Source: Microvirga brassicacearum (GTDB taxonomy: Bacteria > Pseudomonadota > Alphaproteobacteria > Rhizobiales > Beijerinckiaceae). Taken from it: a stretch of DNA of 64,000 nucleotides. A program made the translations under genes and the position numbers. The notes under the pieces were generated by a model. That model saw only the letters and a list, made by a program, of their open reading frames with translations, was not told the origin of the DNA and did no database searches. How positions within the stretch are numbered: the first letter of the stretch is position 1; every line of letters starts with the position of its first letter. Location: contig NZ_VCMV01000025.1 of the NCBI RefSeq assembly GCF_008757455.1, forward strand, positions 634 to 64,633, written 5' to 3'. Below, in pieces: positions 1 to 64,000 of the stretch.

Positions 1-1
1 C

Positions 2-634
2 GTGACGGAGGAACCTGTCGATCCGGATGACCTCACCCTCACCCTGATGCTGGCGCTGGAGCGCCTGTCACCCTTGGAGCGCGCAGCTTTCCTCCTTCAC
101 GACGTCTTTGGCCTGCCTCTGGACGAGGTTGCCAGGACCCTTGACCGGCAAGCGCCTGCGGTCCGGCAGCTCGCCGCCAGGGCGCGCAGACACGTGCAGT
201 CGGCCCGTCCTCGATTTCCGGTTGCGCGCGAGGAGGGCGATCGGATCGCACATGCCTTCTTCACAGCCACCAACAGCGGTGACCTCAATGCCCTCAAGGC
301 GTTGCTGGCGGAGAGTGTCGTGGTTCACTCCGACGGTGGCGGCAAGGTTCTCGCCTTCCTCAATCCAATCTTTGGTGTCGACCGTATCCTGCGCCTGTAC
401 CAGGGCCTCCACCGCAAGTTCGGAAAGGATTGGGTGAGCCTCGTCAAGCCGATCTGGATCGATGGCTTGCCTGGCTACGTCAGCCGGGAGCGGGGTGGTA
501 TTCTACAGACGACGGCTTTCGCCATTGAAGATGGTCGCATCACAGGAGTTTACATCACCCGCAATCCCGACAAGCTCCGTGATGTCTCGCGTCTGTTGTC
601 GGACGGCCAAGCATTCGGGAGCGTCTCGCAATGA
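2..634 (+). CDS. ECF41-type RNA polymerase sigma factor, 5'-truncated by the window edge
   Basis: This is the C-terminal two thirds of an extracytoplasmic-function sigma factor of the ECF41 (SigJ-like) group. Residues about 15-65 of the visible part form sigma region 4 (LSPLERAAFLLHDVFG followed by a helix-turn-helix), which contacts the -35 element. Residues about 75-205 are the SnoaL-like C-terminal extension typical of ECF41, with its two hallmark motifs DGGGK (111-115) and NPDKL (188-192). In this family the extension modulates sigma activity in place of a separate anti-sigma factor. Region 2 (-10 recognition) lies upstream of base 1, so the GTG at base 2 is not the real start. The usual ECF41 partner oxidoreductase gene is not visible and may be upstream. 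Confidence 0.9.
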   Translation: MTEEPVDPDDLTLTLMLALERLSPLERAAFLLHDVFGLPLDEVARTLDRQAPAVRQLAARARRHVQSARPRFPVAREEGDRIAHAFFTATNSGDLNALKALLAESVVVHSDGGGKVLAFLNPIFGVDRILRLYQGLHRKFGKDWVSLVKPIWIDGLPGYVSRERGGILQTTAFAIEDGRITGVYITRNPDKLRDVSRLLSDGQAFGSVSQ

Positions 635-889
635 TCCACCGCCTTGCGTTCGCTGAGGCATCGAGTTCAGCCTTACGCTGATATCGGACCGTCGCTGAAT
701 GGCTCGCTCAGACGGGGATTTTTCCCACTCGAAGCTGCGTCTCGTCGTTCCCGTTCGCGAAGTTCCCTGACCCCACCGAAGCTGTCCCGGTGAGTTGGTC
801 ACCATCCACCAGCTTCATTTCCTCAACACCCGCAATCAGATAAGTTGGGCTGAATAAACGAACCCGGCGCGGCAACAGAGGAGAACACG

Positions 890-1339
890 ATGCGTGACGA
901 GCTGTCGGGCCCGGGCGTCGTCGATTGGCTGGGGGCACAGTACAAGACGATCCTCACCTCCGCCGAGACCGGTGGGGCCATGTCGATCGTGGACAGCGTA
1001 AGCCCTGCTGGCAGCGGCCCTCCGCGTCATGTTCACGAGCGTGAGGACGAGACGTTTGTTCTTCTGAGCAGCGAGTGCGAGTTCTGGCTCGAGGGGCAGA
1101 CTTTCAGAAAGAGGGCGGGCGAGTCGGTCTTCGTTCCACGTGGGCGCGAGCACACCTTTCGTGTCGTGGGAGGCGATCCCTGCCGGCATTTGTTCATCCT
1201 CACCCCCGGCGGGTTCGAGCGCTTCTTCGCGGACATGGCGCAAGGCGGCTTCCGTATTCCTGAGGACATGCAGCAGATTGCCACCTGCGCCGCACGCTAC
1301 AGCTTGCGCTTCACGGGCCCACCCCTAGGGGCAGAGTGA
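890..1339 (+). CDS. Cupin-domain protein
   Basis: A 149-residue single-domain cupin. Cupin motif 1 is visible around residues 43-60 (PRHVHEREDE, giving the His-X-His and Glu metal ligands) and motif 2 around 82-95 (GESVFVPRGREHTF, with the second-motif His). Small cupins of this kind bind a metal and are dioxygenases, isomerases or sensors; the substrate cannot be told from sequence. The ATG is preceded by a good ribosome site (GAGGAG, about 6 bases upstream). It lies 255 bp after the sigma factor on the same strand, so it could be a regulon member, but no ECF promoter was identified. Confidence 0.85.
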   Translation: MRDELSGPGVVDWLGAQYKTILTSAETGGAMSIVDSVSPAGSGPPRHVHEREDETFVLLSSECEFWLEGQTFRKRAGESVFVPRGREHTFRVVGGDPCRHLFILTPGGFERFFADMAQGGFRIPEDMQQIATCAARYSLRFTGPPLGAE

Positions 1340-1445
1340 TCGAAGATTGCCCGAGGATCGCAGGGCCGGTCAGAGTGGCTGCAACGCCTCCGTGTACCAG
1401 CGACCACCCAGGTTCTCACAGCTCGAGAACACCTGATTGCAACCT

Positions 1446-1475
1446 CGCTAAATCAATGTGACATCAATCTTAGCG
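1446..1475. promoter_or_regulatory. Inverted and direct repeat upstream of the small membrane-protein gene
   Basis: CGCTAA (1446-1451) and TTAGCG (1470-1475) form an inverted repeat. Between them ATCAAT occurs twice (1452-1457 and 1463-1468) with starts 11 bp apart, about one helical turn. The element ends 22 bp before the ATG at 1498, so it could be an operator or activator site, or a stem in the 5' leader. Its binding protein is unknown. Confidence 0.35.
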
Positions 1476-1497
1476 GATTAAGCTGGGGATCTTCTAG

Positions 1498-1923
1498 ATG
1501 AAGCGGTTGGATCATTTGTTAGCGGTGACACTGAGGCCGTTCCTGATCATTGGAGGAATTGGGACGACTCTTCCTCTTTTGGCGGCCATTGATCTGTCCG
1601 CAGCCAACCGTGTGTTGTTCGCCGGGCTGCTCGATTATACGGCGTCAAGCGTACCCGCATTGCGGCACTGGGGAGTGATGGTGGGGGGAATAGGTATCCT
1701 AATGGTCGTTTCCGCGTTTCGACCTTGGATCCGGTTCGACACGATGGTGTTTAGTGGGGTCGAAAAGGCCTTCATGGTGTTTCTGTTCATCAGCAACAGC
1801 GATGAGACGTGGTCCCGCGCCTATTTGGGCGCCTTTCTTCTCGACCTGACGATCGTCACCTACACACTTTTTTACTTCGTGAGCAAATTGGGTCGCTCGC
1901 ACCGATGGGTGGAGCAGGATTAG
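1498..1923 (+). CDS. Small integral membrane protein of unknown function
   Basis: A 141-residue protein with about four hydrophobic segments (roughly residues 10-30, 37-55, 58-76 and 105-128) and a charged C-terminus (RSHRWVEQD). I do not recognise a family; the overall size and topology resemble small DoxX-like or other four-helix membrane proteins, but no diagnostic motif is visible. The start ATG follows a GGGGATC ribosome-site-like stretch. A repeat element lies just upstream and a short hairpin follows the stop codon, so it is probably transcribed alone. Confidence 0.7.
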   Translation: MKRLDHLLAVTLRPFLIIGGIGTTLPLLAAIDLSAANRVLFAGLLDYTASSVPALRHWGVMVGGIGILMVVSAFRPWIRFDTMVFSGVEKAFMVFLFISNSDETWSRAYLGAFLLDLTIVTYTLFYFVSKLGRSHRWVEQD

Positions 1924-1930
1924 GAAATTA

Positions 1931-1947
1931 AGAGGATCCAATCCTCT
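1931..1947. terminator. Short hairpin just after the small membrane-protein gene
   Basis: AGAGGAT (1931-1937) and ATCCTCT (1941-1947) pair perfectly over 7 bp with a 3-base loop, 7 bases after the stop codon at 1923. No T-tract follows, so Rho-independent termination is only possible, not clear. Confidence 0.3.
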
Positions 1948-2104
1948 CGTTGGGCCCCCCGGCGTGACTCAGCTGGTCGCGATAGGCCAAGCTTCGGTTT
2001 AATTTGCGTTCGGGGAAACATCCCAGTCAGATCTTCGATAATCCTGCTACGCTTGCGGAAACCGGCTCCGCCGCCTTAGGGGCACTGGAGCAAGGAAGAG
2101 GTTG

Positions 2105-3415
2105 ATGCGAAAGCTCGTGGCTTCTCTATTGTTGGCGATCGCGCTCTCTGCGCCCGCGCACGTGACGGCTGAGACGGTCCTCGAGAAAGTCGTGATCTTC
2201 AGCCGCCACGGGGTTCGTCCTCCGACGAGCCAGAAAGCGCTCGATCCCCTTTCCATCGATGCTTGGCCGTCATGGCCCGTGCCGGACGGCAACTTGACGC
2301 CACACGGAGCGGCGGCCGCGACATTGATGGGGCAGCATTTCCGAACCTTATATGTCGGCCCTCAATTCATCGATCCAAGCGCCTGCCCGACGACGGACGA
2401 CGTCTTCGCCTGGGCTGACAAATCCGAGCGGACCAGAGCCACCGCCACTGCCATCCTCGCCGGATTGTTTCCCGGCTGCGGGCTCGCGGCGGGGTTCAAC
2501 CCGGCAACGGCAGATGCGCTTTTTCACCCGACGGATGCCGGCATCGCGCCTCTCGACGCCGAGGTGGCAAAGGCCGCGGTCCTTGCCGCCATGGGCGGAG
2601 ACCAGCGGTCAGCAAAGAAGCGGTATGCAGCGGACTTCGCACAGCTGGCGGCGGTGCTTCGTGGGCCTACTCCGCTGGCCTGCATGAAGGCACGATTGGG
2701 CGCGACTTGCCGCCTCATCGATTTGCCATGGAGCATCCGGATTGCCACGGAGGAAGGCAATCAGCTCACGTTGGAAGGCCCATTGGCCGACGCCTCGACC
2801 GTTGGTGAAATCATTCGCCTCGAATATTCCGGCGGCATGCCTCCTGACCAGGTCGGATGGGGCCGCATCAAGACAGCGGCCGACGTCAAGGCGGTGCTCA
2901 GTCTCCACAAAGCGCAATACGATGTGACCCTACGAGTTCCCTACATCGCAAAGCGGAATGCGTCGCAGATCCTTAACCAGATCGCGCTCGCGCTCGAGCA
3001 GGGAACGGACTTGGCTGGCGCAAGCGAACAGGGACCGCCCCCGTCAAAGCTTCTGCTGATGGTCGGTCACGACAGCAACATCGCCACCATGCAGGCTGCA
3101 CTGGGCGTTGAGTGGCAACTGGAGGGCTATCCGGCAAACGACACGCCGCCGGGCGGCGCTATTGTGTTTGAGCGATCGCGCGACACCGTCACAAACAAGC
3201 GCTCGGTTCGTGCCTACTACACCGCACAGACGACGGACCAAATCCGCAATCTGATTCCCCCTTTTGGCGACGGAAGGCCGCGAGACGCCGCGCTGACGCT
3301 GCCGGGATGTCCGCATCGCGCCAAGATCTGCGAACTGACGGATTTCTTCAAGGGCCTGGAGTCACGCATTGACAGGAGCGCAACCGGCCCGGTGTCCTAC
3401 CAAGCAGCACGCTGA
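2105..3415 (+). CDS. Histidine-type acid phosphatase (AppA/Agp-like), periplasmic
   Basis: A 436-residue branch-2 histidine acid phosphatase, the family of periplasmic phytase and glucose-1-phosphatase. An N-terminal signal peptide (residues 1-23, ending near AHVTA) is followed by the catalytic motif RHGVRPPT at about 34-41, whose His becomes phosphorylated. The C-terminal proton-donor motif GHDSN lies near residue 321. The enzyme would release phosphate from phosphomonoesters in the periplasm. ATG at 2105 is preferred over the TTG three bases earlier because it is preceded by AAGGAAGAGG. Paired cysteines (for example in CPTTD, GCGL, CRLID, PGCPH) fit an exported disulfide-bonded protein. Phytase versus sugar-phosphatase activity cannot be decided. 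Confidence 0.9.
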   Translation: MRKLVASLLLAIALSAPAHVTAETVLEKVVIFSRHGVRPPTSQKALDPLSIDAWPSWPVPDGNLTPHGAAAATLMGQHFRTLYVGPQFIDPSACPTTDDVFAWADKSERTRATATAILAGLFPGCGLAAGFNPATADALFHPTDAGIAPLDAEVAKAAVLAAMGGDQRSAKKRYAADFAQLAAVLRGPTPLACMKARLGATCRLIDLPWSIRIATEEGNQLTLEGPLADASTVGEIIRLEYSGGMPPDQVGWGRIKTAADVKAVLSLHKAQYDVTLRVPYIAKRNASQILNQIALALEQGTDLAGASEQGPPPSKLLLMVGHDSNIATMQAALGVEWQLEGYPANDTPPGGAIVFERSRDTVTNKRSVRAYYTAQTTDQIRNLIPPFGDGRPRDAALTLPGCPHRAKICELTDFFKGLESRIDRSATGPVSYQAAR

Positions 3416-3678
3416 GCATCTGGCGAGCACCGGTCGCCGTCGATGGTCTCGGCTTAACGCGATGGTCATCGAGCAAGGCAATCGAAGATCCTTGTCGATC
3501 CCGGGGCTCCATTGTTTGCGTCGGCGGCTGCGCTGCGGATCAGGTGGAGGGCTTGGCTGATCCGCTTTCGATGCGCCTGAGGATCCCAGCTAGCCAGCCA
3601 GTTTAGAGTATGGCACGTTCATTCGGACTTATGGCTCTGATGTCTCTGAGGCGTGTATCAAACCGAGAGGGCGCTAAG

Positions 3679-5625
3679 ATGACCCGTCTGTTCGCCAGGT
3701 CCGCGGCGGCGCTGGCCAATACCTGCGCTGCGAGCCTGTTCGCCACGGCGGTCGCTGCACAAGATGTAACCACCGACATTGGCACGCTCGACAGAGAGGC
3801 GGCCGAGAAGGCGTTTCCCGCCGAGCCGCCTTACTCGCCTTATGCGGGCCGCAACTTCCCAACGAGACCGTATTTCGGCGACACCCACACTCACACGTCG
3901 TATTCGATGGACGCGGGCGCATTTGGCGCTCGGCTCGGTCCGAAGGACGCGTATCGTTTCGCGAAGGGCGAGGAGGTCATCGCTTCGAGCGGGCAGCGGG
4001 CCAAGCTTTCGCGACCGCTCGACTTCCTGGTCGTGTCAGACCACTCGGACGGCATGGGCTTTTTCCCGCAACTGATGGGCGGCGATCCAACCCTGCTGGC
4101 GACGCCGCAGGGACGGAAATGGTTTGACGAGATCAATTCCGGCCAGGGCGCAAAGGCCGCCATCGATATCATCACCAGCTTCGGCAAGGGCCAGATGCCG
4201 AAAGGCTTCCCGACGCCGGGCACGTCCGCTTATCGCAGCGCCTGGCGCGAGACGATCAAGGCAGCGGATGAGGCGAATGAGCCGGGCCGTTTTACCGCCT
4301 TCATCGGTTACGAGTGGACCTCAAACGCCGGCGGAAACAATCTCCACCGCAATGTCATCTGGCGGGACAACGGAGCGAAGGCCAGTCTCGTCGAGCCGTT
4401 CACGACCTTGCCACCGGTCGGCAGTCCAAATCCCCGTGATCTCTGGAAGTGGATGGCGGTGACGGAGGAAAAGACGGGCGCCGAAATCCTTGCCATCGCG
4501 CATAACGGCAATTTGAGCAACGGCCGCATGTTCCCGATCATCGAGTCGTTCAACGGCAAGCGGATCGACCGGGAATATGCCGAGAACCGTGTTCGGTGGG
4601 AGCCGCTTTACGAGGCGACGCAGATCAAGGGTGACGGTGAGACGCATCCGTTTCTGTCACCCAATGATGAATTCGCGAATTTCGAACGCTGGGACAAGGG
4701 CAACCTCGACCTCACCGAAGTCAAGAAGCCGGAGATGCTGGAATTCGAGTACGCCCGCTCGGCGTTCAAGAATGGTCTCAAGATGGAAGCCGAACTCGGG
4801 GTGAACCCCTACAAGTTTGGTCTGGTCGGAAGCACCGATGCTCATACGGGGCTCCCGGCGGTGGAGGAGGATAATTTCTTCGGCAAGACATCTTCCTCCG
4901 AACCCAGCGCGGATCGCGCAATGCATCCCTTCATCAAGACGGATAAGGCCGTCATCATGGGTTGGGAGCAGACGGCGTCCGGGTATGCCGGCGTGTGGGC
5001 GACCGAAAACACGCGGGAGGCGATTTTCGACGCCATGAAGCGCCGCGAGACATTTGCCACCACTGGCCCGCGCATGGCTGTTCGCTTCTTCGGTGGGTGG
5101 GATTTCGAGCCGGGCGACGCCAACGACCGCCTGCCGGCCAGGGTCGGCTACACCAAAGGTGTTCCGATGGGTGGCGACTTGAACAACGCGCCGAACGGCA
5201 AGGCACCCAGTTTTCTCGTCGCCGCGTTGAAGGATCCCATTGGGGCAAACCTGGACCGCATCCAGATCACCAAGGGATGGGTCGGCAAGGACGGCCAGTC
5301 TCAGGAGCGCGTCTACGATGTGGCTGTCTCCGGCGGACGCCAGATTGATGCCGACGGCCGTAGCAGAGAGGCCGTAGGCAATACGGTGGACGTTGCGAAC
5401 GCGACCTGGAGCAACACGATTGGTGCAGGCGAGATGATCACGGTCTGGAAAGACCCAGACTTCGATCCCGCGCTGCGCGCGTTCTATTACGTGCGCGTGA
5501 TCGAGATTCCGACGCCGCGCTGGACGGCCTATGACGCGAAATACTACGGGGTCAAGATGCCGAGCGAAGCCGCGATGACGACGACCGAGCGCGCTTATAC
5601 GTCGCCGATCTGGTACACGCCTTGA
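3679..5625 (+). CDS. DUF3604 domain protein, exported
   Basis: A 648-residue member of the DUF3604 family. An N-terminal signal peptide (MTRLFARSAAALANTC... ending in VAAQ) supports the ATG at 3679 rather than the in-frame ATG at 3610. Family hallmarks are visible: GDTHTHTSYSMDA near the start, VVSDHSDGMG, IGYEWTS and GSTDAHTG, whose His and Asp residues resemble the metal-binding pattern of PHP-type metal-dependent hydrolases. The reaction is not established. The next gene starts with a TTG overlapping the stop codon (TTGA) and a HupE/UreJ gene follows, so the three are translationally coupled; the parvulin-like foldase may assist folding of this exported protein. Confidence 0.88.
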   Translation: MTRLFARSAAALANTCAASLFATAVAAQDVTTDIGTLDREAAEKAFPAEPPYSPYAGRNFPTRPYFGDTHTHTSYSMDAGAFGARLGPKDAYRFAKGEEVIASSGQRAKLSRPLDFLVVSDHSDGMGFFPQLMGGDPTLLATPQGRKWFDEINSGQGAKAAIDIITSFGKGQMPKGFPTPGTSAYRSAWRETIKAADEANEPGRFTAFIGYEWTSNAGGNNLHRNVIWRDNGAKASLVEPFTTLPPVGSPNPRDLWKWMAVTEEKTGAEILAIAHNGNLSNGRMFPIIESFNGKRIDREYAENRVRWEPLYEATQIKGDGETHPFLSPNDEFANFERWDKGNLDLTEVKKPEMLEFEYARSAFKNGLKMEAELGVNPYKFGLVGSTDAHTGLPAVEEDNFFGKTSSSEPSADRAMHPFIKTDKAVIMGWEQTASGYAGVWATENTREAIFDAMKRRETFATTGPRMAVRFFGGWDFEPGDANDRLPARVGYTKGVPMGGDLNNAPNGKAPSFLVAALKDPIGANLDRIQITKGWVGKDGQSQERVYDVAVSGGRQIDADGRSREAVGNTVDVANATWSNTIGAGEMITVWKDPDFDPALRAFYYVRVIEIPTPRWTAYDAKYYGVKMPSEAAMTTTERAYTSPIWYTP

Positions 5626-6485
5626 AGCTTTCTCTCTTGAGAGAGCCGTTGCTGCATTTCGTCGTGCTTGGGGCAGCCCTCTTCGGTCTTTATGGCTTGG
5701 TGGATAAGAAGGACGTCGAGGCACCCACGGAAATCGTAATTTCGGCGTCACGCGTTACGGCTCTCGCAGACCAATTCGCTCGCACCTGGAGCCGCCCGCC
5801 CACCGAGCAGGAGTTGCACGGCCTCCTCGAGGATTACATCCGCGACGAGGTTTTCTATCGCGAGGGCCGGGCGGCGGGCCTGGACCGCGAAGACGTCGTC
5901 ATTCGCCGCCGCGTGCGGCAGAAGATGGAATTCCTCGCTGAGGATATGGCCGCCGCAGAGCCGAGCGATGAACAACTCGCGGCCTATCTCGCATCCAATC
6001 CGGACCTTTTTTGGAGCGACGACCGGCTGACCTTCCATCACGTCTTTTTAAGCGCGATGCGACGCGGTCGCGCGTTGGAAGACGACGCTAAACAAGTTGC
6101 AGAGATCCTTGCCCGCGCGAACGCCCCAGAGGACGCGGCCACGATGGCCGATCCCTTTCTCCTCGGCGAGGAGTTTCGGGCAATGTCGCAAAGCGATGTC
6201 GCGGGTACATTTGGCGAAGAGTTCGCAAAACGGCTATCCGCCGTGGAACCGGGCCGATGGGAAGGGCCGATTCCATCGAGCTTCGGAGTGCATTTCGTCT
6301 TTGTTGATGAAAGGGCGAAGGGAAACCTACCGCGACTTGAGACCGTTCGAGAGGCCGTCCAGCGCGAGTGGCTGAACGCGCACCGTATCGAGGCTGAGCA
6401 CAGGCTTTATCGCACGCTGCGAGACCGCTATCAGATTGTCGTGGAGCGGCCGCCCAAGGCCGAAATATCCGAGACCGCGCGATGA
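5622..6485 (+). CDS. Parvulin-type peptidyl-prolyl cis-trans isomerase, membrane-anchored
   Basis: A 287-residue PpiC/SurA-type foldase. Residues about 7-27 are a single hydrophobic anchor placing the rest in the periplasm. A helical N-terminal region (LEDYIRDEVFYREGRAAGLD) precedes a rotamase domain at about 130-260, where SDVAGTFGEEFAKRLSAVEPG and GVHFVFVDE match the parvulin core. It probably assists folding of exported or membrane proteins, perhaps the DUF3604 protein encoded just upstream. The TTG start at 5622 overlaps the previous stop, and the next gene starts at an ATGA overlap, so it is the middle member of a coupled three-gene operon. Confidence 0.87.
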   Translation: MKLSLLREPLLHFVVLGAALFGLYGLVDKKDVEAPTEIVISASRVTALADQFARTWSRPPTEQELHGLLEDYIRDEVFYREGRAAGLDREDVVIRRRVRQKMEFLAEDMAAAEPSDEQLAAYLASNPDLFWSDDRLTFHHVFLSAMRRGRALEDDAKQVAEILARANAPEDAATMADPFLLGEEFRAMSQSDVAGTFGEEFAKRLSAVEPGRWEGPIPSSFGVHFVFVDERAKGNLPRLETVREAVQREWLNAHRIEAEHRLYRTLRDRYQIVVERPPKAEISETAR

Positions 6486-7504
6486 GATGCCTCGCGATGC
6501 TCCTTGTCGTTTTGGGTGCGCTGCTCGGACATTCTGCACAGTCGGACGAGCTTCGGCCCGGCTTCTTGGAGCTGCGTCAGACGGCATCCGATACCTACAG
6601 CCTGCTTTTCAAGATTCCCGCGCGGGGCGATGACTTACGGCTGGCGATCTATATCAAACTCCCCCTCGATACCGACGACGTGACGCCACCGCGGACTCGT
6701 TTCAGCGGCGCCGCCTACATCGAACGGCGCACGATCCGGCGCAACGGCGGGCTCACAGGACAGACCATTGGAATAGATGGCTTGTCGGGCACGTTTACGG
6801 ACGTGCTCGTGCGGATCGAAAGTCTCGGCGGTGCCATACAGACCGAACGGCTTTCTCCGACAAAAGCAACGTTCGTCGTCGAGACTGCGCCTGGTGCTTG
6901 GGTAGTCGCCGCGACCTATCTAAGCCTCGGGATCGAACATATCCTCTTCGGCTTCGACCATCTGTTGTTTGTGCTGGCGCTGGTGATCCTGGTTCGGGAC
7001 TGGCGGCGGGTTGCGCTCACTGTGACGGCGTTCACCGTTGCGCATAGCATCACGCTGGCAGCGGCGACGCTCGGCCTCGTCGATGTCCCAGGCCCGCCGG
7101 TCGAGGCTGCCATCGCGCTCAGCATCGTGCTGGTCGCCGTCGAGATCGTGAATGCGCGGCGCGGAATGCGTTCTCTGACGGCAGACTGGCCGTGGGTTGT
7201 CGCTTTCTGTTTCGGTCTTTTGCACGGCTTCGGTTTTGCCGGCGCCCTGGCCGAAGTGGGTTTACCGCATCATGCGATTCCCATCGCGCTATTATTCTTC
7301 AATCTAGGTGTGGAGATCGGGCAGCTGGTCTTCGTGGCTGCGGTTTTGGCCGCGGGTTGGCTATTCCGCCACGCGCTAGAGCTTCGCCTTGAGCCTCGCC
7401 TGGTCCGTCGAGCCGTCATTCGGCTCGACGTGACGGCAGCCTATGCGATCGGCACAGTGGCCGCCTTTTGGCTCATAGAGCGGACCTTGGCCTATTTTGC
7501 TTGA
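6482..7504 (+). CDS. HupE/UreJ family membrane protein
   Basis: A 340-residue protein with a cleavable or anchoring N-terminal signal (MRCLAMLLVVLGALLGHSAQ), a roughly 120-residue periplasmic domain, and about six C-terminal transmembrane segments. The membrane part begins with the family signature GIEHILFGFDHLLFVLAL (around residues 150-167) and carries further conserved His residues (TVAHSITLA, LLHGFGFAGAL). HupE/UreJ proteins are linked to nickel/cobalt uptake, but this long two-domain form is found without hydrogenase or urease genes and its substrate is uncertain. It is the last gene of the DUF3604-parvulin-HupE operon (ATGA overlap). Confidence 0.85.
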   Translation: MRCLAMLLVVLGALLGHSAQSDELRPGFLELRQTASDTYSLLFKIPARGDDLRLAIYIKLPLDTDDVTPPRTRFSGAAYIERRTIRRNGGLTGQTIGIDGLSGTFTDVLVRIESLGGAIQTERLSPTKATFVVETAPGAWVVAATYLSLGIEHILFGFDHLLFVLALVILVRDWRRVALTVTAFTVAHSITLAAATLGLVDVPGPPVEAAIALSIVLVAVEIVNARRGMRSLTADWPWVVAFCFGLLHGFGFAGALAEVGLPHHAIPIALLFFNLGVEIGQLVFVAAVLAAGWLFRHALELRLEPRLVRRAVIRLDVTAAYAIGTVAAFWLIERTLAYFA

Positions 7505-7651
7505 GTCCGCAAAGTCACTTGGACCGCTTCTGGCGTTGTTCGTTTTCCCCGACCGGTCTGTAAGATGCACGCCGCGCGTCGAGATGCACCATCCCAACCC
7601 TCCTGAGGAGAGTGCCGCACCGAGGATCGCGACCGCGTCCAAGCCGGCTTG

Positions 7652-8626
7652 CTACACGGTCAAGATGGTTGAGCCCGTCGTCTTACGGGCCTGCAGATCC
7701 TGGTGCGCTTTGGCCGCGTCCCTCAACGGATTGGTCTGATTGACCTCGATCTTGACGGCTCCCGAGAGAACGACATCGAACAGATCTTGAGCCATCGTCA
7801 TGAGGTCAGACCGCTGGTCGGCATAGGTTCTCAACGTGGGGCGCGTGACATAAAGCGAGCCCTTCTGGGCCAGAATGCCGAGATCGACCGGGCCGATGGC
7901 TCCCGAAGACTGTCCGAAGCTCACCATCAGACCGAGAGGTCTCAAACAGTCGAGCGAGGCCAGGAAGGTGTCCTTGCCAACGGAGTCGTAGACAACTGGC
8001 ACCATCGTGCCGTTGGTGATCTCCCGTACCCGCTCGACGAAGTTCTCGCGCGTGTAGACGATGGGGAAGTCGCAACCGTGCGCCTTCGCGAGCTCCGCCT
8101 TCTCGTCGCTGCCGACGGTGCCGATGACGGTGGCTCCCAGAGCCTTGGCCCACTGGCATGCGATCAGCCCCACGCCGCCTGCCGCAGCATGAAACAGAAT
8201 GGTGTCGCCTTTCTTGACCTTGTAGGTCTGCCGAAGAAGATACTGGGCCGTCATGCCCTTGAGCATCATCGCGGCAGCCTGCTGATCGGAGATGCCGTCC
8301 GGCAGCACGATCAGGCGATCGGCCGGCATGACCCGCTCCTCGGAATAGGCGCCGACCGGGCCACCCGAATAGGCCACGCGAGCGCCGACCTCCACCTCAG
8401 TGACACCTGGGCCGACCGCCTCGACTATGCCAGCAGCCTCGGTGCCAAGACCGCTTGGCAAGGACGCCGGGTTGAGGCCGGATCGCACATAAGTGTCCAC
8501 ATAGTTGAGCCCGATCGCACGATGGCGCACGCGCGCCTCGCCGGGTCCGGGCTGACCAACCTTGACCTCCTCCCAAACGAGAACCTCGGGGCCTCCAGTG
8601 TGGTGGAAGCGGATAGCATGGGTCAT
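7652..8626 (-). CDS. qor: NADPH:quinone oxidoreductase (zeta-crystallin-like MDR)
   Basis: A 324-residue zinc-independent medium-chain dehydrogenase/reductase of the quinone oxidoreductase type. The N-terminal GroES-like part contains RHRAIGLNYVDTYVRSG, typical of Qor proteins, and the nucleotide-binding motif AAAGGVGLIACQWAKALGA lies near residues 149-167. Catalytic-zinc cysteine ligands of alcohol dehydrogenases are absent, as expected. It would reduce quinones or alpha,beta-unsaturated carbonyls with NADPH in the cytoplasm. It is a single leftward gene, convergent with the HupE gene (147 bp gap without an obvious terminator). Confidence 0.92.
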   Translation of the reverse strand: MTHAIRFHHTGGPEVLVWEEVKVGQPGPGEARVRHRAIGLNYVDTYVRSGLNPASLPSGLGTEAAGIVEAVGPGVTEVEVGARVAYSGGPVGAYSEERVMPADRLIVLPDGISDQQAAAMMLKGMTAQYLLRQTYKVKKGDTILFHAAAGGVGLIACQWAKALGATVIGTVGSDEKAELAKAHGCDFPIVYTRENFVERVREITNGTMVPVVYDSVGKDTFLASLDCLRPLGLMVSFGQSSGAIGPVDLGILAQKGSLYVTRPTLRTYADQRSDLMTMAQDLFDVVLSGAVKIEVNQTNPLRDAAKAHQDLQARKTTGSTILTV

Positions 8627-8936
8627 GATTCAATCCCCTTCGATACCGAAGTGCGGCTCCAACTTAGGGCGCCAGTTTGAACGTCCGCAAAGGGTCGTCA
8701 TTTCCAGACACTTGCTCGACCGCGTTCCCGCCTTTAGCCCTTCGCATATTCCAGATCTATGTCGGCCCGGAATGGGTCCCATCCGCGTTTGCGCCGACAC
8801 CCACATCGGTCATCTCTGATCTCGTCACCGGCCAGTTTTCATCGAGAGGTGTCTTCGTGAAGGATAACACTTGCAGATCTTGCGTATCAGTAACGTGCCG
8901 TAACTGCCGCGTGTTCCTGCAGCGTTTTGGTCCGCC
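8627..8936. other. Intergenic stretch, 310 bp, nothing recognised
   Basis: No coding region with family resemblance, repeat or clear terminator was found here. It contains the upstream region of the leftward quinone oxidoreductase gene and the downstream end of the leftward DUF3572 gene. A rightward open frame crosses it, but that frame runs antisense into the DUF3572 gene and has no recognisable product. Confidence 0.5.
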
Positions 8937-9356
8937 TCACGCAGATCGCTTGTCAGCTGCCCCCTGTCGCTCCCTGACGAGTCGGGAAAGAGCACGCAGC
9001 AACTGCTTTACTTTCTCTCGGATCGCCTTGTCCGCCTCGTCATTGTCGCGCCGATCAACGCGCTCGACGGCAGCTTCGAACATGAGCCTGGCGCGAGCGA
9101 GATCGATGTCCGCTCGACTGATTTTCTCATGGTTCATCAGTGCGTCGAGGACTTGCTGGTCCATCCCATCCAACACGCTCAGCACGAACGAGCGGATACC
9201 CGCCGGCTCTCGGAGACTCTCGGGACGCAAACCTGTTGTTCCCAGAAAATGGGCGAGGCGAGACGTGTCTGACGTGATGAAATCGAGCACTCGGATCACG
9301 AGTGTCTCTGCGTGGTCCAGACCTACGTCTGGCTTGGGGAGAGCGTCGTTACTCAT
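8937..9356 (-). CDS. DUF3572-like protein with charged C-terminal extension
   Basis: About 139 residues. The N-terminal half matches the DUF3572 pattern: AETLVIRVLDFITSD, then a phenylalanine- and leucine-rich segment (RLAHFLGTTGL, ESLR). DUF3572 proteins are short alphaproteobacterial proteins of unknown function. Unlike the usual roughly 90-residue form, this one carries a strongly charged helical tail (about 85-139; DRRDNDEADKAIREKVKQLL) that looks coiled-coil-like. ATG at 9356 (preceded by AGTAGG) is preferred over an upstream GTG at 9374. Function unknown. Confidence 0.65.
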   Translation of the reverse strand: MSNDALPKPDVGLDHAETLVIRVLDFITSDTSRLAHFLGTTGLRPESLREPAGIRSFVLSVLDGMDQQVLDALMNHEKISRADIDLARARLMFEAAVERVDRRDNDEADKAIREKVKQLLRALSRLVRERQGAADKRSA

Positions 9357-9526
9357 GCAGAACCTACTACTCACGCAACTGCACTGGCGAGGGATGCGGA
9401 GGTCGCCTCGTTTCCGCGAAACCTAAATCCTGCAGGGAAAAAAGTCTCTGGCGGTTTAGGAGTAAGCCCGAAGTGCAGCTGTCGGCCTGAAGCTCACCAC
9501 TGTGACCTTGCTCCCGCAACGGGCGC

Positions 9527-10771
9527 TTATGTAACGGCCGGCTTGAGCGCGGCGATCACTTCCTCGGCAGCTCTCGTTCCGCTCTGGTAAGCGCCATGGG
9601 CAGTTGAGAAGTCGTACCGGTGCGTCGCCTCGCCAGCGAAGAACACCCGCTGGTCGAAGGGGCGGGCAAGCTCGCGGCGCGCCGCTGCCCGCCCCGGAAG
9701 CGCATAGCTGTAGGAGCCGCCCACATACTCCATTCTGCTCCAGTTCGAAGCTGCAACCGGGCAGAGCCTGCGTCGGATATCCGATCCAAACAGCGCCGCG
9801 AGCTGGTCGATCGCGTAGGCGAAGCCGGCGACGGGCCAATTCTCCGCCAGCGCCCGGGCACCGTCGCCACCGAAGAAGCCTTCGATGACCGAACGGCCGA
9901 ATGGGCGAATGTAGTAGGATCCGGTGCGTGCGTCGCGCGGATTGCCGATCACGTGGGTCTCGGGCGCGAAGGGAGCGTCGCCGACGATCTCCAGGAACAC
10001 TTTCTCGTCCCGCCCGAGCGGCAGGCAAGCGGCGGCATGGCACCAATCATCGAGCGCGGGCGGCAGCCTGATCGCACCGGCGGCGAGCATCGCTGTCGAG
10101 ACGGTGACGATGGCACTGCGCGCGGCAATGGTGCCGGTCTGTGTGGCGATGCTCACACCGGTCGCCGCAAGGTCGATGGCCTCGACCGGAGTGGCAAGGC
10201 GCAGCGCGACGGTGGCCGGCAAGCTCGCCGCAACGAGCCGGCCGTATCCTGCGGGCACCCGCCAGTTTCGCCCGGTCGAGGTCGTATCATAGGCGAGATA
10301 GTCGGCAACCGAGATGCGCTCGAGTTCGGCGCCGCTGATATAGCCGCTCATCGCCTGGAGATAGGGGTTCCACGCCCCGCGCGGCTCCAGCGCGTCGGCG
10401 GCGCAGTCGCTTTTCGGCGGAGCCGCGACCAGCCGTTTGCGCCATGCGCCGAACGCTTCATCGGCCGCTTTCTGCTCCGCTCGCGAGAAACCGAGGTCAC
10501 GATATTGCTGCCCCCAGGCCGACGTTCGACGGTCGACGGCGAAGCCCGACGCTTCTGCGATGTCGACCCATGGATTGCGCTCGGCCGAATGGAGCCACCC
10601 GCAGCCGAGGTCGAGCGCAAGCCCAGCCACGTCGGCCGTCCACGCGCGGCCGCCGACCCGCTGCGAGGCTTCCAGCAACAGCGTGGAAAGCCCGCTTGCC
10701 GCCAGCCCGCGCGCGGCAGCGATGCCCGCGGCACCGCCACCTATGACTACGACATCCCAATCCGCGTTCAT
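9527..10771 (-). CDS. FAD-dependent amine oxidase (flavin monoamine oxidase family)
   Basis: A 414-residue flavin amine oxidase. The Rossmann dinucleotide motif VVVIGGGAAGIAAARGLAASG opens the protein, followed by the family motif LEASQRVGGRAWT and the substrate-site segment LDLGCGWLHS. The C-terminal FAD motif FFAGEATHRYDFSTAHGAY is intact. The enzyme would oxidise a primary or secondary amine with O2, giving an imine and H2O2; the substrate is unknown. The start was placed at the ATG at 10771 because the FAD-binding strand starts five residues later; an upstream in-frame extension has no homology-like content. It diverges from the cyclase gene at 11002. Confidence 0.92.
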   Translation of the reverse strand: MNADWDVVVIGGGAAGIAAARGLAASGLSTLLLEASQRVGGRAWTADVAGLALDLGCGWLHSAERNPWVDIAEASGFAVDRRTSAWGQQYRDLGFSRAEQKAADEAFGAWRKRLVAAPPKSDCAADALEPRGAWNPYLQAMSGYISGAELERISVADYLAYDTTSTGRNWRVPAGYGRLVAASLPATVALRLATPVEAIDLAATGVSIATQTGTIAARSAIVTVSTAMLAAGAIRLPPALDDWCHAAACLPLGRDEKVFLEIVGDAPFAPETHVIGNPRDARTGSYYIRPFGRSVIEGFFGGDGARALAENWPVAGFAYAIDQLAALFGSDIRRRLCPVAASNWSRMEYVGGSYSYALPGRAAARRELARPFDQRVFFAGEATHRYDFSTAHGAYQSGTRAAEEVIAALKPAVT

Positions 10772-11001
10772 GAGTTCTGACCATTCGAGAAGGTGCAGCC
10801 TGTAGAGATTTGGCTGCCGTCGTGTTCGCTCCGAAACCGGATTGCCTCGCTGGGAGCTGCGAGCAGCAGCAAGAACGCCCACGGCTCACACTTAGACATC
10901 GCCTACCACTGGAACGGCGAGCTGGACAGCTTCAACATTGTCGCCGCCATCTTCCTGTGCTGGGTGCGAACGGTGGCACTAGGCGCTCTCAAAGAGTATG
11001 A

Positions 11002-12198
11002 ATGGATCGGATGAAAGATATCGCGCGCTGGCTGGCTGACGACGCACGACACGACACCGTCGAGGCGCTGTTTGCCGCCTTCTGCCGTGAGATCATTCAC
11101 GCTATCGCGCCCGTCTCGCGTGCCTCCCTCGGCCTGGAGGTGCTGCACCCGGAGGTGAGCGGCTGGCAGCATGTCTGGACGGACCAGAGCCTTTCGGTGC
11201 GGGAATCCGAGCGGGCCACGGCGGCCACATCGCCGTCTTATCTGAACAGCCCGACCCGGATTGTTGACGAGACGGGACGGCCCTTCCGCCGCCGGCTCAA
11301 GGCATCCTGCCCCGACATGCCGCTCCTCGAGGAGCTGCGCCTGGCCGGTGCGACGGACTACGTCATGTACCCCTTGCCCTTCCTGGATCAGACCCGGACT
11401 GCTGTGATCTCCTTCGCCACAGAGCGGACGCAAGGCTTCGACGCGGCGTCGCTTGATGGGCTGGGGCTCGCCACAAGATTTCTCAGCCCCTATCTCGAGC
11501 GCCATGTCCTACGCCGCATTGCCGTCGACCTGCTCGACACCTATGTCGGTCCGCGAACGGGCCAGCGCATCATAGAGGGCCGGGTTGACCGCGGCGCCGT
11601 CGAGATGATCGAGGCGGCGATCTGGTTCGCCGATCTGCGCGGCTTCACACTTCTATCCGAGCGGTCACCCATCCCCGACGTGCTGGCCCACCTGAACGCC
11701 TGGTTCGGCACTATCGGGGAGGTGGTCGAGGCGCATGGCGGCGAAGTGCTCAAGTTCATCGGCGATGCGGTGCTGGCGATCTTCCCAATCTCGGCCGGGC
11801 AGGACCGGGCGGCAGCCTGTCGGAAGGCTCTAGCGGCCGCACAGGAGTTCTGCGGGCGCACCGAAATCGAAAACGACCTCCGCAGATCCTCGGGCACCTC
11901 ACCGGTCGCCCATGGCCTCGCCTTGCATTTCGGCGCGGTGGCCTATGGCAATGTTGGCGCGTCGCACCGGCTGGATTTCACGGTCATCGGTCCAGCCGTG
12001 AACCGGGCGAGCCGTCTTCTGGATTTAGCCAAGCGGCTTGACCAGCAGGTGCTCGTCTCGCACGCGCTTGCGAAGGAGGTCGACCAGCCCTTGGTCAATC
12101 TGGGGCGCCACTACTTGCGGGATGTGGAGCATCCGCAGCGGATTTTCACGCTCCCCGGACATGGCCGTGTTCAGGCGCCCTTCAACCCGTGCTGCTGA
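11002..12198 (+). CDS. Class III adenylate/guanylate cyclase, rhizobial type
   Basis: A 398-residue soluble cyclase. The N-terminal half (about 1-195) is a sensor-like region common in rhizobial cyclases, with no transmembrane segment. The catalytic domain occupies about 205-375: IWFADLRGFTLLSE carries the first metal-binding Asp, GGEVLKFIGDAVLAIFP the second, and VAYGNVGASHRLDFTVIGPAVNRASRL the transition-state Asn/Arg region. It would make cAMP from ATP; the homolog set is usually annotated adenylate cyclase. The ATG at 11002 and another at 11011 are both possible starts. It lies immediately before the convergent end of the dehydrogenase gene at 12205. Confidence 0.9.
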   Translation: MDRMKDIARWLADDARHDTVEALFAAFCREIIHAIAPVSRASLGLEVLHPEVSGWQHVWTDQSLSVRESERATAATSPSYLNSPTRIVDETGRPFRRRLKASCPDMPLLEELRLAGATDYVMYPLPFLDQTRTAVISFATERTQGFDAASLDGLGLATRFLSPYLERHVLRRIAVDLLDTYVGPRTGQRIIEGRVDRGAVEMIEAAIWFADLRGFTLLSERSPIPDVLAHLNAWFGTIGEVVEAHGGEVLKFIGDAVLAIFPISAGQDRAAACRKALAAAQEFCGRTEIENDLRRSSGTSPVAHGLALHFGAVAYGNVGASHRLDFTVIGPAVNRASRLLDLAKRLDQQVLVSHALAKEVDQPLVNLGRHYLRDVEHPQRIFTLPGHGRVQAPFNPCC

Positions 12199-12204
12199 AA
12201 GAGA

Positions 12205-13065
12205 TCATCCCATCTCGCGGAAGTGACGCAGCATGCGGGCGGCATCCGGATCGCACCCGGTGAGGAGGCGGAAGGCGGCGGCTGCCTGGAAGACGGCCAT
12301 GCCGCCGCCGGACATCGTGCGGCACCCGCGTGCCCGGGCTTCGCGCAGCAGTTCCGTTTCCAGCGGGAAGTAGACGATGTCGGCAACCCACATTTCGGGC
12401 CGAAGCAACGCGGCGGGAACAGCCATGCCGGGATACGTCACCATCCCGAGCGGCGTTGTGTTGACCATGCCGTCAGCCCCAGCCATTGCCTCGGCGAGCG
12501 ATGTGTTGACGGCGGCACGCGCTGCGCCGAACCGCTGACGCAGGGAGGCTACGAGGCGATCGGCTTGCGAACCGTCGGTATCGACGATAGTGACCGTCCC
12601 GGCGCCGAGGGTGAGTAGGGCATGAGCCACCGCGGCTCCGGCGCCGCCGGCGCCGAACTGAACGATGCGATCGCGCCGAACGTCGGGCAACTCGGAGCGG
12701 AAGCTCTCGGCGAAGCCCCACCAATCCGTGTTGTGCCCCACGCGGCGACCGTCCTTCAGCACGACGGTATTGACAGCCCCAAGCGCTTCCGCGTCGGGCG
12801 AAAGCTCGTCCAGAAGGGCGATCACCGTCTGCTTGCATGGATGGGTGATGTTGAGGCCCGCGAAGCCGAAGCGCTGGGCCGCGGTGAGAATGTCCGGAAG
12901 AGCGCTGGCATCAATGCCGAGCGCCTCCAGATCGATCAGCTTATAGATGTAGCGCAGTCCCTGCTCGGCCCCCTCTCGCTCGTGAAGGCTTGGGGTGCGA
13001 GATGCCTGGATACCGGCTCCGACTAATCCGACGAGCACCGACGGGCAGGACCACGGGTCCCGCAT
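12205..13065 (-). CDS. aroE: Quinate/shikimate dehydrogenase (AroE family, NAD-type)
   Basis: About 286 residues. It matches the quinate/shikimate branch of AroE: RTPSLHEREGAEQGL in the substrate-binding region, catalytic Lys in NITHPCKQ, catalytic Asp in GHNTDWWGF, and the nucleotide-binding motif FGAGGAGAAVAHAL followed by TIVDTD. An acidic residue after the second strand favours NAD+ over NADP+, as in catabolic quinate/shikimate dehydrogenases, so I infer oxidation of shikimate to 3-dehydroshikimate and quinate to 3-dehydroquinate. ATG at 13065 has a GGGA ribosome site; an upstream ATG at 13110 is possible. It is the last gene of the dctPQM-aroQ-aroE leftward operon. Confidence 0.9.
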   Translation of the reverse strand: MRDPWSCPSVLVGLVGAGIQASRTPSLHEREGAEQGLRYIYKLIDLEALGIDASALPDILTAAQRFGFAGLNITHPCKQTVIALLDELSPDAEALGAVNTVVLKDGRRVGHNTDWWGFAESFRSELPDVRRDRIVQFGAGGAGAAVAHALLTLGAGTVTIVDTDGSQADRLVASLRQRFGAARAAVNTSLAEAMAGADGMVNTTPLGMVTYPGMAVPAALLRPEMWVADIVYFPLETELLREARARGCRTMSGGGMAVFQAAAAFRLLTGCDPDAARMLRHFREMG

Positions 13066-13116
13066 TTCGCTTTCCCGGCAACTGGCTTTGGATGTTCGTT
13101 CCTTCGTCATGGACTG

Positions 13117-13575
13117 TCAGGTGCTCGCCGGAGGGGCTGGTGTCTTTGCTATCATGTCGAGCATAGCCCTGACCGCTATCGGATAACCGTTGGTGCCGAG
13201 TCCCGCGATGACCGCCGTCGCAACCGGGGAGAAATAGGATTTGTGGTAGATCGCTTCGCGCCGGTGAATGTTGCTGATGTGAAGTTCGATGACGGGCCGC
13301 GGGAACATTTTCACCGCGTCCATGATCGCCATGGAAGTGAACGTGAAGGCGGCGGGATTGATGATGATTCCGCTGCCCCCGTCGATGGCTTCGTGGACCC
13401 AGTCGATGAGTTCGTATTCCCGGTTTGATTGCCGGAACACCATAGGATGACCATGTGCTGCCTCGACGCACATCGCCTCCACCTCGGCCAAGGTGGTGTG
13501 GCCATAGATATCCGGCTCACGCGTCCCGAGGCGGTTGAGATTCGGTCCGTTGAGAATGTAGATCGGCATGGTCAT
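13117..13575 (-). CDS. aroQ: Type II 3-dehydroquinate dehydratase
   Basis: A 152-residue type II dehydroquinase. YILNGPNLNRLGTREPDIYG holds the family N-terminal motif with the catalytic Arg and Tyr of the flexible lid; INPAAFTFTS and ELHISNIHRRE carry the conserved Asn, His and Arg of the active site. It dehydrates 3-dehydroquinate to 3-dehydroshikimate. Context (a TRAP transporter upstream, a quinate/shikimate dehydrogenase downstream, and a 3-dehydroshikimate dehydratase across the regulator genes) indicates a catabolic role, not aromatic amino acid biosynthesis. In-frame ATG codons at 13575 and 13569 are alternative starts. Confidence 0.95.
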   Translation of the reverse strand: MTMPIYILNGPNLNRLGTREPDIYGHTTLAEVEAMCVEAAHGHPMVFRQSNREYELIDWVHEAIDGGSGIIINPAAFTFTSMAIMDAVKMFPRPVIELHISNIHRREAIYHKSYFSPVATAVIAGLGTNGYPIAVRAMLDMIAKTPAPPAST

Positions 13576-13584
13576 GGGTTTGTC

Positions 13585-14904
13585 TCAAAAGAGTGGAGCT
13601 GATTGCCCTTGGTAACCGAAGAGCCGGGGGAGCCACAGGACGGTCTCGGGGACGAAGGTGAGGATCGCGAGAGAAACGATCATCGCCAGGAGGAAGGGCA
13701 GCACGTCGCGGACAATGGCCCGCAACGGTTCTCCCGAGATGTTCGCCATGATGAACAACAGCAGCCCATAGGGAGGCGTAATCAGGCCGATCATGATGTT
13801 GACGACGACGACGACGCCGAAATGCACCAGATCGATGCCCAACGCTTGCGCGGTCGGAATGAAGACCGGAACGACGATGAGCAGGATCGCTGTTCCTTCG
13901 AGCACGCAGCCCAGCAGCAGCAACAACAGATTGACGAGGGTCAGGAACCCGATGGGCGAGAGGTCCCATTGCGCAAGCAGGGCTTTCACCGCTTCGGGGA
14001 TATTCTCGACGGTGACGACGTAGTTGAACACGAGCGAGCCGGCGATCAGCATGCCGATCGACGCCGTCGTGCGCGCACTGATGGCAATCGACTTGTAGAG
14101 ATCTCGCCAACTGACGCTTCGATAGAGGCCCGCCGATATGATCAGTGCATAGGCGGCGGCGACCGCAGCCGCTTCGGTAGGGGTCATCACGCCGCTGTAG
14201 ATGCCGCCGAGAAGAACGACGGGCATCATGAGAGATGGAAAAGCATTCCACGTGATTCTTGGCAGCTTCCGGATCGGGACGGGCTTCTCGACGGGGAAGT
14301 TCTTTCGGCGGGCCGTAATGGCGATGATAAACATCTGGCTCAGGGCCATCAGCAAGCCCGGAATGACACCGCCGAGGAACAGAAAGCCGATGGACGCGTC
14401 GGAGACGAGTGCGTAGAGCACCATCGGGATGGAGGGCGGAATGATGGGTCCGATGACCGAGGAGACGGCCGTCACGGCAGCCGCGTAGCTCGGTGTGTAC
14501 CGGCCGCCGCGAGTCATCATCACCTGCATCATGCGCCCGGTGCCTGCCGCATCAGCAATCGCCGAGCCGGACATTCCGGCAAAGATGATGCTTTGCAGGA
14601 CGTTGACGTGGGCAAGCCCGCCGCGGAACCGGCCCACCAGTGCGTTGCAGAAAGCCATGAGGCGATCGGTCATGCTGCCGATGTTCATGAACTCCGCGGC
14701 CAGGATGAACAGCGGCACCGAGAGAATGACGTAGTTGGAGTACATTCCATTGAGCAGTTGCTCGGCAGCCGTTCCCATGTCCTGGCCGGCCAGGAGCAGA
14801 TAGAAAATCGAGCCCGCGATCATCGAATGGCCAATGGGCAGCCCGAGGAACGCGAGGGCGGTGATCGCGACAAGCGCAAGCGAGAACGGGCTTGCAAGGT
14901 TCAT
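13585..14904 (-). CDS. TRAP transporter large permease (DctM subunit)
   Basis: A 439-residue protein with about 12 hydrophobic segments, the ion-coupled transport subunit of a tripartite ATP-independent periplasmic transporter. DctM-type motifs are present, including GMSGSAIADAAGTG and a region rich in small residues (VIGPIIPPSIPMVLY). It starts at an ATGA overlap with the small-permease stop codon. With DctP and DctQ it would import an organic acid using a sodium gradient; the flanking catabolic genes suggest quinate, shikimate or a close relative as substrate. Confidence 0.95.
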   Translation of the reverse strand: MNLASPFSLALVAITALAFLGLPIGHSMIAGSIFYLLLAGQDMGTAAEQLLNGMYSNYVILSVPLFILAAEFMNIGSMTDRLMAFCNALVGRFRGGLAHVNVLQSIIFAGMSGSAIADAAGTGRMMQVMMTRGGRYTPSYAAAVTAVSSVIGPIIPPSIPMVLYALVSDASIGFLFLGGVIPGLLMALSQMFIIAITARRKNFPVEKPVPIRKLPRITWNAFPSLMMPVVLLGGIYSGVMTPTEAAAVAAAYALIISAGLYRSVSWRDLYKSIAISARTTASIGMLIAGSLVFNYVVTVENIPEAVKALLAQWDLSPIGFLTLVNLLLLLLGCVLEGTAILLIVVPVFIPTAQALGIDLVHFGVVVVVNIMIGLITPPYGLLLFIMANISGEPLRAIVRDVLPFLLAMIVSLAILTFVPETVLWLPRLFGYQGQSAPLF

Positions 14905-15419
14905 ATGCCGGAACTCGCCTTGGTGGGATCGAACTCATCCGGCGCAACGCCCCGCAGGGCCTGCCACGAGAGCCAAATATATCGAATGACGGTCGCGATC
15001 ACGAAGACGATGTAGATCGAAAACAGCAGATCGAACCTGATCTTCAGATACGCCGTGCTCTGCACCTTCATGAAGGTGACGTAGTCGACGACCGCCGGGA
15101 GCGACACGAGATAAAGCAAGACCAACGCCGTCCCGGTGATGATGCACATGATCCGGCGCGGACCGGGGCCCACGGCGCCATAGATGATGTCGAAGCGGAT
15201 TTCCTCGCGCTCGGTGAGGACAAACGCGGCGCCCCACAGCACGAGCCAGACCCAAAGAATGACGCTCAGTTCATGGGTCCAGCCGATGGGAAGGTTCAGG
15301 GCATATCTGAAGATGATCTGGAGGAGGAACGCCAGGAACATGGCGGCGAGCATGCCGGCCGCCACATTCTCGGCGCGACGCGCAAGCCAAAGGCCGATGG
15401 GCCGTGCGAACGCAATCAT
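14901..15419 (-). CDS. TRAP transporter small permease (DctQ subunit)
   Basis: A 172-residue four-helix membrane protein of the DctQ family. The WTHELSVILWVWLVLWGAAF segment is the characteristic second helix with its conserved Glu. The ATG at 15419 is chosen because the first transmembrane region starts shortly after and an AAGGA ribosome site precedes it; the upstream in-frame extension is Arg/Ser-rich and unlike the family. It overlaps the DctM start by 4 bp and follows the binding-protein gene after a 108-bp gap. Confidence 0.92.
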   Translation of the reverse strand: MIAFARPIGLWLARRAENVAAGMLAAMFLAFLLQIIFRYALNLPIGWTHELSVILWVWLVLWGAAFVLTEREEIRFDIIYGAVGPGPRRIMCIITGTALVLLYLVSLPAVVDYVTFMKVQSTAYLKIRFDLLFSIYIVFVIATVIRYIWLSWQALRGVAPDEFDPTKASSGI

Positions 15420-15527
15420 GCGAGAAGATCCTTGAGTTGATGGGCGGATCCGACTGCGGACACTGGAGGGGTCACCCGAGAGGCGAACTGCCGGGGATCG
15501 CATCCCGGCAGCGCCTGACGGCAGACG

Positions 15528-16517
15528 TTACATGGCGTTGATCTTGTCCAGCATGCCGGTCGGCCAGCTTTTCGCGAGATCCGACGCCAGGTACTTCTTC
15601 TGCGCAAAGTCGCGGAAGGCTTTGAGGTCCGGAGTATAGACCTGAAGCCCCTTCTCCTTGAAGAAGCTTACAAGCTCACCCTCCTTTTTCAGGTGCTCCT
15701 GGGTGCTCCATTCGATGGCTTTGTCGGCAGCAGCCTGGAACGCGGCCTGTTTCTCCGGCGACATCGCATCCCAGACTTTGTTGGACACCGCCAGGAGATC
15801 GAAGCCGACAAGATGGGACGTCAGGGCGATCTGCGACATCACCTCATAGAACTTCATGTTCTGCACGTTGGGCAGCGGATTGTCCTGCCCGTCGATGGCG
15901 CCAGTCTGCAGTCCCGTATAGACCTCGGCATAAGCCATCGGCGTCGGATTGGCCCCGATCGCCTGGCCCAGAAACTGCCAGGCATCGCCGCCAGGCATCC
16001 GCAGCTTGATGCCGGCCATATCTGCGGGCGTGTTGATCTTTTTTGCGGGCTTGAGGCCGACTTGCCGCGCGCCGAAATAGGTCGGACCCAGGATGTGAAT
16101 CCCCAGTTGGTCCGAAGCCATCTTCTTCAACTGCTGGCCGACATCCCCAGCAAACACCTTCTTCAGATGATCGGCGTCGCGGAACAGATAGGCTGAGGTG
16201 ACAATGGACCAAGCCGGGATCTGAGTGGAAATGTCCTGCGGTGCAATATTCCCCATTTCGAGATTGCCGCGCTGCATCGCCACGAGTTCGGTGCCCTGCT
16301 TGAACAGGGTGCCGCCGTAATAGGGCTGAAGGGTGAAGCCTTGCGCCTTAATGTCCTCGGCGAACCGCTTCATCATCTCGGCCCGGATATCCTGCTCCGA
16401 GAACACGGCCGAGAAGCGCAGTGTCGGGGGCGTTTGCGCAGCCGCGGGTTCAGCCGATCCCCATGCCAGAAGAGCCGCGCCCGCAGCCATCAGAAGTCGA
16501 CGATTGATAAATGTCAT
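15528..16517 (-). CDS. TRAP transporter substrate-binding protein (DctP family)
   Basis: A 329-residue periplasmic binding protein. The signal peptide MTFINRRLLMAAGAALLAWG ends near PAAAQ. DctP-family features include the GLKPAKKINTPADMAGIKLRMPG segment, whose Arg pairs with substrate carboxylate in this family, and PMAYAEVYTGLQTGAIDGQDNPL. ATG at 16517 has a strong GGGAGAGGA ribosome site. It is the first gene of the leftward operon and faces the first GntR regulator across a 201-bp region with palindromes. Substrate is inferred to be quinate or shikimate from context only. Confidence 0.94.
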   Translation of the reverse strand: MTFINRRLLMAAGAALLAWGSAEPAAAQTPPTLRFSAVFSEQDIRAEMMKRFAEDIKAQGFTLQPYYGGTLFKQGTELVAMQRGNLEMGNIAPQDISTQIPAWSIVTSAYLFRDADHLKKVFAGDVGQQLKKMASDQLGIHILGPTYFGARQVGLKPAKKINTPADMAGIKLRMPGGDAWQFLGQAIGANPTPMAYAEVYTGLQTGAIDGQDNPLPNVQNMKFYEVMSQIALTSHLVGFDLLAVSNKVWDAMSPEKQAAFQAAADKAIEWSTQEHLKKEGELVSFFKEKGLQVYTPDLKAFRDFAQKKYLASDLAKSWPTGMLDKINAM

Positions 16518-16584
16518 GTGTTCCTCTCCCAGTGATCCCATTGCGCAGTAGCCTGCATCTTCGCAGGCACTATCGCCCCGGACG

Positions 16585-16598
16585 ATTGCATGATCAAT
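16585..16598. promoter_or_regulatory. Candidate GntR/FCD operator, inverted repeat
   Basis: ATTGCATGATCAAT (ATTG-N6-CAAT) lies in the divergent region between the dctP start (16517) and the first GntR gene (16719). Its position and dyad symmetry fit an operator for one of the two adjacent GntR regulators. No experimental support. Confidence 0.4.
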
Positions 16599-16611
16599 AG
16601 GCATTTCGGAA

Positions 16612-16621
16612 ATCATATGAT
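16612..16621. promoter_or_regulatory. Candidate GntR/FCD operator, perfect palindrome
   Basis: ATCATATGAT is a perfect 10-bp palindrome 13 bp from the neighbouring inverted repeat at 16585-16598. Two dyads in one divergent promoter region match the presence of two paralogous regulators, but which protein binds which is unknown. Confidence 0.4.
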
Positions 16622-16718
16622 ATTTTGCAGTAAATCAGGCGATCCGGCGTCGTGGGTGGTGTCGGATCAGGAGCCGCGGGAGGGATCGAGCAGTGATCAC
16701 GAGTAGGACGCGGGTCGC

Positions 16719-17387
16719 ATGAGTATCGAGCTGTTGGCGACGTCCATTGCGGATCGAGCCTATGACCGGATTCGCGCCGACATCGTTTTTGGCCGTCTCA
16801 AGCCCGGCACGAGGCTCGGATTGGATCGGCTTGCAAAAGAGTATGGGGCCAGCGTCAGCACCTTGAGAGAAATCCTGAGCCGCCTCTCGTCGGAGGGATT
16901 GGTTCTCGCCGAAGGCCAGCGCGGTTTTCGCGTTACCCCGGTTTCCCCCGCCGGCTTTCAGGATGTGGCAGCAATGCGGCTGCTTCTCGAGACATATGCG
17001 CTGCCTTTGTCCTTTGCCGCTGGCGATCTGGAGTGGGAGAGCCGCGTCGTGGCCGCGCATTACAAGCTAGCGGTCATGGAGCGGCGGATGTTGGGGGGTG
17101 ACCACGAAGGAACGGAACTCTGGAAGCGATACGACCGCGAGTTTCACCAGTCGTTGATCGAGGCCTGCGGATCGCAGACCCTTCTTGACCTCTATGGCGG
17201 AGTCTTTGACCAGTACCTTCGATACCAGATGGTGGCAGTCGTGTTCCGCGGACAGATCGCCGCCGAGGAACACAAAGCCCTGTTGGATTGCGCTCTCGAA
17301 CGCAATTCGGAGCGAGCCTGCGCGGTGCTCACGCGACATGTGGATGGATGCGTGAGTTATTCGTTGGACAACGGGGCGCTGCAATGA
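16719..17387 (+). CDS. GntR-family regulator with FCD ligand domain (first of tandem pair)
   Basis: A 222-residue transcription factor. A winged helix-turn-helix (about 10-75; IRADIVFGRLKPGTRL then YGASVSTLREILSRLSSEGL) is followed by an all-helical FCD domain (about 85-210) with metal-binding-type His and Asp residues (YDREFHQSLIEACGS and the RHVDG end). FCD regulators usually sense organic acids and repress transport and catabolic genes. It is divergent from the dctP operon and translationally coupled (ATGA) to a close paralogue, so it likely controls the quinate/shikimate genes. Confidence 0.93.
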   Translation: MSIELLATSIADRAYDRIRADIVFGRLKPGTRLGLDRLAKEYGASVSTLREILSRLSSEGLVLAEGQRGFRVTPVSPAGFQDVAAMRLLLETYALPLSFAAGDLEWESRVVAAHYKLAVMERRMLGGDHEGTELWKRYDREFHQSLIEACGSQTLLDLYGGVFDQYLRYQMVAVVFRGQIAAEEHKALLDCALERNSERACAVLTRHVDGCVSYSLDNGALQ

Positions 17388-18064
17388 AGGACGATGTGCA
17401 CCCAAACTTGCAGCTTCCGACGGTTGGCGAGAGTGCCTACCAGAGAATCCGGGCCGATATCGTGTTCGGGCGCCTTTCGCCCGGGAAGAAACTGAAGCTC
17501 GAACAATTGAAAGCTGATTACGGCGCAAGCGTCAGCACGCTTCGTGAAATTCTCAACCGTCTCCATTCCGAACGGCTTGTGGTTGCCGAAGGTCAGAAAG
17601 GATTTGGTGTTTCGCCGGTCTCGATCACCAACCTGAGGGAGATTGCGGCTCTTCGACAACTGCTCGAATGCCGCGCGCTCGAGCAGTCGTTCCGGTCCGG
17701 CGACATGGAATGGGAGGGACGGGTTGTCGCCGCCCATCACAGGCTCGCCCGGATGGAAGAGCGTATGGCGCAAGGAGACCGGACGCAGACCGAGGAATGG
17801 AAGCGATATGATTGGCAGTTTCATCAGGCGCTGATATCGGCCTGCGGATCGAAGATGCTGATCGACAACCATGCGGCGGTTTTCGACAAATACCTTCGCT
17901 ATCAGATGATCGCTTTGAGCTACCGCGGCGAGATCGCGGCGCGCGAGCACGCCTTGCTGTTGGAATGCGCCATGGAGAGAGACGCTGCGCGCGCCTGCGA
18001 GGTGCTGACGCGCCACGTCGCGGGGGGCGTCGAACATGCACTCGCCACCGGAACCATCAGCTAG
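17384..18064 (+). CDS. GntR-family regulator with FCD domain (second of tandem pair)
   Basis: A 226-residue paralogue of the preceding regulator. The recognition region is nearly the same: IRADIVFGRLSPGKKL and YGASVSTLREILNRLHSERL, and the FCD core YDWQFHQALISACGS aligns residue for residue. The ATG at 17384 overlaps the previous stop (ATGA); an upstream extension is not family-like. The similarity indicates tandem duplication. The pair may form heterodimers or recognise different intermediates, for example a substrate and 3-dehydroshikimate; this is inference. The quiC gene starts 22 bp after its stop. Confidence 0.92.
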   Translation: MKDDVHPNLQLPTVGESAYQRIRADIVFGRLSPGKKLKLEQLKADYGASVSTLREILNRLHSERLVVAEGQKGFGVSPVSITNLREIAALRQLLECRALEQSFRSGDMEWEGRVVAAHHRLARMEERMAQGDRTQTEEWKRYDWQFHQALISACGSKMLIDNHAAVFDKYLRYQMIALSYRGEIAAREHALLLECAMERDAARACEVLTRHVAGGVEHALATGTIS

Positions 18065-18086
18065 CAGAGAGACGGGATCCACGAGC

Positions 18087-19970
18087 ATGCGCACGGCCCT
18101 TGCGACGGTTTGCCTGAGCGGCACCCTGACGGAGAAGATCGAAGCCATAGCGGCGGCGCAGTTCAAAGGAGTCGAGATCTTCGAAAACGACCTTCTGTCG
18201 TTCAACGGAACGCCGGCCCAGGCGCGGCGCATGATCGAGGATCTTGGACTCGAGACAATCACCTTCCAGCCGTTCCGCGATTTCGAGGGCATGCCGGAGC
18301 CGCAACGCTCAAAGGTGTTCGCCCGGGCCGAACGCAAGTTCGACGTCATGGAAGAGCTCGGCTGCGATTTGCTGATGGTGTGCAGCAACGTCTCTCCGGA
18401 TGCCCTCGGCGGGATTGAGCGGGCGGCGGCCGATTTTCATGAACTCGGCGAACGCGCCGCAAAACGGGGATTGCGCGTGGCCTTTGAGGCTCTCTCGTGG
18501 GGGCGACACATCCATGATTATCGCGACTCCTGGGAGGTCGTGCGGCGGGCGGATCACCCCGCCGTCGGACTGGTGCTCGATTCTTTCCATGTGCTCGCCC
18601 GCGGGACGGATCTTTCGGCGATCCGCTCAATTCCGCCTGAACGTATCTTCCTCGTACAGATGGCCGACGCGCCGAAGCTCGACATGGACTATCTCTCCTG
18701 GAGCCGGCACTATCGCTGCTTTCCGGGACAGGGCGACCTGCCCATCGATGACTTCATGCTCGCGCTTCATGCGACCGGCTTCGATGGACTTCTGTCGCTG
18801 GAAATCTTCAACGATCGCTTCCGGGCGGGTTCGGCGCGCAGCGTCGCCGTCGATGGGCAACGTTCCCTGATCGTGATGCTCGACGAGCTCCGCCGACGGA
18901 CGGGGGCGGCTGTTCTTGATCTCCCGAATCTTCCATCCAAGGCTCAATGCTCGGGCATTGAGTTCGTAGAATTCGCCGTGGACGAACGCAGTGCCGTCGG
19001 CCTCGAACAGACCCTGACTGGGCTCGGCTTCCGGAAGGCGGGGGTCCATCACTCGAAGGCCGTCACCCGGTGGCGGCAAGGCAACCTCAACATCGTCGTG
19101 AATGCCGACAAGGAGGGCTTCGCCCATTCCTTCAATATTACGCACGGCACTTCAGTGTGCGCCTTGGCCCTCCGTGTCAGCGACGCTCGCGGAACGGTCG
19201 AGCGCGCGGTAAGACTGCTGGACCAGCCCTTCCAGCAGCCGGTCGGGCCGGGCGAGATGGATGTTCCGGCAGTCCGCGGCCTCGGCGGGAGTCTGCTGTA
19301 TTTCGTGGATCATGAGACAGGGCTCGACCGTCTCTGGGACGTCGATTTCAAACGCATTGACGATGACTTTACAGGGGCGGGGCTGACGGCGGTCGACCAT
19401 GTCTCGCAATCGATGCACTACGAGGAGATGCTGACTTGGCTTCTGTTCTACATGTCGCTCCTCGATGTGCAGAAGATGCCGGTCCAGACGGTGATCGATC
19501 CGGGTGGCGTGGTTCAGAGCCAAGCCGTCGAGACACGCGACGGCGCGCTCCGGCTCGTTCTCAACGCCTCGCAGAGCCGGCACACGTTGTCGTCACGCTT
19601 CCTGACCGAGCTTTTCGGGTCCGGGGTGCAGCATGTCGCGTTCGCAACCGGCGACATCTTCGCGACAGTCGAGCAGTTGAAGGCAAACGGAGTCGACCTG
19701 CTGCCAATTCCGGAGAACTACTACGACGACCTTGAGGCGAGGACGGACCTCACCGCAGAGAATGTCGAGCGACTACGGGGGGGCAACATTATGTACGACC
19801 GTGAGGGCAGCGATGAGTACCTTCAGGCCTACACCAAGGCGATGGAGGGCGGGTTTTTCTTCGAGATCGTGGAGCGGCGCAATTATCGGGGCTACGGCGC
19901 CACAAACGCGCCAATCCGGCTCGCGTCCCAGTCACGCCTCGCGTCCGACCCCACGCCTCCGACGTTCTGA
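18087..19970 (+). CDS. quiC: 3-Dehydroshikimate dehydratase, two-domain (QuiC-like isomerase-barrel/HPPD-like fusion)
   Basis: A 627-residue fusion. Residues about 1-275 are a sugar-phosphate-isomerase/AP-endonuclease TIM barrel with metal-site segments VAFEALSWGRHIHDY, LVLDSFHVLARG, VQMADAP and SLEIFNDRFR. Residues about 290-615 contain two vicinal-oxygen-chelate repeats resembling 4-hydroxyphenylpyruvate dioxygenase (VDHVSQSMHYEEMLTWLLFY, GVQHVAFATGDIFATVEQL, and a metal-ligand Glu near GGFFFEIVERR). Such fusions are the QuiC-type 3-dehydroshikimate dehydratases, which form protocatechuate; the barrel is catalytic and the dioxygenase-like half is considered non-dioxygenase in that family. 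ATG at 18087 is the start after the regulator stop. No protocatechuate ring-cleavage genes lie in the window. Confidence 0.92.
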   Translation: MRTALATVCLSGTLTEKIEAIAAAQFKGVEIFENDLLSFNGTPAQARRMIEDLGLETITFQPFRDFEGMPEPQRSKVFARAERKFDVMEELGCDLLMVCSNVSPDALGGIERAAADFHELGERAAKRGLRVAFEALSWGRHIHDYRDSWEVVRRADHPAVGLVLDSFHVLARGTDLSAIRSIPPERIFLVQMADAPKLDMDYLSWSRHYRCFPGQGDLPIDDFMLALHATGFDGLLSLEIFNDRFRAGSARSVAVDGQRSLIVMLDELRRRTGAAVLDLPNLPSKAQCSGIEFVEFAVDERSAVGLEQTLTGLGFRKAGVHHSKAVTRWRQGNLNIVVNADKEGFAHSFNITHGTSVCALALRVSDARGTVERAVRLLDQPFQQPVGPGEMDVPAVRGLGGSLLYFVDHETGLDRLWDVDFKRIDDDFTGAGLTAVDHVSQSMHYEEMLTWLLFYMSLLDVQKMPVQTVIDPGGVVQSQAVETRDGALRLVLNASQSRHTLSSRFLTELFGSGVQHVAFATGDIFATVEQLKANGVDLLPIPENYYDDLEARTDLTAENVERLRGGNIMYDREGSDEYLQAYTKAMEGGFFFEIVERRNYRGYGATNAPIRLASQSRLASDPTPPTF

Positions 19971-20148
19971 CGAGCCATTGCGGCTGCCACCATGGAGAGC
20001 CGAGCCCGGCGGAAGTGGCGGCATCAGAACGCATTCCACGTCTGTTCCCACGCCTTCTCCCACGATGGCGCCTCCGCATGTGTTCTATCACCGAACGGAC
20101 AGAGTTGCGTCCCGCGCCGCGCTTTCCCGGCGGCGCAAGGAGGATCGG

Positions 20149-21645
20149 ATGGGTGCATTGCGAAAAGCTTTGAACGCAGCTGCCGAAGAAACGCTCGACC
20201 CGGACGACTGGACTGACGTCCAGGCGCTCTCGCACCAGATCGTCGACGATGCCATCGGCTATCTCCGCGACGTCCGCGATCGCAGGGTCTGGCAGGACAT
20301 GCCGGCGGACGTGAGGGCTTTCTTTGCGGCCCCTCTGCCGCGGCTGCCCGCGCCGCTGGCCGAGATCTATCGCGAGGTTGCGGAGAACGTGATGGCCTAT
20401 CCGATGGGCAACGTCCACCCGCGCTTCTGGTCCTGGTACATGGGATCGAGCAATTTCACCGGCGCACTGGGAGATTTCCTCGCCGCAATCCAGGGCTCCA
20501 ACCTTGGCGGCGGCAACCACGCCGCCGCCCTCCTGGACCAGCAGGTGGTAAACTGGTGCAAGGAGATGATGGGCTTTCCTGCATCCGCTAGCGGCACGCT
20601 GGTCAGCGGCGGCTCAATGGCCAATATCATCGGCCTGACCGTCGCGCGGAACGTCAAGGCGGGTATCGACGTGCGCGAGCATGGTGTCGCCGCCATAGAG
20701 AAGCCCTTGTGTTTTTATGGCTCGGATCAGATTCACTCTTGCCACCGCAAGGCAATGGAGGCACTCGGGCTGGGAAACCGAGCCCTGCGACGCATCGCGA
20801 CGGATGCCGAACTGCGGATCGATCTCGGCGCCCTGAGGGCGGCGATCGCGCAAGATCGCGCGGCGGGGTTTCATCCCGCCTGCGTGATAGGAACGGCTGG
20901 GACGGTCAACACCGGCGCAATCGACGATTTGCAAGCTCTTGCGCGTTTGGCGGACGAAGAGGACCTCTGGTTCCATGTGGATGGGTGCATCGGCGCTTTC
21001 ATCTCCATCGCCCCCGCGAATGCCTATCGTGTCGCGGGACTTGAGCGTGCCGATTCCGTGGCGCTCGATCCGCATAAATGGCTGCACGCACCGTTCGAGG
21101 CCGGATGCGTCCTGATCCGGGATGCATCCGCGCATCGCGGTGCATTCGCGGTCACGCCCGAATATTTGGAGAATACGCTTCGCGGTGTCGCATCCGCGCC
21201 TTGGCTATACGATTATGGCCTGCAGACCACACGAGGCTTCCGGGCGCTGAAGGTCTGGATGGCGCTCAAGGAGCATGGCATCGAGAAGTTCGGCCGCTTA
21301 ATCGACCAGAACATCGCGCAGGGTCACTATCTCAGCACGATGATCGAGGCCGAACCCCTTTTGGAACTGGTCGCGCCGACAAACATCAACATCGTCTGCT
21401 ATCGCTATCGCGCAGACGGTATGAATGGGGACGAGCTTAAGGCCCTCAACACGGAGATCATGCTGAGGCTGCAGGAAGACGGCATCGCAGCCGTTTCGGA
21501 CACGACGGTTCAAGGCAAACATTGCCTCCGAGTCGCGGTAAACAACCACCGGACCCGACGGGATGATCTGGAGCTATTGATCCGCGAAACCATCCGCCTC
21601 GGGAAGGAGATTGTGAACGCAAGCCCGGCTAAAACGGGGTGCTAA
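20149..21645 (+). CDS. PLP-dependent group II decarboxylase (aromatic-amino-acid decarboxylase-like)
   Basis: A 498-residue PLP enzyme. The active-site lysine lies in DPHKWLHAPFEAGC (near residue 310), preceded by WFHVDGCIGAF with the PLP-binding Asp, and GTLVSGGSMANIIGL binds phosphate. This matches group II decarboxylases (DOPA/tyrosine/tryptophan type), although some relatives are aldehyde synthases or have unknown substrates. ATG at 20149 is chosen because AAGGAGG precedes it; in-frame sequence upstream looks non-coding. It ends 6 bp before a strong hairpin terminator. It is not obviously part of the quinate pathway. Confidence 0.92.
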   Translation: MGALRKALNAAAEETLDPDDWTDVQALSHQIVDDAIGYLRDVRDRRVWQDMPADVRAFFAAPLPRLPAPLAEIYREVAENVMAYPMGNVHPRFWSWYMGSSNFTGALGDFLAAIQGSNLGGGNHAAALLDQQVVNWCKEMMGFPASASGTLVSGGSMANIIGLTVARNVKAGIDVREHGVAAIEKPLCFYGSDQIHSCHRKAMEALGLGNRALRRIATDAELRIDLGALRAAIAQDRAAGFHPACVIGTAGTVNTGAIDDLQALARLADEEDLWFHVDGCIGAFISIAPANAYRVAGLERADSVALDPHKWLHAPFEAGCVLIRDASAHRGAFAVTPEYLENTLRGVASAPWLYDYGLQTTRGFRALKVWMALKEHGIEKFGRLIDQNIAQGHYLSTMIEAEPLLELVAPTNINIVCYRYRADGMNGDELKALNTEIMLRLQEDGIAAVSDTTVQGKHCLRVAVNNHRTRRDDLELLIRETIRLGKEIVNASPAKTGC

Positions 21646-21650
21646 CGGCA

Positions 21651-21684
21651 GACGCTACGAGCGCTGGGGGGCGCTCGTAGCGTC
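21651..21684. terminator. Strong bidirectional hairpin between convergent genes
   Basis: GACGCTACGAGCGC (21651-21664) pairs perfectly with GCGCTCGTAGCGTC (21671-21684) around a TGGGGG loop. The 14-bp stem sits exactly between the decarboxylase stop (21645) and the stop of the leftward DUF899 gene (21686). It lacks a long T-tract but the stem strength and position support termination in both directions. Confidence 0.8.
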
Positions 21685-21685
21685 C

Positions 21686-22396
21686 TTATGCTCGATTGCC
21701 ATATTCCAGCTTCGGATACCAATCCGTCCCCCGTCCTTCGGGCGTTGTATCGAGGATCGTCCAGAGTGGCATCAGATCGGGTGCGCCGCGCGGGTCCTGG
21801 CCCGGATCGGCGGTCTCAAATCCCATCTCGCCGCTCCAGAAGTGCCGGATCGTGCCGTCGCGACGCGTGAAGACGTTAAAAGCCGGAACGTCCGCGTCGT
21901 CCGCGTTCACATAGTCGCGGGTGTAGTCGCCGCTGACATCCGAGTAGAGCTTGAGACCGCGCCAGCCGCGTTCCTTCTTGAAGGCGACGAGACGTTCGAT
22001 CGGCGAGCGGGCGATGACCGCCAACGCGACGCGCTGCTCGACGTCGGCGGCTTCACCGTCCCACGCGGAAAGGAGCGAGGTGCACATGGGGCAGGGCCGC
22101 TCGCGCTGCGGGCCGAACATGTAGCTGTAGGTCACGAGCGTCTGCTTGTCACCGAAGAGACCCGCGAAGGTCGTCGGCCCGTTCTCGCCCTCGAGGTGAT
22201 AGTCTTTCGTCACCTCGCCGCCGGGCGGTAGCGAGCGGCGCTGCTCCGCCACCCGCTCGATATGACGCCTCAGCTCGATCTCCTCGGCGAGGAGGGCGTC
22301 GCGGGCGCGGCGATACGCGTCGCTCTCGTTCGGAAAGCGGACACCGTTCCGCTTTGCCAGTTCGACGGCGGACTTCAGCATGGGTGCATCAATCAT
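21686..22396 (-). CDS. DUF899 family thioredoxin-like protein
   Basis: A 236-residue member of the DUF899 family, thioredoxin-fold-related proteins of unknown activity. Visible hallmarks are KDYHLEGENGP, LVTYSYMFGPQRERPCPMCTSLLSAWDGE (with a CPMC dithiol) and DVPAFNVFTRRDGTIRHFWSGEM. The ATG at 22396 follows AAAGGAG. It lies directly downstream of a VOC gene on the same strand, and both diverge from a MarR regulator, so the pair is probably controlled by that regulator. A CXXC-type motif suggests a redox function, which is inference. Confidence 0.9.
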   Translation of the reverse strand: MIDAPMLKSAVELAKRNGVRFPNESDAYRRARDALLAEEIELRRHIERVAEQRRSLPPGGEVTKDYHLEGENGPTTFAGLFGDKQTLVTYSYMFGPQRERPCPMCTSLLSAWDGEAADVEQRVALAVIARSPIERLVAFKKERGWRGLKLYSDVSGDYTRDYVNADDADVPAFNVFTRRDGTIRHFWSGEMGFETADPGQDPRGAPDLMPLWTILDTTPEGRGTDWYPKLEYGNRA

Positions 22397-22441
22397 GTCG
22401 GACTCCTTTAGCTCCAATTCGTGGGCTTGGGTGAGCCGTGG

Positions 22442-22867
22442 TCAGGCGGGGGTGGAACCGAACGCCCAAGTGACGCCGTACGGGTCCTTGACCATACCGT
22501 AGCGGTCTCCCCAGAATTGCAGCTCCATCGGCATCAGCACGGTGCAGCCGGCGGCGACTGCCCGGTCGAACCAGCGGTCCGCGTCGTCGACGTAGAGATG
22601 AAGGTTGAAGGCCTGAGGCGCGACCGCCGGGTAGCCGTGCTCGGGCATCGGGTCCATCAGCATGATCGAGCCACCGTTGACGTCGATGCGAGCGTTGCAG
22701 ATGCGGCCATCGTCCATGCCGGTCCGCTCGCCGATCTCCTCAGCGCCGAGCGCGCGCTTGTAGAAATCCATCGCGGCGGCCGCGCCGTCGAGCATCAAAT
22801 AGGGAACAACGCCGCCCTTCAGGGCCGGCGCGGTTTCGGGTCGCTTGATCGTGGCGGTGTCTGACAT
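22442..22867 (-). CDS. VOC (glyoxalase/bleomycin-resistance) family protein, PhnB-like
   Basis: A 141-residue vicinal-oxygen-chelate protein. It starts with VVPYLMLDGAAAAMDFYKRALGA and continues GGSIMLMDPMPEHG and FNLHLYVDDADRWFDRAVAAG, the paired beta-alpha-beta pattern of PhnB-like VOC proteins, ending in GDRYGMVKDPYGVTWAFG with the second metal-site Glu/His region altered as is common in PhnB. The substrate is unknown. ATG at 22867 follows GGGAGA. It is the first leftward gene from the MarR operator and is followed by DUF899, a frequent partner. Confidence 0.92.
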   Translation of the reverse strand: MSDTATIKRPETAPALKGGVVPYLMLDGAAAAMDFYKRALGAEEIGERTGMDDGRICNARIDVNGGSIMLMDPMPEHGYPAVAPQAFNLHLYVDDADRWFDRAVAAGCTVLMPMELQFWGDRYGMVKDPYGVTWAFGSTPA

Positions 22868-22898
22868 TTCTTGAATCTCCCGGTCTGGACATTGCGAG

Positions 22899-22927
22899 TT
22901 GACAGGAAGCGTTGATATCAACATAAT
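22899..22927 (+). promoter_or_regulatory. Sigma70-type promoter of the marR gene
   Basis: TTGACA (22899-22904) and CATAAT (22922-22927) are separated by 17 bp. The predicted transcription start falls at or within a base or two of the ATG at 22934, and no ribosome-binding sequence precedes that ATG, so a leaderless mRNA is likely if the promoter and start are correct. Confidence 0.6.
22911..22922. promoter_or_regulatory. MarR operator, 12-bp perfect palindrome
   Basis: GTTGATATCAAC is a perfect dyad in the spacer of the marR promoter and in the divergent control region of the VOC/DUF899 genes. Its TTGATATCAA core resembles known MarR-family sites. Binding would block RNA polymerase, fitting autorepression and repression of the divergent pair. 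Confidence 0.65.
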
Positions 22928-22933
22928 TGTGGC

Positions 22934-23380
22934 ATGTCAAAGGCGCCGCAAATTGCTTTCGAAACCACACTCTTTGTCCGCGACCACTGCCTGTGCCTTC
23001 ACGCGCAGCGGGCGGCGCGCGCACTGGCGCGGCGGTTCGACGACGCCTTGCGCCCGCTGGGCCTGACCAACGGCCAGTTCTCCCTGATGATGTCGCTTAA
23101 CCGGCCGGAGCCGCCCAGCATGGGATCGGTGGCATCGCTGCTCGCCATGGATCGAACCACGCTGACGGCAGCGCTGAAACCGCTGGAGCGGCGTGGGCTG
23201 GTCGCGACGGTGGCGAATCCCGCTGACAAGCGCAGCCGCCTCTTAGCGCTCACGAATGAAGGGCGGTCTTTGTTGGCGAATGCCCTTCCGGTCTGGAAGC
23301 GGACACATTCCGATGTGGATCGCCTGCTTGCGGAACACGATGCCGGCGGCCTTCGCTCCGCCTTGCGCGCCCTGGACTAG
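22934..23380 (+). CDS. MarR-family transcriptional regulator
   Basis: A 148-residue winged-helix repressor. It has an N-terminal dimerisation helix (CLHAQRAARALARRFDDAL), the helix-turn-helix MGSVASLLAMDRTTLTAALKPLERRGLV and a wing with the conserved motif NPADKRSRLLALTNEG, where Asp and Arg contact the DNA backbone. A perfect palindrome lies in its promoter. It is divergent from the VOC and DUF899 genes and probably represses itself and them in response to an unknown small molecule. Confidence 0.94.
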   Translation: MSKAPQIAFETTLFVRDHCLCLHAQRAARALARRFDDALRPLGLTNGQFSLMMSLNRPEPPSMGSVASLLAMDRTTLTAALKPLERRGLVATVANPADKRSRLLALTNEGRSLLANALPVWKRTHSDVDRLLAEHDAGGLRSALRALD

Positions 23381-23481
23381 GGGTGGTCGCAGAGCGCTTC
23401 GAAGGAACATCTATCGCGCCGTCGCCGGCAGGTAACCCATTGTTCAACTTGCGCGTTGTTTCCACAAAGGGGACGAGCGCC

Positions 23482-23799
23482 ATGGATACTCGATTTATTT
23501 TAGCTTTAGCGTTTCTGGGTGCATCGCACACGCCCGCTCCCGCTCTCGACCCTCCGGTCGTATGGCGCGACCCGGATACAGGTTGTGCTTATTTTCTTAC
23601 CCCTCAGGGCGGCGTGACAGCGCGCTATCTTCGTAACGGACTACCAGATTGTCCTGATGCGAACGCCAGCTCACGCTTGGTCGACGACACTGCGCGCGGG
23701 ATCTCACGAGGGTTGGAGACCTTGCAGCGCGAACTCGAACGGCTTCGCGAACGCTTTCGCGATCAACCGCCTCCGGAACGCCTTGAGAGGAAAACCTGA
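23482..23799 (+). CDS. Small exported protein of unknown function
   Basis: A 105-residue protein with a signal peptide (MDTRFILALAFLGASHTPAPAL), a short domain with two cysteines (DTGCAYFLTP and GLPDCPDA) that may form a disulfide, and a strongly charged C-terminal helix (about 68-100; LQRELERLRERFRD) likely to be coiled-coil. The start is the ATG at 23482, where the signal peptide begins; ribosome site AAAGGGGAC is nearby. I do not recognise a family. Confidence 0.6.
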   Translation: MDTRFILALAFLGASHTPAPALDPPVVWRDPDTGCAYFLTPQGGVTARYLRNGLPDCPDANASSRLVDDTARGISRGLETLQRELERLRERFRDQPPPERLERKT

Positions 23800-23868
23800 A
23801 TCCGCGCGATCCGGGAACGCCTCCCGCGGCCCTTGGTGTCCGATCCCTGGGCGCGAGACGGCCGTGAT

Positions 23869-24504
23869 CTACCGCAAATCCACGCGAATACCAGCCCCGA
23901 TGAAATTCGACCCGGACTCCCTTGGGGCTATGACGCCGAAGATTCCTGAGCGGTGGTGAATGCGCGGAACGAAATAGACCCCGGGCAACGAGGCGTGGGA
24001 GAACTCCGCCTCAAGGGCGAGGTAATTGAGAAAGCGACTGGGCTCGACACGGAAGCTGCCCTCCAGCCTTGGCCTTTCGGAGGCGTAGGAAAGCCCTTCA
24101 CCGACGGCAATGTTCACGCTCAGGCCGCCGAAGAGCGGGATCTGTCCGGTTCGGAACATGAGTGCGAGCGTCCCTTCCCAATGGGTCTGATCGCCGAAAT
24201 GGCGCAGCACCTGTCCCTCGATCTCGATCCGGTTGCCCCGGAATGCGAAGTCGGTGCCTGGCAAAGGAATGGCGAATGAGGGCACGATTACCCTCGCGAC
24301 GCCCGCTCCGACGAAGTTCGAATCCTCGAATGTCAGGTCGCCCGCGAACGAACGCTCCGGGACGTCGAGGAGGTCTGTATTGGCCCAGCGACTGATATAG
24401 CCGGTCGCATGCCATGTCCGCTCCGGCGCTTGCGCCGCTGCAGGTCCGCCGACAAGTGCAAACGCGACAAGGCAGAGCCGAACGAGCCTTCGAAACTGAC
24501 GCAT
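23869..24504 (-). CDS. Outer-membrane beta-barrel-like protein (acyloxyacyl hydrolase/PagL-like?)
   Basis: A 211-residue exported protein. Residues 1-24 (MRQFRRLVRLCLVAFALVGG ending PAAAQ) are a signal peptide, and the rest shows alternating-residue beta strands finishing with a terminal strand ending in an aromatic-poor IRVDLR. The segment VPRIHHRSGIFGV followed by GSNFIGAGIR resembles alphaproteobacterial proteins related to lipid A 3-O-deacylase (PagL), where His and Ser form the active site. This assignment is tentative; it could be a non-enzymatic barrel. The start was chosen at the signal peptide; a longer frame upstream is unlikely. Confidence 0.6.
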   Translation of the reverse strand: MRQFRRLVRLCLVAFALVGGPAAAQAPERTWHATGYISRWANTDLLDVPERSFAGDLTFEDSNFVGAGVARVIVPSFAIPLPGTDFAFRGNRIEIEGQVLRHFGDQTHWEGTLALMFRTGQIPLFGGLSVNIAVGEGLSYASERPRLEGSFRVEPSRFLNYLALEAEFSHASLPGVYFVPRIHHRSGIFGVIAPRESGSNFIGAGIRVDLR

Positions 24505-24741
24505 GGGGCGGCACCGGTTGATGAGGCGCGCCAAAGCTACAGCGGTCTCTCCCGAATGGGGAGTTGAAGATTGTCGCACGAAGCGAGAAGGGCATGGGCG
24601 TCGATCTGCCGGATGCCTGGCGACCAATTGTTATTGACAGCCTCGCTGGAGCGGCAGAGCCTCTTCGCCGCCTGTATGACGGAGCGTCGCTCGAACCTGC
24701 GCCGCCGGGCTCAGTGGCTGATCAGATTTGCGGATCGCGCT

Positions 24742-26052
24742 ATGATGGTGGAGACGCACTATGCCAAGAGTGGCGATCTCCGGATCGCCTATCAGGTGAT
24801 TGGAAAAGGACCGCGCGATCTGGTCTTCGTTCCAGGCTTTATCTCCAACCTCGATCATTACTGGGACGAGCCCTCCCTCGTTCGTTTCCTGTCTCGCCTA
24901 AGCTCCTTCAGCCGTCTCATCCTCTTCGACAAGCGTGGGACGGGCCTCTCGGACCGGCTCGGCACCTTGCCGACCCTCGAGGAACGAATGGACGATGTCC
25001 GCGCCGTCATGGACGCGGTGGACAGCAGGCGGGCCGCCCTGTTTGGCATCTCGGAAGGAGGCGCGATGAGCATGCTGTTCGCCGCAACCTACCCTGAACG
25101 GACGCAGGCGCTGATCCTCTACGGGGCTTACGCCGATTTCCATACCTGGGTGCTGCCGCCTGACCGGTTTGAACAATTCCTGGCAAAGATCGATGCCTCC
25201 TGGGGCAATGGTGCGAGCATCAGCGCCTTTGCTCCGAGCAAGGTCGCGGACGAGCGCTTCAAGCAATGGTGGGCGCGGTTTGAACGACTTGGCGCCAGCC
25301 CCTCCGCGGTGGTCATGCTCATGCGAATGAATAGCCAGATCGATGTCCGCCACATCCTTCCGGCGATCCGCGTCCCGACACTTGTCCTGCATCGCCAAGG
25401 CGACACGCGGGTCAGTGTTGAAGGGGGGCGCTATCTCGCGGCGAACATCCCGGGTGCCAAATACATCGAGTTGCCGGGGGCTGATCACGTCCTGTGGGCC
25501 GGCAACGTGGATCGACCGGCCGACGAGATTGAAGAGTTTCTGACCGGGACACGCGGCGAAGCCGAGCCGGACCGGGTGCTCGCGACCGTGCTGTTCACGG
25601 ATCTGGTGGACTCCACCCGCCGCGCGGCCGAAATGGGAGATCGGCCCTGGAGGGCACTCCTCGATGAGCACGATATCATCGTGCGGCGTGAGATCGATCG
25701 TTTCCGGGGGCGGGAGATCAAAACCCTTGGTGATGGCTTCCTCGCAATTTTCGATGGTCCAGCGCGAGCGGTGCGATGTGCAAGCGAGATCACCACGGCG
25801 GTGCACGAGCTCGGTCTCGTGCTCCGCAGCGGCGTCCACACGGGCGAAATTGAAATCAAAGGCGAGGATATCGGAGGCATTGCGGTGCACATTGCAGCGC
25901 GCATCGCGGGCTTGGCCGGCAGTGGACAGGTGCTGGTTTCTCGGACGGTGCGCGATCTGGTGGCGGGCTCAAATCTTCGATTTGGGGAGCAAGGCACTCA
26001 TACGCTTAAGGGTCTCAGTGAGGGTATGTCCCTGTATGAGCTTGCGAAATGA
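24742..26052 (+). CDS. Alpha/beta-hydrolase fused to class III cyclase domain
   Basis: A 436-residue two-domain protein. Residues about 5-265 are an alpha/beta-hydrolase: FVPGFISNLDHYW oxyanion region, nucleophile elbow GISEGG with its Ser, and a C-terminal GADHVLWAG His. Residues about 275-435 are a class III nucleotide cyclase: VLFTDLVDSTRRAAEMGD with the first metal Asp, GREIKTLGDGFLAIF with the second, and RSGVHTGEIEI and VHIAARIAGLAGSGQVLVS. The architecture recurs in Actinobacteria and rhizobia. ATG at 24742 or 24745 is supported because the family starts with YAKSGDLRIAYQV; ribosome site is weak. The role of the hydrolase half, sensor or enzyme, is unknown. Confidence 0.9.
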   Translation: MMVETHYAKSGDLRIAYQVIGKGPRDLVFVPGFISNLDHYWDEPSLVRFLSRLSSFSRLILFDKRGTGLSDRLGTLPTLEERMDDVRAVMDAVDSRRAALFGISEGGAMSMLFAATYPERTQALILYGAYADFHTWVLPPDRFEQFLAKIDASWGNGASISAFAPSKVADERFKQWWARFERLGASPSAVVMLMRMNSQIDVRHILPAIRVPTLVLHRQGDTRVSVEGGRYLAANIPGAKYIELPGADHVLWAGNVDRPADEIEEFLTGTRGEAEPDRVLATVLFTDLVDSTRRAAEMGDRPWRALLDEHDIIVRREIDRFRGREIKTLGDGFLAIFDGPARAVRCASEITTAVHELGLVLRSGVHTGEIEIKGEDIGGIAVHIAARIAGLAGSGQVLVSRTVRDLVAGSNLRFGEQGTHTLKGLSEGMSLYELAK

Positions 26053-26562
26053 TGAAGTTATCGCCCTGGCGTTCAGCATTCCTCTTGCTACCTTCATCGC
26101 TCCTCCTTTGATCCGTCCGGTTTGCTGGACTTCTGACGGATCACAGACAGCAGCGGTCAGTGCGTCGTCCGATCGCATCGTCTCGGCCACCTCCAAGGAG
26201 GCAGCTTGGGAACGGCGGAGTTCGTTTCTGCCAGCAAGCCCTTGAGATTCTTGGACGTGGGTTTTTCGGGTTTGTTCCCTGCCACCGGGCAGCGAAAGGC
26301 TCGCTTAGCGGAACCCTGTCAAGGATCAGGACGCGGCGTGTGGGAGGAGGAACGATTTCGCCGAACCGACGTTCAAAGTCATCATGCCGCCCGCAATAGA
26401 GAATGAAGACCTTCCAGCGGACCGTTTTCTCGGTTGTCGGTTGCCGATGACTGCAGCAATGCAAGAGGGCACCAAGGCAGCGGCGGAGTACCTCGAAAAT
26501 GCGACCACCTATTCCGGGTTAGTTTTGGGTGAGCCTTTTCCCTTCTTCCGAAAGGCTGTCCC
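26053..26562. other. Intergenic stretch, 510 bp, no gene recognised
   Basis: The segment separates the cyclase fusion from the glycan cluster. Several short frames occur on both strands but none has a convincing start, ribosome site or family-like content. A leftward frame of about 107 codons (26141-26464) is rich in Arg, Pro and Cys and is not credible as a protein. The promoter of the glycan operon is expected near its right end, but no good -35/-10 pair was identified. Confidence 0.5.
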
Positions 26563-27333
26563 ATGATGCTCGCAGCCAACGGCACGCCCTCAATCGCGCA
26601 ACGTATCGAGGCTCTGGCTCCTTGGTTTCACAATATCGAACTGGACGGCATCGAGACTGCGCCCGAGCATTTTTTAGGGAATTATCCAACTTTCAAGTGG
26701 CTTGGGTTCCGTCACCTTGTCCCGAGCGATCTGCATGGACAGACGGTTCTCGATATCGGGTGCAACGCGGGCTTCTACTCACTTGAAATGAAACGCCGTG
26801 GCGCCGATCTCGTCGTCGGGATCGATTCGGATCCACGCTATTTGGCTCAAGCCCGCCTGGCAGCTGAAATCAACGGACTAGACATCGAGTTGCATCAGCT
26901 CTCGGTCTACGACATTGGCGAGCTTCGGCAACGCTTTGATCTCGTCCTCTTTATGGGCGTTCTGTATCATCTACGCCATCCTCTGCTCGCTCTCGACTTG
27001 CTCCACGAGCACGTCGTTGGGAACCAGCTTCTGTTTCAATCGATGCTGCGTGGGAGCAAGCATGTCCCAACAATCGAGCATGATTATGCGTTCGACGAGC
27101 ATGCCATCTTCGAGGAGGAAGGATATCCGCGAGCGGTGTTTGTGGAGCACAGCTATGCGACTGATCCGACTAATTGGTGGATTCCCAATCGATCCGGAAT
27201 GGAAGCGATGCTCCGTAGCGCGGGGTTCCTGATCGAGGCGCAGACCGACGATGAAGTCTATCTATGTCGCCGGGGCGAACGCCCGCCAGCGGTTGAGCCG
27301 CCGCCGGAAATCAGGTCCCGGTCCCATGGATGA
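26563..27333 (+). CDS. SAM-dependent methyltransferase, TIGR04290-like
   Basis: A 256-residue class I methyltransferase. Motif I is VLDIGCNAGFYSLEM (near residues 65-79) and motif II GIDSDPRYLAQARLAA; FDLVLFMGVLYHLRHPLLALD is the post-motif II to III region. The opening IEALAPWFHNIELDG and FEEEGYPRAVFVEHSYATDPTNWWIPN match the TIGR04290-type (Rta_06860) family, whose members sit beside epimerases and glycosyltransferases. It probably methylates a sugar or a glycan precursor. It is the first recognised gene of the glycan operon. TTG/ATG alternatives near 26563 exist. Confidence 0.88.
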   Translation: MMLAANGTPSIAQRIEALAPWFHNIELDGIETAPEHFLGNYPTFKWLGFRHLVPSDLHGQTVLDIGCNAGFYSLEMKRRGADLVVGIDSDPRYLAQARLAAEINGLDIELHQLSVYDIGELRQRFDLVLFMGVLYHLRHPLLALDLLHEHVVGNQLLFQSMLRGSKHVPTIEHDYAFDEHAIFEEEGYPRAVFVEHSYATDPTNWWIPNRSGMEAMLRSAGFLIEAQTDDEVYLCRRGERPPAVEPPPEIRSRSHG

Positions 27334-27494
27334 GCCGCGGTCGCACTTCGCTTGTCACCACCAAGGTCTTTTGGGGCATGCGCCGAGACCTTGTCTTGTG
27401 CAAACCGTGGGCAACCTATCTGCGTGTCCGGCGAGAGGAGACGGTCAAGCGCTATCTCGGTTCACCGTCAAGCTTGAGAGAGGAGAGAGCATGA
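27330..27494 (+). CDS. Possible 54-residue small protein, translationally coupled
   Basis: A short frame begins with an ATG overlapping the methyltransferase stop (ATGA) and runs 54 codons. The product is basic and Trp/Arg-rich (WGMRRDLVLCKPWATYLRV, RREETVKRYLG). It ends at a TGA overlapping a further ATG (27491) that has a GAGAGGAGAG ribosome-site-like stretch, giving a 29-codon frame. No family is recognised. The coupling and coding-like codon choice argue for expression; the lack of recognisable content argues against. It may be a remnant. Confidence 0.3.
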   Translation: MSRGRTSLVTTKVFWGMRRDLVLCKPWATYLRVRREETVKRYLGSPSSLREERA

Positions 27495-27598
27495 CTCTCG
27501 CACGTTCGAGACAACCTCGATCCTCATGGCAGTGGGGGTTCGGCGCGAATTCGCAATTGTTGATCCTTCCCCGTCAATGACCAAACTGGAGGCATGCT

Positions 27599-28711
27599 GT
27601 GACGGAGACCATTCTGATTACCGGCGGTGCAGGGTTTATTGGCCGGTATGTTGCGCGTGCGTGTCTCGATCGCGGATATAGGGTCCGTGTTCTCGACAGT
27701 CTCATCGAACAGGTTCATGGCGACAAGACAACCGCGGACGCTCTGGACCCGGATGTTGAGGTCGTTATCGGCGACGTGCGCGATGAAACCGCGGTTCTCC
27801 GCGCTCTGAAGGGCGCCACAAAGGTGGTCCATCTCGCGGCGGAGGTCGGTGTCGGACAGAGCATGTATGCTGTCGACCGCTATGTTTCGGTCAACGACTA
27901 CGGCACCGCGGTGCTGTTTCAACAATTGATCAATCATCCGGTCAAACGGGTTGTCGTTGCGTCGTCCATGAGCATCTACGGCGAGGGCCTTTACCGTGAC
28001 GCCGATGGACGGATCGTGCAGGACGTCACGCGTACGTCGCGCATCTCGGCGAACGATCCTTGGGATCCCCTGGATGAACAGGGCCGGCCGCTGATTCCGG
28101 AGCCAACCCCAGAGTGGAAGCGCCCGGCTCTGGCATCGGTGTATGCACTCTCGAAATACGTTCAGGAGCGCCTGACTCTGACCCTCTCGCCACCCTACGG
28201 CATGGAGGGCGTGGCGCTTCGACTCTGGAACGTCTACGGGCCCGGACAGGCCCTCTCCAATCCTTACACGGGCGTGCTCGCGATATTTTCCTCACGACTG
28301 CATAATGGGCAGCCTCCGATGATTTTTGAGGACGGTCGGCAGCGTCGCGACTTCGTGCATGTCGAGGATGTCGCCCAAGCGTTCCTGCTCGCACTTGAGC
28401 ACGAGAATGCGCCCGGACAGGTCTTCAACGTTGGAAGCGGGCAGGATCGCAGCGTGTGCGAGGTTGCCGAACTTCTCGGCCGAGCGATGAATCGATCAAT
28501 GGAGCCCGACATAACCGGTAAGGCGCGAGCGGGCGACATAAGGCACTGCATTGCCGACATCACCAAGATACAGCAGGAACTGGGATATGTGCCGCGCCGG
28601 GATTTTTTCGAGGGGCTGGCCGAACTCGCCGATTGGGTTGCGCAACAGGAAGCCAGGGACTTCGTTCAGGACGCACGGAAGGAACTCGAAGCGAGAGGAC
28701 TGGTGGCATGA
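27599..28711 (+). CDS. NAD-dependent sugar epimerase/dehydratase
   Basis: A 370-residue extended SDR. Rossmann motif TGGAGFIGRYVARACLDRG opens the protein; the Tyr-Lys catalytic pair is visible in VYALSKYVQERL, and active-site Ser in VVASSMSIYGEG. FNVGSGQDRSVCEVAELL follows in the C-terminal domain. It would epimerise or dehydrate a nucleotide-activated sugar. GTG at 27599 has GGAGG upstream. It lies 265 bp after the methyltransferase and starts a run of genes coupled by 4-bp overlaps, indicating a single operon. Confidence 0.92.
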   Translation: MTETILITGGAGFIGRYVARACLDRGYRVRVLDSLIEQVHGDKTTADALDPDVEVVIGDVRDETAVLRALKGATKVVHLAAEVGVGQSMYAVDRYVSVNDYGTAVLFQQLINHPVKRVVVASSMSIYGEGLYRDADGRIVQDVTRTSRISANDPWDPLDEQGRPLIPEPTPEWKRPALASVYALSKYVQERLTLTLSPPYGMEGVALRLWNVYGPGQALSNPYTGVLAIFSSRLHNGQPPMIFEDGRQRRDFVHVEDVAQAFLLALEHENAPGQVFNVGSGQDRSVCEVAELLGRAMNRSMEPDITGKARAGDIRHCIADITKIQQELGYVPRRDFFEGLAELADWVAQQEARDFVQDARKELEARGLVA

Positions 28712-29823
28712 GGCAGGATGACCAGCTGGCTGCGCCGGCAACTCTTCGCTGTCACCCGATTCTTATAACAGGTGGCGCAGGCTTCATCGGCTCGAACCTT
28801 GCGGACCGGTTTGCTCAGGAAGGGCATGAGATTCTCATATTCGATGCTCTTGCGCGTCCGGGTGTGACCAGAAATCTCGACTGGCTGAAGAAGCGGTATC
28901 CGAGCAAAGTTTCTTCGGTCATTGCTGACGTTCGGGACGAGACAGCTTTGGTCGACGCCGTTCGCGACGTTCAGGCTGTTTTTCATATGGCCGCGCAGGT
29001 GGCTGTCACGACAAGCCTTGTCGATCCTCGTGAGGACTTCGAGATCAACCTTCATGGGACGCTGAACTTGCTCGATGCGCTTCGTCGCCGCGACGATCCG
29101 GCCCCTCTCGTTTTTGCCTCGACCAACAAGGTCTACGGCGATCTTGCGGATATCGAGCTCGAAAAAAAGAACGACGCCTACATACCGTGTGATTTCGCGG
29201 TCCGCGAAACCGGCATCAGCGAGCAGCGGCCGCTTGATTTTCATACTCCCTATGGATGCTCGAAAGGTGCCGCCGACCAATATGTTCTCGACTATGCCCG
29301 CTCTTTCGGGATCGCGACCTGCGTGCTGCGCATGAGCTGCATCTACGGGCAGCGGCAGATGGGGACCGAGGATCAGGGATGGGTTGCGCATTTCCTGATC
29401 CGCGCTCTGGAGGGCAAGCCAATCACTATCTACGGCGATGGCTGTCAGGTGCGCGATGTGCTCGACGTTGCCGATGCCGTCGACGCCTACGCGCAGGCAT
29501 GGAAGAACATCGATCTTGTGCGGGGCCGCGCTTTCAACCTCGGTGGCGGGCCGTCAAACGCGATCAGCCTGAAGCAGCTTCTAAAGCACATTGAAGTCGT
29601 TATCGGTCACCCGGTCGAGACGGTTTATTCCGGCTGGCGTGCGGGCGATCAGCGCTACTACGTGTCTGACACCCGGTGTGCAACGCGCGAACTGGGCTTG
29701 CGAGCGCCGACGCCGTGGCAAACGGGTGTGACTGCTCTCGCCCACTGGCTGCAGGAGGAGGCGAGGGGGCTTTCCCAATCAGAACTATCAGGAGCACCCC
29801 TTCACGCGGCGGAGGCGATGTGA
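28708..29823 (+). CDS. NAD-dependent epimerase, CDP-tyvelose/paratose 2-epimerase-like
   Basis: A 371-residue extended SDR. ITGGAGFIGSNLADRFAQEG is the NAD site; VFASTNKVYGDL, DFHTPYGCSKGAADQYVLDYAR with catalytic Tyr and Lys, and RMSCIYGQRQMGTEDQGWVAHF are strongly reminiscent of CDP-paratose 2-epimerase relatives. It likely inverts a hydroxyl of a nucleotide sugar used by the downstream glycosyltransferases; the substrate is inferred by family. ATG at 28708 overlaps the previous stop (ATGA), and the next gene overlaps its stop (GTGA). Confidence 0.92.
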   Translation: MRQDDQLAAPATLRCHPILITGGAGFIGSNLADRFAQEGHEILIFDALARPGVTRNLDWLKKRYPSKVSSVIADVRDETALVDAVRDVQAVFHMAAQVAVTTSLVDPREDFEINLHGTLNLLDALRRRDDPAPLVFASTNKVYGDLADIELEKKNDAYIPCDFAVRETGISEQRPLDFHTPYGCSKGAADQYVLDYARSFGIATCVLRMSCIYGQRQMGTEDQGWVAHFLIRALEGKPITIYGDGCQVRDVLDVADAVDAYAQAWKNIDLVRGRAFNLGGGPSNAISLKQLLKHIEVVIGHPVETVYSGWRAGDQRYYVSDTRCATRELGLRAPTPWQTGVTALAHWLQEEARGLSQSELSGAPLHAAEAM

Positions 29824-30938
29824 GAAACCGCCCGCACGTCCTGATGACGACCGATACCGTGGGCGGTGTGTGGCAATACGCCCTCGATCTCGCGGAGGGT
29901 CTGCGCCGCCGAGAATTTTTGTTTACGCTGGCGGTGCTTGGGCCGCCGCCATCTGCCGATCAATTGGCTATGGCTCGCATGACAGGCGTCGAGCTTGTCA
30001 TGACCGGACTGCCGCTCGATTGGACCGCCAAAAGCCCCGACGAGGTGGAGCGAGGTGGGAAAGTGATTGCCGCATTGGCTGCGGAAAAGCGAGCCGACAT
30101 CGTTCATCTCAACAGCGCAGCCCTGGCGGCGGGCGCGCGATACGGCGCTCCAGTCGTGGCTGTCTGCCATTCCTGTGTCGCCACATGGTGGCAAGCCGTG
30201 CGTTCAGGACCGATGCCGCAGGAGTTCGTGTGGCGGACAGAGCTTGTCCGCCGGGGTTACGAAACGGCCGACCTCCTTCTCGCGCCGACCACTGCCTTCG
30301 CTCGGATGACGGTTCAGGTCTATGGCCTTTCGAAGTCACCTCTGCTGGTTCCCAATGGCCGCCGCCCTTCGCGCCACATTGCACAGCGAGACCTTGAGCC
30401 CTTCGCGTTTACGGCGGGACGACTCTGGGACGAGGGCAAAAATCTTCGCACTCTCGATCGTGCTGCTGCGCGCTTGCCGACGCGCGTGCTTGCAGCCGGC
30501 GCTGTTGAGGGACCCAATGGCGCGCGCATCGATCTCCGGCACGTCGAAGCTCTCGGCAGGTTGTCCGATGACGAAGTCGCGCAGTATCTGGCCGGCCGAC
30601 CCGTCTTCGTCTCGACCGCCCGATACGAGCCTTTCGGTCTTGCCGCTCTTGAGGCAGCTCAAGCAGGGTGTGCGCTTGTTTTGTCGGATATCCCGACGTT
30701 CCGCGAGTTGTGGGGCGGTGCCGCAATGTTTGTGCCTGCCGAGGACGATGAGGCGGTGGCACACGCTATTGCGCACCTTTTTCAGGAGCCGACGGTTCGC
30801 ATTCGTCTCGGGGATGCGAGTCAGGAACGAGCAAGAAGCTATGGCTCGGAGGCCACGAGCGCTCGCATCGTGGCGGCCTACCGCTCGCTTCTCGGCGCGC
30901 GCGCTGAGAGCTCCTCTTTTGAGGACGCAGCTTTATGA
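29820..30938 (+). CDS. Glycosyltransferase family 4
   Basis: A 372-residue GT-B glycosyltransferase. The N-terminal acceptor domain opens MTTDTVGGVWQYALDLAEGL; the C-terminal donor domain shows TAGRLWDEGKNLRTLDRAA and the EX7E-type signature in STARYEPFGLAALEAAQAG, whose Glu residues bind the nucleotide-sugar. It would transfer a sugar from an activated donor with retention. GTG at 29820 overlaps the epimerase stop; a longer upstream frame overlaps the epimerase and is not used. It ends at an ATGA overlap with the first CgeB-like gene. Confidence 0.92.
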   Translation: MRNRPHVLMTTDTVGGVWQYALDLAEGLRRREFLFTLAVLGPPPSADQLAMARMTGVELVMTGLPLDWTAKSPDEVERGGKVIAALAAEKRADIVHLNSAALAAGARYGAPVVAVCHSCVATWWQAVRSGPMPQEFVWRTELVRRGYETADLLLAPTTAFARMTVQVYGLSKSPLLVPNGRRPSRHIAQRDLEPFAFTAGRLWDEGKNLRTLDRAAARLPTRVLAAGAVEGPNGARIDLRHVEALGRLSDDEVAQYLAGRPVFVSTARYEPFGLAALEAAQAGCALVLSDIPTFRELWGGAAMFVPAEDDEAVAHAIAHLFQEPTVRIRLGDASQERARSYGSEATSARIVAAYRSLLGARAESSSFEDAAL

Positions 30939-32047
30939 AGATCGTTTATTTTACTCATTCGCTGTCGTCATGCTGGAACCACGGCAATGCCCATTTTCTT
31001 CGTGGCGTCCTACGCGACCTGCTTCACCGGGGGCATCAGGTGGTAGTTTACGAGCCGGAGAATGCATGGAGCCTCGAGAACCTTCTGAGGGATCACGGCC
31101 CGTCGGGCCTTGATCCTTATCACAATTTCTACCCGGAACTCACCTCTCGCACCTTTGCGCAGGATGCGGATCTCGACACTCTCTTGGCTGATGCCGATGT
31201 GACGATCGTTCACGAATGGAATGATCCACGGCTCGTTGCGGCAGTCGGCAGAATACGTCGAGACGGCGCTCAGTTCAGGCTTCTCTTTCACGACACGCAT
31301 CACCGCGCCGTGAGCGATCCTGAGGCGATCCGGCAATTCGACCTTGATGATTACGACGGCGTGCTGGCTTTTGGCGAAGCGCTTGCCGAAGTTTACCGCC
31401 GCTGGGGCTGGGGCGACCGGGTCCATGTCTGGCATGAGGCCGCCGATACTCGGCTTTTTCGGCCCCCTGTAGAGTCGACGGAACGGAGTGGGCTGGTCTG
31501 GATCGGCAACTGGGGCGATGACGAACGGAGCGCAGAACTTGAAAGGTTCCTCTTCCGCCCCGCACAGGTCGTCGGGCTTCCTCTTGAAGTCTATGGTGTT
31601 CGCTATCCCGAACATGCGATCGAAATGCTGGACCGCTATCACGTCGCATATCGCGGATGGCTCCCCAACGCCCGTGCACCGGAAATTTATGCGCAGCGAC
31701 TTGCGACGGTGCATGTGCCTCGCAGCTTCTATGTAGACATGCTTCCCGGCATTCCGACGATCCGCGTTTTTGAGGCTCTGGCCTGCGGCATCCCTCTCGT
31801 GTGTGCTCCCTGGCACGATAGCGAAGGACTGTTTCAGCCAGGGACCGACTATCTCGTCGCTCGCGACGAAGCCGAGATGGAGCGGCATCTGAGGGCCATC
31901 CGCAACGATGCAGAGCTCAGACGGTCTCTCGCGGAGAATGGACTTAGCACCATACGCAACCGGCATTCGTGCGCGCACCGGGTGGATCGACTGCTTGCGA
32001 TTATCGACACGTATGGCACGACAGCGCCGGCGGAGATGTCAGCATGA
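30935..32047 (+). CDS. CgeB-like glycosyltransferase (tandem copy 1)
   Basis: A 370-residue GT-B-fold protein of the CgeB/DUF3880 type. The start THSLSSCWNHGNAHFLRGVL carries the family opening (S-x-S-S-x-W-N/G) shared by all three tandem copies; the C-terminal domain contains IRVFEALACGIPLVCAPW followed by an acid-rich stretch, as in the donor-binding EX7E region. Transfer to a polysaccharide or spore/capsule-like surface glycan is inferred. ATGA overlaps on both sides. Confidence 0.87.
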   Translation: MKIVYFTHSLSSCWNHGNAHFLRGVLRDLLHRGHQVVVYEPENAWSLENLLRDHGPSGLDPYHNFYPELTSRTFAQDADLDTLLADADVTIVHEWNDPRLVAAVGRIRRDGAQFRLLFHDTHHRAVSDPEAIRQFDLDDYDGVLAFGEALAEVYRRWGWGDRVHVWHEAADTRLFRPPVESTERSGLVWIGNWGDDERSAELERFLFRPAQVVGLPLEVYGVRYPEHAIEMLDRYHVAYRGWLPNARAPEIYAQRLATVHVPRSFYVDMLPGIPTIRVFEALACGIPLVCAPWHDSEGLFQPGTDYLVARDEAEMERHLRAIRNDAELRRSLAENGLSTIRNRHSCAHRVDRLLAIIDTYGTTAPAEMSA

Positions 32048-33138
32048 AAATTGCATTCTATGGATCGAGCCTGTTGTCTTCGTATTGGAATGGAGCCGCT
32101 ACCTATTATCGCGGCCTGTTGAGCGATCTTGCTCGGCGCGGCTACAGCATCACCTTCTACGAGCCGGACGCTTTCGACCGTCAACAGCATCGCGACATCG
32201 AAGTGCCGGATTGGGCAGATGTCCGTGTCTATCCAGCCACCGAGGACGCCGTGCGGCGCGTTATTGCGGAGGCGGCGAAGGCCGATGTCGTGGTCAAGGC
32301 CTCCGGCGTCGGCGTGTTCGATCATGAACTCCTCGAAGGCGTCGTTGCCGCCTCGCGGCCGGACGCCGTACGCATATTTTGGGATGTGGATGCACCGGCA
32401 ACCCTCGCGGAATTGCGAGAGGATTCGGATCACCCTCTTCATCGGGTCATGCCGTCGCTCGATCTCGTGCTCACTTACGGCGGTGGATCGCCGGTCATAG
32501 AAGCCTATGAGGGCTTTGGAGCCCGCCGGTGCGTGCCGATCTACAATGCCCTTGACCCGGCGACGCATCATCCCGCGCCTGCCGAGGCACGGTTTAGCGC
32601 GGATCTCTCCTTCCTGGGCAATCGCCTGCCGGATCGTGAGGCGCGCGTGGAGCAGTTCTTCCTTGAGCCCGCGCAGCGTCTGCCGGGTCGCGACTTCCTG
32701 ATCGGGGGCAGCGGTTGGGAGACGAAGGCGATGTCGTCCAACGTGCGCCACATCGGTCATGTCTATACGCGCGACCACAACGCCTTCAACGCGAGTCCTC
32801 TCGCGGTCCTCAACATCGCCAGAGACTCGATGGCTGCCACGGGATTCTCTCCCGCGACCCGCGTGTTCGAGGCCGTTGGCGCCGGAGCGTGCCTCATCAC
32901 CGACGCCTGGGTGGGGCTTGAACTGTTCCTGAAGGAGGGCGAGGAAGTTCTTGTCGCGCGGGACGGAAAAGATGTCGTCGACCACGTCGAGGCTCTCACA
33001 CCGGACCGTGCGCAGGGCATTGGCGAGGCGGGGCGTGCGCGGATCACGCGTGATCACACGTACACCCGCCGCGGTGCTGAGGTCGACGCAATCCTGCGGG
33101 CGGAGGCGTTGAGGAAGCGGGAAAGGAGCGTGGCATGA
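32044..33138 (+). CDS. CgeB-like glycosyltransferase (tandem copy 2)
   Basis: A 364-residue paralogue of its neighbours. It opens MKIAFYGSSLLSSYWNGAAT, continues FYEPDAFDRQQHRDIE and has the donor-domain signature ATRVFEAVGAGACLITDAW. IFWDVDAPATLAEL is conserved with copy 3 (FYDIDTPVTLAKL), marking copies 2 and 3 as closer to each other. ATG at 32044 overlaps the previous stop. Donor and acceptor are unknown. Confidence 0.88.
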   Translation: MKIAFYGSSLLSSYWNGAATYYRGLLSDLARRGYSITFYEPDAFDRQQHRDIEVPDWADVRVYPATEDAVRRVIAEAAKADVVVKASGVGVFDHELLEGVVAASRPDAVRIFWDVDAPATLAELREDSDHPLHRVMPSLDLVLTYGGGSPVIEAYEGFGARRCVPIYNALDPATHHPAPAEARFSADLSFLGNRLPDREARVEQFFLEPAQRLPGRDFLIGGSGWETKAMSSNVRHIGHVYTRDHNAFNASPLAVLNIARDSMAATGFSPATRVFEAVGAGACLITDAWVGLELFLKEGEEVLVARDGKDVVDHVEALTPDRAQGIGEAGRARITRDHTYTRRGAEVDAILRAEALRKRERSVA

Positions 33139-34244
33139 GCGGGCTTCGCGTCGTCGTCCTTGGACTGAGCCTCTCCTCATCGTGGGGCAACGGCCATGCG
33201 ACCACGTTCCGTGCTCTTCTCAAAGCTTTCGCCGCGCGCGGACACGACGTTCTCTTCCTTGAGCGCGATGTACCCTGGTATGCAGCACATCGAGACCTGA
33301 TCGATCCGGACTACTGCAGCCTCGCATTCTACGCCAGCCTGAGCGACCTCGAACGCTTCCGCGAGGCTGTTGAAACGGCCCATGCGGTGATTGTCGGGTC
33401 CTATGTGCCCGATGGTGTCGCTATCGGCCAATGGGTTCAAGAGACGGCCAATGGCGTTGCGGCATTTTATGACATCGATACGCCAGTCACACTGGCGAAG
33501 CTTAAGCGGGGTGAGTGCGAGTATCTGAACCCCAAGCTGATCCAGAATTACGATGTCTATTTTTCGTTCACGGGCGGGCCCACGCTCGACGTCCTGATGG
33601 ATTGTTATGGTTCTCCATCCGCGCGGGCACTTTACTGTTCTGTCGATCCGGAGGACTATCCGGTGCTCGATCGGCAAAAACGCTGGGATCTCAGTTATCT
33701 TGGCACCTATAGCCCAGACCGCCAGCCCACGTTGGAGCGCCTCATGATCGAACCAGCGCGACGCGCATCTGAACTGCGCTTCGTCGTGGCGGGGCCGCAA
33801 TATCCACCGAACATCGATTGGCCGACAAATGTGGAGCGCATCGATCATGTTCCGCCAGGCGAGCACGCGATTTTCTATGCGCAGAGCCGCTTCACACTCA
33901 ACGTGACGCGCGCGGACATGATCCGCGCTGGCTTCAGTCCGAGCGTCCGATTGTTTGAGGCCGCCGCATGCGGCACACCGGTAATCTCGGATAGATGGGA
34001 CGGAATCGAAACCCTGCTGTCCCCCGATCGAGAGATCGTGCTGGCGCACACGTCGGATCAGGTGCTCTCCGTTCTCCGGACGTGGACCGAGGATCGATCT
34101 GCCGAGATGGGGCGTGCAGCCAGGCGGCGGATCCTGGCGGAGCACACGGCAAACCATCGTGCCTGCTCGCTCGAAGCCGCGTTGATCCATGCGATGCAGA
34201 AGGAACGTCAACCCTTGCAGACGATCGGCCTCCCGAGCCTGTGA
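33135..34244 (+). CDS. CgeB-like glycosyltransferase (tandem copy 3)
   Basis: A 369-residue third copy. It opens VVLGLSLSSSWGNGHATTFR and carries the FYDIDTPVTLAKLKRG segment and the donor signature SVRLFEAAACGTPVISDRW. It is the last gene of the operon, ending 25 bp before the convergent Gfo/Idh gene. Three CgeB-like genes in a row after one GT4 suggest sequential addition of several sugars to one glycan. This is inference from gene order. Confidence 0.88.
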   Translation: MSGLRVVVLGLSLSSSWGNGHATTFRALLKAFAARGHDVLFLERDVPWYAAHRDLIDPDYCSLAFYASLSDLERFREAVETAHAVIVGSYVPDGVAIGQWVQETANGVAAFYDIDTPVTLAKLKRGECEYLNPKLIQNYDVYFSFTGGPTLDVLMDCYGSPSARALYCSVDPEDYPVLDRQKRWDLSYLGTYSPDRQPTLERLMIEPARRASELRFVVAGPQYPPNIDWPTNVERIDHVPPGEHAIFYAQSRFTLNVTRADMIRAGFSPSVRLFEAAACGTPVISDRWDGIETLLSPDREIVLAHTSDQVLSVLRTWTEDRSAEMGRAARRRILAEHTANHRACSLEAALIHAMQKERQPLQTIGLPSL

Positions 34245-34269
34245 CAGGCGGCTTTGCTTCTCTATGTCG

Positions 34270-35295
34270 TCAGCGCCCGTAGACCCGATCGAGCACGCGC
34301 GCCACATCGATCAGATGATCAGCCGAGGGATCGAACTTCTCTCCTCCAGCCAGTCGCATTGCCCATTCGCCTGCCGCGCGGCCACCCCACGCGTCCGGTG
34401 GGCTTGAGAGGGTCTCACGAGCAGTCGCACGATAGCGTTCGGCGACGAAGTCGTAAAAGGAGCCGTTCACGTTGCGAAACGCCGCGCCGCCGTCCGTGCC
34501 GTAGAACGCAGCGGAAATCAGGGCATCGCAACCCGCCTGCAGGCGCCATGAGCAGGCAAGCTGCAGGGTGGCGGCCGTTTCCAGCTCCACAGTCGCCAAG
34601 GCATAATCCTCCACGCGGTCGGGACGCGGACCCAAGCGCTCACCGCCTGCGAACAAGTGTCCGCTAACACGAGACACGCCCGGATAGTCCAGCGCCCATA
34701 ACGCCAGGTCAACCATGTGCACACCGAGGTCCATCACGCAGCCCCCGCCCGAAAGCGCGGGATCGTAAAACCATGGCTTGTCTGGTCCGTAGGCATTGTG
34801 AAAGGCCAGGTCCACGGCATAGATCCGTCCAAGTTGCCCGGAGCGGATGAGCTCGCGGATCTGGCGCATGCCTTCGGTGTACCGATAGGATAGATCGACG
34901 CCGAGGAGGCGATTTGCATTGCGAGCGGCGCTCACAACGGCTCGCACTTCGGCCTCCGTTCGCCCAAGCGGTTTCTGGCAAAACACGGCTGCTCCAGCCT
35001 CGAGCGCGCGGATGGACTGTTGCGCATGCAGCGCACTAGGGGTCGCGATGACGACACCGTCCACGCCGATGTCCAGCAGTTCGTCAAGGGTCGAGACGAG
35101 GGCAGCATCGGGCGCTGCCTGTTGCGCCTGGGCCGCCATTTCAGCTGATGGATCTGCAATAGCGGCCACATCGACGGCACCTGTTTCAACGATCGCTTGC
35201 ATTCGATGTCGGCCGATCCAGCCCACACCGAGAAAACCGACGCGAGGCCGAGTGCCCGGTGCCTCACGCTGCCAGCCGGCGACAACCTCCGTCAT
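34270..35295 (-). CDS. Gfo/Idh/MocA family oxidoreductase
   Basis: A 341-residue NAD(P)-dependent sugar dehydrogenase-like protein. The Rossmann motif GFLGVGWIGRHRMQAIVETG, then VFCQKPLGRTEAEVRAVVSA containing the family EKP-like (here QKP) motif, and GGCVMDLGVHMVDLALW with the conserved DxxxH near residue 190. It would oxidise or reduce a sugar, inositol or biliverdin-type substrate. It overlaps the preceding zinc alcohol dehydrogenase by 4 bp (ATGA). Such pairs often neighbour this type of glycan cluster, so it may help make a modified sugar. Confidence 0.9.
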   Translation of the reverse strand: MTEVVAGWQREAPGTRPRVGFLGVGWIGRHRMQAIVETGAVDVAAIADPSAEMAAQAQQAAPDAALVSTLDELLDIGVDGVVIATPSALHAQQSIRALEAGAAVFCQKPLGRTEAEVRAVVSAARNANRLLGVDLSYRYTEGMRQIRELIRSGQLGRIYAVDLAFHNAYGPDKPWFYDPALSGGGCVMDLGVHMVDLALWALDYPGVSRVSGHLFAGGERLGPRPDRVEDYALATVELETAATLQLACSWRLQAGCDALISAAFYGTDGGAAFRNVNGSFYDFVAERYRATARETLSSPPDAWGGRAAGEWAMRLAGGEKFDPSADHLIDVARVLDRVYGR

Positions 35296-36278
35296 CGGAA
35301 CACCACCAGTGCTTTTAAAAATCCTTCAGGACGGTCGCGCGTAGCGTTGAGTGCGTCGTCCAATCGTTCAAGCGGGAAGAAATGCGTGTAGAGAGAGCGT
35401 GGATCGACGCGTCCGGACGCCACGGCATCGACGGCTTCACGAATGCCCTGCAGGTAAATTTTGGGATCGCGCTCATGCGCGTTGATCACGTCCAGGCCAC
35501 GCCAGTTCCACAGCCACATATTGATTTGCCGGGGACCGTCCTGATGATAACCAGCAATGATCAATCGTCCGCGTTCCCGGGTGATCTCCGCCGCCAAGTC
35601 GAGCGGCCACTGCTTTCCGACTGCCTCTATGACGAGGTCGCAAAAAACGCCGCCGGTCAGCTCTTTGAGGCGCGCGATGATATCGTTGTGATCTTCCATC
35701 CGAATGGTCTCCGCCGCACCCATGGTGCGGGCGATGTCCAGCGAAAAAGAACGTCGTGAAATGGCGATCACCCGCGCCCCGGCATTCGTTGCAAGTTGTG
35801 TCAGGATGGCGCCGAGGAAGCCAATCCCGATGATCGCAACTGTTTGTCCGGCTTTGATGTTGCTGCGGCGGAAGATGTTCATTGCGCAGCCAAGCGGTTC
35901 TCCTGGGAAAGGCAGGCTCGCGAGCGAGGCGGGGAGCCGCACCACGGAACCCGCCTCGGCGACATCATATTCGGCATAACTCTTGTACGAGAGAGCGGCG
36001 ACGCGGTCGCCGATCCCGAGCCCCTCGACGCCTTCGCCGACGGCATCGATTATGCCCCAGCCTTCGTGGCCCAATGAGCCGGCCTCAGTTGGGTAGCTCA
36101 TCCAGTCCGGTCCGGCCCATGGGGTGAGGTTGGATGCGCAAACGCCGCATCCTTCGAGCCGCACTCGGACCTGTCCTGTTCCAGGCTTGGGGATCCGCAC
36201 AGGCTCGATTTTTAACCGGCCGGGTCCGGTCAGAACTGCGGCTCTCATTGTCCGGGGCATTGCTGCCGGCTCTGTCAT
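35292..36278 (-). CDS. Zinc-type alcohol dehydrogenase (MDR family)
   Basis: A 328-residue medium-chain dehydrogenase. LEGCGVCASNLTPWAG carries the catalytic zinc Cys, SLGHEGWGIIDAVG the His-Glu zinc ligands, and IIGIGFLGAILTQLATNAGA the nucleotide motif. The usual structural-zinc four-cysteine lobe is not visible, so this is probably a single-zinc form. It presumably oxidises a sugar alcohol or ketose on the same pathway as the following Gfo/Idh enzyme (4-bp overlap). ATG at 36278 is used; an ATG at the in-frame MPRTMRAAV (about 36260) is also possible. Confidence 0.88.
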   Translation of the reverse strand: MTEPAAMPRTMRAAVLTGPGRLKIEPVRIPKPGTGQVRVRLEGCGVCASNLTPWAGPDWMSYPTEAGSLGHEGWGIIDAVGEGVEGLGIGDRVAALSYKSYAEYDVAEAGSVVRLPASLASLPFPGEPLGCAMNIFRRSNIKAGQTVAIIGIGFLGAILTQLATNAGARVIAISRRSFSLDIARTMGAAETIRMEDHNDIIARLKELTGGVFCDLVIEAVGKQWPLDLAAEITRERGRLIIAGYHQDGPRQINMWLWNWRGLDVINAHERDPKIYLQGIREAVDAVASGRVDPRSLYTHFFPLERLDDALNATRDRPEGFLKALVVFR

Positions 36279-36464
36279 CCTGGTTTCATCTCGACGATCA
36301 GTGGAACGAATCCCGTGGGTTGCTCCTGGTCGATTCCGCAATTCTTCCTCCGCACATAGAGGTTGCGGAAATAGAGTAACGAACAAGCGCTTCAAGAAGC
36401 GCTGTGAGCATCCATCCTTCAGGAGCGTTGCGGACGTGCCGAGCAGGTGCCCCGATGAGAGCGC

Positions 36465-37022
36465 CTATTGCGCAGAGCGACGATCCTCCGCGTCGAGCTT
36501 GTCCAGCACCTCCTCGGGGACCACATCCCGTTCCAACTCGGACAAACTCGGATCGCTCGCTTCATCGATACGCAGATGCCGCGCGATGGCGATTGTGAGG
36601 GAAAGGAGGCGGGTGATCTCGTGCTCGGACAGGAGGTTCGTCTGGAGATCCAGCTCCGCTCGCCGTTCCGCGGCGGCAGCGTCCCTGTTCTGACTGATCA
36701 GCACGAACGTGGAGAGGAAAATGGCCTCAACCGAGGCCACGGTTGCGAGAATAACGAAGGTCGGATCGAACGGCGGGATGGATGGCAGCCACCCGAGATT
36801 GATCCACGTCCACCCGCCAACAAAAGCCAGGTGAATATAAATGAACGTCATGCTGCCGGCGAACTGGGTTATGGTCGCTGCGATCTTGTCCTGCAGGCTC
36901 GCAGCCTGCTTCTCCTCTTCGCGTCGCTTGCGCAAGAGCTTGATATTGCGGCTCAGGACGGTGGCGAAGCCTTCCGAACTGTCACCGCGAGGTTCGGTGT
37001 GCTTGCTACCCGCAGGGCCCAC
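36465..37022 (-). CDS. DUF1003 membrane protein
   Basis: A 185-residue member of the DUF1003 family. LQDKIAATITQFAGSMTFIYIHLAFVG and LATVASVEAIFLSTFVLISQNRDAAAAERRAELD are the two signature transmembrane regions, with a short loop (WLPSIPPFDPTF) between; the C-terminal half is helical and charged. Function unknown. The start is GTG at 37022 with GGGAG seven bases upstream. It is monocistronic, between the zinc dehydrogenase and the heme-locus fragments. Confidence 0.9.
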   Translation of the reverse strand: MGPAGSKHTEPRGDSSEGFATVLSRNIKLLRKRREEEKQAASLQDKIAATITQFAGSMTFIYIHLAFVGGWTWINLGWLPSIPPFDPTFVILATVASVEAIFLSTFVLISQNRDAAAAERRAELDLQTNLLSEHEITRLLSLTIAIARHLRIDEASDPSLSELERDVVPEEVLDKLDAEDRRSAQ

Positions 37023-37185
37023 AATCCGCTCCCGAAATCAACATTTCAGGAAGTGAACGCCGCCATTTGCGAAGGGTTCACACGGCAAGGGAGCCCACAA
37101 GCCCGTGCGGGAAGCGTACCTTCGTTGCAGCGGCGCGCTGGCACGGCGAACCCGGGCGCGAGGCCACGCTTCTGTGCCATGCCGT

Positions 37186-37563
37186 TTAGTTGTTTCGGCG
37201 ATTTGGCCGTTGGCAGGGCAGGGTCCATTGCGGCGGCGGAAGGCGTTGCGTCACCAGACGAACCCCAAAGAACCCGTCAAGCCGCTCCGGCGTCAACACC
37301 TCGTCAGCTTGGCCTATCGTGAGAAGACGGCCCTCGTACATGAGCGCGAGCTCGTCTGCCGTGTGGGCAGCAAGCTGGAGATCGTGCAAAACCGCAACGA
37401 TTGTCAAACCCTCCGCAGTGAGGCGGCGAGCTTCCTGGAGCAATGCAAGCTGATGTCTCAGGTCGAGGCTGGCGGTTGGCTCATCGAGAAACAGCACCTG
37501 GCGTGCTTCCATTGTTCGTCCAGCTTTCAGTTGCGCGAGCACGCGTGCGAAATGGACCCGCTG
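37186..37563 (-). pseudogene. hmuV: hmuV fragment: C-terminal part of heme ABC transporter ATPase
   Basis: The frame encodes only the last roughly 125 residues of an HmuV-type ATPase: QRVHFARVLAQL just after the lost LSGGE signature, Walker B with D-loop VLFLDEPTASLD, and H-loop VLHDLQLAA. Walker A and the N-terminal half are missing. The fragment begins where hmuU sequence stops, at about 37563, in a different reading frame, so the junction is a deletion scar rather than a fusion. No functional ATPase can be made. Confidence 0.85.
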
Positions 37564-38006
37564 GCGCCGAGGTGGTACGCCTCTGCTTCTCCGAGCCCCA
37601 GGGCATTCAGGCCCCGCGCCAGAAATGGCGTCGCGAGCAGCATTGGGAAGATAAGCGGGAACACGGCTGTTACCTTGGTCCATGTCGCGCCGCCAAGCGA
37701 GCCGAGCGACCAGAATGCGAGGTCGCGTAATTGACGGTCGTTGCTGAGGTAAGAGAAGAGCCCCATGACGGCGCCCGCCACCGCGCCGAAGGCAACCCCC
37801 GCGAGAAGCATCGTCGCGATGGATGTGCGTCCGCCCCGCGTTGCAACCAGATAGAGCGGCCAAGTTGTTAACAGGCCGCCGAGGAAAGCACCTACCGGCA
37901 ACGCGCCAAACGGAATGGGACCGATGAGTGGAGCAAGGAGCGTGTCCCCGAGGGTGATCGTCGCCGCCGCCGCAAGCGCCGCTCCGGCCGAAACGCCCAC
38001 GAGGAA
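37564..38006 (-). pseudogene. hmuU: hmuU fragment: middle of heme ABC transporter permease
   Basis: The frame encodes about 147 residues of a FecCD-type permease: VGVSAGAALAAAATI, then FLGGLLTTWPLYL, ATMLLAGVAFGAVAGAVMGLF and FWSLGSLGGATW, ending in LNALGLGEAEAYHLG. The first roughly 90 residues and the C-terminal helices are absent. At the right end, similarity stops inside a NPL-(F)LVGVSAGA-type motif where the hutX start region begins, implying a second breakpoint. Together with hmuV this is a decayed heme-uptake operon. Confidence 0.85.
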
Positions 38007-38569
38007 TGAGAGGGTTGATGATGCGGCCGTTGTCCCAAACGTCCGTATCCTGCACCACGGAGGCTTCGATCAGGCAGGGACTTGAGGCGAAGTCCGATGG
38101 TGTTCTGGAGGTCGTCGCGGCCGATCATAATGTGCCGCTGCAACGCGTAGTCGACTCTCTGCCGGCCGGCATGGCGATTGCGGCAGACGGAAGCCTGTTT
38201 GAACAGGCTTGGCGCGATATGACGGAGTGGGGTGAAATGACCTTTATCGTTCATACGCGAGACGGCGTGTTCGAGTGCAGCGGGGCAATACCGCCGGAGT
38301 CAGCGGGTCGGGGCTACTTCAACGTTCGCGGGGAAAGCCCCCTAAGCGGACATCTCAAGGCAGAGCGTTGTCGCTCGATCTATTTTGTCGATCGACCGTT
38401 TTTTGGAAAACGCTCCTGCCCGGTGCATTTCATCAACATAGACGGCGAGGCCATGTTCAAGATCTTCGTCGGCCGGAACGGCGACCGGAGCCTCAAGGGG
38501 GATCAGGTCGCACGATTCGAAGCACTGCGTGAGATGTTGTCGCAGCATGCCCATTTCGCCGAATTCTGA
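38006..38569 (+). CDS. hutX: HutX/ChuX-like heme utilisation carrier
   Basis: A 187-residue protein matching the HutX/ChuX cytosolic heme-carrier family: IRQGLEAKSDGVLEVVAADH, WGEMTFIVHTRDGVFECSGA, RGYFNVRGESPLSGHL and YFVDRPFFGKRSCPVHFINIDG, ending AMFKIFVGRNGDRSLKGDQVARFEAL. It binds heme and hands it to degradation. The first about 20 residues (before TTEASIRQ) are unlike the family and are contributed by sequence at the rearrangement breakpoint, so the native start may be altered. With hmuU and hmuV broken nearby, it may now be an orphan. Confidence 0.88.
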   Translation: MRGLMMRPLSQTSVSCTTEASIRQGLEAKSDGVLEVVAADHNVPLQRVVDSLPAGMAIAADGSLFEQAWRDMTEWGEMTFIVHTRDGVFECSGAIPPESAGRGYFNVRGESPLSGHLKAERCRSIYFVDRPFFGKRSCPVHFINIDGEAMFKIFVGRNGDRSLKGDQVARFEALREMLSQHAHFAEF

Positions 38570-38593
38570 ATGGAGCGGACCGGAACACCGGTA

Positions 38594-38616
38594 TCGAGCG
38601 CATCAGCGGCGCTCGA
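38594..38616. terminator. Possible hairpin between hutX and the following convergent gene
   Basis: TCGAGCGC (38594-38601) pairs with GCGCTCGA (38609-38616) over 8 bp with a 7-base loop, 25 bp after the hutX stop. It overlaps the last codons of the leftward gene and has no T-tract; termination is possible only. Confidence 0.3.
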
Positions 38617-39682
38617 GTCTTTCGCGCAAGGCCTGCATGTCCTTGTAGACCGCTTCAAGATCGCTGACGTGGAATCCCCTCGCGAGCTCGGGTGAGTGGG
38701 CCCTCAACGCGTCGTGCAGCTCTCCCGTATACCGGGCGGTTCCGTCCGGTTCGACGACGAGGCCCTTCTCCGCCTCGAAGGCGCTGTTCCAGGCGATCGC
38801 TTCTTTCCAAGGCAAGTTCGGCGGGAGATCGAGATCAAGCGCGCCGTCCCGCAACCGAACCGGGTAGCCGCCAGGAAGGCCGTTAGGACCAGGGGCGTGA
38901 CCCTCCCACGGGTCATCCTGGGCCAAGGCAAGGACCAGGGGGACGCCGCTTGCACCGGAAATGTCGATGACAGGCTCCGGCGTAAGTTTTACATCCGTGA
39001 ATTCGCCATAGACGTCGGGGATCTCGCGCCCATCGATCCAGACGCGCGGCGGCTTCCCCGCGCGCTCGCTCGCCTTCGCCCTGAACGGCGCGAGATTCTG
39101 GTAATGCGCCAGAAGTTTAATGCGATCACGATCGATCTGGTGAGCGCCGGCAAAAACTGCCGACAGGATGGCGACATTTCCCATGCCGCTGACGACAGCG
39201 TGCCCCGACGAAGTAATGATGCCATTGACCACATCGGGGAACGAACAGTTGATCAATGCGATCGCCCGCCCGCTTGCTGTGATCGCATGAGCAACACGGG
39301 ACGAAATCAGCGCCTGTGAGACAGCCGTGGCGCTCAAGCCACCCTTGCGAACCAGATCAGACCATGCGTCGCCCGTCGTCGCGATAACAGCCGAAGTCTG
39401 GACGGACGCTGCCTGGACGATCACCTTCGGCTCGGTTTCTGCGATCATTCGCGCCGGCGCCGCAGGTTCAAGGAGATCAACTTCCAAACCGCGAAAGCGG
39501 GCAGGACAGCCAAAGATCGATGCTCGGGCATTTGCTGCCGTCACGAGCCAGTTCAAGCGTTCCCGATTGCGCCCGGCGATGACACCCTCGACGGGCTTCT
39601 TCGCGGTAGCGGCGATATCGAAGACGATACGAGCGGCGAAGCTGCCAGTTCCGGAGACCAGCACGTCACATGATTCGACCAT
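38603..39682 (-). CDS. Rossmann-fold protein of unknown function (catabolic operon)
   Basis: A 359-residue protein. The N-terminus (VLVSGTGSFAARIVFDIAATA) is a nucleotide-binding-like strand-turn-helix followed by an Arg-rich second strand (GVIAGRNRERLNWL), suggesting NADP(H) use, then IVQAASVQTSA and ALINCSFPDVVNG. The C-terminal half has LPGGYPVRLRDG. It resembles saccharopine-dehydrogenase-like or opine-type reductases in overall pattern, but no family is confidently recognised. ATG at 39682 has GGAGAAG upstream. It is the last gene of the leftward IclR-linked operon, so it probably acts on the same substrate or an acid derived from it. Confidence 0.7.
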   Translation of the reverse strand: MVESCDVLVSGTGSFAARIVFDIAATAKKPVEGVIAGRNRERLNWLVTAANARASIFGCPARFRGLEVDLLEPAAPARMIAETEPKVIVQAASVQTSAVIATTGDAWSDLVRKGGLSATAVSQALISSRVAHAITASGRAIALINCSFPDVVNGIITSSGHAVVSGMGNVAILSAVFAGAHQIDRDRIKLLAHYQNLAPFRAKASERAGKPPRVWIDGREIPDVYGEFTDVKLTPEPVIDISGASGVPLVLALAQDDPWEGHAPGPNGLPGGYPVRLRDGALDLDLPPNLPWKEAIAWNSAFEAEKGLVVEPDGTARYTGELHDALRAHSPELARGFHVSDLEAVYKDMQALRERLERR

Positions 39683-39731
39683 CTCTCTTCTCCTGCCGAT
39701 ACAAGCTCTTATCGCTATTGCCTCAGTGAAA

Positions 39732-41261
39732 TTAACGCGACGCCATCCGATCCCAGCAATCGTCGCTGCGTGTCGAGAGCTTGTGCTTCATGATGCGTTG
39801 GCTGACCGTGCGCTCGAATTCGTCGACCACCGCGATGTAGCGGGGGTTCTGGTAGGGCGCGAGCCTCTCGCCAAGCCACGCCGACATCTTTTCGGGATCG
39901 ACGCGATGACCAGCCTTCGGCTTTACGAAGAGCTTGATGTCCTGTTCGCCGATATCCGTTGAAACGCCCACCATCGCGCAATCCTCCACATCCGGGAAAT
40001 CCGCAGCCACGTGCTCGACCTCCCAGGCCGAGACGTTCTCGCCACGGCAACGCACGCTGTCGGTCATGCGACCATGGAAGTAAAGGTTTCCCTGATCGTC
40101 GAACGATCCGAGATCGCCGGTGTAAAGAGCCCCACCACGCAACGTCTTCGCGGTCGCCTCCGGGTTGTCGAAATAGCCGGGGAACAAAGCTCCTTTTCGG
40201 GAGGTGCGAACGACGATCTCACCGCGCTCGCCGATCGGTACCCGGGCGCCGGTTTCATCCAGAAGCTCGACAGTGAACCACGGCATGGGTCGACCGACAG
40301 AGCCGACGAGGCCGGTGTTGTTATAGGTGGTGATGCTCGAAGCTTCCGTCATGCCATAGCATTCGCGGATCTGGATGCCGAAACGGTCCTGGAATTGGCC
40401 CCATACATCCGGTGGGCAGCCGCCGCCCCACGCAATCTTGACGCCGTGCTTACGGTCGAGGTCCGATGGCGGCTGTTTCAGGAGAATTTGCAGAATTCCG
40501 CCGAGGTGGTGGATATGCGTGGCGCCTTCCGCAACCGTCTGTTGCCAGAAGCGGCTGGCGCTGAAGCGATCGACCATGGCAAGGCGAATGTTACGAATCA
40601 TCGGCAATGGCAGGAGTTGCGCACCGCCAATATGATAAAGCGGCTCCCACACGAAAAAGACGTCCCCCGGCGTGGCGGCTGAGACGAGGCCGACAGCTTC
40701 GCTCGCTAGACGCAGCATCCTGTGCGACACGACGGCGCCTTTGGGGCGGCCTGTCGTTCCCGATGTGTACATGATCGCAAACGGAGCATCGGCAGCAGGC
40801 GTTCGCTCGGAAAACGCGGATGTTCCTCGAAGCGCATCCGCGAGCGAGTCGGATATTGCATCGGTGTCATTGACAAGAACGGGAGGCGCCGGATTCCCCA
40901 GAGCTTCCCGCGCGAGCGGTGCGAGATCGGCGTCAGCTATCACCAGACCGGGACGAGAATGTTCCAGAAGGTACCGCAGGCCTTCTCCCCGCTGCTGAGC
41001 GTTGACCGGAATCCACACGATGCCAGCCTTTGCGAGTCCAAAAATAGCCGAGAGCGCCGGAACGCTGTTACGCATCATGACGGCGACGTGATCGCCCGGC
41101 CGATAACCCTCGCGGCGAAGGAAAGCCGCGAAAGCCGACGACTCGCGATCGAGTTGCGCGAACGTGATCGGGTCGCCGTTGAACTTCGCATAGATCCCTT
41201 CGGGATCGGCCACGGCGCGAGCATGGAGCAGGTCGACAAAACCTTCATCGTCGAATGTCAT
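39732..41261 (-). CDS. AMP-forming acyl-CoA ligase (crotonobetaine/carnitine-CoA ligase-like)
   Basis: A 509-residue ANL enzyme. The P-loop-like A3 motif IMYTSGTTGRPKGAV, A5 ECYGMTEASS, A7 YTGDLGSFDDQGNLYFHGRM, and the C-terminal hinge with RCRGENVSAWEVEH are all visible. The catalytic C-terminal Lys is replaced or uncertain in TVSQRIMKHKL. It activates a carboxylic acid as an acyl-AMP then acyl-CoA. With the enoyl-CoA hydratase upstream in the operon it would feed a CoA-dependent degradation of the imported compound. Substrate is unknown; similarity to CaiC-like ligases is by motif impression only. Confidence 0.9.
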   Translation of the reverse strand: MTFDDEGFVDLLHARAVADPEGIYAKFNGDPITFAQLDRESSAFAAFLRREGYRPGDHVAVMMRNSVPALSAIFGLAKAGIVWIPVNAQQRGEGLRYLLEHSRPGLVIADADLAPLAREALGNPAPPVLVNDTDAISDSLADALRGTSAFSERTPAADAPFAIMYTSGTTGRPKGAVVSHRMLRLASEAVGLVSAATPGDVFFVWEPLYHIGGAQLLPLPMIRNIRLAMVDRFSASRFWQQTVAEGATHIHHLGGILQILLKQPPSDLDRKHGVKIAWGGGCPPDVWGQFQDRFGIQIRECYGMTEASSITTYNNTGLVGSVGRPMPWFTVELLDETGARVPIGERGEIVVRTSRKGALFPGYFDNPEATAKTLRGGALYTGDLGSFDDQGNLYFHGRMTDSVRCRGENVSAWEVEHVAADFPDVEDCAMVGVSTDIGEQDIKLFVKPKAGHRVDPEKMSAWLGERLAPYQNPRYIAVVDEFERTVSQRIMKHKLSTRSDDCWDRMASR

Positions 41262-41284
41262 CGGAGTCTCTCGAAGTATTCAAA

Positions 41285-43045
41285 TCAAGCCGAACGGCGG
41301 AAGCGTTCGGCGAGAAGGAGGAGGGTGGTCACGAGCACGAACACGACCACGGATACGGCCGCCAGCGTCGGGTTCAGCTGAAGGATCATGTCGTCCCACA
41401 TTTGCTTGGGCAGGGTGGTTTTCAGCCCACCACTGACGAAGATCGCGATCGTCAACTCGTCGAAGGAGGTGATGAATGCAAACAGGAATGCCGCAATCAA
41501 TCCGCCTTTTATCATGGGGATTGTGACCGACACCAAAGTCCGGACACGACTTGCGCCGAGTGTTGCGGCGGCTTGGTCCAGTCGCATGTCGTAGTTCTTC
41601 AGCACCGCGGAGATCGCCACGAGCGTGAAGGGGACCGCCAGAACGGTATGGCCGATCACAAGTCCTGTATTGGACGCCACCAGGCCGATCTGCGCAAAAA
41701 GATAGAACATGCCGACGGCAATGACGATGCGTGGGACAATCATCGGAGCGAGAAAGAACGCGAAGATGAGACCGCTCCAACGGCTCCGGCTGTTGGCAAG
41801 CGCAAGGGCAGCAAACCCGCCGATTGCCGTCGCGACGATCGCCGTAGCGAAAGCGACGCCGAAAGACCGCAGCGTTGCCGAAGTCCATAATGGTGAAGAA
41901 AAATAGGTTCCAAACCAACGCATGGAATAGCCAGGCGGCGGGAATTCCAGGAACTCTGAACTTGTGAATCCCATCGGAAGAACCAGGAGGGTCGGCACCA
42001 CAAGAAATGCGATGATCGACCAACACACGATCGGCAGGAACAGGGCCGTGATCTTCTTCCCGAACAGCAGCCTGGCCGCAGCAGCGATGCGGGAGGCGAG
42101 GGCGGCGACGATCTCCAAGACCTTCAACCCGATCAGGCGGATGCGACCGGTCGATTCGACCACCGCGCCACCTGAGATCGTGGAGATGCCGAAAATGCGA
42201 TCGTAGATCCAGCAAGCAAAGAGGGCGGTCACCAGCATCATGGCAGCGAGAGCGCCCGCGAAGGGCCAGTTCAGCAACTCGGAAACCTGGGTGATGATGA
42301 GTTGTGCCAACATCGTTTCCTGCCGCCCACCGAGGAAGGCCGGAACAATGAAGAAGCCGAGGGACGAGATGAAGACGAGCAGCCCGGCCGCCGTCACGCC
42401 CGGCAACGAGAGCTTGAAATAAACCAGCCAGAACGCGTGCGCCGGGCTCGATCCGAGCGTTTGCGCCGCGGATACCAGCCGACGATCGATGCTCGTCATA
42501 ACCGGGAGCATGGTCATTGCGGCGAGGGGAACCATGGCGTGAACCATACCCACCATCACGCCGAACTCGTTGTGCAGCAGCGGGAGCGGCTCGGCGACGC
42601 CGGAGCCGAGCAACAGGTTGTTGATGACGCCGCTGCGTCCGAGGATGATCATCCAGGCGAATGTCTTGACAAGGTAGCTTGTCCAGAACGGGATCATGAC
42701 GAAAAGAAGCATGCGGTTGCGAAACCGCTCGGGCAGCCCGGCGATCCAATAGGCGAGGGGGTAGCCGATCAGCAGGGAAAGGAGCGCGGTGTTGCCGGCA
42801 ATCTTGAAAGTGATGCCGAGCACCCGAAGGTAGACATCGGTGTTCGCGATGCGCGCGAACGAGGCGATGCTCCAACTGCCGGTTTCCGTATCTGTCACGC
42901 TAAGAAAGAGAAGGCTCGCCACCGGATAGGCGAAGAAGATCAGCAGAAATGCGAGACCGGGAACAGCCAACCAGAGCGGGTGTGCACGCAGAAACCTGCC
43001 TTTCAACACGCTTCTTCTGGGCTGCGAGGCGACGAGGGTGCTCAT
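41285..43045 (-). CDS. ABC transporter permease, fused PotB-PotC-type double domain
   Basis: A 586-residue permease with both membrane domains in one chain. Residues about 25-285 are a PotB-like domain, with its EAA loop at 192-216 (SAAQTLGSSPAHAFWLVYF), and residues about 330-580 a PotC-like domain with EAA loop at 490-514 (QAAATLGASRVRTLVSVTI). Linker about 285-330 is hydrophilic-poor. In most genomes these are two genes. It would form the import channel for a polyamine-like or related cation, with the ATPase encoded upstream. ATG at 43045 overlaps the ATPase gene end by 4 bp. Confidence 0.92.
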   Translation of the reverse strand: MSTLVASQPRRSVLKGRFLRAHPLWLAVPGLAFLLIFFAYPVASLLFLSVTDTETGSWSIASFARIANTDVYLRVLGITFKIAGNTALLSLLIGYPLAYWIAGLPERFRNRMLLFVMIPFWTSYLVKTFAWMIILGRSGVINNLLLGSGVAEPLPLLHNEFGVMVGMVHAMVPLAAMTMLPVMTSIDRRLVSAAQTLGSSPAHAFWLVYFKLSLPGVTAAGLLVFISSLGFFIVPAFLGGRQETMLAQLIITQVSELLNWPFAGALAAMMLVTALFACWIYDRIFGISTISGGAVVESTGRIRLIGLKVLEIVAALASRIAAAARLLFGKKITALFLPIVCWSIIAFLVVPTLLVLPMGFTSSEFLEFPPPGYSMRWFGTYFSSPLWTSATLRSFGVAFATAIVATAIGGFAALALANSRSRWSGLIFAFFLAPMIVPRIVIAVGMFYLFAQIGLVASNTGLVIGHTVLAVPFTLVAISAVLKNYDMRLDQAAATLGASRVRTLVSVTIPMIKGGLIAAFLFAFITSFDELTIAIFVSGGLKTTLPKQMWDDMILQLNPTLAAVSVVVFVLVTTLLLLAERFRRSA

Positions 43046-44121
43046 GGAACCAATGCCGCCACGTCTTTGTCCCAACTTGCCGAGATGGTGTCGCCCATGC
43101 GCGGCACGCTCTGGCCCGGAGGGAGGCGAAGGATGATCTCGTGACCGTCGGTCAGTTGAGCGATTACGCGCGTTTCGGACCCGGCATAGACGATCTCCTT
43201 GACGGAGCCGCAGAGGGTGTTGGGGGAATCGGCACCAATTCTGAGGTGCTCAGGCCGAACCACCAGGCCGCCGCCTTCTCCGTTTGTTGCAATGCCTTCG
43301 GGTAAATAAAACGCGCCGTGGGGTGTCACCAACTTCGTCCCGCCGCCATTGCGCTCGAAGGTGCCGCGGAGGATATTGGAGATGCCGATGAAATCGGCGG
43401 CGAACGCCGAGCGGGGACGCATATAGATATCGTGCGGCGTGCCGAGTTGCTCGATGCGGGCGTGATTCATCAGGCAGATGCGGTCAGAGAGTGCGAGCGC
43501 TTCCTCTTGATCGTGCGTCACGTAGATGATCGTTGCGCCGCTTTCGCGATGCAAACGTTTGATCTCGATCTGCATGTGGTCGCGCAACTTCTTGTCCAGC
43601 GCGCCGAGCGGTTCGTCCATCAGAATGATGGACGGCTGGTAGACGAAGCATCGGGCAAGTGCCACGCGCTGCTGCTGCCCGCCTGAAAGCTCACGCGGGA
43701 AACGCGCCGAGAGATGGCCGAGATGGACCATATCCAGCGCGTCCGAGACCCGAGTCTTGATCTCGGCCGCCGGTTGCCTGCGCATCTTCAATGGAAACGC
43801 GATGTTCTCGGACACCGTCAAATGCGGAAACAGGGCGTAGTGCTGAAAGACCAGCCCGATGTCACGCTGATAGACGGGAGTGTCCGACTGATCCTGCCCG
43901 TCGATGAAGACCTTTCCTTCTGTCGCTTCGACGAGACCGCAGACGAGTTGGAGCAGGGTCGTCTTGCCGGACCCCGAGGGTCCGAGCAGCGTCAGAAATT
44001 CGCCGCTCGGAACACTCAGTTGCGTGGGTTCGAGTGCCGCGACCTTGCCGTATCGCTTGCACAGGCCCTCGACCACGAGCTTCGGTGGCGCAAGGCCAGT
44101 TGAGGTCGAATTTTTCGCCAC
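43042..44121 (-). CDS. ABC transporter ATP-binding protein (PotA-like)
   Basis: A 359-residue ATPase. Walker A LLGPSGSGKTTLLQ, Q-loop LVFQHYALFPHLTV, signature ELSGGQQQRVALAR, Walker B SIILMDEPLGALDKKLRD and H-loop VTHDQEEALAL are intact; a C-terminal TOBE-like domain (VVRPEHLRIG) fits the spermidine/putrescine or iron ATPase subfamily. GTG at 44121 is chosen, as AGAGGA precedes it and the upstream in-frame portion overlaps the binding-protein gene. It energises the fused permease. Confidence 0.93.
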   Translation of the reverse strand: MAKNSTSTGLAPPKLVVEGLCKRYGKVAALEPTQLSVPSGEFLTLLGPSGSGKTTLLQLVCGLVEATEGKVFIDGQDQSDTPVYQRDIGLVFQHYALFPHLTVSENIAFPLKMRRQPAAEIKTRVSDALDMVHLGHLSARFPRELSGGQQQRVALARCFVYQPSIILMDEPLGALDKKLRDHMQIEIKRLHRESGATIIYVTHDQEEALALSDRICLMNHARIEQLGTPHDIYMRPRSAFAADFIGISNILRGTFERNGGGTKLVTPHGAFYLPEGIATNGEGGGLVVRPEHLRIGADSPNTLCGSVKEIVYAGSETRVIAQLTDGHEIILRLPPGQSVPRMGDTISASWDKDVAALVP

Positions 44122-44135
44122 CGGAATTCCTCTTG

Positions 44136-45203
44136 TTACGACAGAAGCCAACTGTTGAAGCGCTCGGTGACGGCGGATCGATTGGCGCTCCACCAATCCT
44201 CGTTGGCGATAGCCATCTTCTTCAGGTTCTCCTGCGACGTCGGCAGGTTCGCGGCGCGAGCGGCCGGGATGGTCTTGTAGGCATCGAGATTGGTCGGGCC
44301 GTAAGCCAGGATCTCCGTGAAGATTGCCTGCCGTTCGGCGTCGCTACAGAACCTGACAAACTGTCGGGCCACATCGGCGCGCGGGCAGCCCTTTGGAATA
44401 CTCCATCCTTCGAGAGAATAGAGGCCTTGGTTCCACACGATCTTGGCCGGCGTGCCGCCGTCGATTGCCGCCTGGAAACGGGCGTTCCAGCCGGAAATGA
44501 TGTCGACTTCGCCACTTTGCAGAAGCTGGGTCGATTGCGCGCCACCCGTCCACCACACCGCGATATGCGGCTTGATGGCGTCGAGCTTCTTGAAGGCACG
44601 CTCGATGTCGAGTGGGTAAAGCTTGTCGAGGGGAACGCCGTCAGCGAGTAAAGCCTGTTCGAGCGAGTCGATCGGGTTTTTGCGGAGGGAGCGACGACCG
44701 GGAAACTTCTGGACGTCGAAGAAATCGGTCCAACTCGTGGGAGGATTCTTTACGCGATCGGTGCGATAGGCGAAGACCGTGGAATAAACGTCTGTTCCCA
44801 TCCAGTTCGACGAGATTGCTTCCGGCATCAGCTGCGGGACGTCCGCATGGCTGAAATCGATGGGCTCTAACAAGCCTTGCTTGGTCAGAATGTCTCGTGC
44901 AGAAAGCGTCAGCGTGCAGACGTCCCATGTGTAGGACTTCGTATCGACCATTGCCTTGAACTGCGCGGTCGGTTCGGCTTCGCGAGCGACGTTGACGATC
45001 TTGTTGCCGGTGGCTTTTTCAAAAGGATCGTAGAACGCCTTGCGAAAAGCCGGCCCGAATGGCCCGCCCGGATCAGCAACGGTCAACTGCGTTGCCGCAT
45101 GAGCACGACCGATCAAGGCCGGCGCTCCGATCCCTGCGACAGCCATGCCGCCGGCTGCGGTCAGCAAACCGCGACGAGTCAGCTCGAACGATTTTTTCGT
45201 CAT
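44136..45203 (-). CDS. ABC transporter substrate-binding protein (PotD-like), Tat-type signal
   Basis: A 355-residue periplasmic binding protein. The N-terminus has a twin-arginine motif (ELTRRGLLTAAGG) and a hydrophobic core, ending AHAA, so Tat export is likely. The mature part has the PotD/spermidine-like pattern (AVWWTGGAQSTQLLQSGEVDIISGWNARF). It delivers substrate to the fused permease and PotA-like ATPase. It is the first transporter gene after the enoyl-CoA hydratase. The ligand is not necessarily a polyamine. Confidence 0.93.
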   Translation of the reverse strand: MTKKSFELTRRGLLTAAGGMAVAGIGAPALIGRAHAATQLTVADPGGPFGPAFRKAFYDPFEKATGNKIVNVAREAEPTAQFKAMVDTKSYTWDVCTLTLSARDILTKQGLLEPIDFSHADVPQLMPEAISSNWMGTDVYSTVFAYRTDRVKNPPTSWTDFFDVQKFPGRRSLRKNPIDSLEQALLADGVPLDKLYPLDIERAFKKLDAIKPHIAVWWTGGAQSTQLLQSGEVDIISGWNARFQAAIDGGTPAKIVWNQGLYSLEGWSIPKGCPRADVARQFVRFCSDAERQAIFTEILAYGPTNLDAYKTIPAARAANLPTSQENLKKMAIANEDWWSANRSAVTERFNSWLLS

Positions 45204-45268
45204 GTCCTCTTCCTCTCTCTTCTGCAGATCGTGCCTGCTTTCCCTCGGTCGATTGGGTGGAAACGTCT

Positions 45269-46039
45269 TCAGCCTTTCCTTGCCGCTCGTTTAGCCAGGA
45301 ATTCTTCCATCATTCGGGCCGGCTCGCCGGTGGCATAGGCTTCGCGCTGGTTGCGGATGCCGGCCGCCAGACAGTCACGAAATCCGGCCTCGGTGACTTC
45401 GCGGAAACGCTGACGGTTCAGCCGCATCGCAACGGGAGGCTTGGTTGCGAGGTCCGACGCGAGGGCGAGCGCCTCGCTCATCACGTTCTCCTTGGGAACC
45501 ATGCGGTTCATGACGCCAATTCTAACACATTCGTCCGCGTCCATCATGCGGCCGGTCAGCGTCAGGTCGATGGTGCGGCCGAGGCCGATGATCTCGCGCA
45601 TGATCCAGGGGCCAGTGGTGCTTGCGATCCCCGAATTGATCTCGGGCTGGCCCATGGTGACCCCCGCATGACCGATGCGGATGTCACAGAGGAGCGCGAC
45701 CTGGAAGGCGGAACCTGCAGCCACGCCGTTGAGTGCGGCGACAATCGGCTTCGAAAGCGATCGGATGCGCGTGTAAAGCCGCTCCCATTCGCCGATCCAC
45801 AATTCGGCGCGGTCAGGATCGAACGTCTTCGTTTCGTTGAGATCCTGTCCAGCCCCGAAGGCCCGGTCGCCGGCACCGGTGAGGATAACCGCACGGACGG
45901 CCTCGTTAGCCTCCATGGCGTCGAACGCTTCCACAAGCTGAGAGCGCATTTCGGCATTCCAGGCGTTCAGAACTTCCGGTCGGTTGAGCGTCACCACCCC
46001 GACCGCGCCGCGAATTTCGCTCAGGACCATTTGAGCCAT
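45269..46039 (-). CDS. Enoyl-CoA hydratase/isomerase family protein
   Basis: A 256-residue crotonase. AVILTGAGDRAFGAGQDLNETKTF contains the oxyanion-hole region and KPIVAALNGVAAGSAFQVALLCDIRIG the second; the catalytic Glu pair of classical hydratases is not both visible, so hydratase, isomerase or another crotonase reaction is possible. It is the first gene of the leftward operon. ATG at 46039 has AAGGAAA upstream; an upstream in-frame extension (to 46138) runs across the candidate operator and is rejected. Confidence 0.92.
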   Translation of the reverse strand: MAQMVLSEIRGAVGVVTLNRPEVLNAWNAEMRSQLVEAFDAMEANEAVRAVILTGAGDRAFGAGQDLNETKTFDPDRAELWIGEWERLYTRIRSLSKPIVAALNGVAAGSAFQVALLCDIRIGHAGVTMGQPEINSGIASTTGPWIMREIIGLGRTIDLTLTGRMMDADECVRIGVMNRMVPKENVMSEALALASDLATKPPVAMRLNRQRFREVTEAGFRDCLAAGIRNQREAYATGEPARMMEEFLAKRAARKG

Positions 46040-46062
46040 GGTGGGTTTCCTTCCGACAGTTC

Positions 46063-46079
46063 TTATTGCATTCCAATAA
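46063..46079. promoter_or_regulatory. Candidate IclR operator, copy 1
   Basis: TTATTGCATTCCAATAA is an inverted repeat (TTATTG-N5-CAATAA) in the 116-bp divergent region between the enoyl-CoA hydratase and iclR genes. It matches the site at 47021-47037 at 14 of 17 positions. A second smaller dyad, ATTGAACAAT (46085-46094), lies next to it. Confidence 0.6.
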
Positions 46080-46155
46080 AATCTATTGAACAATCGGTCG
46101 AGTCGATTGTCAACGAGTTTCCGCAACGTTACCGACACGGCCGACAGGGGGACCC

Positions 46156-46971
46156 ATGCGGGCGGACACGAAAATCAAGTCGCGGGTCGCGACGAAAACA
46201 TCGACACGCGCAAAGAGCGCGGACCCCTTGATGGTGATGTCGGTGGAGAAGGCGTTCAGGGTGTTGTCGGCCTTCGGGGGCCAGCAGAGGACCCTGAGTC
46301 TGTCCCAGGTCGCGGCCGCCACGAAGATGGACGTAAGCTCCGCCCAGCGCTTCACCCACACGCTGATGCGGCTCGGCTACCTGCGCAAGGACGGCGACAC
46401 GAAACGGTTTGAGCTGACGCCCAGGACTCTCGATCTAGGTTATTATTTCTTGAGCGGGCAACGGCTGGTGAACGTGGCGATGCCCTACCTGATGCACCTG
46501 AGCAAGGAAACCGAGGAGACGGTCAACCTTACGCTTCTCGACGACACGCAGATCATCTTCGTGTCGCGCTTCATGAGCCGGCACATGCTGAATACTGATG
46601 TCGTCATAGGAACCCGGATGCCGGCCTATTGCACTGCACCGGGCATCGCGATCCTTTCGCGTCTGCCAGAGGACGAGGCGATGAGCATCGTCGATCGGTC
46701 CGATCTCGTCCCGCACACGGCGTTTACAACCTGGCAACGGGACGACGTGCTGGCGAAACTCCGCGCTTCAGCCAAACAGGGATATGCGACCGCCTTCGAG
46801 GAGTTTTATCTCGGCGATGCCTCGGTGGCGGCGCCGATCCTCGATGCCGGGGGAAGGCCGCAAGGAGCGGTCAACGTGGCCGTCTCCTGCTCGCGCTACT
46901 CGCGCGAGGACGTGATCCTCCGTTTCGCGCCCCTGGTGGTAGCCGCGGCCCGTGCAATTTCGGGGGCTTGA
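46156..46971 (+). CDS. IclR-family transcriptional regulator
   Basis: A 271-residue regulator. Residues about 30-95 are the winged helix-turn-helix (VEKAFRVLSAFGG, LSLSQVAAATKMDVSSAQRFTHTLMRLGYL), and residues about 105-260 the ligand-binding IclR domain (TVNLTLLDDTQIIFVSRF, RMPAYCTAPGIAILSRL, AAPILDAGGRPQGAVNVAVS). ATG at 46156 follows AGGGGG. It sits between two divergent operons that share a palindromic site, so it is the likely regulator of both, with the transported compound or a catabolite as ligand. Confidence 0.94.
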   Translation: MRADTKIKSRVATKTSTRAKSADPLMVMSVEKAFRVLSAFGGQQRTLSLSQVAAATKMDVSSAQRFTHTLMRLGYLRKDGDTKRFELTPRTLDLGYYFLSGQRLVNVAMPYLMHLSKETEETVNLTLLDDTQIIFVSRFMSRHMLNTDVVIGTRMPAYCTAPGIAILSRLPEDEAMSIVDRSDLVPHTAFTTWQRDDVLAKLRASAKQGYATAFEEFYLGDASVAAPILDAGGRPQGAVNVAVSCSRYSREDVILRFAPLVVAAARAISGA

Positions 46972-47019
46972 CGGCGCAGCTTGACGGGTTGTCAGAAGAA
47001 ATACCAATGTATGACAATT

Positions 47020-47038
47020 GTTATTGCAATACGATAAC
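47020..47038. promoter_or_regulatory. Candidate IclR operator, copy 2
   Basis: GTTATTGCAATACGATAAC, with GTTAT/ATAAC arms, lies 35 bp upstream of the (2Fe-2S) protein start. Its 17-bp core (47021-47037) is related to the site at 46063-46079. Position just ahead of the rightward operon suggests direct control by the IclR protein. Confidence 0.6.
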
Positions 47039-47072
47039 TTGAGCCCGTCTGAGGACTAGCAAAGGATAGGCG

Positions 47073-47414
47073 ATGCCGAGGATGGGCGCTGCTTCCATGG
47101 ACGAACGACCAGGATTGTTTGTCCGCGCGGTTGACCGGGACGGGGGCTCGATCGAGTTCACTATCGACGGCTCTCCCATGACAGCGCGTGCGGGCGATTC
47201 TCTCCTCGCGGCAATCCTGACGAACGCATCACTCCTCCGGCGGCTGGAATTCGGCGGAGAGCCCCGAGCAGGCTTCTGCCTGATGGGAGCGTGTCAGGAT
47301 TGTTGGGTTTGGCTGGATGACGGCCGACATGTGCGGGCATGCACAACGGCGGCTGTCGCCGGACTTGGCGTGCGCACCACGCCTCCGGCACTGGCGGAAA
47401 TCAGGAATGTCTAA
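47073..47414 (+). CDS. (2Fe-2S) small subunit, HcnA/SoxA-alpha-like
   Basis: A 113-residue ferredoxin-like subunit. The cysteine pattern FCLMGACQDCWVW...RACTT supplies four cysteines for a [2Fe-2S] cluster. It corresponds to the small subunit of HcnABC, opine-oxidase or D-hydroxyproline-dehydrogenase-type heterotrimeric oxidases (HcnA, LhpF-like) and passes electrons from the flavoproteins. It is the first gene of the rightward operon, 35 bp after the palindrome, and overlaps the next gene by 8 bp. Confidence 0.9.
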   Translation: MPRMGAASMDERPGLFVRAVDRDGGSIEFTIDGSPMTARAGDSLLAAILTNASLLRRLEFGGEPRAGFCLMGACQDCWVWLDDGRHVRACTTAAVAGLGVRTTPPALAEIRNV

Positions 47415-48774
47415 CGTCGTGGTGGTCGGCGGCGGCCCTGCTGGCATCCGGGCCGCCTGCATGCTCGCGGCCCACCGGCTGCGGCCGGTTTTGCTTGATG
47501 AGGCGAGGAATGTCGGCGGCCAAGGCTATCGTGCGCCTTCGCCGGGCCTGAGGCTCGATATGGACGCGCTGATGGGAGGCGAGGCTGCCAAGTACCACGC
47601 GCTGCAAGCCGCCTTCGCGTCGATCCGCGACCAAATCGAATATCGGCCAGGCACCCTCGTATGGGCCATAGAGGGAAAGACCCTTCATGTGGCGACCGAT
47701 GAGGGTTCGTCGACCGTTTCGTTTGATGCTCTCATTCTTGCGACCGGAGCGATGGACCGCATCATGCCGCTGCCGGGCTGGACATTGCCCGGCGTCTTCG
47801 CTCTTGGCGGCGCGCAGGTTAGCCTGAAGGACCAGGGTTGCTTCATCGGTCGCCGCGTTGCCTTCTGCGGCTCATCGCCGTTGCTTAACCTGGCGGCGTT
47901 GCAGTATCGGAAGTTGGGAGCCGACGTCGTCGCCGTCTGCGATACGACGCCGCTCGGGGCCAAGGTGAGGGCAGCGCCACAACTCGCCGCCGCGCCGCGG
48001 ACGATGATGCGGGGCATATCCTATCTCACATCGTTAATGCGCGCGGGCACCCCGATGCTGCACGGGGTGACACTGCTCAGGATCGAGGGCAAATCCCGTG
48101 TCGAAGCCATCATCGTGCGCGACTGCCGTGGGCGCGAGCGGCGTTTTGCCTGCGATGCGGTCGCATTGGGTTACGGCTTGAAACCAGAGGCCCAACTGGC
48201 GGAGCTGGCGGGTGCAGAGATGCGGTTCGACGCGACATCGAGACTGTGGCTGCCGAAGATCGACGCTGATGGACGTGCTGGGCGTTCACTCTATCTGGCA
48301 GGAGACAGCGTTGTTATCGGCGGTGCGGATGCGGCCGAAGCCAGTGGTGAACTTGCGGCCCGAGCCGTCCTGTCCGATCTCGGAATAGTGCACGCTCGCA
48401 GCGTTGCGCGCGGTTTGCGGCGGCGGGTATTTCGCTTGCGCCGGTTCCAGCGCGCTCTCGCCCGCGCCTTTGTGTGGCCTGCAAATCGCGTCAAAGATCT
48501 CAGTGACGATGTCGCGCTTTGTCGTTGCGAGAATGTGAGCGTCGGCGAGATCCGGCGGGCCATGGATCAGGCGCTTGGCCCCATCGAGGTCAACCGCGTC
48601 AAGGCCATAACGCGGTGCGGCATGGGGCGCTGCCAGGGACGCGTCTGCGGGCCCGCACTCCAGGAACTGGTTGCCAGCCATGCGGGTATTCCGATCGAGG
48701 CTGCGGGCCGTCTGCGCGTTCAAGCGCCGGTCAAGCCGATCCCGCTCTCGGTTGCAAGGACTCTGGCAGAATGA
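47407..48774 (+). CDS. FAD/NAD(P)-type oxidoreductase subunit with C-terminal Fe-S domain, HcnB-like
   Basis: A 455-residue flavoprotein. VVVGGGPAGIRAACMLAAH is the FAD motif and GGQGYR follows; a second dinucleotide motif region is around RVAFCGSSPLLNLAAL. The C-terminal domain (about 385-440) has a BFD/[2Fe-2S]-type pattern CRCENVSVGEIRRAM...CGMGRCQGRVCG. This matches HcnB, OoxA or LhpE-like subunits of heterotrimeric amino-acid/opine-oxidising dehydrogenases. Overlaps (8 bp and ATGA) couple it to neighbours. Confidence 0.92.
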   Translation: MSNVVVVGGGPAGIRAACMLAAHRLRPVLLDEARNVGGQGYRAPSPGLRLDMDALMGGEAAKYHALQAAFASIRDQIEYRPGTLVWAIEGKTLHVATDEGSSTVSFDALILATGAMDRIMPLPGWTLPGVFALGGAQVSLKDQGCFIGRRVAFCGSSPLLNLAALQYRKLGADVVAVCDTTPLGAKVRAAPQLAAAPRTMMRGISYLTSLMRAGTPMLHGVTLLRIEGKSRVEAIIVRDCRGRERRFACDAVALGYGLKPEAQLAELAGAEMRFDATSRLWLPKIDADGRAGRSLYLAGDSVVIGGADAAEASGELAARAVLSDLGIVHARSVARGLRRRVFRLRRFQRALARAFVWPANRVKDLSDDVALCRCENVSVGEIRRAMDQALGPIEVNRVKAITRCGMGRCQGRVCGPALQELVASHAGIPIEAAGRLRVQAPVKPIPLSVARTLAE

Positions 48775-49943
48775 CCCGGCTTATCGCCGATGTTGCAGTG
48801 CTGGGCGGCGGTCTGATCGGCTCATGGACGGCCTATTTTCTCGCACGTCGCGGCAAGCGCGTCGTATTGATCGAGAAGGGTGTTGTCGGCGCGCAATCGA
48901 GTGGCACGAATTTCGGGAATCTGAGGTTGCAGGGCCGGTTTCCCGGCCAATACCCCCTCTCCCTTCGTGCCCAGGATCTGTGGGAACGGCTTGAGGATTT
49001 GATCGGCGATTCCTGCGAGTTCGACGCCACGGGGCACCTGTATTGCGCATTCGACGAGGCGGAACGGGATAAGATAGATCATTACGCGGAAGTGTCGGAA
49101 TCATACGGCATTCGTATCGAGCATCTTGATCGAGCTCAGCTGAAACGTCGTTTTCCCTGGCTCGGCAGGAAGGTCATCGCCGCCACCTATTCGGCGCGAG
49201 ACGCGACAGCGAACCCGCGGCTCGTCACGCCGGCCGTCGCGCGCGTCGCGAAGTCCTTGGGCGTTACGGTGGTTGAACATTGCGCCGTTCGGGAGGTGCG
49301 AAAATCCGGCGACACATTCCATGTCGATACCGACACCGACCTTCAGGTGGAATGCGGTCACGTGGTCAATGCCGCCGGTGCGTGGGCGCTTGAATTCGCC
49401 GAACGGTTCGGGGAGACGGCGCCGCTCTTCCCCGCGGGACCGCCGCAATTCGTCACCGAACCTTTCCCCTATTTCATCACGCCATCCGTGCAGACGGTCG
49501 ACGGCTCGGTCATTGCGCGGCAGATCCCGCGCGGAAACGTCATCCTCGCGGGTTACCCGCGGACGGCAGCGGACCCAATCCTCAATCGAGCGCCGGTCCC
49601 GCCGGTCAAGACACTTGCGGCGATGGAATGCCTTGCCGAAGTGGTTCCGGCCCTTCGATCATGTCATGTCATCCGCGTCTGGTCGGGCATCGAGGGATAC
49701 CTTCCGGACATGCTGCCGGTGATCGGACAGAGTGAGACGACGCCCGGTCTCATTCACGCGTTCGGCTTTTGCGGCCATGGATTCCAGATCGGGCCGGGCG
49801 TCGGTCTGTGCCTGAGTGAGATCATCGTCGATGGCCACACCGAAACGCCGCTTTCCCCTTTCGCGATCGGTCGGTTCCAGCAGGAGATTGAAGTGAGCGA
49901 CAAATTCAAGCGTGAATTCGATGCGGTGAGGAAGACTCCATGA
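48771..49943 (+). CDS. FAD-dependent DadA-like oxidoreductase subunit, HcnC-like
   Basis: A 390-residue flavoprotein of the D-amino-acid dehydrogenase/sarcosine oxidase superfamily. VAVLGGGLIGSWTAYFLARRG binds FAD, and the C-terminal IRVWSGIEGYLPDMLPVIG-type segment matches the family. It is probably the catalytic subunit of the three-subunit enzyme with the HcnA- and HcnB-like proteins, oxidising an amine C-N bond. ATG at 48771 overlaps the preceding stop (ATGA); a long upstream in-frame extension is a shadow of the HcnB-like gene. Confidence 0.92.
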   Translation: MTRLIADVAVLGGGLIGSWTAYFLARRGKRVVLIEKGVVGAQSSGTNFGNLRLQGRFPGQYPLSLRAQDLWERLEDLIGDSCEFDATGHLYCAFDEAERDKIDHYAEVSESYGIRIEHLDRAQLKRRFPWLGRKVIAATYSARDATANPRLVTPAVARVAKSLGVTVVEHCAVREVRKSGDTFHVDTDTDLQVECGHVVNAAGAWALEFAERFGETAPLFPAGPPQFVTEPFPYFITPSVQTVDGSVIARQIPRGNVILAGYPRTAADPILNRAPVPPVKTLAAMECLAEVVPALRSCHVIRVWSGIEGYLPDMLPVIGQSETTPGLIHAFGFCGHGFQIGPGVGLCLSEIIVDGHTETPLSPFAIGRFQQEIEVSDKFKREFDAVRKTP

Positions 49944-51196
49944 CGCTTCGCGTCGCCGTCATCGGCGCTGGCATCGTCGGTGCGATTTCCGCCCTCGAGG
50001 CGGTGCGCGACGGCCATCATGTCATCATCATCGATCCTGATTCTCCGGGAGGCGAACAGGCCGCCAGCTACGGCAACGCCGCGTGGATATCCGAGGGGAC
50101 GGTGCTTCCGGTCTCGACGCCCGGCTTGTGGCGCAAGATCCCCGGCTATCTTCTCGATCCGGAAGGTCCATTCTCGATCCGCTGGAGCTATCTTCCGAAA
50201 GTCCTGCCTTGGCTCATCCGGTTCGTACGTGCCGGATCGACGGTCTCGAAAGTCCAGGCGACAGCTCGTGCGCGAAGGACGCTGGTCGCGACGGCCATAT
50301 CACGTTACCGCGCTCTCGCCGATGAGGCCGGCCTCAGCCATCTTCTCCATCATCGCGGGCTTCTCTACGTCTACCCGTCACGCACCGACTTCGAAGCGGA
50401 GGCGCTTGAGTGGCGGTTGCGTCGTGAACTCGGCTTAACCTGGGATGAATTGGATGGCCCGGCGCTGCGTCGGTTCGAACCGGGTCTTGGTCCGGCCTAC
50501 GGTTTCGGCGCGCTACTCAAAGACGGAGCCAATCTGTCGGATCCGGGCGCGTTCGTTGCTGGCATCGTGAAACACGCCGTAAGTCTCGGGGCGACACTCC
50601 TGCGGGCGCGTGCCACAGATTTTCGTGTCGAAGGCGAACGCCTTGTGGCAGTTACCACCGACGACGGAGAGGTCTCCTGTAATCGGGCGCTCATCTGTGC
50701 GGGTATTCACTCCAAGGAGCTGGCGCACAAGGCCGGCGACGCAGTGCCGATCGAGAGCGAGCGCGGCTATCACGTCGTGGTGGCTGATCCGGAATACGTG
50801 CCTCAGCATCCGGTCATGCCAAGCGACGGCAAGATGGGATTGACCATGACAGACAGTGGCTTGCGCGTCGCCGGCCAGGTCGAACTGGGTGGCATAAAAG
50901 CGGCGCCGGACTGGCGGCGCGCTGAAATTCTGCTCGATCATCTGGCGCGTGTCTTCCCCTCGATCGAGCGCGACCCGGCACGCATCAAGCGATGGATGGG
51001 GCATCGACCTTCGACGCCGGATGGGCTGCCTTGCATCGGGCCCTCGACCGCCTGCGCGGATATCCTCCATGGCTTCGGGCACGGGCACAGCGGCATTTGC
51101 ATGGCGCCCGTTTCGGCGCGACTGCTGGTCGATCTGGCCGGCGGAAAAAGCCCGGCCATCGACCCGAAGCCTTTCTCTGTTCGGCGGTTCCGATGA
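49940..51196 (+). CDS. FAD-dependent DadA-like oxidoreductase (additional copy)
   Basis: A 418-residue flavoprotein. AVIGAGIVGAISALEAVRDGHHVIIIDPD is the FAD site, with EQAASYGNAAWISEG after it and WMGHRPSTPDGLPCIGPS and LHGFGHGHSG at the C-terminus, typical of DadA-type D-amino-acid dehydrogenases. It is a second family member in the same operon and may act on a related substrate or an alternative stereoisomer. Coupled by ATGA overlaps on both sides. Confidence 0.93.
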   Translation: MTLRVAVIGAGIVGAISALEAVRDGHHVIIIDPDSPGGEQAASYGNAAWISEGTVLPVSTPGLWRKIPGYLLDPEGPFSIRWSYLPKVLPWLIRFVRAGSTVSKVQATARARRTLVATAISRYRALADEAGLSHLLHHRGLLYVYPSRTDFEAEALEWRLRRELGLTWDELDGPALRRFEPGLGPAYGFGALLKDGANLSDPGAFVAGIVKHAVSLGATLLRARATDFRVEGERLVAVTTDDGEVSCNRALICAGIHSKELAHKAGDAVPIESERGYHVVVADPEYVPQHPVMPSDGKMGLTMTDSGLRVAGQVELGGIKAAPDWRRAEILLDHLARVFPSIERDPARIKRWMGHRPSTPDGLPCIGPSTACADILHGFGHGHSGICMAPVSARLLVDLAGGKSPAIDPKPFSVRRFR

Positions 51197-52173
51197 GAGA
51201 CGATCAAACTTTCCTCTACCTCAATGCGGCCGATATCGCCGCCATCGACCTTGATCCGAACGAGGCCCGCGAGGCCGTCCTGGAGGCGTTCCGCGCCCAC
51301 CACGAGAAGCGGATCATAGCCAAGCCGAAACTGACCCTTGAAATCGGCCCGGGCCATTCTTTCCAGACGCTCTGTTCCGCGTGGGAAGAGTCAGGCTTCG
51401 CGGCGAACAAATGGCTCGGCATGGCCCCCGCTTCGCCGAGCTCAGAACTGCCCGGCATTCACGCGGTGATCGCTCTGAACGATTTTGCCAGTGGTCGCCT
51501 CGTCGGATTGCTCGACGGCAATGTGATCACCGCTGTCCGGACCGCAGCCATGTCTGCTGCGGCGGCGCAATACCTGGCCCTGCCGACAAGCCGCACATTG
51601 GGTCTGATTGGATGCGGCCTGCAGGCGCGCTTCCACATCGCCGCCATGAAAGCGGTGCTTCCCGGTTTGTCCGAGATCAGGGCCTACAGCCGGACCCGTC
51701 GTTCGGCCGAAGCTCTCGTCCAGGAGGCGCAAGAGAGCGGATGGAACGGAACCGTCAGTGACGACGCGGAGACGGCAATCCGCAACAGCGATGTCATTGT
51801 GACGACTGTTCCGATGAGTTCGGGCCTCGCGCCGTTTCTGGATCCGGCCTGGCTCGCACCCGGCTCCTTCCTGTCGGCGGTCGATATCGCGCGTTCATGG
51901 CAGCCGCACGATCTTCGGCGATTGGAAATCCTGGTAACTGACGATCACGCACAGCAGCACGAAAGCCCGCCGATCTCGCCGGAACTCGGTCGCATCGGCA
52001 GCTTCGATGCCGACCTTGCCGAGTTGGCGAGCCAAGCCAAACCCGGTCGCGCAGACAACGAGCAGCGCGCCATGTTCATTTTCAGAGGCGTCGGTCTCGC
52101 GGATCTTGCCGTCGCCGCGCGTGTCTTTGCCGCCGCCGAGGCCAAGTCCATCGGCCAACGGCTCATCCGTTGA
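51193..52173 (+). CDS. Ornithine cyclodeaminase/mu-crystallin family protein
   Basis: A 326-residue NAD(P)-dependent enzyme. ALPTSRTLGLIGCGLQARFHIAAMKA is the cofactor motif and GNVITAVRTAAMSAAAAQYLA the conserved Arg region. In this family members are ornithine cyclodeaminases or ketimine (for example pyrroline-2-carboxylate) reductases, and both fit downstream of imino-acid-forming oxidases. No conclusion on which is possible. ATG at 51193 overlaps the DadA stop; the long upstream frame is spurious. Confidence 0.92.
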   Translation: MRDDQTFLYLNAADIAAIDLDPNEAREAVLEAFRAHHEKRIIAKPKLTLEIGPGHSFQTLCSAWEESGFAANKWLGMAPASPSSELPGIHAVIALNDFASGRLVGLLDGNVITAVRTAAMSAAAAQYLALPTSRTLGLIGCGLQARFHIAAMKAVLPGLSEIRAYSRTRRSAEALVQEAQESGWNGTVSDDAETAIRNSDVIVTTVPMSSGLAPFLDPAWLAPGSFLSAVDIARSWQPHDLRRLEILVTDDHAQQHESPPISPELGRIGSFDADLAELASQAKPGRADNEQRAMFIFRGVGLADLAVAARVFAAAEAKSIGQRLIR

Positions 52174-52212
52174 AACGCGGGGCAAATCTGCCTCGCAGCC
52201 ACTAGAGGCAGC

Positions 52213-53649
52213 ATGAAGACAGACGATCAACTCTCAAGCATCGATCCGGCACCGTCTTCGTGGTGGTTCGATGACGCCCTGAGGCAGGAGGCGGGATCGC
52301 CCACAGCTTCGGCACTGGCGGGCCACCTCAATGTGGACGTGGTCATCGTCGGGGGCGGTTATACCGGGCTCTGGACTGCGCTCGCACTCAAAGAGCGCCG
52401 ACCGTCTCTCAGTGTCGCGCTAATCGAAGCGTCGCTCTGTGGCGCAGGGGCGAGTGGCAAGAACGGCGGCAAGGTCCATGGTTATTGGGCCTCGCTTCCT
52501 GGCATGGAAACATCGATCGGGCCGGATGCAGCCCTCGCAGTCGCTCGGGCCGGCACGCGCGCGCAAGATGGCATTCGTACTTTCGCGACGGCGCCGGGAC
52601 GCGATGTCTGGTGGCGGGAGAGCGGCAACCTGCGCGTTTCCGCCGCTCCGGCGCAGGATTCCAAAATCTCGAATCTGGTTGAGACGGCGCGCCGCCTCGG
52701 CGTAGGCGATACGGCGATTGCCCTGACGGTCGAGGAACTCGCATCCCGATGCCGCTCGCCGGCATTCCGGGCTGGGATTTACTTTCCTGAAGGTGCGAAC
52801 GTGCACCCGGCGCGGCTTGCGCGCGCGCTTCGAGCGGCGGCAATTGCCGCGGGCGTCAGCATTTTCGAAAATACGCCGATGCTCAAATTGGAGCGCGCGG
52901 CGCCGAACCGGATCGTGACACCGCAGGGACAGATCATTGCCCGGGACGTCGTGCTCGCTACCAATACGGAACTCGCGGTCGATCCCGAAATCAGACCCCA
53001 CGTGAGCGTATTCTCAAGCTATGCGCTCATGACCGAGCCAGCGCCAGAGCAGCTGGCCGACATCGGCTGGACTGGCGGCGAAGGAATCGCCGACCTGCGC
53101 ATGTTCATCCACTATTTTCGAACAACCCGGGACGGGCGAGTTCTGATGGGGTCGGGCTCCGGCCCGATCAGCTATGGTGGGAATACGCATGATCCGGCAC
53201 TGACGAACGACCGCGCCTCCGCGGCCCGCGCCGAACGGGGATTGCGGCGTCTCCTGCCGGCACTGAATCACACGCGTGTCGCCCGTGTGTGGGGCGGGGC
53301 GATCGATGTATCGGCGGACAGGTTGCCGTTCTTCCGAACCATGCCTCGGAGCCGGGTCCATTACGGCTGCGGCTATTCGGGGCATGGGGTGAATGCAACC
53401 TATATCGGCGGACAATGCCTCGCGTCCCTCGTGTTGGACGAAAGAGACGAATGGGCGATGCTTCCGCTCTGCACGCGTAAGATACCTGCTCTACCTCCGG
53501 AGCCATTCCGCACCCTTGGCGGGCGCGCCGTAAGATGGGGAATTCTCGCCTGCGAGGAAGCGGAGGAAAACGAACGGAAAGGTCCGATCCACGCGCGAGC
53601 GGTCGCGTTGCTGCCGCGTTTGCTCGGCATGCGCATCGGCACCCGCTAG
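52213..53649 (+). CDS. FAD-dependent oxidoreductase, PuuB-like
   Basis: A 478-residue flavoprotein of the gamma-glutamylputrescine oxidase type. VVIVGGGYTGLWTALALKERR binds FAD, followed by ASLCGAGASGKNGGKVHGY; the C-terminal region has RVWGGAIDVSADRLPFFR and YGCGYSGHGVNATYIGG. It would oxidise a primary or secondary amine, producing an aldehyde or imine and H2O2. It starts 39 bp after the preceding gene and is probably the last of the operon. Substrate could be the imported amine itself. Confidence 0.92.
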   Translation: MKTDDQLSSIDPAPSSWWFDDALRQEAGSPTASALAGHLNVDVVIVGGGYTGLWTALALKERRPSLSVALIEASLCGAGASGKNGGKVHGYWASLPGMETSIGPDAALAVARAGTRAQDGIRTFATAPGRDVWWRESGNLRVSAAPAQDSKISNLVETARRLGVGDTAIALTVEELASRCRSPAFRAGIYFPEGANVHPARLARALRAAAIAAGVSIFENTPMLKLERAAPNRIVTPQGQIIARDVVLATNTELAVDPEIRPHVSVFSSYALMTEPAPEQLADIGWTGGEGIADLRMFIHYFRTTRDGRVLMGSGSGPISYGGNTHDPALTNDRASAARAERGLRRLLPALNHTRVARVWGGAIDVSADRLPFFRTMPRSRVHYGCGYSGHGVNATYIGGQCLASLVLDERDEWAMLPLCTRKIPALPPEPFRTLGGRAVRWGILACEEAEENERKGPIHARAVALLPRLLGMRIGTR

Positions 53650-53674
53650 AGAATGGCGAATGAAGCGGCCTGTG

Positions 53675-54967
53675 CTAACCGGGCGCCGCTCCCTGGGTGT
53701 TCACATAGACGGCGTAGAGCGACTGGCTCGCAGCCATGAACAGGCGGTTGCGTTTCGGCCCACCGAAGCAGATGTTCCCGCAGATTTCCGGAAGACGAAT
53801 GCGCCCGATGAGCTTGCCTTCTGGATTCCAAATCGTGACTCCGCTGTAACCCACCGCGCGCCCAGCGTTGCTTGACGCCCAGACGTTACCGTCGACATCG
53901 CAGCGCAGTCCGTCGGGCCCGCATTTGACGCCGTCCACCATGCAATCGGTGAAGAGCTTCTGGTTCGACAGCTTGTTGTCGGTGCCGACATCGAAGACGT
54001 GCACGTCACCCTTGCCGCCGGCGCCTTGATCGCCTGGCCCCTTACCCGTGCTCGCGACATATAGCTTTCTGTGGTCGGGCGAGAAGCATAGCCCGTTCGG
54101 ATCCGGAACCTGCTGCTCGCTCACCACGAGGTCGACGCGGCCGCTCGGATCGACGCGGTAGCAATTGGTCGGCAGTTCACGTCGCCACTCTCCAATACCG
54201 GGTGGTTGACCAAGCTTCGGGTTAAGCCGGCCATTCGCATTGCTCGGTCCGCCCGGCGCGTCCGGCGCACCTTCGTAGAGCTGGCCGCCATAGGGTGGAT
54301 CGGTAAACCAATAGCTCCCGTCCGGGTGGGGAACGACATCATTCGGCGAGTTGAGTCGCTTGCCGTCATAAGAATCGGCGAGCACCGTGACTGAGCCATC
54401 GAGTTCATAGCGCACCACCCGACGCATCAGGTGTTCGCAGGAGAGTTGACGGCCCTGATAATCGAACGTGTTGCCGTTGCTGTTGTTCGATGGTGAACGC
54501 AGCACGCTCACGCGTCCATCATCCTCCAGCCACCGAAGCTGCCTGTTGTTGGGAATGTCGCTCCAGACGAGATAACGTCCTTGCGCATTCCACGCCGGAC
54601 CCTCGGACCACAAAGCCCCTGTCCACAGACGTTGGATAGCGCTGTTGGGCTGCGCGTAGTTGTTGAACGCCGGATCGACGGTGAGAACATCCGGGTCCGT
54701 GAAGTAGGTCGTCGGTGCACCGCGCGGGCTGAAGTCCCGAGGTGGAGTCGTCACCGTGCTCGGCGGCGCCGCCGGGCCTGCCGGGGTTTGGGCGAGAGCC
54801 GCACCGGATCCCATTGCGACGACGCCCAACCCCATGGCTCGCAAGATCGTCCGACGTGAGGCGATCAGCGGATGCAACGCGCGTCGCGGCCCCTTTGCAT
54901 CCTCTGGCAATTCCAGGGGAAGGGTCAGAAAAATCTGGTCCTGAAGTCCGGTCGGTACAGCTGTCAT
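53675..54967 (-). CDS. SMP-30/gluconolactonase-like protein, exported
   Basis: A 430-residue six-bladed beta-propeller. A twin-arginine signal (ASRRTILRAMGLGVVAMGSG, ending ALAQ) near residues 35-55 is preceded by a charged extension. Metal-site segments of SMP-30 are visible: RLWTGALWSEGPAWNAQGRY with its Glu, SPSNNSNGNTFDYQGR with Asn, SPNDVVPHPDGSYWFTDPPYGG with Asn/Asp. It would hydrolyse a lactone or phosphotriester-like ester in the periplasm. The start at 54967 follows the first ATG of the frame; later ATG choices are possible. Divergent from the dehydrogenase at 55102. Confidence 0.88.
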   Translation of the reverse strand: MTAVPTGLQDQIFLTLPLELPEDAKGPRRALHPLIASRRTILRAMGLGVVAMGSGAALAQTPAGPAAPPSTVTTPPRDFSPRGAPTTYFTDPDVLTVDPAFNNYAQPNSAIQRLWTGALWSEGPAWNAQGRYLVWSDIPNNRQLRWLEDDGRVSVLRSPSNNSNGNTFDYQGRQLSCEHLMRRVVRYELDGSVTVLADSYDGKRLNSPNDVVPHPDGSYWFTDPPYGGQLYEGAPDAPGGPSNANGRLNPKLGQPPGIGEWRRELPTNCYRVDPSGRVDLVVSEQQVPDPNGLCFSPDHRKLYVASTGKGPGDQGAGGKGDVHVFDVGTDNKLSNQKLFTDCMVDGVKCGPDGLRCDVDGNVWASSNAGRAVGYSGVTIWNPEGKLIGRIRLPEICGNICFGGPKRNRLFMAASQSLYAVYVNTQGAAPG

Positions 54968-55101
54968 GGTCAGCACCCTTCGTTTGAGAGCCGTGGAGCG
55001 ACGTCTAAGCCAATTTCGCGCCTCTATTGCGGCGCATTCATGAACTCTGTGTTGAGCAAGCGGGCGCGCATGATCATGGGTCTCATCGAGGAGTTGGTCT
55101 G

Positions 55102-55986
55102 GTGAGGGAAAGAATTGGATTCATCGGCGTCGGACTGATGGGCCATGGCATGGCCGGAAATATCGTCGACAAGGGTTGGCCGCTGACGGTGATGGCCCAT
55201 CGTAACCGCGCACCGGTGGAGGATCTCAAGGCACGAGGGGCGGCCGAGGCTGCAAATCCGAAAGGCGTCGCCGAGCAATCGGATATCGTCGTCCTTTGCG
55301 TCACGGGATCGGCGGAAGTTCAATCGATTATTGAAGGGGTTGACGGACTCGCCGCAGCCGGCAAGCCACTACTGGTTATCGACTGCTCAACCGCGGATCC
55401 GTCGGTGACGATGCGACTTGCAACCGAGCTTGCGCCGAGTGGCATCACTCTGATCGACGCGCCTCTGGGGCGCACGCCAGCGGACGCTCAAGCTGGCACA
55501 CTCGATGTGATGGTCGGTGGCGATCCGCTTGTTGTGGCGCGGGCCCGTTCGGTTCTGGACGCCTTTGCGGCTCGCGTCGTGCATGTCGGTCCGACCGGGA
55601 CGGGGCACACGATGAAGCTCCTCAATAACTTTCTGTCGATGGGCTATGCGGCGCTCTATTCGGAGGCACTGGCGCTCGGCTCCAAGGCTGGACTTACTCC
55701 CCAGCTTTTCGACAACGTGATCCGCGGGGGCCGCATGGATTGCGGTTTCTACCAGACATTTTTCAAATGGGTGCTCGATCGGGATCCGAACGCCCACAAG
55801 TTCACGCTCCGCAACGGCTTGAAAGACATGACCTATCTGGCCTCCTTCGCCAATTCGGTTGGTCTCGCAAATCCGGTTGGCGCCGCTGTACGCAACAGCT
55901 TCGCACTCGCTGTCGGCACGGGGCATGGAGAAGACTACGTGCCGATGTTGTCGGACGTCATCTCCGAACTGAACGGCATCAAGTAA
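55102..55986 (+). CDS. Beta-hydroxyacid dehydrogenase (3-hydroxyisobutyrate/tartronate-semialdehyde type)
   Basis: A 294-residue dehydrogenase. [20 protein letters not shown] is the NAD(P) motif, [23 protein letters not shown] the substrate-binding region, and [20 protein letters not shown] contains the catalytic Lys. The Arg-rich AHRNR after the second strand suggests NADP(H). It reduces or oxidises a small beta-hydroxyacid; the substrate is unknown. GTG at 55102 is selected because the Rossmann strand starts four residues later. Divergent from the gluconolactonase-like gene. Confidence 0.92.
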
Positions 55987-56128
55987 TTCGCTCAGGATAT
56001 GCCGAGGACGATATAGTCACGCTTGCACGAGCGAACAGAATTCCCTATAGCCGCAAAAATTTACGAAGCCGTCACGGCAATTTCATCTGAGAAGTTCATC
56101 TAAAACGACAAATTGGGAGGATGTTACT

Positions 56129-57367
56129 ATGGCGGGACCGAGTTTTTACGAGCAGTTTCTTCTGGAATTGATCAATACAGAACGTGCCAAGGTTGGCGCG
56201 CAACCGCTTGCTTTCAACTCGAACCTACTTGTCTCGTCCGAGGATCACAGCCGGTGGATGATTGCATCGGACGTGTTTTCTCACACCGGCTCAGGAGGTT
56301 CGGCTCCGACCGACAGAATGAAGGCGGCTGGATATCAATTCGCCGGGTCGTGGAGTTCGGGTGAAAATATCGCCTGGGCCAGTACGCGCGCACCGGCCGG
56401 ACTTCAGGACGAGGTGCAATTGCTGCACGCGAACCTGATGAACAGCGCAGGCCACAAGGCCAATATCCTGAACGCTGATTTCCGTGAGATCGGGATCGGT
56501 TTTGAAACGGGGATCTATCAGAGCTGGGACAGTGCCTTCGTGACGCAGAATTTTGCGCGCTCCGGATCGAGCTCGATCCTGACCGGCGTTGCCTTCGACG
56601 ACAAAGATGGCGACAAGTTCTATGACCCGGGCGAGGGCTTGGGAGGTGTCACCATTCGGGCCGTCAGTTCGTCCGGCGCCGCCTACACGGCGATGGCCAT
56701 AGCTTCCGGTGGCTACCAACTCGATCTTCCAACGGGCGCCTACAATGTGACGTTCTCGGGCGGCGGTGTCGAGACGACCACCCGACAGGTGACGATAGGC
56801 TCAAGAAACGTGAAGCTCGATTTGATCGACCCAAATCTGACGAGAGGGGCTGCAGCCTCGGCCGTGATTGCCGGCACGGCGAAGGCCAACAAGCTCCATG
56901 GAACGGCGATGGCCGATGTCATGAAGGGTCTCGGCGGGAACGATTCACTCTATGGCCAGAGTGGAAACGATCGTCTCGATGGCGGCACTGGAAATGACTA
57001 TCTGTCAGGGAGCGTTGGAAATGACAGCTTGCTCGGCCAGAGCGGTGCCGACCGACTCAATGGCGGCTCGGGTGCAGATAGGTTGCTTGGTGGTTCGGAC
57101 GCGGATCGGCTTATTGGTGGAGCAGGAGTTGATGTGTTCATCTTCAAGGGCCGCTGGGGCAATGATCGCATCGACGACTTCCAGAATGGACGCGACAAGA
57201 TCGACCTGCGGGGAAATGGGCTCGGCTATGTCTCGTTGAAGATCGGCCGCGCCGATATCGACATGGATGGTATCTACGACGACGTACTGATTCAGGCGAA
57301 CGGCCAGACTATCGGTGTTCTGAATAGGGCCACGACGTTGATCGATCGCGGCGATTTCTGGCTTTGA
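56129..57367 (+). CDS. Secreted CAP-SdrB-like-RTX protein
   Basis: A 412-residue multi-domain protein. Residues about 8-143 are a CAP/SCP domain with active-cleft residues His52 (FSHTG), Glu79 (SGENIAW) and His109 (NSAGHKANIL). Residues about 150-235 resemble an SdrD B-like Ig domain (TGVAFDDKDGDKFYDPGEG, DLPTGAYNVTFSG). Residues about 265-335 hold RTX calcium repeats (GGNDSLYGQSGNDRLDGG and relatives), then DVFIF and a C-terminal region ending DRGDFWL, the usual type I secretion signal region. No Sec signal peptide is present. The type I exporter is not in the window. It may bind surfaces or lipids; function unknown. Confidence 0.92.
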   Translation: MAGPSFYEQFLLELINTERAKVGAQPLAFNSNLLVSSEDHSRWMIASDVFSHTGSGGSAPTDRMKAAGYQFAGSWSSGENIAWASTRAPAGLQDEVQLLHANLMNSAGHKANILNADFREIGIGFETGIYQSWDSAFVTQNFARSGSSSILTGVAFDDKDGDKFYDPGEGLGGVTIRAVSSSGAAYTAMAIASGGYQLDLPTGAYNVTFSGGGVETTTRQVTIGSRNVKLDLIDPNLTRGAAASAVIAGTAKANKLHGTAMADVMKGLGGNDSLYGQSGNDRLDGGTGNDYLSGSVGNDSLLGQSGADRLNGGSGADRLLGGSDADRLIGGAGVDVFIFKGRWGNDRIDDFQNGRDKIDLRGNGLGYVSLKIGRADIDMDGIYDDVLIQANGQTIGVLNRATTLIDRGDFWL

Positions 57368-57718
57368 GCCTAAGTGGTGACCAGCGTCGTTCGCTTCCTT
57401 AGGAACGGGACGCACGATCTTCTCAACGGGGGACTTCTCGTGGCCGTCGCCCTTGCGCTTACGCTCTGGAGTGCGGCGTTGGATCGGCGGGCTGCTCCCA
57501 CCTGCCAGTTGGCTTGAGCCTCCCATCGTCGAAGGAGAGCGGGATCCCCTCGTTCCCGTCTCACCCTCGACTACCTCCCTGCCAAGCTGACATTGGCTCC
57601 ATTCTGTGGGAGAGTTCGCGTATCGGATCTTTCGACGGCAAGCCTGTCGCGACAGATCCGAGCCGCCCGGCTGGCAGCACGTCAAGAACGTTCGCAGTGC
57701 GGGACAGGGAGGCGACGC
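57368..57718. other. Intergenic stretch, 351 bp; only a doubtful small frame
   Basis: A rightward GTG frame (57374-57517, 47 codons) encodes a short hydrophobic segment (GGLLVAVALALTLWSAAL) and could be a small membrane protein, but it lacks a recognised ribosome site and family. No other coding sequence, repeat or terminator was identified. The promoter of the following gene is expected at the right end. Confidence 0.4.
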
Positions 57719-60199
57719 TTGCAGAAGGTTGCGCAACGGCTGCCGTTCTATGCGGGCCTCGGCCTGGTCACCGCAGCGACGCTCATGCTCCAGATCGTCG
57801 AGACCCGGATCATTTCCGTCACCTCTTGGTACCACCTCGCGTTTTTCATCATCAGCATTGCGATGTTCGGGTTAACCGCGGGAGCTGTCTGGGTCTATCT
57901 TCGTTCCGAAGCCTTCACATCCCAATTCTTGGGCTATCATCTGAGCGTCGCGTCCCTCAGCTTCGCTCTTGCGACGGTTTTTGCGCTGCTCGTGCAGCTG
58001 ACCATCGTCACGAGCTTGCCCGCATCCGCCATGTCGTTCGTCGTGTGGGCGGAATTCGCCATCGCGCTGGCGCTGCCATTTTTCTTCTCCGGCATTGTTG
58101 TCAGCCTGGCGCTGACCCGAAGTCCGTATCCCGTTGGGATCGTCTACGGGGCGGATCTGCTCGGGGCCGCGTTCGGCTGCCTCGGCGCGCTGGTGCTGCT
58201 CAACCTTGTCAGCGGCCCATCAGCGGTGTTGTGGGTTGCTGCCCTGATTGCGGCGGGCGGCCTGAGCTTCGCCAGCGGCGGCGGCCAGGGCGCTCCGTCT
58301 CATCAACCGATTGCCGCAACATTGTTCCGATTTCGGACGGTCATATTCGGGGCTCTCGTCCTGCTCGCTGCTGCCAACAGCCTAACCGAGGGCATTCGTC
58401 CGACCATCGTGAAGGACAATCTCGAGCAACCGGCGACGATCGCCTACGAAAAGTGGAACTCGTTCTCCCGCATCACAATCGGCCAGAACCAGGTCACGTC
58501 GCCGGTGCTGTGGGGGCCGTCCCCTCGGTACGTTCCGCAACAGGTCGATCAGCGCTGGATGCATATTGACGGGGGCGCCGGAACGGCGGTCTACCGCTTC
58601 ACGGGCGATCTCCAGGAAATGGCTTTTCTCCGCTTCGATGTGACCAACCTCGCTTATGCGATCCCCGGTCTGAAGACGGGTGCGGTGATCGGCGTCGGCG
58701 GTGGTCGGGACCTCCTGTCTGCACGCCTGTTTGGGCTTCCGGAGGTCGTGGGGATCGAGATAAACCCCATTTTCATCGATCTGCTCACCCAGCGCTACGC
58801 GGATTACACCACCATTGGCCGCCAGCCCGGCATTACGTTCCAGGTCGACGAGGCCCGAAGCTGGTTTGCCCGGGCTACCCGCTCCTTCGATATTATCCAG
58901 ATGAGTCTTATTGACACCTGGGCCGCAACGGGTGCGGGCGCATTCACACTGTCGGAGAATGGGCTCTACACCGTCGAGGCCTGGCGGATTTTCCTGCAGC
59001 GCCTGACGCCCGACGGCGTTTTCACCGTGAGCCGCTGGTATGCTCCCGGGGAGGTCAACGAAACCGGCCGGATGGTGAGCCTTGCGGTTGCAACGCTCCA
59101 GGATCTCGGCATCCCCGACCCCAAACGGCACTTGTTCATGGGCTCGTCGGGCAGTGTCGCGACCCTTGTGATGTCGCGATCACCCTTGTCGGAGCAAGCC
59201 CTCGCCGAATTGCGCAGAACTGCGGCGACATATGACTTTTCCGTTCTGCTCGACCCGGCAGGGCAGGCGGCGTCGCCGCTCCTCGAGAGCATCGTTTCAG
59301 CGCCGGATCGGCATGCCCTCCGGCGGGCGACTGAAGCCTCATATCTGGATCTGAGCGCGCCGACCGACGCCCGCCCGTTCTTCTTCAATCAGTTACGGCT
59401 CGATCGCCTGCTCGACCAGAATCTCTTCGCGCTGGCATCAAGACCGGGCGTCTATGGTGGAAACCTCAGCGCCACGCTGACGCTCGCGATGCTGATCCTC
59501 ATATCGGCGGTTCTCGTTGCAGCAACGATCATCATTCCGCTCCGCTCCACCGTCAGTACAGCGGCGACAACGCTGACGGTTGCCGGAACGGCCTATTTCG
59601 CGCTGATCGGGATCGGATTCATGATGGTCGAAATCGCGCTATTGCAACGCATCAGTGTCTTCCTAGGCCATCCGGTCTACGCCCTCAGCGTCGTGTTGTT
59701 CAGCCTCATCCTGTCAACGGGGGTCGGCAGCCTGGCGTCCGAGCGCTTTCCGCTCAACGACACGAAAAGGCTGGTCGCGTGGCCGGCGCTCACATGCCTT
59801 TATCTCGTTGCCTTGCCGTTGTGGCTGCCTGAGGCATTGCTCCGGCTCGAAAGCGCGGGCCTGCTGCCACGAGCCGGATTGGCGGTTCTGGTGCTTGCGC
59901 CTGCCGGATTCCTCATGGGCTTCGGTTTTCCGACTGGCATGCGGCTGGTTTCCGTGATCGACAAGAGGCCGACTCCCTGGTTTTGGGGCATCAATGGTGC
60001 TGCGGGCGTGCTGGCGGCGAGCATTGCCGTTTTGACAAGCATCGAGTTCGGCATCGATACGACGCTTCGGGTCGGGGCATTCTGCTATCTGCTGTTACCG
60101 GGACCGGCATTGCTTCTCGTCAGATACGCGGAGGCTCGGCGGGAGCGCACCGACCCGGGCGACGCGGTCGAGCCTGCTTCCTTCCAACAGGTCGAGTAA
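57719..60199 (+). CDS. Membrane-bound spermidine-synthase-like protein
   Basis: An approximately 826-residue protein. Residues about 10-230 form six to seven transmembrane helices (VTAATLMLQIVETRIISVTS and others); about 290-510 is a class I methyltransferase-like spermidine-synthase domain (GAVIGVGGGRDLLSARLFG, VVGIEINPIFIDLLTQRY, FQVDEARSWFARATRSFDII); about 610-810 has a further five or six helices. Such fused transporters/synthases exist in several bacterial groups, and their product is uncertain; the aminopropyltransferase residues are not all visible. TTG at 57719 has AGGGAGG six bases upstream; a longer upstream frame is possible. Confidence 0.85.
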   Translation: MQKVAQRLPFYAGLGLVTAATLMLQIVETRIISVTSWYHLAFFIISIAMFGLTAGAVWVYLRSEAFTSQFLGYHLSVASLSFALATVFALLVQLTIVTSLPASAMSFVVWAEFAIALALPFFFSGIVVSLALTRSPYPVGIVYGADLLGAAFGCLGALVLLNLVSGPSAVLWVAALIAAGGLSFASGGGQGAPSHQPIAATLFRFRTVIFGALVLLAAANSLTEGIRPTIVKDNLEQPATIAYEKWNSFSRITIGQNQVTSPVLWGPSPRYVPQQVDQRWMHIDGGAGTAVYRFTGDLQEMAFLRFDVTNLAYAIPGLKTGAVIGVGGGRDLLSARLFGLPEVVGIEINPIFIDLLTQRYADYTTIGRQPGITFQVDEARSWFARATRSFDIIQMSLIDTWAATGAGAFTLSENGLYTVEAWRIFLQRLTPDGVFTVSRWYAPGEVNETGRMVSLAVATLQDLGIPDPKRHLFMGSSGSVATLVMSRSPLSEQALAELRRTAATYDFSVLLDPAGQAASPLLESIVSAPDRHALRRATEASYLDLSAPTDARPFFFNQLRLDRLLDQNLFALASRPGVYGGNLSATLTLAMLILISAVLVAATIIIPLRSTVSTAATTLTVAGTAYFALIGIGFMMVEIALLQRISVFLGHPVYALSVVLFSLILSTGVGSLASERFPLNDTKRLVAWPALTCLYLVALPLWLPEALLRLESAGLLPRAGLAVLVLAPAGFLMGFGFPTGMRLVSVIDKRPTPWFWGINGAAGVLAASIAVLTSIEFGIDTTLRVGAFCYLLLPGPALLLVRYAEARRERTDPGDAVEPASFQQVE

Positions 60200-60222
60200 G
60201 GTGCGCTGCGGTTGCGCGGCGA

Positions 60223-60498
60223 TCATGCCAGGAGGTCGTGATATTCCTTATGGCGGCGGATCCACGCTGAGGCATAACCACAGAGAGGTGCGATCTTGCT
60301 GCCCTCCGCGCGAGCGATCTCGGCAACACCCCGCATCAACTCGCCCGCGGCGCCCGTGCCGCGAAGAGGCACCGGAGCCTCGACGTATTTGATCGCGAGG
60401 ACGGGTCCTCGTCGCTCATAGGTGGCAAAGGCAATCTGCCCATTCACATCGAGCTCGAACCGACCGCTCGCGGTATTGTCGCGGATACCGCTACTCAT
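60223..60498 (-). CDS. Short GNAT N-acetyltransferase (YjdJ-like)
   Basis: A 91-residue protein of the small GNAT group. ASGRFELDVNGQIAFATYERRGPVL, PVPLRGTGAAGELMRGVAEIARAEG and KIAPLCGYASAWIRRHKEYHDLL match the acetyl-CoA binding region and C-terminal motif of YjdJ/Gcn5-like proteins. The ATG at 60498 is used; 60507 is an alternative. Substrate unknown. Confidence 0.88.
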   Translation of the reverse strand: MSSGIRDNTASGRFELDVNGQIAFATYERRGPVLAIKYVEAPVPLRGTGAAGELMRGVAEIARAEGSKIAPLCGYASAWIRRHKEYHDLLA

Positions 60499-60576
60499 GC
60501 CGATCACCCATTGGAGTTTGAGGCCAAACGTATTCCGGCCGTCCGCGTTCCCCGAGGCTGTTGAGACACGGTCAGC

Positions 60577-60822
60577 CTAAACGGCACTTGCGGCGATCAA
60601 GAGGACGATCCCCATCGCGAGCAATCCGATGCCCGGCAGTTGGGCTTTGACATCAAAGATACTGCTCCGCCCTCGCGGTTCCAGAGTGGCGCCCGGTATC
60701 GAGGTCCGGGAGCGCCTGGCTTGGCTCAGCGGCCCGGCCCAGATCATCCGCCCGGCGATGAACACCACTCCGCAAAGGACCAGCAGCGCACCCAATCCGA
60801 CGAGAAACATGCTCGATAGCAT
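60577..60822 (-). CDS. Small membrane protein of unknown function
   Basis: An 81-residue protein with two hydrophobic segments (MFLVGLGALLVLCGVVFIAG and GIGLLAMGIVLLIAASAV) joined by a basic loop (RRSRTSIPG, EPRGRSS). ATG at 60822 is preferred because the hydrophobic segment begins there; ATG at 60858 is an alternative. No recognised family. Confidence 0.55.
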   Translation of the reverse strand: MLSSMFLVGLGALLVLCGVVFIAGRMIWAGPLSQARRSRTSIPGATLEPRGRSSIFDVKAQLPGIGLLAMGIVLLIAASAV

Positions 60823-60965
60823 AGGACCTCCGGGATCCTTCCGCGGCGTCGGGCCCAAGCTTCCGCCGATCCCTGCTGAACGTCAAGAGCGGGCTTAGCC
60901 ATATGAGCGTGAGGGCACACTGCCTCGGCTTGGAGCCGCGCCATTGTTTCTCGTCGGAAGACCAC

Positions 60966-61742
60966 TCAGGTGCGTGTATTGCGCAGGAACTCGGCCAGGC
61001 GTTGGCTGCGCGGATTGCCGAAGATTTCGGCAGGCGGGCCGTCCTCGACGATCTGACCCTGCTCCATGAACACAACCCGATTGGAAACATCCCGTGCAAA
61101 ACGCATCTCGTGGGTGACGATCAGAAGCGTGGCACCGTCGTCGGCGATGCTTTTCACCGTGTTCAGCACTTCCTGGACAAGCTCCGGGTCGAGAGCCGAC
61201 GTGACCTCGTCGAGCAGGACCAGTTTGGGATCCATCGCGAGCGCACGCGCGATGGCGACGCGCTGTTGCTGCCCGCCCGAAAGTTGGCTGGGATAGTGGT
61301 CGCCGCGCTGGGCCAGACCGACCCGCCCGAGCCAGGCTTCCGCTATGGCGCGCGCTTCGTCGCGACCGAGGCGGCGCACTTTGCGCAATCCGAGCATCAC
61401 GTTGCCAGCGGCCGTGAGATGAGGGAACAGATTGAAGCTTTGAAAGACCATGCCGGTCATTGATCGTTGGCGCGACAAATCGCGGTCGCGGATGCGGTAT
61501 CGACGTCCTTTTGAGATGCGGTAACCGATCGTCTCGCCATCGAGAACGATGTCGCCCCCCTGAAACTCTTCAAGCAGGTTGACGCAGCGCAGAAGGGTCG
61601 TTTTGCCGGACCCGCTGGAGCCGATGATCGACACGACCTCGCGCTTGTTCAAGGCAAGATCGACACCCTTGAGAACTTCGACCGTCCCGAATTGTTTTCG
61701 AAGGCCCCGGATTTCGAGCAAAGGGTGCAAGGTTTCCGTCAT
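60966..61742 (-). CDS. Polar amino acid ABC transporter, ATP-binding protein
   Basis: A 258-residue ATPase. Walker A IIGSSGSGKTTLLRC, Q-loop VFQSFNLFPHLTAAGN, signature QLSGGQQQRVAIARAL, Walker B LVLLDEVTSALDPEL and H-loop IVTHEMRFARDV are intact. A VTSALDPEL D-loop and length fit the GlnQ/HisP polar-amino-acid group. It starts at 61742, overlapping the upstream permease stop (61739) by 4 bp. Confidence 0.94.
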   Translation of the reverse strand: MTETLHPLLEIRGLRKQFGTVEVLKGVDLALNKREVVSIIGSSGSGKTTLLRCVNLLEEFQGGDIVLDGETIGYRISKGRRYRIRDRDLSRQRSMTGMVFQSFNLFPHLTAAGNVMLGLRKVRRLGRDEARAIAEAWLGRVGLAQRGDHYPSQLSGGQQQRVAIARALAMDPKLVLLDEVTSALDPELVQEVLNTVKSIADDGATLLIVTHEMRFARDVSNRVVFMEQGQIVEDGPPAEIFGNPRSQRLAEFLRNTRT

Positions 61743-62395
61743 GAGCGCCCTCCGGCGTAGCGTTCGACGGTCTTGCCGACTTGGTCGAGGAGAATGTTCG
61801 TGATCAGGTACAGGCATCCGGCGAAGACATAAAACTCGATGGTCATGAAAGTGCGCCCAATGACTTCTTGCGTTTTCAGAAGCAATTCTCCCACGCCGAT
61901 CATGGATAGCAGGCTCGAGCCCTTGATCAACTCGACGCCGGTATTGATCCACGGAGGCAAAGCGCTTCGCAGCGCCTGCGGCAGAAGCACATAAGCGAGC
62001 ATCTGTGGGAAGGTCAGGCCGATGCTGCGCGCGGCCTCCGCCTGACCTGGTGGAATTGCCTGCAGGGACCCCCGGAGCAATTCGCCGATATGAGCGCCGG
62101 CAAAGAGCGTCAGGGCCAGAATCCCCGCCTGGGTGGCGCTGAGGTTCAGGCCCGCCACGGACGGAATGTAAAAGGCGGCGAGGATCAAGACGAGCAATGG
62201 CGTTCCGCGCATCACATCGACATAGACCCTGAACGGAAAACGGACCAGCGTGGGCGCGAACACCAGTTGGATGCCGACGATGCAGCCAAGCACCGTCCCG
62301 CAAGCGATCGCCGCAGCGGCGATTTCGATCGTCAGCAGGAATCCGTCCCAAAGCGGCCAGCGGGCGGTCCAGACTTGATCGAGGAAAACTTGCAT
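61739..62395 (-). CDS. Polar amino acid ABC transporter permease (copy 2)
   Basis: A 218-residue permease of the HisMQ/GlnP group. The EAA loop EAARSIGLTFPQMLAYVLLPQALR (residues about 130) is conserved and about five helices are seen. It pairs with the upstream permease. ATG at 62395 is used since the first helix starts shortly after; a longer frame upstream overlaps the previous permease. Confidence 0.93.
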   Translation of the reverse strand: MQVFLDQVWTARWPLWDGFLLTIEIAAAAIACGTVLGCIVGIQLVFAPTLVRFPFRVYVDVMRGTPLLVLILAAFYIPSVAGLNLSATQAGILALTLFAGAHIGELLRGSLQAIPPGQAEAARSIGLTFPQMLAYVLLPQALRSALPPWINTGVELIKGSSLLSMIGVGELLLKTQEVIGRTFMTIEFYVFAGCLYLITNILLDQVGKTVERYAGGRS

Positions 62396-62414
62396 TCCTT
62401 TGCTGAACCTCTGC

Positions 62415-63074
62415 TCAGAATTTCGGAAATCGACGCTCGAGGCTTCGCAGGAACGAGGCGATGGCGAAACATGCGGCGACGTAGAGCCCGCTTGCAACGA
62501 GCCAAGTCTCAACGACGCGGAAGGTGTCCACGTTGATCTTGCGCGCCTCGAAGGTTAGCTCCGGAATCGCGATTGCCGCCGCAATGGAGCTGTCCTTGAA
62601 CATGCTGATGAAGGTGTTGCCCAGTGACGGCAATGCGTTGCGAAGCATCACGGGCGCAGTCACCCAGATGCCGGTCTGAAACCGTGTCAGGCCGATGGCG
62701 CGTCCGGCCTCCACCACGCCTTTTGGCACCGACAGCAGACCAGCGCGAAAAACCTCCGTCAGATATGCGCCCGAATAGAGTGCCAACGCGCCGATGAAAC
62801 TCTCATATTTGTCGAGCCTTATCCCGGCCTGCGGGAGTGCGAAATAGACCAGCAGCACCAGCACGAGGAGCGGCAGGTTCCGGATCATCATGACGTATGA
62901 CCCGGCGATCAGGCGCCCGAGACGCGAGGGACCGACGCTGGCGAACGCCGCCAGCAGCCCCAGAAAGGTGCCGATAAGAACCGCCGCGATTGCGAGCCCA
63001 AGGCCAATGGCGAGCCCCGACAGAAGTCTGTCGAAACTCGCCCAGATCGCGCCGAAATGTAGCGAATATCCCAC
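62415..63074 (-). CDS. Polar amino acid ABC transporter permease (copy 1)
   Basis: A 219-residue permease with five to six helices and the EAA loop EAGRAIGLTRFQTGIWVTAPVMLR. It forms a heterodimer with the following permease and belongs to the same operon: binding protein, permease, permease, ATPase. Gap to the binding-protein stop is 13 bp. Confidence 0.94.
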   Translation of the reverse strand: MGYSLHFGAIWASFDRLLSGLAIGLGLAIAAVLIGTFLGLLAAFASVGPSRLGRLIAGSYVMMIRNLPLLVLVLLVYFALPQAGIRLDKYESFIGALALYSGAYLTEVFRAGLLSVPKGVVEAGRAIGLTRFQTGIWVTAPVMLRNALPSLGNTFISMFKDSSIAAAIAIPELTFEARKINVDTFRVVETWLVASGLYVAACFAIASFLRSLERRFPKF

Positions 63075-63087
63075 GGGCTTTCAGACC

Positions 63088-63933
63088 CTAGCGGAACTCG
63101 TATGGGAAGCCGATTTTCGGCTCAGGCGGAGTTTCGCCGAACCATAGTTCGAACGCAGCCTTGTAGAGCGGGAACGTCGTGCCCGTCATGGATTCGCGCA
63201 GAGCCACATTGACGAAATTCAGCCAATCGGGATCGCCCTGCTTGACGATGCAGGAATAGGTCTGCGGATTCCAGCTGAAACCGGAATCGACATAGCGGCC
63301 GGCGTTCTGCTTCATGTAGTAGCGAAGGGATGAGGAATCCGTCGCGGCGGCGTCCGCACGGCCCGAATTCAGCGCCTGATACATCAGGTCCACGCTTTCG
63401 AACTGATCGACCTTCGCTTCCGGAAGAGCGTCGCGGACCATCTGCTCGGCAAAAACGTTCTGCAGAACCGAGATCGTAACTTTATTGCCGGCAGCCTTCA
63501 GAGCCGCATAATCCGCGTAGCGGCCACCTTTCACCATCATCAGGCTCACGCCCTCGCGGTAATAGGGCACGGTGAAGGCCACCTGCTGGGCGCGCGCCGC
63601 CGTCACGGTCACAAACTGACATGCGATGTCGACTTTGCCCGTGACGATATTGGGGATGCGCGCGTCCGAAGCCTGGTTGACGAATTCGATTTTCGTGGGA
63701 TCGCCGAAGAGGCCCTGGGCGATGATCTTGGAGACCTCGATGTCGAAGCCGACGAGTGCGCCTTTTTCATCGCGGAAATGCCACGGTGGATTGGTGCTTC
63801 CGGTGCCCACGACGAGTTTCCCCCGGCTGAGAACCTCTTGCAGCTTACCTTGAGCGGACGCTGACGGCACCTGCAGCATGGCCAACGCAAACAACCCTAT
63901 TCCGGCAGCGATGCGTATCGTTGTCTTCGACAT
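63088..63933 (-). CDS. Polar amino acid ABC transporter, substrate-binding protein
   Basis: A 281-residue periplasmic protein with a signal peptide (MSKTTIRIAAGIGLFALAML, ending SASAQ). LQEVLSRGKLVVGTGSTNPPWHF, GFDIEVSKIIAQGLFG, CQFVTVTAARAQQVAFTVPYY and DAAATDSSSLRYY match the family 3 solute-binding proteins. It probably binds an amino acid or a related compound; the specific ligand is unknown. It is the first gene of the leftward ABC operon; the promoter lies in the last about 67 bases. Confidence 0.94.
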   Translation of the reverse strand: MSKTTIRIAAGIGLFALAMLQVPSASAQGKLQEVLSRGKLVVGTGSTNPPWHFRDEKGALVGFDIEVSKIIAQGLFGDPTKIEFVNQASDARIPNIVTGKVDIACQFVTVTAARAQQVAFTVPYYREGVSLMMVKGGRYADYAALKAAGNKVTISVLQNVFAEQMVRDALPEAKVDQFESVDLMYQALNSGRADAAATDSSSLRYYMKQNAGRYVDSGFSWNPQTYSCIVKQGDPDWLNFVNVALRESMTGTTFPLYKAAFELWFGETPPEPKIGFPYEFR

Positions 63934-64000
63934 GATGGTTCCCTCGTTTTGAAGTCATATTCATCAAGCTCTGCCATCGTTTCTGGCTTTGGAGCTTTTG

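Follow-up and report, generated by a model that had tools for sequence, protein, structure and literature searches.

The locus described here comprises thirteen neighbouring genes at positions 38603-53649 of a 64,000-nucleotide stretch of the Microvirga brassicacearum genome (contig NZ_VCMV01000025.1), hereafter called the window. All genes lie where the first-pass annotation had placed them. Its description of two gene groups with an importer, a CoA ligase, a crotonase, oxidases and an ornithine-cyclodeaminase-family protein (OCD) was borne out, every named class being present (Table 1).

Table 1. Genes and candidate regulatory sites of the locus (positions in the window)
Feature	Position	Strand	Profile or other basis
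ROSS, 359-aa dehydrogenase-like protein, predicted lactate/malate-dehydrogenase fold	38603..39682	-	No Pfam family
LIG, AMP-forming acyl-CoA ligase	39732..41261	-	PF00501, 2.1e-70
Fused PotB+PotC-type permease	41285..43075	-	Two BPD_transp_1 stretches, PotB/PotH-like and PotC-like halves
PotA/PhnT2-like ABC ATPase	43042..44196	-	ABC_tran, TOBE_2
Substrate-binding protein, SBP_bac_8	44136..45203	-	Tat-type signal judged by eye
Crotonase-family enzyme (ECH)	45269..46138 (ORF)	-	PF00378, 1.2e-46
Operator-like palindrome TTATTGCATTCCAATAA	46063..46079	.	Between crotonase and IclR
IclR-family regulator	46156..46971	+	PF01614, PF09339
Second operator-like palindrome TTATTGCAATACGATAA	47021..47037	.	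Between IclR and Fer2
[2Fe-2S] small subunit, HcnA-like	47073..47414	+	Fer2_4, 5e-24
FAD/NAD subunit with BFD-type [2Fe-2S] site, HcnB-like	47407..48774	+	Pyr_redox_2, Fer2_BFD
DAO flavoprotein subunit, HcnC-like	48771..49943	+	PF01266, 1.5e-70
DadA-like flavin dehydrogenase	49940..51196	+	PF01266; PRK00711, 199 bits (cut-off 383)
Ornithine-cyclodeaminase/mu-crystallin family (OCD)	51193..52173	+	PF02423, 3.8e-43; PRK06141, 128 bits (cut-off 322)
PuuB/aminophosphonate-oxidoreductase-like DAO flavoprotein	52213..53649	+	Phn_aa_oxid; TIGR03329, 363 bits (cut-off 632.8)

The adjacent Fer2_4, Pyr_redox_2 plus Fer2_BFD and DAO genes form a three-subunit oxidase of the type represented by HcnABC, D-hydroxyproline dehydrogenase and octopine/nopaline oxidase. 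Their order is the same as in HcnABC-type enzymes, but the window set sits within a likely CoA-ligase/crotonase regulon. PRK06155 ranks highest among 107 NCBIfam models for the ligase, at 360.9 bits and below its cut-off of 722, and the PcaR/PcaU model gives 207 bits with the IclR protein, under its cut-off of 284.75. Several starts in the ORF list appear too long, those at 47407 (HcnB), 48771 (HcnC) and 51193 (OCD) being more likely. The fused permease probably begins near 43045, and the ORF start listed for the ATPase is probably too early. For the crotonase, a coding start near 46039 rather than 46138 is more likely, because the longer ORF overruns the first palindrome.

A candidate operator with the consensus TTATTG-N5-CAATAA is present at both promoters of the locus, and the exact pattern TTATTGN5CAATA has its sole site in the 5.2-Mb genome at 46063-46079. 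With up to two mismatches, the palindrome was found in 24 of 30 crotonase/IclR gaps and 20 of 29 IclR/Fer2 gaps, with ten occurrences elsewhere in 689,274 bases; these are the very gaps from which it was derived. At the same mismatch limit, a reversed control pattern gave none in either class of gap and eight hits elsewhere, while a half-swapped control gave none and two, respectively, and twelve elsewhere. The crotonase/IclR site is absent from 10 of 34 records, of which six have the gap but no site and four have no usable gap. In a genome scan, the pattern was matched in 10 of 11 genomes and the backward control in three of them. A site with at most two mismatches also precedes the crotonase or ligase in six of ten plasmid clusters, namely L072, L074, L075, L076, L077 (two mismatches) and L079 (one mismatch), and at this limit none precedes either gene in L071, L073, L078 and L080. 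Because the same palindrome stands at both promoters, the two gene groups likely form one regulon, with IclR as the putative binding protein of these sites. Extra operator-like sites adjoin an RND-efflux-like operon (as judged by eye) in two same-genus genomes (L157 and L158), and one lies beside other genes in L160; the genes at these sites were not counted as regulon members.

The ten-gene core consists of HcnC, HcnB, Fer2 and IclR on one side and, divergently, crotonase, binding protein, ATPase, fused permease, CoA ligase and ROSS on the other. This order is kept in 26 of 33 loci with ROSS, beyond what chance would give, and recurs in records from Microvirga, Bosea, Pseudolabrys, Salipiger, Roseovarius, Paracoccus and Neorhizobium, among others. 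OCD and DadA lie downstream of HcnC in all eight same-genus flanks, and a PuuB-like gene lies downstream of ROSS in seven of nine Microvirga loci. Since DadA (39-40% identity) and OCD (47-50% identity) of the window are less similar to their genus counterparts than the core genes are, their equivalence across the genus rests on position more than on sequence. Among 61 related genomes, the spread is nested: HcnC at 60% identity or more occurs in nine, all within the ten that hold ROSS at 60% or more, which in turn lie within the eleven that hold the crotonase at 72% or more. No HcnC ortholog at this threshold was found without a ROSS ortholog in these 61 genomes. Conserved order, the palindrome at both promoters and the co-occurrence of HcnC and ROSS thus agree with the earlier view of one system under one IclR; the thirteen genes are not two unrelated neighbours.

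The core is not always complete. Importer, ligase, crotonase and IclR occur without flavoproteins nearby in Azospirillum, Ensifer, Caballeronia and one same-genus genome, and some relatives have the crotonase without adjoining ROSS, HcnABC and importer. The first-pass annotation had noted that the CoA steps do not fit octopine or hydroxyproline schemes. Those schemes are indeed very unlikely to describe the locus, but the CoA half seems central to the pathway and not out of place in it, because it occurs without oxidases nearby in some relatives. More distant clusters (L111-L119, crotonase 53-58%) hold importer, DadA, HcnB/C-like, OCD and DHDPS-like genes in varying sets. In L115, 8 kb from the crotonase, lies a protein that resembles the alpha subunit of acetate-CoA ligases, an ADP-forming type, and scores below all cut-offs. 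These clusters broaden the pathway class and give no clue to the substrate.

The protein labelled earlier as an unknown Rossmann protein indeed matches none of the Pfam or NCBIfam models at E <= 0.001, and that label can be refined to a predicted LDH/MDH fold, the assignment being drawn from the listed fold matches. Foldseek alone gives TM-scores near 0.5 and rmsd of about 5-12 among the matches listed, with two or three glycosidase-family chains (3u95, 7br4) among the MDH/LDH ones. In hhalign, ROSS reaches a probability of 72-75 over 289 columns against 25 alpha-proteobacterial MDHs, and 95 over 145 columns against an SDR profile built from only 2-9 sequences. Probabilities against OCD, ProC, HIBADH, octopine-DH-like, crotonase, SBP and DHDPS profiles are 0.1-2.5, the ProC, HIBADH, octopine-DH-like and DHDPS profiles also resting on only 2-9 sequences each. 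His193 of ROSS is nearly invariant and lies near the MDH histidine but is not aligned on it. The OCD is probably a ketimine reductase; its relatives in the PDB include archaeal alanine dehydrogenase (1omo), thiomorpholine-carboxylate dehydrogenase (4bv8) and pyrroline-2-carboxylate reductase (6t3e).

The crotonase carries Gln146 and Glu166 at the two catalytic positions where hydratases have Glu/Glu, and so differs from a canonical enoyl-CoA hydratase with Glu144 and Glu164. The Gln/Glu pair is found in all 56 homologs of at least 50% identity, and most of the remotely related crotonases that were aligned share it. Its match to PDB entry 4kd6 scores 347.6 bits. At the columns of the rat proline (about 170, numbering uncertain by one), the window enzyme has Ala172/Ser173, while Pro occupies the first column in 21 of the 56 homologs. 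The joint presence of a CoA ligase and a crotonase-family enzyme recalls beta-valine catabolism in Pseudomonas sp. SBV1 (BvaA/BvaB1/BvaB2), where a CoA ligase is reported to adjoin crotonase-family ammonia lyases and a beta-amino acid is acted on (PMC4619459). In that source, BvaA resembles phenylacetate-CoA ligases, unlike the window ligase, and BvaB1 and BvaB2 lack the rat proline and retain both catalytic glutamates (144/164 of rat ECH), whereas the window enzyme has Gln/Glu. The amino acid transporter there is of another kind than the window importer, and the ORF table given with it names no flavoproteins, OCD or IclR (PMC4619459).

The importer had been called polyamine-type. Its ATPase is PotA-like and its permease PotB/PotC-like, but the binding protein is nearer to agropine-, GABA- and mannopine-type proteins, its closest solved relatives with a named ligand, and spermidine/putrescine binders score far below these. 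Arg242 and Glu265 align with the GABA-binding Arg205 and Asp228 of Pf622, and the pair is kept in all 40 homologs of about 56% identity or more. The pocket arginine and an acidic residue are thus shared with binders of the same family (9d57, 6dgv, 4eq7, 6hly, 5l9g), although the GABA sensor has Asp where the window protein has Glu. The earlier proposal of an N-substituted or imino-type acid as the substrate is consistent with this pair and with the enzyme classes, but a GABA-type pocket pair leaves the position of the amine unfixed.

Taken as a whole, the locus may be read, tentatively, as a single catabolic regulon that IclR controls and that serves to break down an imported carboxylic acid bearing an amine, with CoA activation, cleavage by the crotonase and a flavin/reductase amine half. 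IclR would bind TTATTG-N5-CAATAA at both promoters. The substrate would be a zwitterionic acid, probably a beta-amino or N-substituted one, which the binding protein would hold with Arg at the carboxylate and Glu at the ammonium group, and whose CoA thioester the ligase would form. The crotonase would then cut at the beta carbon, most likely as a C-N lyase comparable to BvaB that splits a beta-aminoacyl-CoA and sets its amine or amino acid free, and the remaining enoyl-CoA would enter beta-oxidation. HcnABC, DadA and the PuuB-like protein may oxidise the released, D-configured or N-substituted amine or imino acid, and OCD and the LDH-fold protein may reduce the resulting imine or keto acid.

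Retro-Mannich C-C cleavage by the crotonase would be a close alternative to this lyase step. The enzyme would work as a reverse carboxymethylproline synthase, converting a CoA ester with a ring nitrogen on the beta carbon into acetyl-CoA and a cyclic imine for reduction by ProC, OCD or the LDH-fold protein; we know of no common natural substrate of this form. In carboxymethylproline synthase CarB, Gln111 and Glu131 are presumably the counterparts of the two hydratase glutamates. PMC6542682 describes the oxyanion-hole Met108 and the studied Gln111 three places on, and Gln146 of the window enzyme agrees in this spacing. In rhizobial clusters L074-L076, the genes that come after crotonase and ligase are one annotated as proC and one of the ornithine cyclodeaminase family. 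However, CarB is biosynthetic and a weak, distant match (2a7k, 5.4e-24), and the Gln/Glu pair is not specific to this chemistry, because most distant aligned crotonases carry it; such cleavage seems unlikely here. We give equally little credence to a scheme in which the flavoproteins act first, either dealkylating an opine-, betaine- or imino-type acid at nitrogen or forming an imine from it. Ligase and crotonase would then process an acid that is unsaturated or carries a hydroxy group by ordinary hydration, much as happens in pathways for N-methyl amino acids or in those that are carnitine/crotonobetaine-like. CaiC and CaiD are likewise an AMP-forming ligase and crotonase pair for a zwitterionic acid, and LIG matches the crotonobetaine/carnitine-CoA ligase model PRK08008, but far under its cut-off (242 of 651 bits); distant clusters L114 and L121 carry trimethylamine-methyltransferase-like and FadH/OYE-like proteins (228.6/525 and 535/793 bits). 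Against this order of events stand the loci without flavoproteins nearby and the invariant Gln in place of the hydratase Glu144, where E. coli CaiD, a Glu/Glu enzyme, has Glu. Carnitine itself was rejected on the CaiC score and the CaiD residues, and for homarine the papers listed by an open-access literature search deal with other methylamines and choline.

One regulator could also serve two pathways, importer, ligase and crotonase handling one compound while flavoproteins, OCD and the LDH-fold protein handle a stereoisomer or a co-occurring imino acid. The loci without the remaining genes nearby fit this division, as do ROSS relatives (26-37%) near DAO-type flavoproteins without ligase or crotonase on three plasmids (L049, L051, L052), but the ten core genes mostly stay together and HcnC at 60% identity or more was not found without ROSS in the 61 genomes; we consider it distinctly improbable. 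The resemblance to octopine or hydroxyproline pathways, pointed out in the first-pass annotation, holds for single parts, since HcnABC-type oxidase, OCD and DadA belong to such pathways and agropine and mannopine binders are relatives of the binding protein. In the hydroxyproline (Lhp/Hyp) pathway, genes for a DHDPS-type deaminase, an epimerase and an alpha-ketoglutarate semialdehyde dehydrogenase are linked, and in octopine/nopaline catabolism the oxidase and OCD are accompanied by arginase or by other genes specific to opines. The 21 ORFs scanned at 35292-57367 include neither an arginase nor a DHDPS-type deaminase, an epimerase or a semialdehyde dehydrogenase, and to our knowledge neither scheme has a CoA ligase or crotonase. 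Both identities were therefore rejected, and it is very hard to believe that the locus is a usual opine or hydroxyproline route to which further genes have been added.

A more specific form of the preferred reading, the single regulon, is rather doubtful. It proposes an undescribed route in which an opine-like N-substituted (or ring) beta-amino acid would be imported, CoA-activated and split by the Gln/Glu crotonase into acyl-CoA and an amino or imino acid, while the amine half would be finished by as many as three flavin dehydrogenases together with an LDH-fold family that would be new. The CoA part of this route would extend across Hyphomicrobiales, Rhodobacterales, Azospirillum and Caballeronia. 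Searches of open-access literature listed no paper that describes these genes as a set. The locus offers a testable orphan regulon, in which a single regulator and its candidate operator go with a single importer and enzymes that vary little from locus to locus, and gives context to the Pfam-less ROSS family and to the crotonase clade of PDB 4kd6. As regulon and enzymes are common to soil, plant-associated and marine bacteria, they imply that some natural compound is widespread and has had no catabolic route assigned to it.

The core of the cluster at 38603-53649 forms one system, as the first-pass annotation had proposed, and not two unrelated neighbouring pathways, since its gene order is kept in most loci. 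With ROSS (the protein with a predicted LDH/MDH fold) as bait in named records, all ten core genes were found in identical order in 26 of 33 loci; the exceptions are listed in the table. Among 61 related genomes, orthologs of HcnC (at least 60% identity) occur in 9, of ROSS (at least 60%) in 10 and of the crotonase (at least 72%) in 11, and these sets are nested, each lying within the next larger one. The system is patchy, because ROSS relatives of any identity are present in only 15 of 385 genomes sampled across the class, and in 3 at 60% or more, including the window's own genome. The accessory genes also belong to the system, as they recur beside the core in the genus. OCD (47-50%) and DadA (39-40%) follow HcnC in 8 of 8 same-genus flanks examined, and in 7 of the 9 Microvirga loci the gene after ROSS is the PuuB-like one (62-65%); the position of the accessory genes shifts between loci, and their sequence likeness is lower. 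The cluster is very probably a single regulon.

The window covers 634-64633 of one contig in a 5.2-Mb draft genome. All thirteen genes initially proposed for the cluster were confirmed with Pfam and NCBIfam, with Hcn, DadA and PuuB being names for likeness only and NCBIfam matches falling nearly all under the cut-offs. Several neighbouring reading frames were also noticed. In three loci, relatives of the IclR (28-32%), the ligase (41-42%) and the crotonase (27-28%) form a second set close to the main cluster.

Features of the window and of related loci (L-numbers)
Feature	Position	Strand	Description
Minus-strand unit, in order		-	crotonase, binding protein, ATPase, fused permease, CoA ligase, ROSS (359 residues, no family)
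Plus-strand unit, in order		+	IclR, Fer2, HcnB, HcnC, DadA, OCD, PuuB-like
Start/stop overlaps (sequence inspection)	47407/47414, 48771/48774, 49940/49943, 51193/51196	+	in plus-strand unit
Palindrome match	46063-46079	both	single place of exact TTATTGN5CAATA in whole genome
Palindrome match	47021-47037	both	
ORF	18036-19970		xylose-isomerase-like TIM barrel and HPPD-like dioxygenase domain
ORF	19732-21645		PLP-dependent decarboxylase, adjoining the preceding ORF
ORF	37186-38058		past cluster's low end; partial match to heme ABC ATPase models
HutX	38006-38569		directly past cluster's low end
ORF	56129-57367		CAP/YkwD domain, then RTX calcium-binding repeats
ORF	57593-60199	+	868 residues; no Pfam match at E <= 0.001
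Second set, L014 (Bosea MAG)	12800-17000		operator-like palindromes at 12814, 16223, 16331
Second set, L048 (Sagittula plasmid)	22388-26491		
Second set, L070 (Sagittula plasmid)	22389-26492		
Palindrome, L157 (same genus)	8362		one mismatch
Palindrome, L158 (same genus)	8618		one mismatch
Order exception, L021			crotonase, ligase, ROSS only
Order exception, L034			short contig; importer absent between crotonase and ligase
Order exception, L040			importer at opposite end
Order exceptions, L042 and L043			one Brucella oryzae record; partial or broken
Order exceptions, L044 and L045			no core genes found at limits used

An inverted-repeat count across the crotonase/IclR gaps found TATTG-N5-CAATA in 17 of 38, and at most 3 gaps shared any one inverted repeat in 20 shuffles. 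In 689,274 bases, TTATTG-N5-CAATAA with up to two mismatches occurred in 24 of 30 crotonase/IclR gaps, a partly circular count given that the motif was derived from these gaps, in 20 of 29 IclR/Fer2 gaps, which were not used in the derivation, and 10 times elsewhere. At the same tolerance and over the same bases, the corresponding counts were 0, 0 and 8 for the reversed pattern and 0, 2 and 12 for the half-swapped one. When up to three mismatches were allowed, TTATTGCAATGCAATAA matched two sites only within the window, and a shuffled window gave a mean of 0.06 matches. A weaker site precedes the crotonase or ligase gene in 6 of 10 related plasmid clusters. We infer that IclR binds the palindromes. 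The consensus-like palindromes of L157 and L158 adjoin an operon resembling RND efflux by eye and a patatin-like gene, and are perhaps the site of another regulator.

IclR, crotonase, importer and ligase are also present in Azospirillum (L071), Ensifer (L072), Caballeronia (L077, L080) and a same-genus genome (L159), where neither ROSS nor the three-subunit oxidase was found within the stretch examined. In the rhizobial clusters, the genes after crotonase and ligase carry the annotations proC and ornithine cyclodeaminase family; in Shinella, those that come next encode a Zn-dependent alcohol dehydrogenase and a succinate-semialdehyde dehydrogenase.

Another same-genus genome (L161) groups crotonase, ligase and ROSS without IclR, importer, oxidase or palindrome; this trio adjoins MmgE/PrpD-like and BKACE-like genes, assigned from BLAST matches of weak to moderate strength, and genes that look nitrilase-like by eye. 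In more distant alpha-proteobacterial clusters (L114-L117, L120-L122), a crotonase and an importer of these types are combined with varied partners, namely DadA, HcnB/C-like, OCD, DHDPS-like, class II aldolase-like, and trimethylamine-methyltransferase-like or FadH/OYE-like genes. Some carry tandem crotonases, with Gln at the first catalytic position in one and Glu in the other.

Rival readings of the pathway diverge on the order of steps and on which bond the crotonase breaks. The top solved relative of this enzyme is 4kd6 (347.6 bits; runner-up 147), and its catalytic pair, Gln146/Glu166, is the same in all 56 homolog rows that reach at least 50% identity. In contrast, Glu/Glu occupies both positions in E. 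coli CaiD and in three of the four hydratase-type sequences compared alongside 4kd6 (2pbp, 5z7r, 5xzd); the fourth, 6sl9, has neither Glu. CarB presumably carries Glu131. According to PMC6542682, CarB couples an enolate to a cyclic imine, and its Gln111 lies three residues past the oxyanion-hole Met108; Gln146 is equally spaced from its own oxyanion-hole residue, a likeness of spacing. Crotonase-family enzymes of beta-valine catabolism are described in PMC4619459 as CoA-dependent ammonia lyases adjoining a CoA ligase, and they retain both Glu, whereas the window crotonase has Gln/Glu. A proline is said to distinguish rat hydratase from these lyases; among crotonase homologs, the rat-type proline occurs in 0 of 56 at one column and 21 of 56 at the preceding one, the numbering being uncertain by one.

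The closest solved relatives of the binding protein are 4i1d, 6hly (agropine permease), 9d57 and 6dgv (GABA sensors), 4eq7, 3rpw and 5l9g (MotA). The title of 4eq7 says polyamine; the protein is the GABA binder Atu4243. The best relative reaches 223 bits, and spermidine/putrescine binders no more than 91. The GABA sensor site includes W202, R205 and D228, the last bonding the amino group (PMC12999171). By alignment, these become W239, R242 and E265, retained in every one of the 40 homolog rows with roughly 56% identity or higher, two of these rows being one identical stretch; 31 more distant rows have R in 31, E in 16 and D in 8. Because the W, R and acidic residue of the GABA site are retained, the substrate is likely an amine-bearing carboxylic acid, with a chain length not fixed by the pocket residues.

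All enzyme classes of the cluster are known except one, and no description of the gene combination, the palindrome or the ROSS family was found in the open-access literature searched. The preferred, though tentative, reading is that the cluster imports a zwitterionic acid bearing nitrogen on or close to its beta carbon and cleaves it in a CoA-dependent pathway; the flavoproteins, together with OCD and ROSS, would deal with the product that carries the nitrogen or with the opposite stereoisomer.
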